A program made the position numbers and the translations under genes. Source: Actinomycetes bacterium (lineage in GTDB: Bacteria; Actinomycetota; Acidimicrobiia; Acidimicrobiales; Bog-793). From it: a stretch of DNA of 40,785 nt. The notes beneath the pieces were generated by a model. The model was not told the DNA's origin. It did no database searches and worked only from the letters and a program-made list of their open reading frames with translations. Below are positions 1 to 40,785 of the stretch, piece by piece (position 1 is the first letter of the stretch; each line of letters starts with the position of its first letter). Location: positions 1 through 40,785 of the forward strand of contig JAKATT010000177.1 in the NCBI GenBank assembly GCA_021818615.1, read 5' to 3'.

Positions 1-352
1 GAGTACATCAAGAGCGCACCGTTCTCGAGGTGACGTCCGGATGGGTGCGTCACGGCCGATCGCCGGGGATGGCACGCGCATACACAGGCGAAGGGTGCTA
101 CCGGACAGTCGTTTGACCCTCGCTGCGGCGAACGTTCGCGCCACTGCGGGGTGGCGGCTCGGAGGCGTTCTTGCCACCTCGACGACAGGTGTCTACACAA
201 GTGGCTGGCACTCTCGCAGGCGGAGTCCTAGCCTGTATCTCCGAGCTCGGTGGCGGTCGGCAAACGAGCAGTGTGATGCGGATCTGGTGCAGATGGGCAA
301 CCTAAGCCTGCCGCCGTGCCACCGGTAACGCCTCTACCAGGGGAAACAAACC
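1..352. other. left flank outside attL, no recognisable gene
   Basis: The first frame reads ten sense codons (EYIKSAPFSR) and then a TGA at 31-33, so the window may open with the very end of a plus-strand gene. The rest, including a 95-codon open frame at 41-328, has no motif or protein family I recognise. On the minus strand this is the DNA directly downstream of the duplicated tRNA-Gly 3' half, so it was presumably the original 3' neighbour of the tRNA before the island integrated. Confidence 0.3.
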
Positions 353-395
353 GAGCGGACGACGGGATTCGAACCCGCGACCCTCACCTTGGCAA
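353..395 (-). repeat. attL: duplicated 3' half of tRNA-Gly
   Basis: These 43 bases are identical and co-directional with 38437-38479 inside the intact tRNA-Gly gene. The match covers the anticodon loop, the 3' side of the anticodon stem, the variable loop, the T arm and the 3' acceptor strand. It stops at the 5' side of the anticodon loop, a usual crossover position for tyrosine integrases. No 5' half of a tRNA is present here, so this is an attachment-site remnant and not a gene. Confidence 0.88.
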
Positions 396-502
396 TTCGA
401 TCCCAGCGCTGCTCCGACCAGGGCCTCTCGACATAACTGCTGGTCACATGGTCCACGCCGTCCGTCTAGGTCCACACTGTACGACCAAATCCTGCGCGCT
501 AA

Positions 503-520
503 TGGCACATATGTGGCACG
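503..520. repeat. 18-bp subterminal repeat, left copy (possible integrase arm site)
   Basis: The sequence TGGCACATATGTGGCACG occurs here, 107 bp inside attL, and again at 38349-38366, 70 bp inside attR, in the same orientation. Each copy contains the unit TGGCAC twice. The positions suit integrase arm-type or Xis binding sites. The rest of 396-623 shows no gene that I can support. Confidence 0.55.
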
Positions 521-623
521 CCGGGGAGCCGCGTAGTAGCTGGTCAACGTCACAGTTCTGGGGCTCAGAGAGATCGATTCAGTCACAGTTCAGACCCTAC
601 TACGGGCCTGAGACATCAGCGGG

Positions 624-1054
624 TCATGACTCCACCAGCTCCGCTCGCAGCGTCTCGACCGTCCACGTCGGACAGCCGCAGCCGAGGAAGTCGTGGTCGC
701 CAGTGAGGATGCCTGCGTTGAGGACCATGGCCAGGGCAACGGTTGGCCAGTCGTTGGGGTCCCGTGGAACGCGTCGCCGTGCTGCCGCCTCCACGCGCTC
801 GTAAAAGTTACGAGAGATCACCTCAATGGCGTGCTCGGTAGGGAGCGCGGGAATCTGAGTGGAGAGCTGGTCCGCTTGGTCTGTAGTCAGTCGCCCCTGA
901 CGGACGATGACAGCGAGCCGCCGTGTGATTTCGTGCAGGGTTTCATCCCACTGCTCTGCAGCGACGACGACATCGAGTCGAGGGTCGGCGAGGAGTACCC
1001 GTCCCTGCGGAGCAACTGTGCGACGAGCACGCTCGCATCCGCCACGATGATCAT
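624..1054 (-). pseudogene. PIN-domain toxin, frameshifted
   Basis: The ATG at 1054 overlaps the antitoxin stop as ATGA, the classic toxin-antitoxin junction. It starts MIIVADASVLVAQLLRR, the usual N-terminus of a VapC-like PIN ribonuclease with its first acidic residue. Near 1003-1012 the reading frame must change to continue as VLLADPRLDVVVAAEQWDE and then to the C-terminus with TGDHDFLG, which carries the late acidic residues. The restored protein would be about 143 residues, normal for the family. In the given sequence the first frame stops early, so no complete toxin is made unless the shift is a sequencing error or translational frameshifting. Only the last 65 codons appear in the ORF track. 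Confidence 0.65.
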
Positions 1055-1308
1055 TCAGGCATGGGCCGCCGCAGGTCGAACAGCTGCGCCAGCTCCTCTT
1101 CGGTCATCCCGGTCTCTTCGAGAATCTTCTCGACGGTACGTCCGAGGTTCTCAATCGCCTGCTTGACTTGCTCATGGTCACGCTCGACTGGGATGTAGAA
1201 GCCGATCACCTGGCCGTGCTTGTTGACGGCGACCGGATCGGACCCGGACAAGTAGGTGGTGGCGTGATCCCGGAACTCCCGGACGCCGACGTTCTTCAGC
1301 TTTGACAT
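1051..1308 (-). CDS. Phd/YefM-type antitoxin
   Basis: This 85-residue protein starts MSKLKNVGVREFRDHATTY and continues with SGSDPVAVNKHGQVIGFYIP, the usual N-terminal DNA-binding fold of Phd/YefM antitoxins. The C-terminal part is charged and helical (ILEETGMTEEELAQLFDLRR), as expected for the toxin-binding tail. A GAGGTG ribosome site lies before the ATG. The gene is followed at a 4-bp overlap by the PIN toxin, which it would neutralise while repressing its own promoter. Family assignment is by motif; the cognate toxin is frameshifted, so the pair is probably no longer addictive. Confidence 0.8.
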   Translation of the reverse strand: MSKLKNVGVREFRDHATTYLSGSDPVAVNKHGQVIGFYIPVERDHEQVKQAIENLGRTVEKILEETGMTEEELAQLFDLRRPMPE

Positions 1309-1310
1309 TT

Positions 1311-1359
1311 GTGGTCACCTCGTGGTCACATTGTACGCCGGTCGGGCTCAGCTGGTCAA
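1311..1359 (-). promoter_or_regulatory. toxin-antitoxin promoter with direct repeats
   Basis: On the minus strand there is a -35 TTGACC (1359-1354), an 18-bp spacer and a -10 TACAAT (1335-1330) ahead of the antitoxin ATG. The octamer GTGGTCAC is directly repeated at 1311-1318 and 1322-1329, between the -10 box and the start codon. That is a plausible operator for autoregulation by the antitoxin complex. Confidence 0.5.
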
Positions 1360-1562
1360 CGACCGTGATGAGCGGCACGTCGGACTCGATGGCACCCAAC
1401 CAGCTCGGAGTGACTCCACTCCTGTCCCTGTACCACCCAGGCCGGTAGGGCTCCGGCCTCAAGACGTGCTCTGGGGCACGAGTGCCCCCTTCGGGCGCTC
1501 CGCTTCGTCCGTGGGCGGTGGGTCACCTCGATGAATCCACACTCTCACTGGAGGGCACCACG

Positions 1563-2000
1563 ATGGTCCCGACAACCTTCAACCTCATCCGGACGTTTAC
1601 CCGCCGACGACGGGTCGTCCGCCACCCGGACGCTGTGCCCGAAGCGCAGCTCAACCTCCCCCGAAGGATCGACGGTCCTGCAGCTGCAGCACAGGTCGCT
1701 GGTGACCTGCTCCGGCATCGCCGGGAAGACATCACGCTGGCGCTCTACCTGGACGACCGGCACCGCCTCGTCGGGACAGCCATCCTCGCTGTCGGCTGGG
1801 CTCAGGCAGCTCGCCTCTCGGCACGCCCGATCCTCTCAGGATCCCAGGCGTGTCGGGCCACCGGCTTCGTTCTCGTCCGTTATCGCCGCTGGGGCGCTCC
1901 CAGCGCCACGGAACCCGAGGATCGCACCTTCCGGTCCATCGCGGCGGCGTGCAGCCGGTACGGGCTCGTGGCGGTCGATCACCTCGTGGTGGTCGGCTGA
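1563..2000 (+). CDS. RadC/JAB-like domain protein
   Basis: The protein has 145 residues. The stretch LYLDDRHRLVGTAILAVG, followed by ARPILSGSQACRATGFVLVRYR and the end EDRTFRSIAAACSRYGLVAVDHLVVVG, follows the RadC/JAB layout that is common on plasmids and islands. The metal-binding HxHPSG motif of active JAB proteases is absent (VRYRRWGAPSATEPED stands in its place), so this is probably a non-catalytic member. The ATG at 1563 was chosen over the ORF-track start because GGAGGG precedes it and the extra 27 residues have no counterpart. The downstream neighbour is convergent. Confidence 0.65.
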   Translation: MVPTTFNLIRTFTRRRRVVRHPDAVPEAQLNLPRRIDGPAAAAQVAGDLLRHRREDITLALYLDDRHRLVGTAILAVGWAQAARLSARPILSGSQACRATGFVLVRYRRWGAPSATEPEDRTFRSIAAACSRYGLVAVDHLVVVG

Positions 2001-2043
2001 CGGGTGTTGCAGCTCGGCCAGGTCAGTCCGCTCCTGACGCTGC

Positions 2044-2205
2044 TCAGCGCGACGACCGGCGATTCGTCCGCCGGTTCGTCGGGCGAGGCGCTGCCCCCTT
2101 CGACGTGTGGGGCGTGGAGCGCTCATGCGCAGGCACCCGCGTCCCGTCTGCCCGCTTGTACGGGTGGACATAGACGATCTTCTTGCCCTTCTCGGTCTCG
2201 GCCAT
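2044..2205 (-). CDS. small basic protein, unknown function
   Basis: This 53-residue protein begins MAETEKGKKIVYVHPYKRADG and ends in an arginine-rich tail. A strong GGAGGTG ribosome site stands in front of the ATG, which supports real translation although the frame is too short to stand alone in the ORF track. The VHPYxRADGTxVxxHxR pattern resembles small proteins seen in actinobacterial accessory regions, but I cannot name a function. The basic tail suggests nucleic-acid contact (inference). It converges on the JAB-like gene and diverges from the TIGR04255 gene. Confidence 0.55.
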   Translation of the reverse strand: MAETEKGKKIVYVHPYKRADGTRVPAHERSTPHTSKGAAPRPTNRRTNRRSSR

Positions 2206-2224
2206 ACTGTTACACCTCCGTGGG

Positions 2225-2253
2225 TTCCCAGCCGATGTCGCGGGAAGTATACT
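2225..2253 (+). promoter_or_regulatory. promoter of the TIGR04255 operon
   Basis: A near-consensus TATACT lies at 2248-2253, only 9 bp before the ATG at 2263, with a weak -35-like TTCCCA at 2225-2230. Transcription would begin almost at the start codon, giving a leaderless or very short leader mRNA for the four-gene operon. Confidence 0.45.
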
Positions 2254-2262
2254 GGGAAGGTG

Positions 2263-3063
2263 ATGATGACCATGACCCCGTTCGGACCGTCGGTGCAGGA
2301 AGTACCACTGACCAGGGCTCCCCTGGTGAACGTGATCGCTCAGGTGCGCTTCCCGGCAGTGATGAAGATCGAGGACAGTGCCTTCGTGGCGAACTTCCAG
2401 GAGGCGATCCGGAAGGACTACCCGATCCTCCGGCCGGAACGGCAGCTCGGCGTCCTGATCGGGCCGGGAGGGGTCCAGCCGCAGGACGCTGGGACCGTGT
2501 GGCGCTTCGAGACGAAGGACCCGGATGCCTGGCAGGTGACGCTCGCGCCGAGCTTCGTGTCGCTCTCCGCGAAGCGGTACACGCGCCGGAGCGACCTTCT
2601 TGCTCGCCTGACTGTGGTGCTCCACGCCCTGGAAGGCTGGCTGCACCCGAACGTCTGCGACCGCATCGGCGTCCGATACGTGGACCGGGTGACAGGCGAG
2701 CAGCTCTCTCGAATCAGCACGCTCGTCCGTCCGGAGATACTCGGCGTCGCCGGGGATGAGGCTGCACTCGGCAGTGCGGAGGTCGTGCACGCCCTGTCGG
2801 ACACGCTGTTCCGACTCGACGATTCCTCGCAACTGCGTGGTCGATGGGGCAGGCTCCCCGCTGGTGCCACGTATGACCCCGGTATCGAACCGGCTCGCGA
2901 ACCGTCTTGGGTTCTCGATCTCGACCACTACACCGCGCAACAAGAGGACTTCGATCTCGCCACGATCGGCGGGACGGTCGCCGACTTCTGTGACCGCATC
3001 TACACGTTCTTCCGGTGGGCAGTCACTGACGCGTTCCTCGATGAGTTCGGAGCAGAGCGATGA
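2263..3063 (+). CDS. TIGR04255 family protein
   Basis: This 266-residue protein opens MMTMTPFGPSVQEVPLTRAPLVNVIAQVRFP, the signature N-terminus of the TIGR04255 family. Other family features are the central GVRYVDRVTG segment and the C-terminal FCDRIYTFFRWAVTDAFLDEFG. The family has no established biochemical role and is common in defence and accessory islands. The start was set at 2263 because GGGAAGG stands in front and the upstream extension is not family-like. Its stop overlaps the next start (ATGA). The next gene begins with a divergent segment of similar layout (PWAILPIADTLVE), so the two products may act together (inference). Confidence 0.75.
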   Translation: MMTMTPFGPSVQEVPLTRAPLVNVIAQVRFPAVMKIEDSAFVANFQEAIRKDYPILRPERQLGVLIGPGGVQPQDAGTVWRFETKDPDAWQVTLAPSFVSLSAKRYTRRSDLLARLTVVLHALEGWLHPNVCDRIGVRYVDRVTGEQLSRISTLVRPEILGVAGDEAALGSAEVVHALSDTLFRLDDSSQLRGRWGRLPAGATYDPGIEPAREPSWVLDLDHYTAQQEDFDLATIGGTVADFCDRIYTFFRWAVTDAFLDEFGAER

Positions 3064-3854
3064 GTCCGCAAGTCCACGCACGACCGAGCGCCCGTCTCGA
3101 CGACGCTGACGTTGAGGGACCCTGGGCGATCCTTCCGATCGCAGACACGCTCGTCGAGCGGAGGTCCTCAACCACGACGAGGCTCGGGATGCCCTTCGTC
3201 GTCCACGATCTCGACGACTTGCTCCTCGGTGCGGAACGGATGACTGGCGGAGCGATCAGCTGGAGCGACCAGTTCTGGCGGATCGACGTCAGCACAACGG
3301 AGACTGGCATCACCTACGCCAGCACCCCTCGTCCAGTACGTGAGGAGGTACAGAAGCTCCGCGACGAGATCGCTCGGCGCACGCGCCTCACCCGCGAGCA
3401 GATTGGTCGGGCTCTCGGCGTCGATCGCCGCTCGCTCAGCGCCTGGGTCAAGGGAGAGTCCGCCCCCGGCGCAGACAAGCTGGAACGACTTCAGCTGCTG
3501 GCGGACGTCGTCAGGGACATCGACGCATCCGAGCCAGGAAGTGCCACCGAGGTGTTGCTCAGCCGCACCGCAGGACAGGACCTTCTCGATCACATCGCGA
3601 GTGGCCGCTTTGCTCATGCTCGTGACTGGCAGCTTCTGCGCGGATCGTCTCCTTCGGTGAGGATCGTGCAACGCCTGTCCGCCAAGCGTCCACTCCATCA
3701 GAACGCGCTCGACGCCTATCTGCGAGGTGAGCTTCGTCCGCTCGGGCGAGCGGCCACCATCCGTCCTGAGTCGGACTACGAGCAGGACCTTGCCCGGGCA
3801 GAGCACCTCATGCCCAACGAGCCGGTCCGGAGAAGCCGCAGGGGCTACCGATGA
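3060..3854 (+). CDS. XRE-type helix-turn-helix protein
   Basis: The 264-residue protein has an N-terminal part of unknown fold (about 1-85). A clear XRE-like helix-turn-helix follows around residues 100-145: LTREQIGRALGVDRRSLSAWVKG, then a helix that ends LLADVV. A C-terminal alpha-helical region of about 110 residues completes it. The ATG overlaps the previous stop and its own stop overlaps the next start, so it is translationally coupled in the middle of the operon. It could be the operon regulator or a DNA-recognition subunit of a small system. Domain confidence is high, role unknown. Confidence 0.7.
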   Translation: MSPQVHARPSARLDDADVEGPWAILPIADTLVERRSSTTTRLGMPFVVHDLDDLLLGAERMTGGAISWSDQFWRIDVSTTETGITYASTPRPVREEVQKLRDEIARRTRLTREQIGRALGVDRRSLSAWVKGESAPGADKLERLQLLADVVRDIDASEPGSATEVLLSRTAGQDLLDHIASGRFAHARDWQLLRGSSPSVRIVQRLSAKRPLHQNALDAYLRGELRPLGRAATIRPESDYEQDLARAEHLMPNEPVRRSRRGYR

Positions 3855-4621
3855 TGGGTCCGGACGACTTCTACGAGTGGCACGACGAACCCCGGCAGGG
3901 CGACATCGTGCTGTGTGGCGTCTCGCGGATCATTGCCGACGATCGCCACAGTCCTCCGCAGTGGGAGGCACTCGATGCGCACTTCTTGGAGATTGACGGC
4001 GCCTGGGGCACGGGACGCCCACTTGGAGTCGCGGCTGGCATCAGCCTGGCAATGGTGGTCACGCACGATTGCCAGCTCGACAAGGGATGGAACCAGCGGG
4101 TCCGAGAGCTTGAGCGAGGGGGAATGACCCGTGAACGTGCCGAACGTGAAGCCACATCGGATGTGTCCCTCGACCGAACGCTGGTCGTCAGTCCACTCGT
4201 CGATCCGGGCGAGTTGCGTGGCGGACGCGGGAACCTGCTGGCGGGCAGAGTCATCGGCTATCTACCCGTCCCGGCGCACCCCGACAACCTCGTCGCCGAG
4301 TGCGTTGCTGACTTGACCTACCAGTGCACGATTGACCGTCTCGACGTTGCCAAGATCGCGTCGATCACTGAGGGCGCTCGCAAGCAGCTCCGCTATGCCC
4401 TGATCCAGCTGGATGCGCTGCGAACCGCGGACCTTGGGTTCGAGGTCGAAGCAGTTGTGGGCCGAACGATCCAGAAGGTCGAAGTTCCCGCTCGTAATCC
4501 GCTGACGGTCCGCCTCCAGCTGGATGATGGTCAGGTCATCCAGCTGCTCCAGCAACCGGGTGCGCCAGATCAGGAGACCGGACGGACCGGTGGCTTCTTC
4601 AGCTCGGGGGGGACTCCCTGA
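3851..4621 (+). CDS. unknown protein of the TIGR04255/HTH/HsdM operon
   Basis: The protein has 256 residues and I do not recognise a family. Visible features are an early [16 protein letters not shown], a hydrophobic stretch running into [15 protein letters not shown] with a His-Asp-Cys cluster, a charged helix ([17 protein letters not shown]), and a C-terminal acidic strand region ending in a Gly/Ser tail. The [10 protein letters not shown] segment resembles the 'SQxCDL' type strands of some defence-island proteins, but that is only a resemblance. It is coupled by ATGA to the HTH gene and by TGATG to hsdM, which suggests that its job is tied to DNA modification or defence. Confidence 0.6.
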
Positions 4622-5460
4622 TGGCCCGGCAGAACCGCAACGGCGAGCCTCTCGGCTTTGAGGACACCCTGTGGAAGGCAGCGGACAAGCTGCGCGGGTC
4701 TATGGACGCAAGCGAGTACAAGCACGTCGTCCTCGGTCTTGTGTTCCTCAAGTACATCGACGATGCCTTCACGGAGCGCCGGGAGAAGCTCGCTTCCGAC
4801 CTGGCGAAGGAGGGAATCACGGGTGACCAAGCGACAGACCTCCTGGAGTCCCGCGACGAGTACACGGCCGAGGGCGTCTTCTGGGTCCCTCCCGAGGCCC
4901 GCTGGGAGTTCCTGCAGTCGAAGGCGAAGCAGCCCGAGATCGGGAAGCTCATCGACTCAGCCATGGACGCCGTCGAAGTCGAGAACCCGAGCCTTCGAGG
5001 GGTGCTCCCGAAGAACTATGCCCGACCAAGCCTCGATGTCCGTCGCCTCGGCGAGCTGGTTGACATGATCGCCGGGCTTGGGCTCGGTGCTGCCGAGCAC
5101 CGGGAGAAGGACCTCCTCGGCCGGGTGTACGAATACTTCCTCGGGCGCTTCGCCTCACAAGAAGGAAAGGGTGGAGGCGAGTTCTACACGCCGCGCAGCG
5201 TCGTCAAGCTCCTGGTCGAGATGATCGAGCCGTACCAGGGACGAGTGTACGACCCGTGCTGCGGCTCCGGTGGCATGTTCGTCGAGTCCGAGCGCTTCGA
5301 CCTCGCCCGCTGGAAACGGGTCAACCGCGCTCAGCACCGTGCCCGGAAGGTCACGCATCGCTCATCACAAGGACACCCAATCGCGGGTCGGATGCCGATT
5401 GACGATCGGCTTGCTCCCAATACCCGTCGGCTCGCCGTAGCGCTGCACCAGCGAAGGTGA
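4621..5460 (+). pseudogene. hsdM: type I restriction-modification methyltransferase HsdM, truncated
   Basis: Residues 1-227 are a clean HsdM: the N-terminal helical domain ([36 protein letters not shown]), then the methylase domain with [19 protein letters not shown] and the SAM-binding motif [11 protein letters not shown]. After VESERF near 5301 the similarity ends abruptly and the frame runs through unrelated arginine-rich sequence to 5460. The catalytic NPPF motif and the rest of the roughly 500-residue protein are missing, and no hsdS or hsdR follows, so the enzyme must be inactive. The break marks the seam between the accessory left arm and the housekeeping block. Confidence 0.85.
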
Positions 5461-5600
5461 CGGCGGCGGGGCCTCGGTGCTCCAAAGCCCGGGAACCGCA
5501 AAGAGTACGGCAGGGGAGCGAGAGGTACGCCTTTGCGCGGCCGCGACGCTCACGATGGCTTGCCTCTCTACGACACTGGCGGCTCTCACGGCGGCCGGGT
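5302..5600. other. junction between accessory arm and core-gene block
   Basis: From the hsdM break to the end of purE there is no recognisable gene. Open frames on both strands are arginine/proline-rich shadows. I see only a short inverted repeat (CCGAT-TGACG-ATCGG near 5390-5410) and no insertion-sequence end. The exact recombination point cannot be placed from this sequence alone. Confidence 0.4.
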
Positions 5601-6167
5601 TCATGCCAGCCGTGTGCTCGGACCACCCATCACTGAGACCCCGAGATCGTTCTCTCGTGATATCGCGGCGTTCGCAGCGGCAACGTCGACAAGCCTGCCG
5701 GTCAACACAGGGTCCCCGATCGCGAGAATGCGAGCGGCCAGCAGCGCCGCGTTTCGAGCTGACCCGATTGCCACAGTCGCGACGGGCACGCCCGATGGCA
5801 TCTGCACGATCGAGAGCAGCGAGTCGATTCCGCCGAGGTGACGCAGGGGGACCGGGACACCGATCACGGGCAGGGGGGTCATCGCGGCAAGCATGCCTGG
5901 CAGGTGCGCGGCGCCGCCTGCACCGGCGATGATCACTTGTAGTCCACGGCCATTCGCCTCGCGACCGTAGGCGAGCATCGCCTCGGGAGTGCGGTGCGCG
6001 GACACGACGCGCACCTCGTGCGCGATGTGCAGATCGGCGAGCGTGTCCGACGCTGCGCACATGATCTCGAGATCCGACTTGCTGCCCATGACAACCCCTA
6101 CGCGGGGAGCAGCATCCTCAGAGGGGAGGTTGCTCTGCGGCATGCCAGCGGTGTCCGAGCCCCTCAT
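5601..6167 (-). CDS. purE: N5-carboxyaminoimidazole ribonucleotide mutase PurE
   Basis: The protein has 188 residues. It shifts the carboxyl group of N5-CAIR to give CAIR in purine synthesis, acting directly after PurK. Class I PurE motifs are all present: [37 protein letters not shown] and the late segment [13 protein letters not shown]. The start at 6167 follows GGGGGCGAGG; a second ATG at 6143 lacks a ribosome site. It lies 108 bp after purK on the same strand, in an apparent icd-purK-purE transcription unit. Confidence 0.93.
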
Positions 6168-6275
6168 GCCTCGCCCCCTGGCGACAGCGCACCAATCGCC
6201 GCACCGCCCGCACCGGTCACCTGATCTCGTGTGGCCATCGAGTCTCCTGTCCTCGCTGGGCGACCGATGCTGGGC

Positions 6276-7484
6276 TCATGGTTCCGTGAGCAGCGCGGCC
6301 GCCGCTTGCGCGGTCTCGAGCGCTTGCTCGGTGCTCGCCCCGAGGGCGGTGACGTGCCCAAGCTTGCGGCCAGGCCGAGGAGCCTTGCCGTACAGATGGA
6401 TGTGCGCGCCGGGGATCGCCAGAGCATGGGGGAGCCGGGCGGAGGGGTCGCAGGTGTCGGTGCCGTTGATGAGGTTCACGGTCGCAGCGGGGCTGCGCAG
6501 CGTCGTGGCACCGAGCGGCCAGTCGAGCACGGCACGCAAGTGCTGGTGGAACTGCGAGGTCTCACAGGCCTCGATCGTGATGTGGCCGGAGTTGTGCGGC
6601 CGCAGGGCGAGCTCGTTGACGAGAAGCTGGCCACGGGTGTCGAGGAACATCTCCACGGCGAGAACTCCGGTGGCGTCGATGCCGTCAGCGATCGACTTCG
6701 CCATCCGACCGGCCTGGTCGATGACGGGGGCGGGCAGCGATGCCGGCATGAGCAGGTGCCTGCAGATTCCGGCCTCCTGGACGGTTTGGACGGCGGGGTA
6801 CAGCGCCACGTACCCTGAAACGCTGCGCGCGATCAGGATCGCCAGTTCGGCCGCGATGTCGACGTGCTCCTCGGCCAGCCACAGCGATTTCTCAAGCGGT
6901 CCCTGCTCGAAGAGACCCGCCACCTGGTCCAGGCTCTCGATCAGGTGCACACCTCGACCGTCGTACCCGCCCGTCGCGCTTTTCACGATGACCGGCCACC
7001 CGTGTGCTTCGGCGAACCTCGCTACGTCTCCGGGTGACGACACCGGAGCGAACGCCGGCACGGGGAAACCCGACTCCGATAGGACCGTGCGAGCCTCCAG
7101 CTTGTCCTGGGCCAGGCTCAGTGCAGGAGACGCCGGGCGCAAGCGAAATCCGAGCTGCTCCAGTCGCTCCAGATGCGCTCCAGGGACGAGCTCGTGGTCG
7201 AAGGTGACGACATCGGCTCCCGCAGCCACCGCCTGGATATCCGCCAGGCACGACGATGATCCCAACCGGTGCGGTGCGCCGCCGACGACGGCGCTGTCAT
7301 CGGTGGACCCGGCCAGGACTACGAGGTCGATGTCGAGGTCGACGGCGGCCTGGTAGGTCATGCGGGCTAGTTGCCCAGCTCCGATCATCGCCACCCGGGC
7401 AGACGCCGGCCTGCGGAAGCTCACCTCGCCGCTCCCGTTACGAGCACTAGGCAGCCCTCGTCGCGGACCTCCGATCATGGTCAT
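6276..7484 (-). CDS. purK: N5-carboxyaminoimidazole ribonucleotide synthase PurK
   Basis: This is an ATP-grasp enzyme of about 402 residues that makes N5-CAIR from AIR, bicarbonate and ATP. It shows the N-terminal VAMIGAGQLARMTYQAA, the ATP-grasp stretch PVIVKSATGGYDGRGVHLI, the metal/ATP site VLAVEMFLDTRGQLLVNELALRPHNSGH, and the C-terminal HIHLYGK. The ATG at 7484 overlaps the icd stop (ATGA), which is why it was chosen. A GTG at 7424 would give a protein closer to the usual N-terminus and cannot be excluded. PurE is the next gene downstream. Confidence 0.92.
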   Translation of the reverse strand: MTMIGGPRRGLPSARNGSGEVSFRRPASARVAMIGAGQLARMTYQAAVDLDIDLVVLAGSTDDSAVVGGAPHRLGSSSCLADIQAVAAGADVVTFDHELVPGAHLERLEQLGFRLRPASPALSLAQDKLEARTVLSESGFPVPAFAPVSSPGDVARFAEAHGWPVIVKSATGGYDGRGVHLIESLDQVAGLFEQGPLEKSLWLAEEHVDIAAELAILIARSVSGYVALYPAVQTVQEAGICRHLLMPASLPAPVIDQAGRMAKSIADGIDATGVLAVEMFLDTRGQLLVNELALRPHNSGHITIEACETSQFHQHLRAVLDWPLGATTLRSPAATVNLINGTDTCDPSARLPHALAIPGAHIHLYGKAPRPGRKLGHVTALGASTEQALETAQAAAALLTEP

Positions 7485-8935
7485 TGCCCCTGACCAAGGG
7501 AGAAGCCGGGCTGGCCGTCGAAGGTGAAAAGTCCTTCGGTCTTGATAAAGGGTAGGTTTGCCCCTGCCAGACGTCCGAGCAGCGCGATGACGTCCTCGTA
7601 GGACACAGGGCTGCCCGCTTCGCCGGCCTGGAACCGGCACCTCCAATGGTCCACGCAGAAGGTTTCCGGGATGCCACCTGGGTATACCTTTTGGCCCCGA
7701 TTGGTGATCATGACCAGGGCAAGCGGCTCGGCGTTCGCTTCGAGGGCTTTGGCCAGCTCCTCGACGGGTTGCCGAGATTCCACGAACACGTCGATGCCCA
7801 CCAGCTCCTTCCTGGCGAGGGGACGCTCCGAGACTGCAACGGAGATCCGCTCCGAGCTCGACGGGTATCGGACAGGCCTGAGCGTCCTTGGCAACTCGCC
7901 CAGCCGGGCGATCACCGCGTCCGCGAACTCTGAGGTCCCCACTTTCTCGCTCGAGACCTCGGGGTCGTATATGTCATAGGTGTGCACCCCGTCCTCGATG
8001 GTGCGGAGCCACGCGTTGTGGACCCGCTCGGCTGCCTCGCCTTGGCCGATGTGGACGAGCATCTGGACGGCTCCTAGCAACAGGCCAGAAGGGTTCGCTA
8101 CGTTCTGGCCGGCCCGCCTTGGCGCCGATCCGTGGATTGCCTCGAACATGGCGACCTCGCTGCCGATGTTCGCACTTCCTGCGAGACCGACGGACCCGGC
8201 GATCTGTGCAGCGACGTCCGAGAGGATGTCGCCGTAGAGGTTCGGCAGGACGACGACGTCGAAGGCTTCGGGGGTGTCCGCGAGCTTCGCCGCGCCGATG
8301 TCGACGATCCAGTGCTCGGACTCGAGGTCCGGGTACTCGGAGGCCACTTCCTCGAAGACCCGGTGGAACAGCCCGTCGGTCATCTTCATGATGTTGTCCT
8401 TGGTGAAGCAAGTGACCTTCGAGCGTCCGTAGCGGCGGGCATACTCGAACGCGTAACGGACGATCCGCTCGGTGCCGGGCCTAGTGATCAGCTTCAGGCA
8501 CTGGGTGACATCCTCCGTCTGGCGATGCTCGATGCCGCCGTAGAGGTCCTCTTCGTTCTCACGGATGATGACCACGTCCATGCCGGGATGCTTGGTCGCG
8601 ACGAACGGTGAGTACGAAGGGCAGGGCCTCACGTTTGCGAACAAGCCGAACGCCTTTCGGACGGTGACGTTCAGGCTCTTGAAGCCGCCCCCTTGAGGCG
8701 TTGTGATGGGAGCTTTCAGGAAGACCTTGGTCCTACGCAAGGACTCCCAGGCTTCGGGCTCGATGCCGGCAGTGTTGCCAGCCTTGTAGACCGCCTCGCC
8801 GATCTCGATGACCTCCAGGTCCAGATCGGCGCCGCCGGCCGTGATGATGCGAAGGGTAGCTTTCATGATCTCCGGTCCGATGCCGTCGCCGTACGCGACA
8901 GTGATGGGGACTGCCCCAGTGCGGCCAGTGCTCAT
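7481..8935 (-). CDS. icd: isocitrate dehydrogenase, long form with C-terminal extension
   Basis: The protein has 484 residues and catalyses oxidative decarboxylation of isocitrate to 2-oxoglutarate in the TCA cycle. Family motifs include AYGDGIGPEIMKA, the substrate-binding SLNVTVRKAFGLFANVRPC, VVIIRENEEDLYGGIEHRQT, and the metal-binding NLYGDILSDVAAQIAG. The isocitrate/isopropylmalate dehydrogenase core ends near residue 330. An extra C-terminal domain of about 140 residues follows, as in the Thermus/alphaproteobacterial long type. The ATG at 8935 has AAGGAG at good spacing, whereas the ORF-track start is 29 codons too early. It overlaps purK by 4 bp. NADP preference cannot be read with certainty. 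Confidence 0.92.
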   Translation of the reverse strand: MSTGRTGAVPITVAYGDGIGPEIMKATLRIITAGGADLDLEVIEIGEAVYKAGNTAGIEPEAWESLRRTKVFLKAPITTPQGGGFKSLNVTVRKAFGLFANVRPCPSYSPFVATKHPGMDVVIIRENEEDLYGGIEHRQTEDVTQCLKLITRPGTERIVRYAFEYARRYGRSKVTCFTKDNIMKMTDGLFHRVFEEVASEYPDLESEHWIVDIGAAKLADTPEAFDVVVLPNLYGDILSDVAAQIAGSVGLAGSANIGSEVAMFEAIHGSAPRRAGQNVANPSGLLLGAVQMLVHIGQGEAAERVHNAWLRTIEDGVHTYDIYDPEVSSEKVGTSEFADAVIARLGELPRTLRPVRYPSSSERISVAVSERPLARKELVGIDVFVESRQPVEELAKALEANAEPLALVMITNRGQKVYPGGIPETFCVDHWRCRFQAGEAGSPVSYEDVIALLGRLAGANLPFIKTEGLFTFDGQPGFSLGQGQ

Positions 8936-9174
8936 GTCATGCTCCTTGGTCGTGTTGCTGTCAGGCGCCGGGGTGCGGGGTCGGCTGCTCGACCTCCCCA
9001 CGTCGCTCATCATGCGTACCATGTTATACGAATTCTAACTCGTAGGTGAGAGCCGGCACGAACCGTGGCGTGGGCCTGGCAGCCTCTCCCGGAAGTCCAC
9101 CGGAGGCCAGGCCCCAGGGCAGGAACGCTCGGCTCGGACGCTGCGGTGGCGGCTCTTCGGGAACCGCGGTGGAC

Positions 9175-10533
9175 CTACCAGCAAGACAACTGCTCAACTT
9201 CAACCGGACGTCCCAAGATTCGGCGGGCCTCGGCGACGACATAGAGCGATCCGGTGACGACCACGAGATCAGCGGCCGGAGGCGAGCCGACGGCACGGCG
9301 AAGTGCATCCTCGACGCTGGGTACGGCCTCGATGGCGGAGTCAGGTGACGCGACACGGACGATCTCGGCGAGATCAGAGGCAGCACGGGCCCGTGGAGTG
9401 TCCGCCGAGCAGCATACGACCCGGTCACCGGAACGGATTCCGAGTCCGGTCACGATCTCCGCCGCGGGCTTGTCTGCCGACAGGCCGACGATGTAGGTCC
9501 TGCGGCCGGGAGGAAAGGACTCTACGAGGACCGCGGCGAGAGCCCGAGCACCGGCGGGGTTGTGCGCACCGTCGAGCAGGACCGTCGGCTCGGAGCTGAC
9601 GAGCTCGACACGGCCTGGAGCGCGCAGAGCCGGGAGCACTCTTCGCACAATTGGTTCCGGGACCGGTCCAACCGCGCACTCGGCTGCCATCAGCGCGAGG
9701 GAAAGGTTCTCCGCGTGCATGGAGCCTCTGAGCGCGATTGGCACGTCACGGTAGATGGCGGTGGGAGTCCTCAGCGTGATGAGCTGTCCCTCGGGAAGCG
9801 ATGCGCGCCCGGGGACGTCGAAGTCGGTCCCGCGAACCCACAGCGGATCCGGGTGGCGTCGCCTGAAGCAGTCATGAAGCGACGCGTCGATCTCTCCGAG
9901 GATGAGGCCGTACCCAGGGGAGACGATGGTGGCCTCGGCCGCTGCGATCTCGCGTCGCGTGGCACCGAAGAGCTCGGTGTGGTCCAGGTCGACGTTCGTA
10001 AACGCCACGAGAGCGGGCATGGCTGCGGCCGTGGCGTCGTGCTCGCCGCCGAGCCCGACTTCGATGACCGCGAGATCCACCTCCTCCCAGGCGAACCACA
10101 GCATCGCCGCCGCGGTCATGATCTCGAACCAGCTGAGCTCCAAAGACAGTGCCGCCTCGGCCGCTGCGATGCGGCTGAACGCTCGTGCCAGGACCTCGTC
10201 GGGGACCGGGGCACCGTCGACGGCGATGCGCTCGTTGAGCAGATGGAGGTGGGGGCTCGTATAGGTGCCAACTTGGAGGTCCATTGCCTGCACGAGGGCG
10301 GAGGTGGCCCGGGTGACGGTGGTCTTGCCGTTCGTGCCAGCGACGATGACCCTGCGGTAGCGCCGCTGGGGCCGACCGAGCTCATCGAGGACCGCGTCCA
10401 TGACGGCACGGCTAGGCGGGTCACGCCATCCGCGTGGCGGCGCGCCGACACCCAACTCGCGGTTGACGTGGGCTTCGAGCCAGCCCCGCCAGGCTTCCCA
10501 CGAGGGTGGGCCGAACTGGTGCTTGACGTCCAC
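9175..10533 (-). CDS. folC: bifunctional folylpolyglutamate/dihydrofolate synthase
   Basis: The 452-residue protein adds glutamates to (dihydro)folate. It shows the Mur-ligase-like layout: P-loop VAGTNGKTTVTRATSALV at about 64-81, YTSPHLHLLNERIAVDG with the folate-binding omega loop, the family strand VIEVGLGGEHDATA, and the C-terminal linker VLLDGAHNPAGARALA. The P-loop reads GTNGKTT where FolC normally has GTNGKGS. The start is GTG with GGAGGAGG in front. It is divergent from ilvD across 56 bp. The 9023-9174 gap before icd holds a TATAAC-like -10 on the minus strand and no gene. Confidence 0.9.
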   Translation of the reverse strand: MDVKHQFGPPSWEAWRGWLEAHVNRELGVGAPPRGWRDPPSRAVMDAVLDELGRPQRRYRRVIVAGTNGKTTVTRATSALVQAMDLQVGTYTSPHLHLLNERIAVDGAPVPDEVLARAFSRIAAAEAALSLELSWFEIMTAAAMLWFAWEEVDLAVIEVGLGGEHDATAAAMPALVAFTNVDLDHTELFGATRREIAAAEATIVSPGYGLILGEIDASLHDCFRRRHPDPLWVRGTDFDVPGRASLPEGQLITLRTPTAIYRDVPIALRGSMHAENLSLALMAAECAVGPVPEPIVRRVLPALRAPGRVELVSSEPTVLLDGAHNPAGARALAAVLVESFPPGRRTYIVGLSADKPAAEIVTGLGIRSGDRVVCCSADTPRARAASDLAEIVRVASPDSAIEAVPSVEDALRRAVGSPPAADLVVVTGSLYVVAEARRILGRPVEVEQLSCW

Positions 10534-10566
10534 GATCCCGTCCTCCTCCTGACCTGCTTACGAACT

Positions 10567-10581
10567 ACTATTCATGATAGT
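10567..10581. promoter_or_regulatory. imperfect palindrome in the folC-ilvD divergent promoter
   Basis: ACTAT-TCATG-ATAGT lies in the 56-bp gap between the divergent starts of folC and ilvD. The right arm supplies a TGATAGT-like -10 element 9 bp before the ilvD ATG. It may be an operator or simply overlapping -10 elements for the two directions. Confidence 0.35.
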
Positions 10582-10589
10582 CTGCTCGT

Positions 10590-12311
10590 ATGCCGATCGC
10601 TCCGGATCCGACTTGGCGAAGCCGTGAGGTCACCGCCGGTGTGGCGAGGGCCCCGGCCCGGGCGATGCTGCGGGCGGTCGGGTTCGAAGACGGCGACTTC
10701 GACAAGTGTCAGGTGGGGGTTGCTGCCGCAGCGAACGACGTCACGCCGTGCAACATGGGACTGTCGCGACTGGCTTCCGCTGCACGTCGCGGAGCGGTCG
10801 ACGCTGGAGCGGTTGCGCTCGGGTTCTCGACGATTGCCGTGTCCGACGGTATCGCGATGGGACATGCCGGGATGCGGGCTTCCCTGCCGAGCCGGGACCT
10901 CATCGCCGACTCGGTCGAGTGCATGGCCGTCGCCGAGCGCTTCGACGCGCTCGTCACCATTGCCGGCTGCGACAAGAGCCTCCCGGCGATGCTGATGGCG
11001 GCAGCCCGGCTCGACATCCCCACGGTCTTCGTCTACGGCGGTACCAGCATGCCCGGCTCGTACCGGGGTCGCCCTGTCACCGTGCAAGACGTCTTCGAAG
11101 GGGTCGGAGCGGTGAGCGCCGGGCGCATGTCGGTCGAAGTGCTCGAGGAGATCGAGCGCGTGGCCTGCCCGGGGGAGGGGTCGTGCGCAGGCATGTACAC
11201 CGCGAACACCGTGGCCGCCGAGGCTGAGGCACTCGGGATGGCCCTGCCGGGCTCCGCGACGCCCCCGGCGGGCGACCCTCGCCGCGCGGACATCGCCCAT
11301 CGAAGCGGCGCAGCCGCAGTGCACCTCCTAGACGCGGGCATACGCCCGCGCCAGATCCTCACCCGGGACGCGTTCGAGAACGCGATCACGGTCGTGATGG
11401 CCCTTGGCGGCTCCACCAACGCCGTGCTTCACCTGATGGCCATCGCGCATGAAGCCGGAGTGGCTCTCTCGCTCGATGACTTCGATCGGATCGGTCGGCG
11501 GGTCCCCCACCTCGCGGATCTCCGGCCCGGCGGCCGGTACGTGATGACGGACCTCGATCGGGCGGGGGGCGTGCCGATCGTGCTGAAGGCGCTGCTCGAC
11601 GCCGGCCTGCTTCACGGCGAATGCCTGACCGTGACCGGGGCGACCTTGGCGGAGAACCTCACTGCTCTCGGTGTCCCCAGTCCAGACGGCTCGGTCGTCC
11701 GCCCCATCGATCGCCCCTTGCACGAAGAGGGCGGGCTCGCGATCCTTCGCGGCTCGCTCGCTCCGGATGGCGCGGTGGTGAAGGTCGCCGGATTGAACGT
11801 CCGCCGCTTCACCGGCGCGGCACGGGTGTTCGAGGGCGAGGACCCGGCCATGGCCTATGTCCGCTCGGGAGCGCTGCGCCCAGGCGACGTCCTCGTCATT
11901 CGGGGCGAGGGCCCCAGAGGCGGCCCTGGGATGCCCGAGATGCTGGCCGTGACCGCAGCGGTCAACGGGAGCAATCACGGCCAAGACGTCGCCTTGATCA
12001 CCGACGGTCGCTTCTCCGGTGCCACGACCGGGCTGTCCATCGGTCACGTCGCTCCCGAATCCGCTGTCGGCGGGCCCATCGGGCTCGTCGCCGACGGCGA
12101 CCGGATCCTCATCGACGTCGAGGAACGGCGCCTCGACCTCCTGGTCGCCTCGGCGGAGCTCACCCGGCGGCGCGGGCTGTGGCACGCACCGCCTCTCCTG
12201 GGGGGGAACGGCTTCTTGGCGAAGTACGCACGTCTGGTCGGCAGCGCCTCGTACGGTGCCTTGGTGGGCCACGACCACACTGCTCACCCTCAGCTGCCGG
12301 CCGACCCCTAG
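10590..12311 (+). CDS. ilvD: dihydroxy-acid dehydratase IlvD
   Basis: The 573-residue enzyme dehydrates 2,3-dihydroxy acids to 2-keto acids, the shared step of valine, isoleucine and (through pantothenate) CoA synthesis. Iron-sulfur ligands are in place: Cys54 (DVTPCNMG), Cys127 ([11 protein letters not shown]) and Cys199 ([13 protein letters not shown]). Family signatures [16 protein letters not shown] and the C-terminal [21 protein letters not shown] are also present. The length is normal. It stands alone on the plus strand between two minus-strand units, with a promoter immediately upstream. Confidence 0.95.
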
Positions 12312-12394
12312 TTCTTCACGGGAAGGACTCAGCTTGGATGCGTCGTTCCTCGTGCTCGCCGCCGCGTCCCGCAACCGGACCGCCGGGTCGATGG

Positions 12395-13219
12395 TCACGA
12401 GTCGGCGGCGCGTCGGATCCGCTCGAGAATTCGCACCGCCGCGCATGCAGCGCCGAAACCGTTGTCGATGCCCATCACCGTGATGCCCTGAGCGCACGAC
12501 GCGAGCATCCCGAGCAGCGCCATGTGCCCGCGCAGGCTTGACCCGTAGCCGACGCTGGTCGGCACCGCGATGATCGGAGCGCCCGTCAGCCCCCCGACGG
12601 CAGTCGGCAGCGTCCCCTCCATGCCGGCGACGACCACGACCACGTCGACGTCTTGGAGCCGGCCGGCCACGTCGAGCAGGCGGTGCAGACCTGCGACGCC
12701 CACATCGGTGACGAGCTCTGGGTCATAGCCGTAGGCAACGAGCGTCGCTTGGCACTCCTCGGCCACCGTGAGGTCGCCGGTCCCGGCGCTCACGACCACG
12801 ATCCGACCAGAGCGCTTTGGCTGCGCGTTCCAGACGACCGTCGATCCGGCGACATGACCACCGGGATTGCCTGCCAGTGCAGCGGCGATCTGGCCCTCGT
12901 CGGCACGCGTGAGCACAACAGGCGCAGAGACGGGCGACGAGAGGAGGTTGGTGACGATGGCCGCGCACTGATCGGGCGTCTTGCCCGGCCCGTAGACGGC
13001 TTCCGCGAGGCCAGTACGGACCCAGCGGTGATGGTCGATCCGGGCGAACCCGAGATGGCCGAACGGCAAGCGGCGCAGCACGCCTTGAGCATCGGCAGGG
13101 GTCACATCGCCAGCGGCCACCTTCTCGAGGAGCTCGCGAAGATCCGGCCACGGTTCAGGGACTGCGTCGGCAGCTACGTTCGGTCCGGGGCTGCGAGCCC
13201 CATGGGAAGGCGTCGTCAT
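12395..13219 (-). CDS. larB: nickel-pincer cofactor synthesis carboxylase LarB
   Basis: The 274-residue protein resembles LarB, which carboxylates nicotinic acid adenine dinucleotide for the nickel-pincer cofactor of lactate racemase. The N-terminal half has GHLGFARIDHHRWVRTGLAEAVYG; the C-terminal half is PurE-like (VVVSAGTGDLTVAEECQATL, VAGMEGTLPTAVGGL). The start overlaps the alr stop as ATGA. LarC, LarE and LarA are not in this window, so the cofactor pathway would have to be completed elsewhere. LarB homologues are often found alone. It is the last gene of a five-gene overlapping operon. Confidence 0.85.
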   Translation of the reverse strand: MTTPSHGARSPGPNVAADAVPEPWPDLRELLEKVAAGDVTPADAQGVLRRLPFGHLGFARIDHHRWVRTGLAEAVYGPGKTPDQCAAIVTNLLSSPVSAPVVLTRADEGQIAAALAGNPGGHVAGSTVVWNAQPKRSGRIVVVSAGTGDLTVAEECQATLVAYGYDPELVTDVGVAGLHRLLDVAGRLQDVDVVVVVAGMEGTLPTAVGGLTGAPIIAVPTSVGYGSSLRGHMALLGMLASCAQGITVMGIDNGFGAACAAVRILERIRRAADS

Positions 13220-14505
13220 GGGAGGTCCCCAACGTTGACGCGGGGCACCCTCGGGCCGATGCCGCAAACCACCTCGTAGGCGATGGTGCCGGTGAGGGCC
13301 GCCCATTCCCACGCAGTGATCTCCTCGCCGTCCTGGCGCCCGATCAGCACCACCTCTTCGCCAGCCGTCACGGAGCCGCCGCAGCCGGCCGCGACAGGTC
13401 CACAGTCCACGAGGATCTGGTCCATCGTCACCGTGCCAGCGATGGGGTAACGCCGCCCTCGAATGAGCACCTCTCCCCCAGCGGCAGATAGCCCGCGGGG
13501 GACGCCGTCGCCATAGCCGAGCGGGACGGTTGCCACTTCGGACGGCCTGACAAGTTGGTAGCGCAAGCCGTAGGAGAGGCGTTCGCCGGCTGGGAGCGAC
13601 GTCGTGTAGGAGACTCTGGCCTTGAGTGACAGCACCGGGCGTAGAGCCGTTGCGATCCCGCTGTGAGGACCTCGGGAGGGAGCGAGCCCGTAGAGGGCGA
13701 TGCCGCAACGAACCAGATCGTGGTGCGAGGAAGGGTGCCACAGGGCGCCAGCGGAGTTGGCGGCATGCACCAGTCCCGGGTCGAGTCCTGCACCACGGAT
13801 TTGCCTGAGCGCCTCGTCGAAGCAACGCAGCTGGCCGGCCGTATAGGCGTTGGTTGGTTCGTCAGCAACAGCGAGGTCCGTAAAGGTTCCGCCGAGGTGC
13901 AACTCGGGCGTTTCGGCGATCTGTCTGGCCAAGGAGACTGCTTCGCAGGGTGCCGCTCCGGCACGGTGCATACCGGTGTCCACCTTTAGGTGGACCGGGA
14001 AGGGCCCGCCTTGGTGGTCGCTCCGGAGGGCCCGCCGCAGTGCTTCGATCCCGCCGGGCGTGTACACGGCCGGGGTCAGACGGGCGGTGACGACTTCGTT
14101 CATGACTTCTGGCGCCGGTTCGGAGAGTACGAGCACGTCCTCGCTGATGCCGGCACTGCGAAGGGCAAGGCCCTCGTCGACCAGCGCCACCGCCAGCCAG
14201 GCGGCACCTGCCTCCACCGCGGCTCGGGCCACGCTCGACGCTCCGTGCCCATAGCCGTCGGCCTTGACCACGGCACACAGCCGGGCCGGCGCCACCGCGG
14301 CAAGCAGCAGGGCCACGTTGTGGCGCAACGCCGCCAGGTCGACCTCGGCCCACGCCGGCCTGAGCACAGCCGCCCCTGCCCCGCGCGGTGCGGCGTTCAC
14401 CGAGACGGGCACGCCGAGATCCGGCCGCGGTTCCCGGCCTGCGTCGACAGCTACGGCCGAGCCCAAGCCACTGTCCTCGGGGGGCGCCGGGCCGGGCCTG
14501 CTCAC
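13216..14505 (-). CDS. alr: alanine racemase
   Basis: This PLP enzyme of 429 residues interconverts L- and D-alanine for peptidoglycan. The PLP lysine lies in AVVKADGYGHGA (Lys81 with this start). The catalytic tyrosine region, the GYGDGVPRGLS segment and the C-terminal TVTMDQILVDCG are as expected. The GTG at 14505 overlaps the bioD stop and has AAGGAG at ideal spacing. This gives about 50 residues before the usual RPAWAEVDLAAL, a low-complexity Ala/Pro/Gly extension. A later start is possible. Confidence 0.93.
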   Translation of the reverse strand: MSRPGPAPPEDSGLGSAVAVDAGREPRPDLGVPVSVNAAPRGAGAAVLRPAWAEVDLAALRHNVALLLAAVAPARLCAVVKADGYGHGASSVARAAVEAGAAWLAVALVDEGLALRSAGISEDVLVLSEPAPEVMNEVVTARLTPAVYTPGGIEALRRALRSDHQGGPFPVHLKVDTGMHRAGAAPCEAVSLARQIAETPELHLGGTFTDLAVADEPTNAYTAGQLRCFDEALRQIRGAGLDPGLVHAANSAGALWHPSSHHDLVRCGIALYGLAPSRGPHSGIATALRPVLSLKARVSYTTSLPAGERLSYGLRYQLVRPSEVATVPLGYGDGVPRGLSAAGGEVLIRGRRYPIAGTVTMDQILVDCGPVAAGCGGSVTAGEEVVLIGRQDGEEITAWEWAALTGTIAYEVVCGIGPRVPRVNVGDLP

Positions 14506-15230
14506 GAAAGCTCCTTGTGCAACTCGACGAGGACGTGGGCGAGATCCCCGGGCGAGGTCACCGGGTCGATCCCGTCGACGTCGCGCAACCAGGCCAGGTT
14601 GCGACGATGCAGGTCTTGCGTGGCGTCGAACCGGTTCAGTATGACGATGGTGCGCGCCTGGCCAAGCACGCCAACGCACAGCCGGACGGCGTTGATGACG
14701 CCGAGGCCCGCGTCGGCGACGAGCACCACCGCTTCGGGCCCGACCTGCTCGATGAGATCGAGGCAGTCCCCGTCGGTCGCGATCGGCGAGCGGATCCCTC
14801 CGGCTGCCTCGACGAGGCCGACATCGCAGTCACGAGGCCATTCGAGCTCGGCTACGAGGTCAGCCACGCCGAACGGTGTCCTGCCGAGGGCCGCGGCGGC
14901 CATGGGAGGGGCCATCGGCACGGCGAAGTCACGATCGTCTCGGCAGACGGCGTCTGCCTCCTCGCCCGTCGCCGCGGCGAGCACCGCTGCGTCCGTGTCC
15001 GGGTCGCCTGGCTCGTGGGACTGAACCGGCTTGCGCGCTGCGACAACCATACCGGCGTGCCGCAGCTCTTTGGCGACTCTGGCGGCCACCCACGTCTTGC
15101 CGACTTTGGTCGCGGTCCCGGTGACGACAGCTACCAGCGCCGGTCGGTCTCGCCAGGAACTGTCGTGCTTGTGCTTGTGCTTGGGAGCAGCGTCTCTTGC
15201 GGGCATCGATCGTCTCTTTCTCGGACGCAT
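14502..15230 (-). CDS. bioD: BioD-like dethiobiotin synthetase family protein
   Basis: The protein has 242 residues. The P-loop GTATKVGKTWVAARVAKEL, the later ARKPVQSHEPGD, and VEAAGGIRSPIATDGD match dethiobiotin synthetase, which closes the ureido ring of dethiobiotin with CO2 and ATP. The first 25 residues are odd: very basic with a KHKHKH run. The start at 15230 overlaps the tsaC stop (TGATG); an ATG at 15206 has a better ribosome site. No other biotin genes are nearby, and its neighbours are unrelated cell-wall and tRNA-modification genes, so a related amide ligase activity is possible. Confidence 0.8.
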   Translation of the reverse strand: MRPRKRRSMPARDAAPKHKHKHDSSWRDRPALVAVVTGTATKVGKTWVAARVAKELRHAGMVVAARKPVQSHEPGDPDTDAAVLAAATGEEADAVCRDDRDFAVPMAPPMAAAALGRTPFGVADLVAELEWPRDCDVGLVEAAGGIRSPIATDGDCLDLIEQVGPEAVVLVADAGLGVINAVRLCVGVLGQARTIVILNRFDATQDLHRRNLAWLRDVDGIDPVTSPGDLAHVLVELHKELS

Positions 15231-16336
15231 CAGTGGTCGTGATCTCGGTGGTCTGCGGAGACAGGCCGGTGCGCGGCGCGCCGGAGGCGGTCTCTGACGG
15301 CAGCGCCGAGCCCTTCGACAGGGGGTAGTGCCACGACGAGCACGTCCAAGGCCTCGGTATCTGCCTGCCTCATGAAGTGGTAAAGAGAGCGGGCGAAGGC
15401 GGCCATGTCGCCACCTGCGTCCCAGGTCGCTGCAGCCCCCGGCGCCTCGGTCCTCCCCAAGGACAGCACGCCCACCCGTTTGCCCAGGGAGACGAGCTTC
15501 GCTGCTCGTGAAGGCGCCTCGGCAGCCGAGCACAGCTCGAGCGGGGTCGCCGGGGCGTAGTGGGATGCCAGCATGCCCGGTGCACGTACCACCCCACGCG
15601 CGCCGGTCCTCACCTGACGCCCGATCACAGATGCGACGGCTTCTGGGCTCACGCCGCCGGGTCGCAGGATCACCACCTCGTCCCCTTCGAACGCGACGAT
15701 GGTCGACTCGATGCCCACCTCGCACGGACCGCCGTCCACGACCAGACCGACCGAGCCGGCGAGCCCGTCGCACACATGGCGAGCGGTCGTGGGGCTCACG
15801 TGCCCGAAGCGGTTGGCCGACGGGGCAGCAAGCCCTCCGCCGAAGTCTTGGAGGATCCTCTGGATGACCGGATGGGAGGGGATCCGTAGGGCCACCGTGT
15901 CCTGCCCGCCGGTGACCGCGTCGAGGACCGACGGGTGCCGGTCGAGGACCATCGTGAAGGGACCGGGCCAGAACGCCTCGGCCAGGCGGGACGCCTGGAC
16001 AGGGATGTGTCGTGCCCACTCGGCGAGGTTCGCTCCGCTTCGCAGATGCACGATCAACGGATGGTCGCCAGGGCGGCCCTTGGCTGCAAACACTCGCGAA
16101 ACGGCCTCAGGATTGGAGGCGTCGGCGGCGAGGCCGTAGACCGTCTCGGTAGGCACCGCGACCACCTCACCGGCCCGCAGCATGGCGACCGCGAGCCTGA
16201 TCGAGCGGTCGCTGCCGTCGACTACCCGGGGTCCGGCGCCGCAGGGGCTGGCCGCGACGCGCCGTCCGCGCCGCTCCCCACCTGCACCTGCGTCCAAGCG
16301 AGCATCGCTACTGTGCGCTGGTCGATTACCCGTCAT
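15230..16336 (-). CDS. tsaC: L-threonylcarbamoyladenylate synthase (Sua5/TsaC)
   Basis: The protein has 368 residues with an N-terminal YrdC domain and a C-terminal Sua5 domain, the long form. It makes threonylcarbamoyl-AMP for the t6A37 modification of ANN-decoding tRNAs. Motifs are VAVPTETVYGLAADA, the KGRPGDHPLIVH segment, VALRIPSHPV, GGGLAAPSANRFG and the linker RAPGMLASHYAPATPLEL. The ATG at 16336 overlaps the stop of the phosphatase gene. It is part of the overlapping operon with bioD, alr and larB. Confidence 0.92.
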   Translation of the reverse strand: MTGNRPAHSSDARLDAGAGGERRGRRVAASPCGAGPRVVDGSDRSIRLAVAMLRAGEVVAVPTETVYGLAADASNPEAVSRVFAAKGRPGDHPLIVHLRSGANLAEWARHIPVQASRLAEAFWPGPFTMVLDRHPSVLDAVTGGQDTVALRIPSHPVIQRILQDFGGGLAAPSANRFGHVSPTTARHVCDGLAGSVGLVVDGGPCEVGIESTIVAFEGDEVVILRPGGVSPEAVASVIGRQVRTGARGVVRAPGMLASHYAPATPLELCSAAEAPSRAAKLVSLGKRVGVLSLGRTEAPGAAATWDAGGDMAAFARSLYHFMRQADTEALDVLVVALPPVEGLGAAVRDRLRRAAHRPVSADHRDHDH

Positions 16337-16989
16337 GAGCCGGCGCACTCTGCCGCCTCATCGCTCGGGGCCCAGCCTTCGGTCAGTGGCGCGTTGAACT
16401 GCAGCAACGCCGCCTGGTTGCCGGGCAGGACGCGCACCTGGTTGAGGTGGCAGTTGCGCACCGAGGGGAAGCGTCTGCGGTACTCGGCCAGGGGGATCCC
16501 GAGGATGTGGCAGAGCACGAGGCGGATGAGCGAATTGTGGGTCACGACCAAGACCCGCCCCCGCGGGAGCTCGTGGGCGATCTCGCCCAGGCATGCAACG
16601 GCGCGTCGTGACGCGGACCGGGGGTCCTCGCCACCGGGGAGGGGATGCCCCACGGGGTCGGCTTGGAAGGCGTCCGCCTCCCGCGGGAACCGTTGGTGGA
16701 TCTCTCGAGCGGTGAGACCTTCTCCCTGTCCGAAACCGACCTCGTTCAACCTGGAGTCCACGTTCAGCTCCAAGCCGGACGCTTTGGCGCAGGGTCGGGC
16801 GGTCTCCTGGGAGCGCCGAAGCTCCGAGCACCACAGCCCGTCCAGCTTCGCTGCGCCAGCCCAGCGGGCAAGCGCTCGGGCCTGTGCACGACCTTGGCGG
16901 CTGAGCTCGACGTCGCTCCAGCCGGCGTAGCGGTTCTCGAAGTGCCACACCGTTTCCCCGTGACGCACGAGGAACAGGTCGGCCATCAT
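16333..16989 (-). CDS. histidine phosphatase family protein (phosphoglycerate-mutase-like)
   Basis: The protein has 218 residues. The N-terminal FLVRHGETVWHFENRYAGWSD carries the catalytic RHG motif. The second arginine (CSELRRSQETA), the catalytic glutamate region (NEVGFGQGEGLT) and the second histidine (LVVTHNSLIRLVL) are all present, so it should be active. The substrate is not readable; relatives act on alpha-ribazole phosphate, phosphoglycerate or other phosphoesters. GAGGAGG precedes ATG-ATG at 16989/16986. It leads the overlapping operon towards larB. Confidence 0.85.
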   Translation of the reverse strand: MMADLFLVRHGETVWHFENRYAGWSDVELSRQGRAQARALARWAGAAKLDGLWCSELRRSQETARPCAKASGLELNVDSRLNEVGFGQGEGLTAREIHQRFPREADAFQADPVGHPLPGGEDPRSASRRAVACLGEIAHELPRGRVLVVTHNSLIRLVLCHILGIPLAEYRRRFPSVRNCHLNQVRVLPGNQAALLQFNAPLTEGWAPSDEAAECAGS

Positions 16990-17134
16990 CGACCTCCTCT
17001 CTCGTCTGTGGCAGTGACCACGGGCGGGCACGTCTGGCAGTCCTCGGGCCCTACGCTCGCCGACCGTGGGCGTGGCCGCCCGCGCAGACGACCCGCGCCG
17101 CCGTTCACCACACCCTCCCCGCAGATGGTGAAGC

Positions 17135-17434
17135 TCACCGGAAGTACTCCGGGCGGCTCACCCACGTGTCGGAGACGAGCATGACCCCGGAGCGGTCGCT
17201 GAGCAGCTCTCGGAGACCGTCGAGCAGCACGCCGGCCCGCTCGGGGGGGAGCACCACGGTGAGATAGGTGAGGGAGCTGCGGTCGTTGAACAGCAGCCGC
17301 CCCTGATGCTGGCCGCTGTGGCCAAGGCCCGACACGTTGGATACCGCAGTGAACCCCCTGGCGCCGACCTCGGTGAACAACCCGGTGACCGCCGCGACAT
17401 CGTCGCCGTTGGCCACGACTTCCACCTTGGTCAT
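17135..17434 (-). CDS. PII-like protein of the DAB operon
   Basis: This 99-residue protein (MTKVEVVANGDDVAAVTGLFTEVGARGFTAV, ending MLVSDTWVSRPEYFR) has the PII-like ferredoxin fold pattern, with a segment rich in Gly/His/Gln (SGLGHSGQHQG) at the T-loop position. PII-like proteins are known to cluster with bicarbonate transporters, where they sense adenine nucleotides or bicarbonate. It starts 20 bp after the dabA stop, the third gene of the dabB-dabA unit. Regulation of DAB activity is the natural inference. Confidence 0.75.
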   Translation of the reverse strand: MTKVEVVANGDDVAAVTGLFTEVGARGFTAVSNVSGLGHSGQHQGRLLFNDRSSLTYLTVVLPPERAGVLLDGLRELLSDRSGVMLVSDTWVSRPEYFR

Positions 17435-17453
17435 CTGCGTTAATCCCCAGGTC

Positions 17454-20012
17454 TCATCCACGGACAGCTGCCTCCTTGCTGTGGGACGCGGCGGGGATCC
17501 ATCGGACCCAGGTGCCGTCGCGGCGGCGGATCTTCCAATCGTCGCTGGGGTCCTCGCGAGCCGTGAGGTTCACCCACTGCCCGTCGAACAGCTCGCGCAG
17601 CACCGGGTTGCGGGCGATGACCGCCTCGAGCAGTACTAGGGGTGCCTGGACCACGACGAGGAGCCGCATCGGCTCGTGATAGGCGCGCTCCCCGTCGAAG
17701 AGGGACTGGAGCGGCAGGCCGACTCGCAGGTCCCCGCCGGCGCCTTGGACCACGCCGACCCCGGCGACGATGTTGTGGGCGGTCTTGTCTCCGGCGGAGA
17801 GGATGGCTGGGTCGACGGTCGAGAAGTAGTACTGGGCGTTGATCCAGTGCGCCACGACCATCGGGGCAGTGAGGATCGTCTCCAGCGCGACGCCGTCGGG
17901 GTCGACTCGGGGATCGTAGGAGTGCAGGAAGCAGCGACCCGCCAGGTCGACCCCGGCGGTGAGCCCGCGAGGAGCGACGATGAAGGCGGCATTGCGGGCA
18001 AGCCCCCACTCGGGTCGGACCTGTGCCCAGTCTGCGGTGCGTTCGCGAGGCAGACCCTTCCGGCCGTTGGCTTCGCCTCCTGGCAAGCAAGATCGGCGTT
18101 CTGCTGCTGCGGCCGCGCCGGCACGCTCCAGGGCCCGCTGGAGCGCGGCGACCACGTCACGGTGGCTCCGGGGGACGAGGTGGGTATCGAGCACGGTGAC
18201 CGTGTCCGTGGCGGTGTCGTGCTCGCCGGCGACGAAGAGGGTCCCGTCGGGCACGACGATGCTCCGCTCGGCGAGACGGCGACGGACGGCTCTGCGGTTC
18301 AAGATCGCGGCGGCGGCACGGGCGCTCGGTCCGCCCCTGTTCCCGCCACAGGCGCCGCAGTCGAGCGAGGAGGCGTAGGGGTTGTTCTCCGTGGTGCTGC
18401 CGTGCCCGCACAGCAGCACCACGGGCGCGAAGGAACGGGTCAGGCCCATGGTGGTGAGGGCGGCCTCGGCGAAGAGGGTCTGCTCCTCGTCGCTCAGGGC
18501 GCCTGGCGCCGGGTCAGCATCGATGACCGTGGCAGCTGGTGGGGCGAGCACCCGATGCACGAAGCGCCGTGCCGCCTGGTATCGACTCGGTGCGAGCGTC
18601 TTCGCGAGCGCGATCGGCCCGGCGACGAAGCCGCCGGCTTCCGCGAGGAGGAACTGAGACATCGCTCCCTTCCTGGCGGCGTCGAACGCGCTCCGCGCGC
18701 CAGCGACCACCTGCCTGCCAGCAAGCTGGCGATCGGCGGCGCTGTGGGATTCGCCCGGTGGCCGCTCGGCGATCTCCGTGCTCGGCCGGATGAGCACCGG
18801 GCAGAGATCGACCGCGTCTGCGGATCCGAAGCCCCGATAGCGGATCGGCAGGGCAAAGAACCCGGCGAACCCGAAAGTCTCGTAGGGACCCACTGCCTCG
18901 AGGTGGCGGCGAAGTCGTTCGGATCGGGCGTCGATGCAAAAGACCGCCTGCGCCGCAGGCTGAACCTCTCGGGTCGCCTGTTGGCGGTCCAACGCGTCGA
19001 GCAGCCAGTCTCGGTAGTGGTTCTCGTAGGCGGCGAGCCATACCCTCGCCGATTCGGCCCCGTCGAGGCACGACAGCCGCGTCGCCACGTCATCGGGCAA
19101 TCCGACAGTAGCGACGCCGGCTCGTCGCGTCCCTCCCCCTGCTCTCCCCTCTTCCTCAGTGGAGCACCCACGTGCCTCCGACCCGCCACGGAGCGGATGT
19201 CCCTTCGGGAGGCGCCGCCCGCGCTCGGCGGACTTGAGGAAGGCCGCTTCGTAGGAGAGCCTGACGGCTAGGTAGTCGAGGAGGTGAAGAGCCGGGCCGG
19301 GATGCTCCGGGGCCGCCCACCGGGACCGCCACTTGGCGTGTCCGGCCCAGCCAGGCATGCGCGCGAGATGTCGAGCGAGCTCGGGAACCCGGTTCGTCTC
19401 CGGGACGTCGAGGAGGTCCAGACATGTGAGGATTGCCTCTTCGGCGTCCGCACCGAGCTCAGCCAGCAGCTTGCGGCCGGCGCGCCCGACGATGGAGCGC
19501 GCGGCTGGGTCGTAGACGACGATCTGTCGCCAGGCAGCGTAGAAACCCTTCGCGGGCTCGTCTGGCACGATGCCGGCGAGGTAGGCGGCACACCACTTCG
19601 CGACTTCCCAGTCGACGGCCTCTGCGATGCGCGTCCCGAACAAGCGGTCATGACGCTCGGCGGCGGTTGATCCCCGCTGCAGCTCCGGGCCTCTGCTGTC
19701 GCAGCGCTCGATGCTCTTGTGCGCGGGACCTTCCTGTGCATGGCCTTCGTCGAGAACAGCCCGCAGATCGGCCGCAGTGATTCGCCTCTCGACATAGGCC
19801 TGCGCGAACAGCGCCGGAGGCGGGTACCCAGCAATGCCGAGCACCCGGCCCGCGTACGCGACCGCCTCGTGAAAGGGCATCTGGCGTAAGTCCCACAGCG
19901 GGTTCACCGCGATGCAGGTGGATAGCGGCCACAGCGGAGCGACGACGCGAGCTGCCTCGTCCACTTGGGCGAGGAGGCGAACCCGGGCGGTGACTGGCTT
20001 CTTGCTGTTCAC
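17454..20012 (-). CDS. dabA: DabA, zinc subunit of the DAB inorganic-carbon pump (DUF2309)
   Basis: The protein has 852 residues. DabA is a peripheral beta-carbonic-anhydrase-like protein that, with DabB, captures CO2 as bicarbonate in the cytoplasm. The four key residues appear at the expected spacing: Cys359 and Asp361 in VFCIDARSERLRRHLE, His537 in VVLLCGHGST, and Cys552 in LDCGACGGN. The N-terminus has the family pattern VAPLWPLSTCIAVNPLW. The ORF-track start is far too early. The GTG at 20012 overlaps the dabB stop (GTGA), has AGGAG in front and gives the normal N-terminus. A Gly/Arg-rich insert lies at about 275-300. Confidence 0.93.
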   Translation of the reverse strand: MNSKKPVTARVRLLAQVDEAARVVAPLWPLSTCIAVNPLWDLRQMPFHEAVAYAGRVLGIAGYPPPALFAQAYVERRITAADLRAVLDEGHAQEGPAHKSIERCDSRGPELQRGSTAAERHDRLFGTRIAEAVDWEVAKWCAAYLAGIVPDEPAKGFYAAWRQIVVYDPAARSIVGRAGRKLLAELGADAEEAILTCLDLLDVPETNRVPELARHLARMPGWAGHAKWRSRWAAPEHPGPALHLLDYLAVRLSYEAAFLKSAERGRRLPKGHPLRGGSEARGCSTEEEGRAGGGTRRAGVATVGLPDDVATRLSCLDGAESARVWLAAYENHYRDWLLDALDRQQATREVQPAAQAVFCIDARSERLRRHLEAVGPYETFGFAGFFALPIRYRGFGSADAVDLCPVLIRPSTEIAERPPGESHSAADRQLAGRQVVAGARSAFDAARKGAMSQFLLAEAGGFVAGPIALAKTLAPSRYQAARRFVHRVLAPPAATVIDADPAPGALSDEEQTLFAEAALTTMGLTRSFAPVVLLCGHGSTTENNPYASSLDCGACGGNRGGPSARAAAAILNRRAVRRRLAERSIVVPDGTLFVAGEHDTATDTVTVLDTHLVPRSHRDVVAALQRALERAGAAAAAERRSCLPGGEANGRKGLPRERTADWAQVRPEWGLARNAAFIVAPRGLTAGVDLAGRCFLHSYDPRVDPDGVALETILTAPMVVAHWINAQYYFSTVDPAILSAGDKTAHNIVAGVGVVQGAGGDLRVGLPLQSLFDGERAYHEPMRLLVVVQAPLVLLEAVIARNPVLRELFDGQWVNLTAREDPSDDWKIRRRDGTWVRWIPAASHSKEAAVRG

Positions 20013-21616
20013 GCTGCGCTCTCCTGCCACAAACCGTCGAGCGCGGGGGCATACCCGGATGACTCGGCCCGGATGGCGCGCCCTGCTGCCTTTCTTGCCC
20101 GAGCTGAGAGCGGGACGGGCGGAGTGGCGACATCGAGCATGATCGCCACGAGACGCCGCTTCGCCCAGGGCAGCCGGGCGAGGGAGCTCGCCGCGATCCC
20201 GGCACCGGCCACGGCGGCCAGCCACCATGGGTTGAGCACACCGATGGCGGCAGCGGGCAGCGACGGAGCGACCCACCCTCCCAGGCCAGCGAGCACCAGC
20301 CCGTACAGGGTGCCGGCGGCTACGAGCGCGGTCGCCCACAGGACCGCCCCTCGGATTGAGGCGGGTGGGCGGCCCCACCACGACCACGACGCCGTAGCGG
20401 CCGTCCCTGCGGCAAAGACCATCAGCACGAACGCCCCGCGGTGAGCGAGCACCCCAGGGACCGCTGCCATCGCGGCCACCGTCGCCCCCGCCGACACCGC
20501 TGCCGCCGCTGCCCGGGCCACTCTCGGCATCACCCTCGAAGGCACAACAGGTGCCTCGCCAGGGCGAGGCACCTGCGAGCCCGACCCGAAGAAGAGCGTC
20601 GCCTTGTACAGGGCGTGGCCGATGAGATGCACGACCGCGGCAAGGTAGGCACCTACCGCGCACTCGGCGACCATGAAGCCCATCTGGCTCATGGTCGAGA
20701 ACACCAAGGCACCCTTCACGTCCGCCTTCTGCGTCATGGCCAGCGTCGCCACGGCGGCGGTGACCCCCGCCACGGCGAACACGCCCGCCATGGCCAACAT
20801 CGAGCCGCCGGCGAGCACCCCGAGGCGCACGAGCAGGATCCCGCCGCCGTTCACGACGCCCGCGTGCAGGAGCGCGGAGGCCGGGGTCGGCGCCGACACC
20901 GTTCCAGGAAGCCATCTACCGAGCAGCCCCTGGGCGGAGCGGGTCAGGACGGCCAGAGCCACGAGGAGCGCGACCGGCGTCGCCAGGCCACCCATGTGCG
21001 CGGTTGCCGAGGCGAGCGCGCCAGGGGACGCGAGGTCCACGTTGCCAGCTCGCAGCCACACGAGGACGAGTGCAACGACCAATCCCAGGTCACCGAGCGC
21101 GAACATCCGCGCCGTGCGCCACGTCGCTGCCCGCACCCCGGGAAGGTCCGGGCGGCATCCGAGCACCACCACGAACGCCACCCCGGCGGCCACCCAGCCG
21201 CCGACCAGGACCGCCAAGGTCGCTGACGCGCACACGATCGCCATGGCTGCCACCACCACGTTGGCAGCAGCGAAGAACCTCCGCGCCGTGCGGTCCCCTT
21301 GCAGGTAGCGCAGCGAGAAGCTCTGCACTGCGGCTCCGACTATGCAGACCAGCGCCACCAAGGTGACCGTCAACTGGTCGGCCCACAGGCCGAGGACCAC
21401 CTGGCCATGCCTGCCGTCCACCGCGACCATGAATGGGCCACGCAACCCAACCACCCCTGCCGCGACAAGAGCCAGGAGCGCCGACATCCAGCCGAGGCCG
21501 GCTGCTGCCCGGTGACCCCGACCCGGGGCCGCCCCACCGGCGGCCGACACGGCGGCGCCCGCCAGCGGAGCGACGACCGCGCCGGTCAGGCACAGCTCAC
21601 CCAGCAGGAGGGCCAT
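20009..21616 (-). CDS. dabB: DabB, membrane subunit of the DAB pump (NuoL/MrpA-like)
   Basis: The protein has 535 residues with about a dozen hydrophobic helices and belongs to the proton-conducting antiporter family. It has the typical CIVGAAVQSFSLRYLQGDRTARRFF and LGRWLPGTVSAPTPASALLHAGVVNGGG (compare NuoL SAQxPxxxWLPDAMxGPTPVSALIHAATMV). A lysine-bearing segment follows: TQKADVKGALVFSTMSQMGFM. It couples ion flow to DabA-dependent CO2 hydration. The start is ATG 21616 with GGGAAGGGA in front; a GTG one codon earlier is the ORF-track start. It is the first gene of the DAB operon. Confidence 0.9.
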   Translation of the reverse strand: MALLLGELCLTGAVVAPLAGAAVSAAGGAAPGRGHRAAAGLGWMSALLALVAAGVVGLRGPFMVAVDGRHGQVVLGLWADQLTVTLVALVCIVGAAVQSFSLRYLQGDRTARRFFAAANVVVAAMAIVCASATLAVLVGGWVAAGVAFVVVLGCRPDLPGVRAATWRTARMFALGDLGLVVALVLVWLRAGNVDLASPGALASATAHMGGLATPVALLVALAVLTRSAQGLLGRWLPGTVSAPTPASALLHAGVVNGGGILLVRLGVLAGGSMLAMAGVFAVAGVTAAVATLAMTQKADVKGALVFSTMSQMGFMVAECAVGAYLAAVVHLIGHALYKATLFFGSGSQVPRPGEAPVVPSRVMPRVARAAAAAVSAGATVAAMAAVPGVLAHRGAFVLMVFAAGTAATASWSWWGRPPASIRGAVLWATALVAAGTLYGLVLAGLGGWVAPSLPAAAIGVLNPWWLAAVAGAGIAASSLARLPWAKRRLVAIMLDVATPPVPLSARARKAAGRAIRAESSGYAPALDGLWQESAA

Positions 21617-21676
21617 CACCGTCCCTTCCCACCGAGCATCGTCAGTCCACCTACCGGAGGGTTCTCTGGGAGAGAT

Positions 21677-21692
21677 ACGATCTGCAGATCGT
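21677..21692. promoter_or_regulatory. perfect 16-bp palindrome upstream of dabB
   Basis: ACGATCTGCAGATCGT is a perfect palindrome lying 61 bp upstream of the dabB start and 102 bp before the divergent winged-helix gene. It is a good candidate operator for a dimeric regulator of inorganic-carbon uptake, perhaps the adjacent winged-helix protein. Confidence 0.55.
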
Positions 21693-21793
21693 GAATCCTA
21701 CAGCGTTCCTGTCTCAGTCGGCAAATCGCCTGGTCGAAGTGCCGATAGCCAGTGCCCGTACCCTGTTTCACGAAGCGAGCTACCATTGAACCC

Positions 21794-22138
21794 ATGGCAG
21801 GAGCGAACAGGGAGCCGGGCGAGACGACCAGGCCGACCTGGACGTTCCTCACCAATCACGGCCACGTGCTCGTCTGCATCGCCACTGACCCCGGCGTCCG
21901 CGGCCGAGACATCGCCGCCCGGGTCGGCATCACCGAGCGCGCCGCCCAAGCGATCATCGCCGACCTCGTCGGAGAGGGCTACGTGACGCGAACCCGGATC
22001 GGTCGACGCAACCACTACGAGATCGACCCCGACCGACCGCTGCGCCACCCCGTCGAGCAGCCCCACAACATCGGCGAGCTCCTCCAGCTCGTGGCCGGGC
22101 TCGACACGCCGCGGCGCCGGAGAGCAACCGCCTCTTGA
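21794..22138 (+). CDS. winged helix-turn-helix transcriptional regulator (MarR-like)
   Basis: The protein has 114 residues. The stretch TWTFLTNHGHVLVCIATDPGVRGRDIAARVGITERAAQAIIADLVGEGYVTRTRIGRRNHYEI is a compact winged helix with a beta-hairpin wing. The rest (RPLRHPVEQPHNIGELLQLV) is a common tail of this actinobacterial group. The ATG at 21794 was chosen because the preceding 14 residues of the ORF are not family-like and a TACCAT -10 element lies 7 bp upstream, giving a leaderless mRNA. It diverges from dabB across the palindrome, so control of DAB genes or of itself is plausible. Confidence 0.75.
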   Translation: MAGANREPGETTRPTWTFLTNHGHVLVCIATDPGVRGRDIAARVGITERAAQAIIADLVGEGYVTRTRIGRRNHYEIDPDRPLRHPVEQPHNIGELLQLVAGLDTPRRRRATAS

Positions 22139-22148
22139 GCTGAGCCAT

Positions 22149-22952
22149 TCAGGTGGTCTCCGATGCATCGACCGGGGCGTCCCGCAGGCAGGTGGCCATC
22201 GCGTGGACACCGCCGTCCACATGGAGCACCTCACCCGTGATCGCCCGGGCGAGGTCCGACAGCAGGAAGCAGACAGCGTCTGCCACCGCCGAGGGGTCCG
22301 TAGGGTCCCAGGCCAGCGGCGCCTGGCGGTCCCAGCGATCCACGAGCACCTCGAAATCGGGGATGCCCGAGGCGGCCCGGGTCCGAAGCGGCCCGGCGGC
22401 AACCAGGTTCGCCCGCACCCCCGCCGCGCCCAGGTCACGGGCCAAGTACCCGTTGAGCGCACGCAGCGCCGCCTTGCATGGCCCCATCCAGTTGTACACC
22501 GGCCACGCTCGGGCACTGTCGAAATCCAGGCCCACCAGGCTCCCACCCGACGGAGGCGCCAGCCGCGAAACCAGCCGCCCGAACGCCGCGTAGGTCCAGA
22601 CGCTCGTGCGTACCGCCACTTCGATATCGGCGGGCGGCACGTCCATCACGCTCCCGAGCGCAGCCCGCGGCGCGAAGGCGATCGCGTGCAGGGCGCCGTC
22701 GAGCCTCCCCCAGCGACGCCGCAGCTCGCCTTCCAACATGATCAGGTCACCTTCGTTCGTCGCGTCCACTGCCACCACCGCAGGCGGTGCAGGCTCAAGG
22801 CCCGAGAGCACCTCCTCGGCCGCAGGTACGTCTTTCGGGTAGGCAGCCACCAGCACCTCGGCACCTTCACGAATGGCACGTTCCACGACCGCTGACGCGA
22901 TGCTCTCCCTGGTCGCGACGCCACTCACCAGCAGCCGCTTACCCCTCAGCAC
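22149..22952 (-). CDS. fabI: enoyl-[acyl-carrier-protein] reductase FabI (InhA-like)
   Basis: The 267-residue short-chain dehydrogenase-like enzyme reduces enoyl-ACP in the last step of fatty acid elongation. It has the FabI nucleotide-binding start LRGKRLLVSGVATRESIASAVV, the HAIAFAPRAALG loop, and the catalytic Tyr-(X)6-Lys in YNWMGPCKAALRALN. The C-terminal substrate loop and ITGEVLHVDGGVHAM are also present. A GTG at 22952 has GAAGGGAG in front; the ORF-track ATG at 22979 would add nine residues. It is convergent with the winged-helix gene and divergent from the DUF6671 gene. A TATTAT-like -10 lies upstream near 23020. Confidence 0.92.
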   Translation of the reverse strand: MLRGKRLLVSGVATRESIASAVVERAIREGAEVLVAAYPKDVPAAEEVLSGLEPAPPAVVAVDATNEGDLIMLEGELRRRWGRLDGALHAIAFAPRAALGSVMDVPPADIEVAVRTSVWTYAAFGRLVSRLAPPSGGSLVGLDFDSARAWPVYNWMGPCKAALRALNGYLARDLGAAGVRANLVAAGPLRTRAASGIPDFEVLVDRWDRQAPLAWDPTDPSAVADAVCFLLSDLARAITGEVLHVDGGVHAMATCLRDAPVDASETT

Positions 22953-23062
22953 TCGGACATCTCCCTTCTCGCTGCGCACCCACGCTCTGACGGCACGCCA
23001 AGCCGCCCACTACGAAGCATAATACACGAAGTCCGGTTCCTCAGTAGTGCTAGGATGGATGG

Positions 23063-24007
23063 ATGCTTAGACGACGGCGAACGTTTGACCCCCCGGTATC
23101 CGACGGGCAGACCACGAGTCCAGGGACGACGGTCCATCCCTCGCGCAGGTGGGGGCAGGCGGACCACCCCTACACCGGCAGAACGGCCGCGCTCGCCACC
23201 AAGCACGACAAGCTCCCGCTCATCGCTCCTCCGCTGGAAGATGCCGTCGGGCTACGGGTCGAAGCAGTCGCCGTCGACACCGATGCTCTCGGCACCTTCA
23301 CCGGCGACATCCCCCGCCAGGGGCCGCCCCTCGACACCGCCATTGCCAAGGCACGCCTCGGGATGAACGCAGCCGGCCGTCCCCTCGGCTTGGCCTCCGA
23401 GGGAAGCATCGGTCCCGACCCGGCCATGCCGTTCGTCCACTCTGACCGGGAGATCGTCGTCCTCGTGGACGATGAAAACGGGATCGTCGTGTGGGAGAGC
23501 CATTCAAGCTGGGACATCGTCGCCAAATCGACGAGCGTGGGCCCCGATGAGGACCTCGGACCGTTCCTCTCCCAGGCACGTTTCCCCGAACACCAGCTGA
23601 TCGTCCGGCCGAACTGCGGAACGGTGCACCCGATCCACAAGGGCATCTCCTCCCTCGATCATCTGACGGCCGCGGTCGCCGAGTGTGCCGCTGCTGCCAC
23701 CGACGGCCTGGCCCGTGTCGAGACCGATCTGCGAGCCCACGCCTGCCCCTCACGCCGCGCCGTCATCGCAGCCGCCGCCGAACGCCTCGCCGACCGGATC
23801 GCCACCCGCTGCCCTGCCTGCGGCGCACCAGGCTGGGGACGCGTCGACGTCCTCCTCGGCGTTCCCTGCGCCTGGTGTGGCACCGAAGTACCCCGACCGC
23901 GAGCCGAGATCGACGGCTGTGTCGCCTGCGAGCACCGACAAACGCGCTCCATCGTCTCCGCCGAGGTTCGCGCTGACCCCGGCGAATGCCCCTACTGCAA
24001 CCCATAG
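23063..24007 (+). CDS. DUF6671 family protein with C-terminal zinc ribbons
   Basis: The protein has 314 residues. After a basic N-terminal tail it follows the DUF6671 pattern: YTGRTAALATKHDKLPLIAPPL, VDTDALGTFTGDIPR, KARLGMNAAGRPLGLASEGSIGPDPAMPFV. The C-terminal part has four CxxC pairs (CPACG, CAWCG, CVACE, CPYC), suggesting one or two bound zinc ions. The function is unknown. A TAGGAT-like -10 lies 8 bp before the ATG, so the mRNA would have almost no leader. It is the last gene of the housekeeping block. Confidence 0.75.
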   Translation: MLRRRRTFDPPVSDGQTTSPGTTVHPSRRWGQADHPYTGRTAALATKHDKLPLIAPPLEDAVGLRVEAVAVDTDALGTFTGDIPRQGPPLDTAIAKARLGMNAAGRPLGLASEGSIGPDPAMPFVHSDREIVVLVDDENGIVVWESHSSWDIVAKSTSVGPDEDLGPFLSQARFPEHQLIVRPNCGTVHPIHKGISSLDHLTAAVAECAAAATDGLARVETDLRAHACPSRRAVIAAAAERLADRIATRCPACGAPGWGRVDVLLGVPCAWCGTEVPRPRAEIDGCVACEHRQTRSIVSAEVRADPGECPYCNP

Positions 24008-24247
24008 GAGAAGAAGGGGAGCAGGCAACGGCGCTGTGTCCCTGGCCGATCGCCAACAGGTGTAGGGCGCCCCGATGGCTTCGGTCGCGTCGCATCGGCG
24101 GAACAGCCAACCCGCGGACACGATCACGTGGAGTCACAGGCCGTGCACCGTCCCCGACGCAGCCGCACGAGGACGTGCGTGCCAGCGCACCACAGGTGCC
24201 CCACAGCCGCACCGCAAGCGCCCAGATTCGACCGCGGCCGCCAACAC

Positions 24248-24336
24248 GATCAACGTCCCCGAGGAGCCGGTAACTCCGAGCGACGTTGATCAGTGCAGCT
24301 GCATGGCGCTGCACAGGGCATGCCCCTGTGCAGCGC
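24248..24336. repeat. two adjacent inverted repeats at the right edge of the core block
   Basis: GATCAACGTC at 24248-24257 pairs perfectly with GACGTTGATC at 24282-24291. Fifteen bases later GCGCTGCACAGGG at 24306-24318 pairs with CCCTGTGCAGCGC at 24324-24336 around a 5-nt loop. Neither has a T tract, so they are not simple terminators. They lie where chromosome-like genes give way to plasmid-like genes and could be a recombination, transfer or replication site. The rest of 24008-24292 holds no gene that I can support. Confidence 0.55.
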
Positions 24337-25057
24337 TCGAACGCCAGGTTTGACCCCTGGGGGCAGCTTGTACCCGGCTCCGATCGAGCGGCAGGTGCTC
24401 ACTGTCGCCTGGACGGATGCGGAGCAGGGCACGACGCACACGATCATGCGGGACTATCAGCTCGCCGCGTTCCACGAGCCGGGCAACTGGCTGTGCGTAG
24501 TGGTGCGCGCCCTGTGGGACGACGACGGTGTCTGGGAGTTCAATGCGCAGTACGAGCGCACCCAGCTCCTGGCCGAGCTGCTCTGGGGTCCTGGTCGGCC
24601 TGAAGAGGCACTGGATTGGATCAACGAGGAGAAGCCGAAGGCCGATGCGACTGAGTACCTCGACCGGCTGTTCGCCCTGCGGATTCATGCGGAACGGGCC
24701 TCGCTCGCAATGAGGCCCGAGGTTGCGATTGGTCTTCCTCGCGAACGTCAGGACGGTCGCTGGTTTCTCATTCGCGCCGACTATCCGAACGATGCCTTCG
24801 CGCACGTTCGCCTCATCAAGAATGGCGTTACGTGTGGCGACCCCAACCCTATGGTTCGTGAGTTACAACCAGGAGTGCTAGCGACGTCCCCTCCGATCCC
24901 GCACTGCACGGTGGAGGGTGTGTTCGACGGAAACTGGGAGGACATGGTCGGAGTTCTTGCCGATCGCTTCAAGATCAGCGAACCGGCCCTTCTCTCTGCG
25001 GTGAGGGTCCGGCCACGATTCAGCATGGACGTGGCTCCGGACGTCGAGGCAGAGTAG
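24293..25057 (+). CDS. unknown protein
   Basis: The open frame codes for up to 254 residues; I do not recognise a family. It is mostly mixed alpha/beta with many tryptophans (LTVAWTDAEQGTTHTIMRDYQLAAF, DDDGVWEFNAQYERTQLLAELLWGPG) and shows no membrane segment or signal peptide. The start is uncertain: the first 15 codons overlap the 13-bp inverted repeat, so a TTG at 24368, with GGGGGCAG in front, is a better candidate. It converges with the small zinc-ribbon gene, 5 bp away. Confidence 0.55.
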   Translation: MQLHGAAQGMPLCSARTPGLTPGGSLYPAPIERQVLTVAWTDAEQGTTHTIMRDYQLAAFHEPGNWLCVVVRALWDDDGVWEFNAQYERTQLLAELLWGPGRPEEALDWINEEKPKADATEYLDRLFALRIHAERASLAMRPEVAIGLPRERQDGRWFLIRADYPNDAFAHVRLIKNGVTCGDPNPMVRELQPGVLATSPPIPHCTVEGVFDGNWEDMVGVLADRFKISEPALLSAVRVRPRFSMDVAPDVEAE

Positions 25058-25062
25058 CCCAG

Positions 25063-25332
25063 TCAGTCGAGCTTCTCCCAGCAGTCGGCGCAGAGGAAGT
25101 CGCCATCGTCGGCGTAGTGGTGCCCGTCGGGGTGGATGAGGTCGGTATCGACGGAGCACCCGCACCGGTCACAGAACACCCATGTCACCTCTCGCCAGAG
25201 CGGCCGTGGTGCCAGCAGCTCGAGCTTCTGCACGAGCTGCACGAGGTTGGCGTGGGCGGCATCGTCGTCCTGAGCCGATGCTACGAGGTGGTACTCCACC
25301 AGCTCGGCGATGTCGGTGATGGTGTAGGTCAT
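25063..25332 (-). CDS. small zinc-ribbon protein
   Basis: The protein has 89 residues. The N-terminal half is helical (MTYTITDIAELVEYHLVASAQ) and the C-terminal half carries two CxxC pairs (FCDRCGCSVDTDL and LCADCWEKL), a likely single zinc site. GAGGAG lies 8 bp before the ATG at 25332; the ORF-track start is 13 codons too early. No function can be assigned. The 200 bp between it and the antitoxin gene contain promoter-like sequence only. Confidence 0.6.
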   Translation of the reverse strand: MTYTITDIAELVEYHLVASAQDDDAAHANLVQLVQKLELLAPRPLWREVTWVFCDRCGCSVDTDLIHPDGHHYADDGDFLCADCWEKLD

Positions 25333-25532
25333 GATGGCGCTCCTCTCCCGTGTGGGTTCTCGGGCGCGCAAAGGGCACGGAGCGGGAGCGCGGGGTCAAG
25401 GGAAGAGGACGGAGTCCTCCGCGAGTACCGGAGCGCAGCGGCGGCTCGCAGCGCCTTGAGGCCGTGCGGCTCCGTGTGATCCTGGGAAGCACCGAACCCC
25501 ACACGACGGAGAAGGGGCGTCATGGTACCGTC

Positions 25533-25561
25533 ATGACGTCATAATGGAATAGTGGTAGACT
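25533..25561 (+). promoter_or_regulatory. antitoxin operator and promoter
   Basis: The perfect 10-bp palindrome ATGACGTCAT (25533-25542) sits at the -35 position of a promoter with -10 TAGACT (25556-25561), only 6 bp before the antitoxin ATG. The layout fits autorepression by a ribbon-helix-helix antitoxin and a leaderless mRNA. Confidence 0.5.
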
Positions 25562-25567
25562 TTGGGC

Positions 25568-25852
25568 ATGGCAAAGAAGAAGACGACCGTCTACCTCGAC
25601 TCCGATGTGCTCACGGCGGCGAAGGCTGCGGCGCTCACGTCCAACCGGTCCGAGAGCGCTGTCATCGAGGATGCGCTGCGGTCATATCTTCGAAGCGGCC
25701 ACGGCGATGCGGTGCGCGACGAGCTGGGAGAGCTGCTGCAGCGTGTCGCCGCAGCGAGCGACCTCGACGAGGACGCAGCCCTTGCTCAGGCAGTGACGGA
25801 GGCGCGTGCGGTCCGTCGGGAGCGACGTTCCCGACCGGTGCGTGGTGGGTGA
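25568..25852 (+). CDS. ribbon-helix-helix antitoxin
   Basis: The 94-residue protein starts MAKKKTTVYLDSDVLTAAKAAAL, a typical ribbon-helix-helix DNA-binding strand and helix, followed by SNRSESAVIEDALRSYL. The C-terminal part is a charged helix and a basic tail, which would bind the toxin. The ATG at 25568 is preferred to the one 6 bp earlier because of the adjacent -10 element. The stop overlaps the start region of the PIN gene, so the pair forms one toxin-antitoxin unit. Confidence 0.82.
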   Translation: MAKKKTTVYLDSDVLTAAKAAALTSNRSESAVIEDALRSYLRSGHGDAVRDELGELLQRVAAASDLDEDAALAQAVTEARAVRRERRSRPVRGG

Positions 25853-26276
25853 GCTACCTCGGATTGTCCTCGACACGAACGTCCTCGTAGCGGCTGTCAC
25901 GTCGCGAGAAGGCGTGTCCGCTCGCCTGCTTCTTGCTGCGAGCGCTGGGCGGTTTCAGCTTGTCGTGTCGCCGTTGTTGCTCGACGAGCTGTCGGACGTG
26001 CTCGCTCGCCCGAAGTTCCGCCGGTACCTGAGCATCGAGGATGCGCACCAGTTCGTGGATGCGATCCGGAATCTGGCCATCATCGTGGACGATCCCCCGA
26101 AGGAGGACGATCCCATCACCGCTGATCCCGACGACGACTTCCTCGTCCTCCTGGCGGAGGTGGCGGGTGCCGACGTGCTGGTATCCGGAGACCCGGACCT
26201 CACCACGGTGCAGCGCCGGGGACTTGTCGTGATGACGCCCCGGGCGTTCCTGGAGGACCTGGAGCAGCCAATCTGA
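25845..26276 (+). CDS. PIN-family toxin (TIGR00305-like)
   Basis: About 143 residues from the GTG at 25845. RIVLDTNVLVAAVTSREGVSARLLLAA gives the first catalytic aspartate. Then comes SPLLLDELSDVLARPKFRRYLS with the conserved glutamate, and DPDDDFLVLLAEVAGADVLVSGDPDL with the later acidic pair. This is the 'putative toxin component, PIN family' layout, a probable metal-dependent ribonuclease. The start is uncertain: in-frame GTGs lie at 25806, 25842 and 25845, all overlapping the antitoxin gene. Unlike the PIN gene at the left end of the island, this one is intact. Confidence 0.8.
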   Translation: MGELPRIVLDTNVLVAAVTSREGVSARLLLAASAGRFQLVVSPLLLDELSDVLARPKFRRYLSIEDAHQFVDAIRNLAIIVDDPPKEDDPITADPDDDFLVLLAEVAGADVLVSGDPDLTTVQRRGLVVMTPRAFLEDLEQPI

Positions 26277-26285
26277 CCGCGGACA

Positions 26286-26318
26286 TCCCCGGCAGGGCTC
26301 AGTGAGCCCCACCGGGGA
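26286..26318. terminator. bidirectional hairpin between PIN toxin and ssb
   Basis: TCCCCGGCAGGGCTCA pairs with TGAGCCCCACCGGGGA (14 of 16 positions, one-base loop) between two convergent genes. It lacks a T tract but is stable and well placed as a terminator for both. Confidence 0.55.
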
Positions 26319-26330
26319 CGCGCCCGGGCG

Positions 26331-26720
26331 TTACGCCTCCGGGGTAGCCGGAGTGCTCTTCCTGGAGAGCGCCTGAAGCCGGTTGGCGACGATCTCGACG
26401 GTGCGTCGAGTGCTGCCGTCGGTGGCCTGCCACTGGCGTGACCTGAGCCTGCCAGCCACGTATACGAGCCGACCCTTCGTCAGGTATCGGGTCGCAAAAT
26501 CGGCCATCTGTCCCCAGAGCACGACGTCGAAGAAGTCCGGATGAGACCCTGCCTGCACGGCGACCCGTGCGGTCGTGACGTGCTTGCCGGAAGAAGTCTC
26601 CCGAGGGTCGGGGGCTGCGACGAGGCGGCCGATGAGGGTCACCTGGCTGACCGTGTCTCCCCGGCTCTGGCGGGATGCCGCTTTCGTGGCGGTCGTCGTG
26701 GTGGTTGTGTTGCTGCGCAT
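26331..26720 (-). CDS. ssb: single-stranded DNA-binding protein, short accessory type
   Basis: The protein has 129 residues. After a Thr/Ser-rich N-terminal tail comes the OB fold: SQVTLIGRLVAAPDPRETSSGKHVTTARVAVQ, then DVVLWGQMADFATRYLTKGRLVYVAGRLRSRQW. It lacks the acidic DDDIPF-like tip of chromosomal SSB and ends STPATPEA, so it probably does not recruit the host repair partners. GGAGGTG precedes the ATG at 26720; the ORF-track start is 57 codons too early. Such SSBs are typical of conjugative plasmids and islands. Confidence 0.88.
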   Translation of the reverse strand: MRSNTTTTTTATKAASRQSRGDTVSQVTLIGRLVAAPDPRETSSGKHVTTARVAVQAGSHPDFFDVVLWGQMADFATRYLTKGRLVYVAGRLRSRQWQATDGSTRRTVEIVANRLQALSRKSTPATPEA

Positions 26721-26963
26721 TGTGTGCACCTCCGTGGTGTGTTGGATCGATGCCACGGGAGAAAGCAGGCCGACTGCCGAGCGGAACAGGTCACGCCGGA
26801 ACGGCGTCTCGCTCTTGGGCCTTGCAGCGGACAGGCAGCGGCCTGCTACCGGGGACGCTCGCGTCCCGTATGGCGTTCGAAGACGATCCATGCCTCCACG
26901 CAGGAGGTGCTGCGCAGCAGCGTCACCAGCGGCGGATCACGAAAGGCCGTCAGGTCGGGACGG

Positions 26964-27278
26964 TCACGAGGTGAGCTGCAGCACCTCGGCAAGCCTCTCC
27001 TGGGTCGGGTATCCGGGAGCACGTCCGGCAGCGTCGGCACAGCAGGGATAGCTCCGGCAGGAGAGCCCGACGGGTCCCGATGGTCCGGGGAATGGGTCGT
27101 TCCCGTCGATGAGGATGGTCGGTGAGCCATGGAAGCCAAGGCGCAGGGCGTCGTCATCGGAGCGGACTGGCGTCGCCGTCAGGGTGACGTCGTCGCGGCC
27201 GTCGATCAGGGAGCGCAGCTCGGCGAGCAGCGGCTCCAGGTTCGGGCAGTCTTCGGTGTGCAAGATGGTGACGTTCAT
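26964..27278 (-). CDS. thioredoxin-like protein, metal or thiol stress associated
   Basis: The protein has 104 residues: MNVTILHTEDCPNLEPLLAEL, then GFHGSPTILIDGNDPFPGP and GLSCRSYPCCADA. The cis-Pro-like SPT and the single early cysteine fit a small thioredoxin-fold protein of the type found beside MerR/MerB-like genes in actinobacteria. The later SCxxxPCC cluster could bind a soft metal. A good GGAGG stands before the ATG at 27278. It is transcribed from the MerR-type promoter, divergent from the merR-like gene, so it is likely induced by the metal sensed by that regulator. Confidence 0.65.
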   Translation of the reverse strand: MNVTILHTEDCPNLEPLLAELRSLIDGRDDVTLTATPVRSDDDALRLGFHGSPTILIDGNDPFPGPSGPVGLSCRSYPCCADAAGRAPGYPTQERLAEVLQLTS

Positions 27279-27297
27279 GGCGATACCTCCTACGATG

Positions 27298-27329
27298 AGG
27301 GTACGCCTTCCAGTGCACTGGAAGGTCAA
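27298..27329 (-). promoter_or_regulatory. MerR-type promoter with perfect 20-bp palindromic operator
   Basis: On the minus strand, -35 TTGACC (27329-27324) and -10 TACCCT (27303-27298) are separated by a long 20-bp spacer, the hallmark of MerR-activated promoters. The palindrome CCTTCCAGTGCACTGGAAGG (27306-27325) fills the spacer. On the other strand, the ribosome site of the merR-like gene begins 5 bp past the palindrome, so bound regulator should also repress its own gene. Confidence 0.8.
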
Positions 27330-27340
27330 GGAGGTGACGC

Positions 27341-27742
27341 ATGAAGATCGGGGAACTGGCTGAGACGAGTGGGGTCCCGGCGAAGACGATCCGCTACTAC
27401 GAGGAGATTGGGCTCCTACCTCCACCGGAGCGGGAGGCGAATGGCTACCGCTCCTACGACAGGGACGCACTCCAGCGTCTTCGCTTCGTGCAGCATGCGC
27501 AGGCAGCCGGGCTCACCCTGCGGGAGATATCCCAGGTGCTCGCCATCCGTTCCGAGGGGCGAGCACCGTGCGTGCACGTGCGGGACCTCCTCCACCGTCA
27601 CCTTGTGCAGATCGACGAACGCCTCGCCGAGCTGCGGGCAACGAAGCGGGAACTGCAGAGCCTCGCTCGCCATGCGGACGCTCTCGATCCTGCGGATTGC
27701 CCGGAGGACGTCATCTGCTCCATCCTCGTGCGCGCGGGGTGA
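27341..27742 (+). CDS. MerR family metal-responsive regulator
   Basis: The protein has 133 residues. The winged-helix start MKIGELAETSGVPAKTIRYYEEIGLLPPPERE is a textbook MerR domain. A long dimerisation helix follows. Possible metal ligands are Cys77 (RAPCVHV), Cys120 and Cys126 (DCPEDVICSIL), a pattern close to the divalent or soft-metal sensors ZntR/PbrR/MerR rather than to CueR. AAGGAGGTGA precedes the ATG. It should twist the 20-bp spacer promoter of the divergent thioredoxin-like gene when metal is bound. The metal itself cannot be told from sequence. Confidence 0.88.
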   Translation: MKIGELAETSGVPAKTIRYYEEIGLLPPPEREANGYRSYDRDALQRLRFVQHAQAAGLTLREISQVLAIRSEGRAPCVHVRDLLHRHLVQIDERLAELRATKRELQSLARHADALDPADCPEDVICSILVRAG

Positions 27743-27814
27743 GCGGTTTCGTACGATGCCGGTAGCGGTTGCCGATCACGCTTCCGAAACGCCTTCCATT
27801 ATTCGTAGCCGCCT

Positions 27815-27853
27815 GTGTCGCAGTGCTGGGGCTGGAAGTACCAGTTGCGACAC
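27815..27853. terminator. hairpin between convergent merR-like gene and ardC
   Basis: GTGTCGCA (27815-27822) pairs with TGCGACAC (27846-27853), extended by CTGG/CCAG with small bulges. A second arm pair, GAGGAGACGGC/GCCGCCTCCTC, overlaps the end of ardC at 27857-27883. Both lie between convergent genes. Confidence 0.4.
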
Positions 27854-27868
27854 TGGGGAGGAGACGGC

Positions 27869-28684
27869 TTACGCCGCCTCCTCCTGTGCGGCGGGCTCGA
27901 AGGCCCGGAGGATGGTCGCTGCGGTGCGCTGGATGCGCTCGCAGGATGCCTTGATTCCGGCGATGGCCTGGGCGCCGCCACCGGCCCAGGTTGCGACGTA
28001 TCCGAAGGTGTAGTCACTGGAGTCAATCCCGAGTGATTGCGTAACGACGTATGCGGTGGACTCGGCCTCAAGCTCGGCAAGTGCCCGAGATTCGGACTTC
28101 TCGTGGAGAAGGGCGTGGGCAATCTCGTGGGCGAGCGTCTTCACCCGCTGGGCGGGGGTGTTCCGGGTCTCGACCCGGATGCGACGCTCGCTGTGGCTGC
28201 AGTCGCCGTTCGTCGTGCCGTTGAACTGGTGGTCCTCGACGCTGAAGCCGATGGAGCGGGCGACGCCAAGGAGCGTCGTGTAGTTCCCGGCGGGGTCATC
28301 GCCGTCGAGGCGGTTGCACACGGTTGGCAGCTCTTCGCCGTCAGTCTGGGCGACGTCGAACACGGGGACGAACTTGAAGCCCCGGATGACCCGATCATCC
28401 TCGCCGTCCTCGGCGTCGGCGCTCTTGTAGACCATGGGGGCGAGAATCCAGATGGCCTTCTCTCCCTTGCGGACGAAGCGGTTGATCTTCCGCCAGGCGT
28501 TGAAGCCTGCCACCTGGCTCGCCTCGTGGCACTGGGCAGCGATGAGGAGCACGTTGTTGAAGCTGTAGCGGTGGAACTTGGACTGGAAGTCGAGGTGGCG
28601 TTGCCACTCCTCGGACGTCGTGAGGTTGCTGATCCCCTCTGCCAGCTTCTCGATGAGTTCCGGGTGGGTGTTCTTGGCGGTCAT
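27869..28684 (-). CDS. ardC: ArdC-like antirestriction protein with zinc-peptidase motif
   Basis: The protein has 271 residues. The N-terminal ssDNA-binding domain reads HRYSFNNVLLIAAQCHEASQVAGFNAWRKINRFVRKGEKAIWILAPM. The C-terminal domain has the metalloprotease-type TLAHEIAHALLHE followed by an ELEAESTAYVV glutamate. ArdC proteins protect incoming ssDNA from restriction during conjugation, which fits an island. GGAGGG lies before the ATG at 28684; the ORF-track start is 12 codons earlier. It ends in a hairpin region convergent with the merR-like gene. Confidence 0.88.
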   Translation of the reverse strand: MTAKNTHPELIEKLAEGISNLTTSEEWQRHLDFQSKFHRYSFNNVLLIAAQCHEASQVAGFNAWRKINRFVRKGEKAIWILAPMVYKSADAEDGEDDRVIRGFKFVPVFDVAQTDGEELPTVCNRLDGDDPAGNYTTLLGVARSIGFSVEDHQFNGTTNGDCSHSERRIRVETRNTPAQRVKTLAHEIAHALLHEKSESRALAELEAESTAYVVTQSLGIDSSDYTFGYVATWAGGGAQAIAGIKASCERIQRTAATILRAFEPAAQEEAA

Positions 28685-29089
28685 CGCTGAGTCCCTCCAT
28701 GTGGTGCTGATCTGATGCACCCGGAAAGGCAGGGCAAGGCCGGGCGGAACAGCCCCGAGCGCAGCGAGTGCACTTCAGGGCTTGCAGCTCGTAGGACGCA
28801 GCTCTGCCAGGGTGAAACAGCAGAGAGGCCCGCATGGGGTGGGCGAGGGACCGCACCAGCACACCCGGACATCCCGAGGCTGGCAGTCAAGAGGGGATCA
28901 CGAACGATCCGAGCTGGCAGGAGACACTACCGGGGACCAGTGACAGCCATCGCGCCGTCACCCGTGCTCCCGCTGCCTCCACGGGGCGACCGGCGGGCTC
29001 CCCGGCGGGACCGCTACGTCAACGGGTAGGCCATCATGGATCCCACGCCACGGTCAACCGATGCCGAGGCGAAGTGGAGCGCGAAGCCG
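28685..29089. other. no gene seen between ardC and the ORF6N remnant
   Basis: The 405 bp between these two minus-strand genes contain only overlapping arginine-rich open frames without ribosome sites or recognisable motifs. The segment nearest ardC presumably holds its promoter and leader. Confidence 0.4.
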
Positions 29090-29440
29090 CTACGGGCGGA
29101 ACCCGATCGATCGTCCGGAACTCGACGACGGCGCCATCATTCTGTTGATGGCCTCCACGATTCGCCGGATGTGCTCGTCGTACCGCTGCTCCATGTCGTC
29201 CAGGCGCTGACTCAGCTCCGCATTCGAGGACAGAAGTTGGCGGAGCCGCACGAACGCCCGCATGATCTCGATGTTCACCTGGACCGCCCGCTCGCTACGC
29301 AATACGGACGACAGCATCGCGACGCCCTGCTCCGTGAAGACCCGGGGTCGGTAGCGACGTCCGCCACGTCCGCCGTTTGAGGTCACAGTTTGTGATCTCA
29401 AACCTTCGAACTCGGTTTCCGTGAGCTGGAACATGAAGTC
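29090..29440 (-). pseudogene. ORF6N-domain protein, N-terminus cut off by IS3
   Basis: The remaining frame reads [17 protein letters not shown], then [34 protein letters not shown] and a coiled-coil tail. This is the C-terminal two thirds of an ORF6N-domain protein, a DNA-binding family of phages and islands. The family normally has about 50 further residues (a VERIERAILLIRGQKVMLD-like start) before DFMFQL. Those are missing because the IS3 inverted repeat begins exactly here. No matching N-terminus is found on the other side of the IS. Confidence 0.82.
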
Positions 29441-29484
29441 TGAGCATCCCCCCTCTGGCCGGACACCTCGACTAGGAGGTATCC

Positions 29485-29805
29485 ATGCCAGTGGTGACCG
29501 AGGAGAGCCCGCCGCCCCAGCGACGACGAGGCCGCTACCCCAAGCAGTTCCGCAAGGACGCAGCTGCGCTCGTCATCGACCAGCACCGAAGCGTCGCCGA
29601 CGTCGCGCGTGAGCTCGGCGTCGTCGAGCAGACGCTCGGCAACTGGGTCCGCCAGGAGCGCATCGACCGGGGCGAGAAAGAGGGCACAACGACCGAGGTC
29701 CGCGAGGAGAACGCCAGGCTTCGCCGGGAGGTGAAGCGCCTGACGATGGAGCGTGACCTGCTCAAACGAAGTGTGGCCTTCTGGGTGAAGGAGCAGGACC
29801 GGTGA
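29485..29805 (+). CDS. IS3-family transposase OrfA
   Basis: The protein has 106 residues. The helix-turn-helix [41 protein letters not shown] is followed by a leucine-zipper-like helix ([29 protein letters not shown]). This is the IS-end-binding partner of OrfB. It starts after AGGAGG, and its stop overlaps the orfB GTG start (GTGA). OrfA is intact, but the element cannot transpose on its own while orfB is split. Confidence 0.92.
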
Positions 29806-30624
29806 GCCGCTACCGGTTCGTCTCCACCATGAAGGCCGAAGGGTTCCCCGTCAGAGCGGCCTGCGAGGCGGCCGAGGTCTCCACCTCGGCCTACTACGAC
29901 TGGACGGCCAAGGTGGCCGCCGGACCCACCGAGTCCGAGTGGGACGAGGCGCTCGTCGTGAACGAGATGCACGACGTGCACGCCCACCACGACGACACCT
30001 ACGGATCCCCGCGCATGACGAGCGAGCTGCGACGTCGGGGCTTCTGCGTCAACCACAAGCGCACCGAGCGCCTGATGGCCGAGAACGGCATCGTGGCCAA
30101 AGACGGGAGGCGGAGGAAGGTCCGCACGACGATCCCCGACGTCACGGCCCCGCCGCTTCCGGACCTCGTGCGTCGGGACTTCTCCGTCGGTGAGCCCGGG
30201 CGGCGGACCTGCGGGGACATCACCTATGTCCCTACGGGTGAGGGCTGGCTCTACCTCGCTTCGGTGCTGGACCTCGGAAGCCGACGGTTGATCGGCTTCG
30301 CCATGGGCGAGCGCATGCCCTGGGAGCTGTGCAGGGACGCGATCGACATGGCGGTGTCGACGCGCTGCGGGGAGGTCGCGGGGATGCTGTTCCATCACGA
30401 CAGGGGCAGCCAGTACCTGTCGCAAGACTTCCGGGGGCACTGCACGAAGCTCGGCATCGTCCAGTCCGTCGGCCGCGTCGGATCGTGCCTCTTAACCGGT
30501 CAATGTTCCTTTGGCAGTAGTAGTCCGCCTGTGGACTCTGTGGATAGTGGGGAGAAGTGTTTGGGCAGATCCACAGCTTTTCCCTCTTGTTCTCGACAGG
30601 CACGTCATGGGTTACTGATGTCGC

Positions 30625-31707
30625 ATGGACACCGACCTGCGTGTCGTACTCGAGGACGATCAGTGGCAGCTGTTGGGCGAGCACACGTCTGAGGTCGTCA
30701 AGCTCGCCAACGATTACCTCGGTTACCTCGCCGACAGGAACTACTCGTCCCAGACCGTCCGCACCTACGCCTTCGCGCTGCTCGCCTTCGGCCGGTGGCT
30801 CTCCTGCGAGGACATCGAGCTCGATGCGGTCACGACCGACGTGCTGCTCGACTACCTGAGAGCCTGCCGAGCGGCGCGGGTCGCCGGTCGCCCCGGTCCC
30901 AACGTGGTGCGCATGGACGGCAAGCGAGCCGACGCCTACAAGCCATCGACGATCAACCTGCGCCTGGCAGCCATCGAGGGGCTGTTCGCCTTCAGGTGCA
31001 TGCGGGACCCCGAGGCGAAGAACCCGGTCCCCAAGGGCAAAGAGGCACGGAGGCCGAGCGCCGGGGAACGAGCCGGGATGCTCAGCCACGTGGCCCGGCG
31101 CCCTCGCCAGCGCTCGCCACTCCGACTGCGAGAGCCGCGCCTGCTCCCGCGGTCGCTCGATCGCCACGAGGTCGTGGCGCTCGTGGAGAGCCTGCAGAGC
31201 TTTCGGGATCGGGCCATCGCCGGGCTCATGGTGTTCTGCGGGCTGCGCGCCGGAGAAGTGCTGGCCCTCGAGGTCAAAGACGTCGACATCGGCGGGCGCT
31301 GGCTCACGGTCTTTGGCAAGGGCAGGAAGCAGCGACGCGTCCCCCTCGACGTCGACGTGGCAGGCATGATCCAGACCTACCTGCTGGCCGAACGACCCGA
31401 GACCACATCCAAGACACTCTTCGTCGTGGCCAAGGGTCCCAACCGCGGCCAGCCCCTCACGCCGGCGGGACTGCGCACCGTCTTTCGCTACCACCGCGCC
31501 AAGGCTGGGGTTCCCGCCGGTCATCCCCACGCGCTCCGTCACACCTTCGGCACCGCCCTCGCAGAGGCCGGGGTCGATCTCGCCGTGATGCAGGCGCTGC
31601 TCGGACATTCCCACATCGACACCACGGCCCGATACGTCCACCTCGCCCCCGCACACGTGAAGGAGGAGTTCGATGCCGCGCGCCAGCGTCAACGGGCGCG
31701 TCGCTGA
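30625..31707 (+). CDS. tnpA: tyrosine recombinase TnpA of the Tn554-type element
   Basis: The protein has 360 residues. The N-terminal SAM-like DNA-binding domain (ANDYLGYLADRNYSSQTVRTYAFALLAFGRWL) precedes a complete catalytic domain: Arg in VFCGLRAGEVLALEV, Lys in FGKGRKQRRVPL, His-x-x-Arg in HALRHTFGTALAEAG, His in LLGHSHIDTTARY, and Tyr in ARYVHLAP. All five catalytic positions are intact. It overlaps tnpB by 35 bp, so the two are translated together. Confidence 0.92.
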   Translation: MDTDLRVVLEDDQWQLLGEHTSEVVKLANDYLGYLADRNYSSQTVRTYAFALLAFGRWLSCEDIELDAVTTDVLLDYLRACRAARVAGRPGPNVVRMDGKRADAYKPSTINLRLAAIEGLFAFRCMRDPEAKNPVPKGKEARRPSAGERAGMLSHVARRPRQRSPLRLREPRLLPRSLDRHEVVALVESLQSFRDRAIAGLMVFCGLRAGEVLALEVKDVDIGGRWLTVFGKGRKQRRVPLDVDVAGMIQTYLLAERPETTSKTLFVVAKGPNRGQPLTPAGLRTVFRYHRAKAGVPAGHPHALRHTFGTALAEAGVDLAVMQALLGHSHIDTTARYVHLAPAHVKEEFDAARQRQRARR

Positions 31708-33586
31708 GCGCGCGGCGGGCGACCTCGTCTCCGACTACGTCGCCCACCTCGCTCGCACCGGGAGAGGAACCGTCAACGCAGAGGCCAACGCCCGACGCTT
31801 CCTGCACCGTTGGCCCGAGCCCCAGCAATGGGCCGCGCAGCCCCTCGCCCAGCGTCTTTCCGAGGATCCGAACACGAGGACATTTGTCACCTTCTTGATC
31901 GTCTGGGGTCACGTCCGCCCCGGTTACGACTACCTCGTCTCGAGAAAGCTCGCGAGCTTCTGGAGGGAGATAACCGGCACATCGCTCGAAGAGGACATGG
32001 CGCGCTTTTGCCGGGCAGCCGAGTCCATCGGCTACACCCCGATCAACGCGTGGCGCAGTGCTTCTCAGTCGGTCGGTCGTCTGCTCATCCAGAGCGGACG
32101 CCGTCTCGACGAGCTCATCGTGGCGGACTTCGCGGAGCTGACGGCGGCGTGTCGGAACCACGAGGAAGCGACCGGAAAGGGAACGCGCCATTACCGCTCG
32201 GCGCTCAGCTGTGCGCACCGGGTGCTGTTCCACCTCGGGATCATCGACACACCGCCCCCGCACTGGCAGGGACCCGAGAGCTACGAGCGGCGCATGGCCG
32301 ACGTCGCAGCGTCCCTACGCCCAGCCTTCGTCGCCTGCCTCGAGCGCAAGGCTGCGACCTGCCGGCAAAAGACAGTGACCGGCACCGCCACGCGTCTCGC
32401 CCACTTCGGTCGCTTCCTCGCGCAGATCGACCCGGACCTGTCCTCCCTGGCCGAGCTCGGCCGGGAGCGACACATAGAGCCCTATCTCAACTCGATCAGC
32501 AGCGCCGTCAACTCCAAGAGCGGTGCGCCGATCAGCCCAGCCGACCAAGACCGGCGGATCCGGGCGATCGCGGGTTTCCTCACCGACGTCGCCGAGTGGG
32601 GCTGGGAGCAGGCCCCGTCCCGCGAGCTCGTCTTCCGCTCCGACATGGTGCGCCTTCCGCGTACGCTCCCGCGTTATCTGCCCGTCGATGCCGACCGGCG
32701 CCTCTCCGAGGCGCTCGAGCGCTCCGAGTACCGCCAGGCCGCCGACGCGCTCCTCCTCCAGCGGGCCTGCGGCCTTCGCATCGGAGAGCTGCTCGACCTC
32801 GAGCTCGACTGCGTCCACGAGATCCCGGGCAACGGGGCGTGGCTCAAGGTCCCCCTCGGCAAGCTCGACACCGAGCGGATGGTCCCCCTCGACGACGAGA
32901 CGGTCGCCCTCATCGACCGCATCGTCGCCACGCGCACCGAGGGACGTCCGCTCCTCCATCCGCGCACCCGGCGTCTCGTCCAGTTCCTCTTCACCCACCA
33001 CGGCCGCCGACTCGGCCAGGCCGCCCTCCGCCTCGAGCTCGACCGCGCCGCCAAGGAGGCCGGACTGGGACACGTGACCAGCCACCAGCTCCGTCACACG
33101 TTCGCCACCGCCATGGTGAACGCCGGGGTGTCGCTCCAGAGCCTCATGGCACTGCTCGGCCACGTCTCGGCCGAGATGAGCCTGCGTTATGGGCGGCTCT
33201 TCGACCAGACCGTGCGCGCCGAATACGAACGAGCGCTCGATCTCGCCAAGGCCCGCATTGGACCGCTCCCCGACAACAAGCGGCGGATCCCGCTCCGCGC
33301 CGACGGCGACTGGCGCGACGAGCCCGCCCTCAAGTCCCGTCTCGCCGGTGGCTACTGCCTGCGGGCGCCGGCTCAAGGAGCGTGCCCCTACGCGAACATC
33401 TGCGAGCACTGTCCGAGCTTTCGCACCGACGCGGCAAGCGTCTCTGTGCTCGGTGCCCAACGGATCGACGCCGAGGCGCTGGCCCAAGACGCCGAAGCTC
33501 GCGGCTGGATCGAAGAAGCCGAGCGCCATCGCCGTCTCATCACCCGCCTCGACGCGCTCTTGGCCGAAGCAGAAGAAGCCGGGTGA
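31673..33586 (+). CDS. tnpB: tyrosine recombinase TnpB of the Tn554-type element
   Basis: The long 637-residue recombinase carries the catalytic set Arg (LQRACGLRIGELLDLEL), Lys/Thr (LGKLDTERMVPLDDET), His-x-x-Arg (SHQLRHTFATAMVNAGV), His (LLGHVSAEMSLRYGRL) and Tyr. A C-terminal cysteine cluster (CLRAPAQGACPYANICEHCPSF), typical of TnpB, probably binds metal. The start ATG at 31673 lies inside the end of tnpA with GGAG in front. The stop overlaps tnpC. The gene is intact. Confidence 0.92.
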   Translation: MPRASVNGRVAERAAGDLVSDYVAHLARTGRGTVNAEANARRFLHRWPEPQQWAAQPLAQRLSEDPNTRTFVTFLIVWGHVRPGYDYLVSRKLASFWREITGTSLEEDMARFCRAAESIGYTPINAWRSASQSVGRLLIQSGRRLDELIVADFAELTAACRNHEEATGKGTRHYRSALSCAHRVLFHLGIIDTPPPHWQGPESYERRMADVAASLRPAFVACLERKAATCRQKTVTGTATRLAHFGRFLAQIDPDLSSLAELGRERHIEPYLNSISSAVNSKSGAPISPADQDRRIRAIAGFLTDVAEWGWEQAPSRELVFRSDMVRLPRTLPRYLPVDADRRLSEALERSEYRQAADALLLQRACGLRIGELLDLELDCVHEIPGNGAWLKVPLGKLDTERMVPLDDETVALIDRIVATRTEGRPLLHPRTRRLVQFLFTHHGRRLGQAALRLELDRAAKEAGLGHVTSHQLRHTFATAMVNAGVSLQSLMALLGHVSAEMSLRYGRLFDQTVRAEYERALDLAKARIGPLPDNKRRIPLRADGDWRDEPALKSRLAGGYCLRAPAQGACPYANICEHCPSFRTDAASVSVLGAQRIDAEALAQDAEARGWIEEAERHRRLITRLDALLAEAEEAG

Positions 33587-33888
33587 CTTCACCTGAGACC
33601 CTCGCTCGGGTCGAACGGGCGTGCGCCGAGCTGGTCCGTGACGCTGAGCCGGTGAGCTTTACCAACGTCGCCGAGCGGGCTCAGATCAGCCGGACGACGC
33701 TCTACCGAGACGAGAACCTCCGGGTGGTCGTCGAAGAACACCGTCAACGCAGTCACGATCCGCGGAGCCTCTCGGGAGTGGTGGCCGAGGTCGGTCACCT
33801 GCGAACCGCCGTGGAGGCTCTCGCCGAACGCGTCCGAAGCCACGAGGAACAACTGCGCCGGCTGAATCGCAAGCGGAAAGCCAACTGA
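33583..33888 (+). CDS. tnpC: TnpC-like accessory protein of the Tn554-type element
   Basis: The protein has 101 residues from a GTG that overlaps the tnpB stop (GTGA); it is missing from the ORF track because the frame has no ATG. SPETLARVERACAELVRDAEPVSFTNVAERAQISRTTLYRDENLRVVVEEHRQ is a TetR/HTH-like motif. A C-terminal coiled coil follows (VAEVGHLRTAVEALAERVRSHEEQLRRL). Tn554 TnpC has this size and layout and influences the efficiency and orientation of transposition. Confidence 0.82.
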   Translation: MTSPETLARVERACAELVRDAEPVSFTNVAERAQISRTTLYRDENLRVVVEEHRQRSHDPRSLSGVVAEVGHLRTAVEALAERVRSHEEQLRRLNRKRKAN

Positions 33889-34125
33889 AGGCCCCTCCTT
33901 CGTCAGCGTTGTCCACAGATCTGGAGCACGATTAGCCGGTTAATGCCACGACAACAGCCCGGCGGAATCGTTCTGGGCGAGCCTCAAGCGGGAGCTGGTC
34001 AGCCGTTTCCGCTTCGAGACCCGAGCCCAGGCCCGGCATGCCATCACCGCCTGGATCAAGCACTACAACGCCACCAGGTTGCACAGCTCCCTTGGGAATC
34101 TCCCGCCGATCGAGTGGGAGCTGCG

Positions 34126-34614
34126 CTACCGTCTGGGAACCCTACAGGCCGCATAACCACGTGTCCGGCTGGCGGGGGGAAGGCTACTCCGGGTGCCGCT
34201 CCGTACCCTGGTGAGCAGGACGACGAGGTCGGGATCGTTCCCAGCGCCGACAATCAGCTCAAGCGTCGGTCGGAGGCGATTGAGGTCTTGCAATGTCGGT
34301 TGGACTGGGAGGAGCACGGTCTGGCAAAACTGCACAGCAGCCCGGACGATGACCGTGTCGCCCGGTGGTGTGTCGATCACGACATGTGCGAAGCCCGTCG
34401 TCTCACGAGGCAGCCGAGAGCCGAGCGTACGTACGCCAAGGGCAATCGTCGTGAAGGGAAGGTCGGGTGCGAGTGCCGCCCAGCTTGCCGCTGAGCCCTG
34501 CGGATCAGCGTCCACGAGAAGGGTGCCATCCAGACGTCCCAGGTTCGCCGCGAGGTGTACGGACGTGATGGTCTTTCCGACGCCACCTTTCAAATTCACA
34601 ACTGCGATGTTCAC
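34126..34614 (-). pseudogene. parA: ParA-family ATPase, C-terminus cut off by IS3
   Basis: The real gene part (34187-34614) starts GTG and reads NIAVVNLKGGVGKTITSVHLAANL with the deviant Walker A KGGVGKT. It continues with LLVDADPQGSAASWAAL and HVVIDTPPGDTVIVRAAVQF, a small plasmid-type partition ATPase. After LLTRVRSGTRS it runs into the IS3 inverted repeat and stops at 34126 with foreign residues. About 60 C-terminal residues are missing, so partition function is doubtful. No parB is visible; if it lay downstream it was lost with the same deletion. Confidence 0.85.
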
Positions 34615-34784
34615 TGCTGATCGCCGTTTTCACGGCGCCCCTTAGTTCCTTACATACGACCCTAAGTGATCGCTTCTACGGAATGGATGGTACGAAATAC
34701 GCACGGTAGTTGTATATAGATTTAGAATTTTCGTTGGTGTGAGCAGTGCCTTGAGGCATCTTCGGTCGCGTAGCTCGATCACTG
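34615..34784. promoter_or_regulatory. AT-rich intergenic region upstream of parA
   Basis: This is one of the most AT-rich stretches of the window (TTGTATATAGATTTAGAATTTT near 34706-34730). It carries a small hairpin CGCCGT-TTTC-ACGGCG at 34622-34637 just before the parA GTG. It probably holds the parA promoter, and the end of the RES transcript reads into it. No gene is seen. Confidence 0.4.
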
Positions 34785-35333
34785 TCACCAGTCGAAAGGC
34801 CCGTACCACTCCTCGAAGGACTGGGTCTGCTTCGCCTGCAGCTCGACCTCATGCCGATCAAACCAGGCCAACTCCTCGCCGTCGGACGGTGCGTGCGCTG
34901 CAGCCGACCGGCATGCAATGCCTGGATGCGCGTCGTCCCAGGCTCGCTGCCCGACGGGTTGGCATACATCCCAGGGAACGACGTTGCCCATTCCATCGGC
35001 GGGGTACGTCGGCGGGAGGCCGTTGAGCACGATCGCATCGCGCGTCACGACGTCGAGGTAGCGACCATCGGGAACGTCGAGCGAGATGAGGACAGGTAGC
35101 TCTGAACGTTCCAGGTCCTCGGCAGCAAAGGGCTGTCCGCGCAGCTTCTCAGTGAGGAAGTGCCGGGCATTGGCCCGAGCCGTCCCAAGATCGGCGTTCA
35201 GGTAGGTGACTGGAAAGCTCCCAGCCGCATTCCAGCGTGCGCCAAAGCGCATCGAGTACGACCCGTCGAGGGGGTCCTCCCATGCTGGATCGGCGACGCG
35301 GTAGTACTCACCGTCACGATCGATGACCTCCAT
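34785..35333 (-). CDS. RES-domain toxin
   Basis: The protein has 182 residues. The RES fold is seen in YYRVADPAWEDPLDGSYSMRFGARWNAAGSFPVTYLNADLGTARAN, with Arg-Tyr/Glu-Ser type conserved residues. RES toxins break down NAD+ and halt growth until bound by their Xre-type antitoxin. The ATG overlaps the antitoxin stop as TAATG, so expression is coupled. The C-terminal part (PSDGEELAWFDRHEVELQ) is less conserved. As the third toxin-antitoxin pair in the island, its likely role is maintenance or defence. Confidence 0.82.
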   Translation of the reverse strand: MEVIDRDGEYYRVADPAWEDPLDGSYSMRFGARWNAAGSFPVTYLNADLGTARANARHFLTEKLRGQPFAAEDLERSELPVLISLDVPDGRYLDVVTRDAIVLNGLPPTYPADGMGNVVPWDVCQPVGQRAWDDAHPGIACRSAAAHAPSDGEELAWFDRHEVELQAKQTQSFEEWYGPFDW

Positions 35334-36187
35334 TACGCAGTGCCCGACCAGTCAAAGGCTTGCTCAGTCAGCGTGCGCAGCTCGCCATCACGGTCAGTGC
35401 GCACCATGTCGAGCATCGTGAGGCCGCCGTACACATCGGCCCGTCTCCGTGCGACAAGCGGGAGGCGGCCTGGGCTGAGCTTGCGCTCCAACAACTCGCC
35501 GACCGAGAGAAGGTTGGCGAGCTTCTCTCGCCGAGCCGCGGGGACGTCGCCGTTCTGCTCCCACTGTTCGACTGCCTGACGCTTCACGCCGAACAGCTCA
35601 GCAATCTCGCCCGTGTTCAGATCGAACAGTTCTCTTACTCGCGCGAGCGGTGGCTGCATCGAGCGGAGCGCAAGGTCCACGAGCCGACGGTAGCGGGCCA
35701 CGTCGCTCCCCTCTGGCAGATCGGGCCAGCCGGAGGACACATCGATGCGCAGCTGCGAACACCCTGGCAGGAGCAGGCGGATGGCGTCGATCGCCACGAC
35801 GCCGAAGCCGACGTCTCGTCCGAAGCGCGAGATCAGAGGCGAGAAGGGCACATCGCTGATGAGGTGATTGAGGTAGCGAATCGGCTCGACACTCAAGACG
35901 TGAGCCGCCGTCAGGATGCCGAAATGGTCGTCGGTCTTGCGAACGAGGTCAGGAAGCTCGTCCGAGGCAGACTCAAGCACGTCACCAATGAGCCCGTGCC
36001 AGCGATTCACGAGGACGACGATCGATGGCCACTCGCCCCGAAGAGCATGCGGCATCGCTTCCCGGAACGCATCGAACTGGTCGGAGACGTCCTCCAGGAG
36101 CTTGGCGCACTCGTCAGCGCTCTCGGCACGGAGCGCTCTGGCGAGAGTGTCGCTCACCCCATAGCCGCTGGTCCGGTACCTGATCAT
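35333..36187 (-). CDS. Xre-type antitoxin of the RES pair, long form
   Basis: The protein has 284 residues. An N-terminal helical region of about 190 residues precedes a helix-turn-helix, FDLNTGEIAELFGVKRQAVEQWEQNGDVPAARREKLANLL. The C-terminal segment ends LPLVARRRADVYGGLTMLDMVRTDRDGELRTL, where RES antitoxins block the toxin. The long N-terminal part is unusual for this family, in which about 130-160 residues is common; it may sense or bind something else. A -10 box lies 6 bp before the ATG, giving a leaderless transcript. Confidence 0.75.
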   Translation of the reverse strand: MIRYRTSGYGVSDTLARALRAESADECAKLLEDVSDQFDAFREAMPHALRGEWPSIVVLVNRWHGLIGDVLESASDELPDLVRKTDDHFGILTAAHVLSVEPIRYLNHLISDVPFSPLISRFGRDVGFGVVAIDAIRLLLPGCSQLRIDVSSGWPDLPEGSDVARYRRLVDLALRSMQPPLARVRELFDLNTGEIAELFGVKRQAVEQWEQNGDVPAARREKLANLLSVGELLERKLSPGRLPLVARRRADVYGGLTMLDMVRTDRDGELRTLTEQAFDWSGTA

Positions 36188-36193
36188 GACCTC

Positions 36194-36222
36194 AGTATAC
36201 GCCGATGCAAGGAGAACGCAAG
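36194..36222 (-). promoter_or_regulatory. promoter of the Xre/RES toxin-antitoxin operon
   Basis: On the minus strand a perfect TATACT (36199-36194) sits 6 bp before the antitoxin ATG, with a -35-like CTTGCG (36222-36217) and a 17-bp spacer. The mRNA would begin at or next to the start codon. Confidence 0.5.
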
Positions 36223-36332
36223 CGCTGTGGCAAGCAATGAGGCAAGCAGATAACTCAGCGGAGCTGGGGCACCCGCCGACCTCGCTTGCCCCAGATCAGT
36301 GAAGGTGGCGATGCTTCCGAGCTACGTGCTGA

Positions 36333-36700
36333 AGGTGAAGCCCGCCTGCCCGTTGGCGCCCGTGGTGGCTGGACGTCGAGACTGCCAACACCTTGCAGTC
36401 CGACACGACGATGAACGTCGCCGACCTCCAAGGCATGATCGCTGGGCTGCAGGACGCAGGTGTGCCGAAAACGAGGGCAGCTGGCCGAGGCGTACTCGAC
36501 CTCTTCACAGCGGGACAGCATCACGGGGCGGGACGACGTCATCGGCAGCAGGATCGCTATATGGATTCCCGAACTGGATTCCCGGCGCGACGACCCTGGC
36601 TCAGGCCCAGTCGAACTGCAGCCTGACCTCCTTTACGAGTGCCGCAAGCATCTCGGTCACGCAGTGGACCGGGAGCCCGGACAACGACTACGCCTGCTGA
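36333..36700 (+). pseudogene. glycoside-hydrolase-like (DUF1906-type) secreted protein, decayed
   Basis: Three consecutive pieces of one protein lie in three different frames: WWLDVETANTLQSDTTMNV with ADLQGMIAGLQDAGV, then AYSTSSQRDSITG, then LYGFPNWIPGATTLAQAQSNC and the end SISVTQWTGSPDNDYAC. In order they match the C-terminal half of actinobacterial DUF1906/glycoside-hydrolase-like domains. At least two frameshifts and the loss of the N-terminal half make it a pseudogene. The ORF track shows only out-of-context frames here. Confidence 0.65.
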
Positions 36701-36725
36701 GGCTCGCGCCACCGCCTGACGTCGC

Positions 36726-37094
36726 TCAACCGCGCGGGTCGTTAGAGCTGGAGCCGTTGATCATCTTCTCCAGCGCTGCCTTCGGAACGAGGATGCGGCG
36801 CCCGATGCGGATGCACGGTATGTCGCCGTTGGCGACGGCCTCGTAGGCAAAGGCACGGGAGATGCCAAGCGCCTTTGCGGCCTCCTCGACCGTGAGGGTG
36901 AGCCGCTGGACGGGGCGATCGGAGTCAGCCTCTCCGGCCCTGCGCCGCTCGATGTGGAAGTCGAGCCACTCGGCGACCTTCATCGCCTCGTTGAGCGCAT
37001 CCTGGTTCTCGTCCCACCAATGGGGCTGGATGAACGAGATGAGACCGAACGTCTCCTCGAAGGGAAGCTCTGGAATCTCCTCGTCGCCGGGCAC
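36726..37094 (-). CDS. excisionase-like helix-turn-helix protein
   Basis: The protein has 122 residues. The C-terminal half is a MerR/Xis-like winged helix: LTVEEAAKALGISRAFAYEAVANGDIPCIRIGRRILVPKAALEKMI. The N-terminal 55 residues are acidic with aromatic residues (FEETFGLISFIQPHWWDENQD). It starts at a GTG and lies 41 bp from the end of int in the same orientation (int first), the usual place for an excisionase or small regulator in actinobacterial integrative elements. Confidence 0.75.
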   Translation of the reverse strand: MPGDEEIPELPFEETFGLISFIQPHWWDENQDALNEAMKVAEWLDFHIERRRAGEADSDRPVQRLTLTVEEAAKALGISRAFAYEAVANGDIPCIRIGRRILVPKAALEKMINGSSSNDPRG

Positions 37095-37135
37095 GGAACC
37101 AGTGTGGCAGCCGGTCTCTTCGGATGGCGAACAGC

Positions 37136-38365
37136 TCAGGATGCCGTTCGGCTCTCTTTGGCGTCCTGCGGGCCTCGGAGCTTCGCCACGGTGGCCTTCT
37201 TCCGTGACCCGGGCTTCGGAGCGCCCTTCACGATGAGCTTGGAGAGTGCTGCAGCGATCGCTGCATCCCGGTCCTTGGTGGCGTGCTGGTAGATGAGCGC
37301 TGCTCGGGGAGAGGCATGCCCCATCCTGGACATCAGCTCCTTGGTGCTGGCTCCAGTCGCTGCTGCAAGCGTGTTTCCGGTATGGCGCAAATCGTGAAAA
37401 TGGAAGCCTGGCAAGCCTGCTTCCTCGGCTGCCCTGTTCCAGTTCCGGTAGAAGGTCTTGCGGTGGAGCGGTTGCTGCTGCGTTCCGCAGAACACGAGGC
37501 CGTCCGGTCCTGGCCCGGAGAAGGACGCTAGGTGTTGCTCAAGCTCGGGGACCAGCACGTCAGGGATCGTCACGGTCCTGCGACCGGCATCGGTCTTCGG
37601 GGGACCGAGCACGAGCTGCCCGCTCGACAGCTCCTGGTACTGCTCGACCACCTGCACGGTCTTGTGGAGCACGTCCACCCGGTCACGCCGGAGCGCTCGC
37701 AGCTCACCGAACCGGAGCCCAGTGAAGGTGGCGAAGAGGACCATCAAGCGAAGCGACGGTCCGATGGCGTCTGCGATGGCGTACACCTGCTCGATGGTCG
37801 CGACGGGCCGCTCCGCTGGCCGATCCGTCGAAGCGCCTCGCAAGAGGCAGGGGTTCTTCGGGATCATCTCGTCCTCGACTGCCGTGGCAAGGATGGCGTG
37901 CAGGAGTCGGTAGCACTTGGCAACGGTGGGTGCGCCGGGCTTCTCGGCAGCAAGCAGATCGGCATGCCACTGCCGGACCATGCTCGGACTGATCTTCGAG
38001 AGGTCCTTGTCGCCGAGCGTCGGCTTGATGTGGAGTCGGAGGTTCGTCTCGTACTGCTCCTGGCTGCGAGGGCGAAGGGTTGGTCGCTTCTGTTCGAGCC
38101 ACTTGTCGGCATACTGCCGGAGCGGGATGCGCCCCTGTTCCGGTGGCAGCCACGTCCCCCGTTCGATGTCAGCCCGCGTCGCGGCCAGGAACGCCTCAGC
38201 GTCTCGCTTCGTGCGATAGGTGGCGGGAGCTGCCCGCCAGACACCGTCGGCCCGGTAGCGGGCCTGCCAGCGCCCCGACGGCAGTTTCCGCGTGCTGCCC
38301 CATGAGCTGCGGGAACGGGTCACGGCCACGGGCTCCAGGATACCGCTGTGGCACATATGTGGCAC
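37136..38365 (-). CDS. int: tyrosine integrase of the island
   Basis: The protein has 409 residues. The arm-binding N-terminus (WGSTRKLPSGRWQARYRADGVWRAAPATYRTKRDAEAFLA) is followed by a core-binding domain (LRQYADKWLEQKRPTLRPRSQEQYETNLRLHI). The catalytic domain has Arg in FTGLRFGELRALR, Lys in GPPKTDAGRRTV, HDLRHTGNTLAAATG, GHASPRAALIYQHA and the final tyrosine. All catalytic residues are present, so it should be active. It lies next to the intact tRNA-Gly. The annotated start lies inside the 18-bp subterminal repeat. Confidence 0.92.
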   Translation of the reverse strand: MPHMCHSGILEPVAVTRSRSSWGSTRKLPSGRWQARYRADGVWRAAPATYRTKRDAEAFLAATRADIERGTWLPPEQGRIPLRQYADKWLEQKRPTLRPRSQEQYETNLRLHIKPTLGDKDLSKISPSMVRQWHADLLAAEKPGAPTVAKCYRLLHAILATAVEDEMIPKNPCLLRGASTDRPAERPVATIEQVYAIADAIGPSLRLMVLFATFTGLRFGELRALRRDRVDVLHKTVQVVEQYQELSSGQLVLGPPKTDAGRRTVTIPDVLVPELEQHLASFSGPGPDGLVFCGTQQQPLHRKTFYRNWNRAAEEAGLPGFHFHDLRHTGNTLAAATGASTKELMSRMGHASPRAALIYQHATKDRDAAIAAALSKLIVKGAPKPGSRKKATVAKLRGPQDAKESRTAS

Positions 38366-38366
38366 G
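38349..38366. repeat. 18-bp subterminal repeat, right copy, over the int start
   Basis: This is an identical copy of 503-520 (TGGCACATATGTGGCACG). It spans the start codon of int, so binding of Int or Xis here could also repress int translation or transcription. Confidence 0.55.
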
Positions 38367-38383
38367 GAGCCTCTGAGACAACA

Positions 38384-38411
38384 AAAGAGGGACCCTTTCG
38401 AGTCCCTCTTT
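38384..38411 (-). terminator. Rho-independent terminator downstream of tRNA-Gly
   Basis: On the minus strand AAAGAGGGAC pairs with GTCCCTCTTT around an 8-nt loop, followed by TGTTGTCT. It lies directly after the tRNA and before int, and lies inside the island, so the element supplies a terminator for the tRNA that it rebuilt. Confidence 0.7.
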
Positions 38412-38436
38412 GAGGCTGTGACCTGGTCTTTCTTTG

Positions 38437-38479
38437 GAGCGGACGACGGGATTCGAACCCGCGACCCTCACCTTGGCAA
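38437..38479 (-). repeat. attR: att core within the tRNA-Gly gene
   Basis: These 43 bases are identical to 353-395. They form the 3' half of the functional tRNA-Gly plus two bases beyond it. Integration here preserves the tRNA because the element brings its own copy of the 3' half. Confidence 0.88.
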
Positions 38480-38510
38480 GGTGATGCTCTACCAACTGAG
38501 CCACGTCCGC
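38439..38510 (-). tRNA. tRNA-Gly (anticodon GCC)
   Basis: The minus strand folds as a complete 72-nt cloverleaf. It has a 7-bp acceptor stem GCGGACG/CGTCCGC, D stem GCTC/GAGC, anticodon stem TCACC/GGTGA with loop TTGCCAA (anticodon GCC), a 5-nt variable loop, and T stem GCGGG/CCCGT with loop TTCGAAT. CCA is not encoded. It is the attachment target of the island. Confidence 0.96.
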
Positions 38511-38636
38511 GTGGTACTCGTGTCATCGTAGCAACCACTCTGACGTCTGGACACGATGCAGGAGAGACGGGTTTCGCCGGGAAGTTGCCCGCATGGACTG
38601 TCAGGTCCTCGTGCCGCAGTTCAGGACGAACCCCAC

Positions 38637-39000
38637 GTGAACGATGCCGTTCGCAACAAGGCCATTGCGGCCCGAGCAGCCCAGTCGTCGCGGGACCTGC
38701 CAAGCATCGTGGCCGAGTTCGAGCACAAGGGGGCGATCGCCGTGGGCCGACCCTACGTGGACTCGACCGAAGCTCTTGTCGCCAAGGCGACCTGTGAGAA
38801 CGGCACGCCTACCCTGCTGAAGGTACATGTCGATCGACCGGGACGCTACGCCCGGGGCGAGATCACGTTGTTGCGCCTCACCGACGGCGAAGGTTGCATT
38901 CGAGTGTTGTGAAGCGACCTCGCTCCCGGCTCCTCTTCGAACGGCTCGGCCCATCGCTGCCCGCCGAGGCGAGGCGACGAGGTCGGTCCGATCGAATACT
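38637..39000 (+). pseudogene. aminoglycoside/hydroxyurea phosphotransferase (APH(6)-like) remnant
   Basis: From a GTG at 38637 the frame reads DLPSIVAEFEHKGAIAVGRPY, then ALVAKATCENGTPTLLKVHVD and LRLTDGEGCIRVL before a stop at 38912. The next expected segment of the family, RSRLLFERLGPSLP, follows immediately in another frame. Order and content match the N-terminal third of APH(6)-type kinases, including the lysine of the nucleotide site (LLKV). The catalytic C-terminal lobe is absent, so the gene is dead. Confidence 0.6.
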
Positions 39001-39071
39001 CTGTCAATGGCCAAAATTCCTCCGGCGGGTTCTATCCGTCGTCGCAACACTCGAGGTGTTCGGGGGTTGCG

Positions 39072-39353
39072 ATGGTAGGACGCGGAAGACGCGGTGTGGA
39101 GCCCCGGGTGGAGAAGCGCCACGAGTTCGCTCGGCTCATCAGAGCCGGCGTCTCGATCTCCGAAGCCTCTCGAAAGGTCGGCATCAACCGCAAGACGGGA
39201 ATGCGCTGGCGTCACGGGCGGACCATCACCACTCCTCGCGGCATCGTGCACCATTATCCGAGCGTGCTCGGCGGCTCGAGCGAGGTGATGGAACACGGGG
39301 CGCTCGGCGACTACGAGATAGTCAAGATCTGGATCCAATGCACGCCCTGTTAG
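39072..39353 (+). pseudogene. IS30-family transposase N-terminal fragment
   Basis: The frame starts MVGRGRRGVEPRVEKRHEFARLIRAGVSISEASRKVGINRKTGMRWRHGRTI, the helix-turn-helix region of actinobacterial IS30-type transposases. After HHYPSVLGG it leaves the family, and the DDE domain of about 250 residues is missing. Upstream sequence (CTGTCAATGGCCAAAATTCC near 39000) resembles the left end of such elements. It is therefore an IS30 remnant. Confidence 0.7.
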
Positions 39354-39401
39354 GCGCAGGCGTCACCGCTCAGGCGCTGGTTCACAACGACGGCAAGCCA
39401 A

Positions 39402-40121
39402 TCAGGTGGAGCCAGAGGACTCCGGCCACCGTCGCCCTGCCGGCAGAGGCGCTACGGGTCCTGCCGGAGTCGAACGGCGCCCGACACGGCCTCGACGGCC
39501 CCGAGTAGGCGGCGACCAGCTGAAGCCGAGAAGCTGGGCGGCCACCCGCATCGACAACTCGAAGGCGCGCCATGGCGATACGACCGGGTCCTCGAGTGCT
39601 ATCTGAATGGCGAGCCCGTCGAGCAGCGCCGAGAACCCGACCGCGAAATCGCTTGCGTCGACCGGTTCGAACTCGCCTGCGGCCAGTCCCTCCCGGACGA
39701 TGGAGCGGATCGTCTCGCGCCATTGCTCGTCGAACTGCTCGCGGACTTGGCGCACCTCGGGGTGTCGCAGCGCCGCGGCCCATAGGTCCAGCCAGATCGA
39801 CCAGGTCTCCCCTCCACCATCGTCGAGGCAGCTCATGGCGACAACCTCCTCGAGGCGCATGGCCGCGCTCGGCAGCGCTGCCATGCGCCGTGCGCCCTCG
39901 GCGTACCAGCTGTCCTCGGCGAGGCGGATCGCCTCGGTGAGGAGACGGTCTTTGGTCTTGAAGTAGTAAATGACGAGAGCCGGGCTCACATCGGCACGCT
40001 CGGCGACATCTGCGATGCGAGTATCGGGGAAGCCTCGCTCGACGATCACCTCGAGCGCCGCGGAGAGCATCTGAGCGCGACGAGAGTCCTGTTGCTCGCC
40101 GGTCTCCACCTCGAGAGTCAC
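39402..40121 (-). CDS. TetR/AcrR family transcriptional regulator
   Basis: The protein has 239 residues. The N-terminal TetR domain reads RRAQMLSAALEVIVERGFPDTRIADVAERADVSPALVIYYFKTKDRLLTEAI. The ligand-binding helical domain follows (EEVVAMSCLDDGGGETWSIWLDLWAAAL). The last 40 residues are arginine-rich and may be an extension caused by loss of the original stop. The GTG at 40121 has AGGAGGAG in front. It controls a divergent promoter with a good inverted repeat; the divergent gene is now only a fragment. Confidence 0.85.
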   Translation of the reverse strand: MTLEVETGEQQDSRRAQMLSAALEVIVERGFPDTRIADVAERADVSPALVIYYFKTKDRLLTEAIRLAEDSWYAEGARRMAALPSAAMRLEEVVAMSCLDDGGGETWSIWLDLWAAALRHPEVRQVREQFDEQWRETIRSIVREGLAAGEFEPVDASDFAVGFSALLDGLAIQIALEDPVVSPWRAFELSMRVAAQLLGFSWSPPTRGRRGRVGRRSTPAGPVAPLPAGRRWPESSGST

Positions 40122-40170
40122 TGCTCCTCCTCTTCCTCGACGGCCCTGTAGGAACGCTAGCAGCTGCATA

Positions 40171-40186
40171 GACTGAACAGTCAGTC
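40171..40186. promoter_or_regulatory. TetR operator
   Basis: GACTGA-ACAG-TCAGTC is a perfect inverted repeat with a 4-nt centre, between the tetR gene and the divergent fragment. On the minus strand it overlaps a TTGACT -35 element, so bound TetR should block its own promoter. Confidence 0.7.
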
Positions 40187-40206
40187 AAACGCTGTGACGT
40201 GGAGCC

Positions 40207-40347
40207 ATGGCGTCAACCCAGTTCGATGCCATCGCCGCCGGGGGCGCCTACAGCGAGTTCATCGCAGCGGCCTACATGGCGCCGGGCAGGCCGCGTGCGG
40301 TAGTGCTCGAGAGTCGCCACAAGACCGGTGGCGAGTGGTGCTCGTGA
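40207..40347 (+). pseudogene. FAD-dependent oxidoreductase N-terminal fragment
   Basis: The 46 residues read MASTQFDAIAAGGAYSEFIAAAYMA, then RAVVLESRHKTGGEW, and then a stop. This mirrors the N-terminus of phytoene-dehydrogenase-like flavoproteins (FDAIVVGGGHNGLVAAAYLA...VLVLERRxxxGG), with the dinucleotide-binding glycines partly lost. Too short for the ORF track. It diverges from tetR across the operator, so it is probably the remains of the regulator's target. Confidence 0.6.
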
Positions 40348-40440
40348 GCACCCACTCCGGCGTGCCATCTGGGGTGGGGGCGCTCGACGTGCTCGTCGTG
40401 AGGTACCCATCGCCAGCAGAGGGGGCGTAGCCTCGCTGCG

Positions 40441-40785
40441 GTGAAGCGGAGAACGGCAATTGTCGCGTTCGTGGCCCTCGCCGTCGTCGCGGCCGGATGC
40501 AGCGGAGGAGCGGCAGCGAGCGGGGCCGGGACACGATCGAGCTCCACCACTTCCACGACGACAGCTCTCCCGGCGACCACTACGCTCCCGGCGAGCACTA
40601 CGCTCCCGGCGAGCACGACCGCCCCGGCGAGCACGACTACCACAACCGCTCCGGCACCCACGACGGCTTCCGGCGGCACGACGAACACCACCAACCCTGC
40701 CGGCAACCTGCCGCAGACTACCGCCTTTCCCTCGTCCGCCTCGCCGCAGTTCAGAGCCGAGATGGCCGACCTCTGGCGCGCCATC
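40441..40785 (+). CDS. lipoprotein with Thr/Pro-rich linker, runs off the window
   Basis: From a GTG the product begins KRRTAIVAFVALAVVAAGCSGG: a basic start, a hydrophobic helix and a lipobox VAAGC, so it is exported and lipid-anchored at the cysteine. A linker of about 70 Thr/Ser/Pro/Ala residues follows, built from 18-bp DNA repeats. Then a folded part begins (SPQFRAEMADLWRAI) and is cut by the window end. The ribosome site is weak. The function cannot be read from the part present. Confidence 0.65.
   Translation, partial: MKRRTAIVAFVALAVVAAGCSGGAAASGAGTRSSSTTSTTTALPATTTLPASTTLPASTTAPASTTTTTAPAPTTASGGTTNTTNPAGNLPQTTAFPSSASPQFRAEMADLWRAI
40567..40638 (+). repeat. four 18-bp tandem repeats in the lipoprotein linker
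   Basis: Four copies of an 18-bp unit (CTCCCGGCGAGCACTACG and close variants) encode LPATTT, LPASTT, LPASTT, APASTT. The unit is a multiple of three, so copy-number change would lengthen or shorten the linker in frame. Confidence 0.75.

Follow-up and report, generated by a model that had tools for sequence, protein, structure and literature searches.

On balance, we read the DNA between positions 353 and 38479 of the 40,785-nucleotide stretch analysed here (the window) as a tRNA-Gly-specific island carrying a conserved cargo for the supply and use of inorganic carbon, which has partly replaced genes of its host.

Island boundaries and integration site

The ends of the island are marked by a 43-bp direct repeat, 100% identical between 353-395 and 38437-38479, which spans tRNA-Gly(GCC) from the anticodon loop to the 3' end. 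The distal copy (353-395, minus strand) stands alone, and the other lies within an intact tRNA-Gly(GCC) gene (38435-38510, minus strand). Adjoining this tRNA is a tyrosine integrase with Phage_integrase and SAM-like domains (37136-38365, minus strand) that belongs to a tRNA-Gly-specific clade, and beside it an Xis-like HTH_17 protein (36726-37094, minus strand). The closest sibling integrases (88% and 74%) likewise adjoin a tRNA-Gly(GCC), and the 43-bp core there is identical. The window has exactly two copies of a 17-bp palindrome, TGGCACATATGTGGCAC, one shortly inside each repeat (503-519 at the left end and 38349-38365 at the right, both strandless), and the palindrome is a putative integrase/Xis arm site; a window search allowing up to three mismatches returned the same two places only, each on both strands, with 0.06 matches expected. 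Because of the paired palindrome and the sibling integrases beside tRNA-Gly, the two repeats are the att cores of one element, and the perfect repeat enclosing an island, with an intact integrase and Xis-like gene beside the full tRNA, stands as the preliminary description had it.

It is most improbable that two unrelated events enclose ordinary chromosome, with the half-tRNA at 353 an old remnant. Unrelated remnants do occur, tRNA-Gly being a hotspot in other genomes with several cores per contig. However, this reading does not fit an exact 17-bp palindrome that the window has inside each end and at no other place, nor the lack of any relative with the block fixed beside tRNA-Gly. Relatives that keep tRNA-Gly, the core block and the half-tRNA but lack accessory genes, which by its own account would have refuted the preliminary description, were not seen.

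An empty attB was not found: the search with the left flank, which is only 352 bp long because the window is the entire contig C19, returned the tRNA core only, plus 19 bp in one genome (G009). Homology to the upstream flank (TetR, contig C296 of G006) was set aside, as no tRNA adjoins it there. No relaxase, coupling protein or DNA translocase, as expected of an integrative conjugative element, was present among the ORFs scanned, nor did the window yield a replication gene. Among the sibling islands read, none had the same cargo.

Arms and junctions

The left end holds a vapBC-like toxin-antitoxin pair (625-1308, minus strand), read by eye without Pfam support as a PIN-like ORF and an antitoxin-like ORF (1051-1308), the antitoxin region being 83% identical in DNA to G193. 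It is followed by the element backbone of the left arm (1482-4621, plus strand), with a RadC-like gene and three more ORFs (one HTH), homologues of which adjoin a sibling integrase in G111. Next is an hsdM gene (4621-5460, plus strand) cut short after about 220 codons (the N6_Mtase profile matched 2-67 of 311 only), and this shortened gene is likely the left junction with the cargo. A repeated insertion sequence was rejected as the cause of this junction, since the 381 bp at 5240-5620 are absent elsewhere in the bin. The right arm (25806-36187, strandless) encodes PIN, SSB, MerR, ArdC and ORF6N proteins, an IS3-type transposase, two tandem tyrosine recombinases and a RES toxin with its HTH partner.

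The data come from a MAG, the left junction at about 5.3 kb was seen once only, and a 3.6-kb contig 98-99% identical lies in the bin of another family, all of which would suit an assembly or binning chimera joining the cluster of one organism to the island arms of another. We nevertheless consider such a chimera improbable: the order DUF6671-PIN-SSB recurs in the single-contig genome G049, with insertion sequences between, the cluster adjoins RES/xis-like genes in G188, and the paired palindromes link both ends.

The cargo

The cargo of about 18 kb, from 5.6 to 24.0 kb, sets genes of purine, TCA, folate, valine and tRNA-modification metabolism around dabAB, a PII-like gene, a winged-helix regulator and DUF6671. 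The eight housekeeping genes reported earlier are all there, and full length, by NCBIfam (purE, purK, icd, folC, ilvD, tsaC) or Pfam (alr, fabI). On the minus strand are purE (5601-6167; TIGR01162 above cut-off), purK (6276-7478; equivalog above cut-off), an alpha-type icd with a C-terminal domain (7481-8935; TIGR02924 and NF006673 above cut-off) and folC (9175-10533), followed on the plus strand by ilvD (10590-12311), which the tree places with the cluster type. The minus strand then carries larB (12395-13165; NF033503 above cut-off), alr (13216-14379), a bioD-like gene (14502-15164; TIGR00347 at 73 bits, just below the 83-bit cut-off), tsaC/sua5 (15230-16240), a gpm/cobC-like histidine phosphatase below the specific cut-offs (16333-16989), the PII-like gene (17135-17434), dabA (17454-20012) and dabB (20009-21619). 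A MarR-like winged-helix regulator just below Pfam cut-offs (21794-22138, plus strand), a fabI-like enoyl-ACP reductase gene (22149-22961, minus strand; 273 bits against a 299-bit cut-off) and DUF6671 (23063-24007, plus strand) complete the cluster.

DabA retains its Cys-Asp-Arg, His and Cys zinc site (C359, D361, R363, H537 and C552) and has an antiporter-like DabB partner, as a DabAB pump requires. Several members use HCO3- or CO2: PurK/PurE and TsaC, with bicarbonate use by PurK and TsaC documented in papers, and the CO2 users BioD and LarB. This shared trait was recognised only once the gene list was at hand, which counts against the reading as a module. IlvD, FolC, Alr and FabI use neither, and their place in the module is not fully explained. 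DUF6671 is predicted to have an ITPase/YjjX-like fold with a Cys-rich C-terminal region (pLDDT 36 from the single sequence versus 89.7 from an alignment). The preliminary description had overlooked dabA, dabB, the PII-like gene, larB, bioD and DUF6671, the genes that explain the block.

Distribution of the cluster

The cluster recurs in fixed order across Acidimicrobiales, where it is sporadic among families, with at least one isozyme at 23 of 36 DabA loci. In the other genomes it was not seen within a tRNA island, and its flanks look chromosomal and differ between families. The IlvD copies of the cluster form one clade (support 1.0) drawn from four families and separate from ordinary chromosomal IlvD. 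On 11 of 12 DUF6671-bearing plasmids, from Actinobacteria and Proteobacteria, DUF6671 lies near a bicarbonate transporter (Dab or SbtA; it adjoins SbtA on Arthrobacter plasmids), and these loci also hold TsaC, carbonic anhydrase, BioD, carboxylases and IlvD. The IlvDs of the plasmids do not group with the cluster clade, so that a single travelling IlvD lineage for every DUF6671 locus is not supported. Cultured carriers include Aciditerrimonas, Streptacidiphilus, Arthrobacter U41 and Methylocystis. No earlier description of DUF6671 or of this gene combination was found in the open-access papers searched.

Since the set recurs in order and reduced versions occur on plasmids, the housekeeping genes are shared mobile cargo and not misplaced chromosome. 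The preliminary description had offered two origins for them, a captured chromosomal segment or a rearrangement of host core DNA, and neither agrees with the data: the block is a fixed-order, DabAB-centred cluster, and its IlvD is separate from the ordinary chromosomal type. An R-prime-like capture, in which the island took a chromosome stretch of some relative where these genes chanced to adjoin, would account for full-length genes, GC near that of the host and further copies elsewhere. However, it is largely refuted and very improbable, as the genes do not reproduce a core locus of the host or of a relative in its own order, the same set and order occur in several families with differing flanks, the ordinary copies lie on separate contigs, the cluster IlvD is a clade apart, and related loci sit on plasmids of other phyla.

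Known drug or stress targets include IlvD, FabI, Alr and FolC, some plasmids have TerC/Alx-type genes close to DUF6671, and most carriers, to judge by sample titles, come from apparent metal-rich mine drainage. The same mobile cluster could accordingly be a set of stress- or inhibitor-resistant replacements for metal, oxidant and antibiotic targets, with dabAB one member among equals. This is unlikely, although less so than the other alternatives, because it leaves unaccounted for both the constant link to two unrelated bicarbonate transporters (Dab and SbtA) and the presence of PurEK, TsaC, BioD, LarB, carbonic anhydrase and carboxylases.

Gene copies and host background

The bin (227 contigs, 86% complete) represents an uncultured relative of acid-loving bacteria. 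Searches of the bin for gene copies found ordinary ilvD, folC, alr and larB and a second-type icd on other contigs, so that the merodiploidy envisaged earlier holds for these five. For purE, purK, tsaC and fabI, as for bioD, no second copy was found in the 86%-complete bin, where such copies may be unassembled. Likewise, the cluster purEK and tsaC are the only copies found in G193, and the cluster purK the only purK found in G006 and G140. The GC of the cluster (0.69) lies within that of a host sample (0.64-0.71), and in G401 it follows the host at 0.56; composition is therefore no mark of recent arrival.

A proposed mobile inorganic-carbon module

In the reading favoured here, a module for inorganic carbon, DabAB would drive vectorial hydration of CO2 to bicarbonate, probably under the control of the PII-like protein and the winged-helix regulator. 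The alternative HCO3-/CO2-using enzymes (PurK/PurE, TsaC, BioD and LarB) would sustain biosynthesis when bicarbonate is scarce, for example in acidic water, and IlvD, Icd and others may serve in the same role, with a less clear connection. The isozymes would be xenologs travelling between families with the module. Host purE, purK and tsaC, and perhaps fabI and bioD, have apparently been replaced by the island copies, and the element is therefore probably no longer freely dispensable. The lethal excision proposed earlier is supported in part: the only purEK and tsaC found are in the island, so that excision would be costly, these genes being presumed essential.

More tentatively, and with slightly more doubt than belief, we suggest that cross-phylum mobile inorganic-carbon modules, with DUF6671 beside Dab or SbtA, carry their own CO2/HCO3--linked and other essential isozymes and displace host purEK, tsaC and other genes, leaving a mobile element as sole holder of essential metabolism. 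Joint travel with a pump supplying the shared substrate would be a possible reason for mobile DNA to duplicate or replace essential enzymes, and would outline a route by which an excisable island could become the only holder of essential genes. It also gives DUF6671 a context, bicarbonate-transport loci, to go with its predicted fold, and raises the testable question of which reactions fail first at low bicarbonate and whether the isozymes relieve them.

Relation to known systems

The element resembles other tRNA-integrated islands with a tyrosine integrase and HTH Xis in its att core (the 3' part of a tRNA), its integrase beside the intact tRNA, its xis-like gene, its paired inner palindromes and its toxin-antitoxin and antirestriction genes, but differs in a cargo of ordered core-metabolism isozymes around a transporter. 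The dabB-dabA pair, with the DabA zinc site and Asp-Arg dyad kept, matches DAB/MpsAB (DAC) pumps (PF10070 with PF00361), although its partners here are DUF6671, a PII-like gene and isozymes and not carboxysome or RuBisCO genes. Unlike a carboxysome/Calvin-cycle CO2-concentrating system, this 86%-complete bin (G000) has no match to RuBisCO (PF00016), nor have G016 and G006; G193, G188, G401 and G140 do have it. Absence of carbonic anhydrase was considered as a reason for dabAB; this bin contains a partial Pro_CA match. SbtA/SbtB uptake likewise pairs its bicarbonate transporter with a PII-like protein, and shares with Dab the proximity of DUF6671, but its transporter family is unrelated. Other mobile elements also bring their own diverged version of a core gene, such as the Vibrio cholerae island that carries recA (PMC4405046), whereas here about ten core enzymes travel as one conserved set.

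Origin of the cargo

The cargo of the island (5.6-24.0 kb) comprises purE, purK, icd, folC, ilvD, larB, alr, a bioD-like gene, tsaC, a histidine phosphatase, a PII-like gene, dabA, dabB, a fabI-like gene, DUF6671 and a winged-helix regulator; the five DabA residues reported for the Zn site and the Asp-Arg dyad are all kept. The order DUF6671-fabI-HTH-dabB-dabA-PII-phosphatase-tsaC-bioD-alr-larB-ilvD-folC-icd-purK-purE, with absent or decayed members, was found in G193 (the most complete outside the window), G016, G006, G188, G401, G050 and many named MAGs, most apparently from mine drainage; the flanks vary between genomes. The cluster is a recurring unit. Outside the window, alr was seen as part of it in G394 only. 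A scan of 84,980 genomes for DabA gave 36 loci, many cut by contig ends, with at least one isozyme in 23/36, DUF6671 in 22/36, the regulator in 25/36 and tsaC in 9/36. Of the named isolates with the cluster, Aciditerrimonas and Acidithrix belong to the order and Streptacidiphilus does not; in Streptacidiphilus, tsaC, HTH, dabB, dabA, carbonic anhydrase and DUF6671 are grouped.

The preliminary description had offered either capture of a chromosomal segment by an integrative element or a rearrangement moving core DNA into the island. The block is not the host's own chromosome, to judge by the ordinary copies on other contigs and by the IlvD tree. In this tree, all ten cluster copies form one clade (support 1.0) in which four families are intermixed, and the ordinary copies from the window's family group together (0.99), with that on C155 of the window's own bin among them. 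Second copies in the bin (2.8 Mb, 227 contigs, 86% complete) had been raised as a possibility, and this held for part of the genes: ilvD (60% identical), folC (43%), alr (53%) and larB (52%) on other contigs, along with an isocitrate dehydrogenase of a different type (C157) and a leuB-like relative (C17). No second purE, purK, tsaC, fabI or bioD was found in the bin, which is only suggestive because 14% of it is missing. G193 likewise shows purEK and tsaC of the cluster type only, as do G006 and G140 for purK. A contig in another family's bin is 98-99% identical across its 3.7 kb, reflecting either recent transfer or cross-binning.

The cluster is undergoing piecemeal loss: of icd, G006 retains the two ends alone (L049, 10708-11016), and G016 has bioD and tsaC as mere fragments (L047, 4658-5025). 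One contig (L159, JAJYHR010000104) carries two dab loci, the first with a broken dabA next to gpm, tsaC, ilvD, folC and icd. In L134, L135 and L137, tsaC lies immediately downstream of dabA and is followed by a CO dehydrogenase/aldehyde oxidase large-subunit-like gene (by eye). The fullest cluster besides the window, G193:C317 (L090/L091), has genes of hydrogenase type on its flanks (HypF-like and membrane hydrogenase subunits, read by eye).

Proposed function

DabAB would convert CO2 into cytoplasmic bicarbonate. CO2 is used by BioD and LarB. Bicarbonate is consumed by PurK, cyanobacterial mutants of which require high CO2 (PMC10880623), and by TsaC, with a Km of 13 mM for the human homologue (PMC5951830). 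Corynebacterium glutamicum responds to low CO2/HCO3- by secreting valine and alanine, and the authors of that work proposed a rise in CO2-forming TPP enzymes (PMC4522908). By our own extension, this response could tie IlvD to the module, and Icd and Alr in a less direct way; the scheme leaves FolC and FabI without explanation. The chance of 4-5 CO2/HCO3- users among 10-11 enzymes is ~1e-6 to 1e-8 if these make up ~1% of metabolic enzymes, a post hoc figure computed with the gene list already seen and serving only as a guide. No RuBisCO match was found in the window's bin, G016 or G006, and the module therefore does not simply belong to a Calvin-cycle system. DUF6671 is predicted to carry an ITPase/YjjX-like domain (Foldseek E 7e-4), after which comes a Cys-rich region that may be a zinc ribbon; the protein could be a house-cleaning nucleotide hydrolase.

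For a check outside the window, 72,556 plasmids were screened for DUF6671. Twelve carry it, and 11 of these have a bicarbonate transporter nearby (Dab on eight, SbtA on three), within ~5 kb on ten and at 12 kb on that of Methylocystis. Its neighbours include TsaC (Nocardia), carbonic anhydrase (Mycolicibacterium from a mine), bioD, crotonyl-CoA carboxylase, an acyl-CoA carboxylase subunit, pyrC and ilvD (Methylocystis), ilvD again (Fuscovulum and two Arthrobacter plasmids), and cysD and pyrC on further plasmids. By the time carboxylases, TsaC and a carbonic anhydrase turned up on other replicons, the CO2/HCO3- idea had already been set down. The plasmid IlvDs fall outside the cluster clade, and IlvD was therefore probably recruited more than once. 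TerC/Alx-type membrane proteins, cysD, pyrC and dTMP kinase lie near DUF6671 in plasmid loci L197, L193, L195 and L196.

Island ends and integration site

The perfect 43-bp repeat first noticed at the island ends was confirmed, with an exact copy of the 3' part of tRNA-Gly(GCC) at 353-395 and the intact tRNA at 38435-38510 (minus strand), as were the adjacent genes, a full-length tyrosine integrase and an HTH_17 Xis-like gene. The window contains exactly two copies of the palindrome TGGCACATATGTGGCAC (503-519 and 38349-38365), ~108 bp and ~72 bp inward of the left and right att cores, respectively; with three mismatches tolerated the palindrome matches the same two places alone (both strands each), against 0.06 matches expected. 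The pair is a second signal tying both island ends together, in the layout expected for putative integrase or Xis arm sites. At least one tRNA lies near seven of nine sibling integrases (51-88% identical), tRNA-Gly being among them in all seven; for the two closest it is of the GCC type with an identical 43-bp core, and a variant of the palindrome adjoins the closest. The core occurs at least twice on single contigs of several genomes (G404:C33, G405:C67, G035:C249, G062:C12, G003:C111), which points to tRNA-Gly(GCC) as a general hotspot of integration across the order. No empty site was found; the left flank in the window spans only 352 bp.

Arms and nested elements

The left arm carries a vapBC-like pair (by eye), RadC, HTH genes and hsdM, whose family match ends at ~5.3 kb, a junction observed once, on one MAG contig. 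Homologues of the genes at 2107-4621 adjoin the sibling integrase in G111, and these genes are therefore probably element backbone. The right arm, from 24 kb, holds PIN, SSB, MerR, ArdC, ORF6N, an IS3-type transposase, two tandem tyrosine recombinases, a RES toxin with its HTH partner, xis and int. Two of its stretches have close matches outside the window's family: SSB-MerR-ArdC in G193 (93% identical) and the RES region in G188 (83%). The single-contig genome G049 also has the order DUF6671-PIN-SSB, with insertion sequences interspersed. The tandem recombinases (30625-33586, the second ~640 aa) may form a mobile unit of their own inside the island; they recur in G193:C294 (L126), close to the ArdC-MerR-SSB stretch, and in G016:C80 and G394:C139. 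The RES-domain toxin and HTH partner (34785-36187) recur in G188:C4 (L096, 7682-9084; protein 94% identical), where the toxin is placed between the cluster ilvD and icd.
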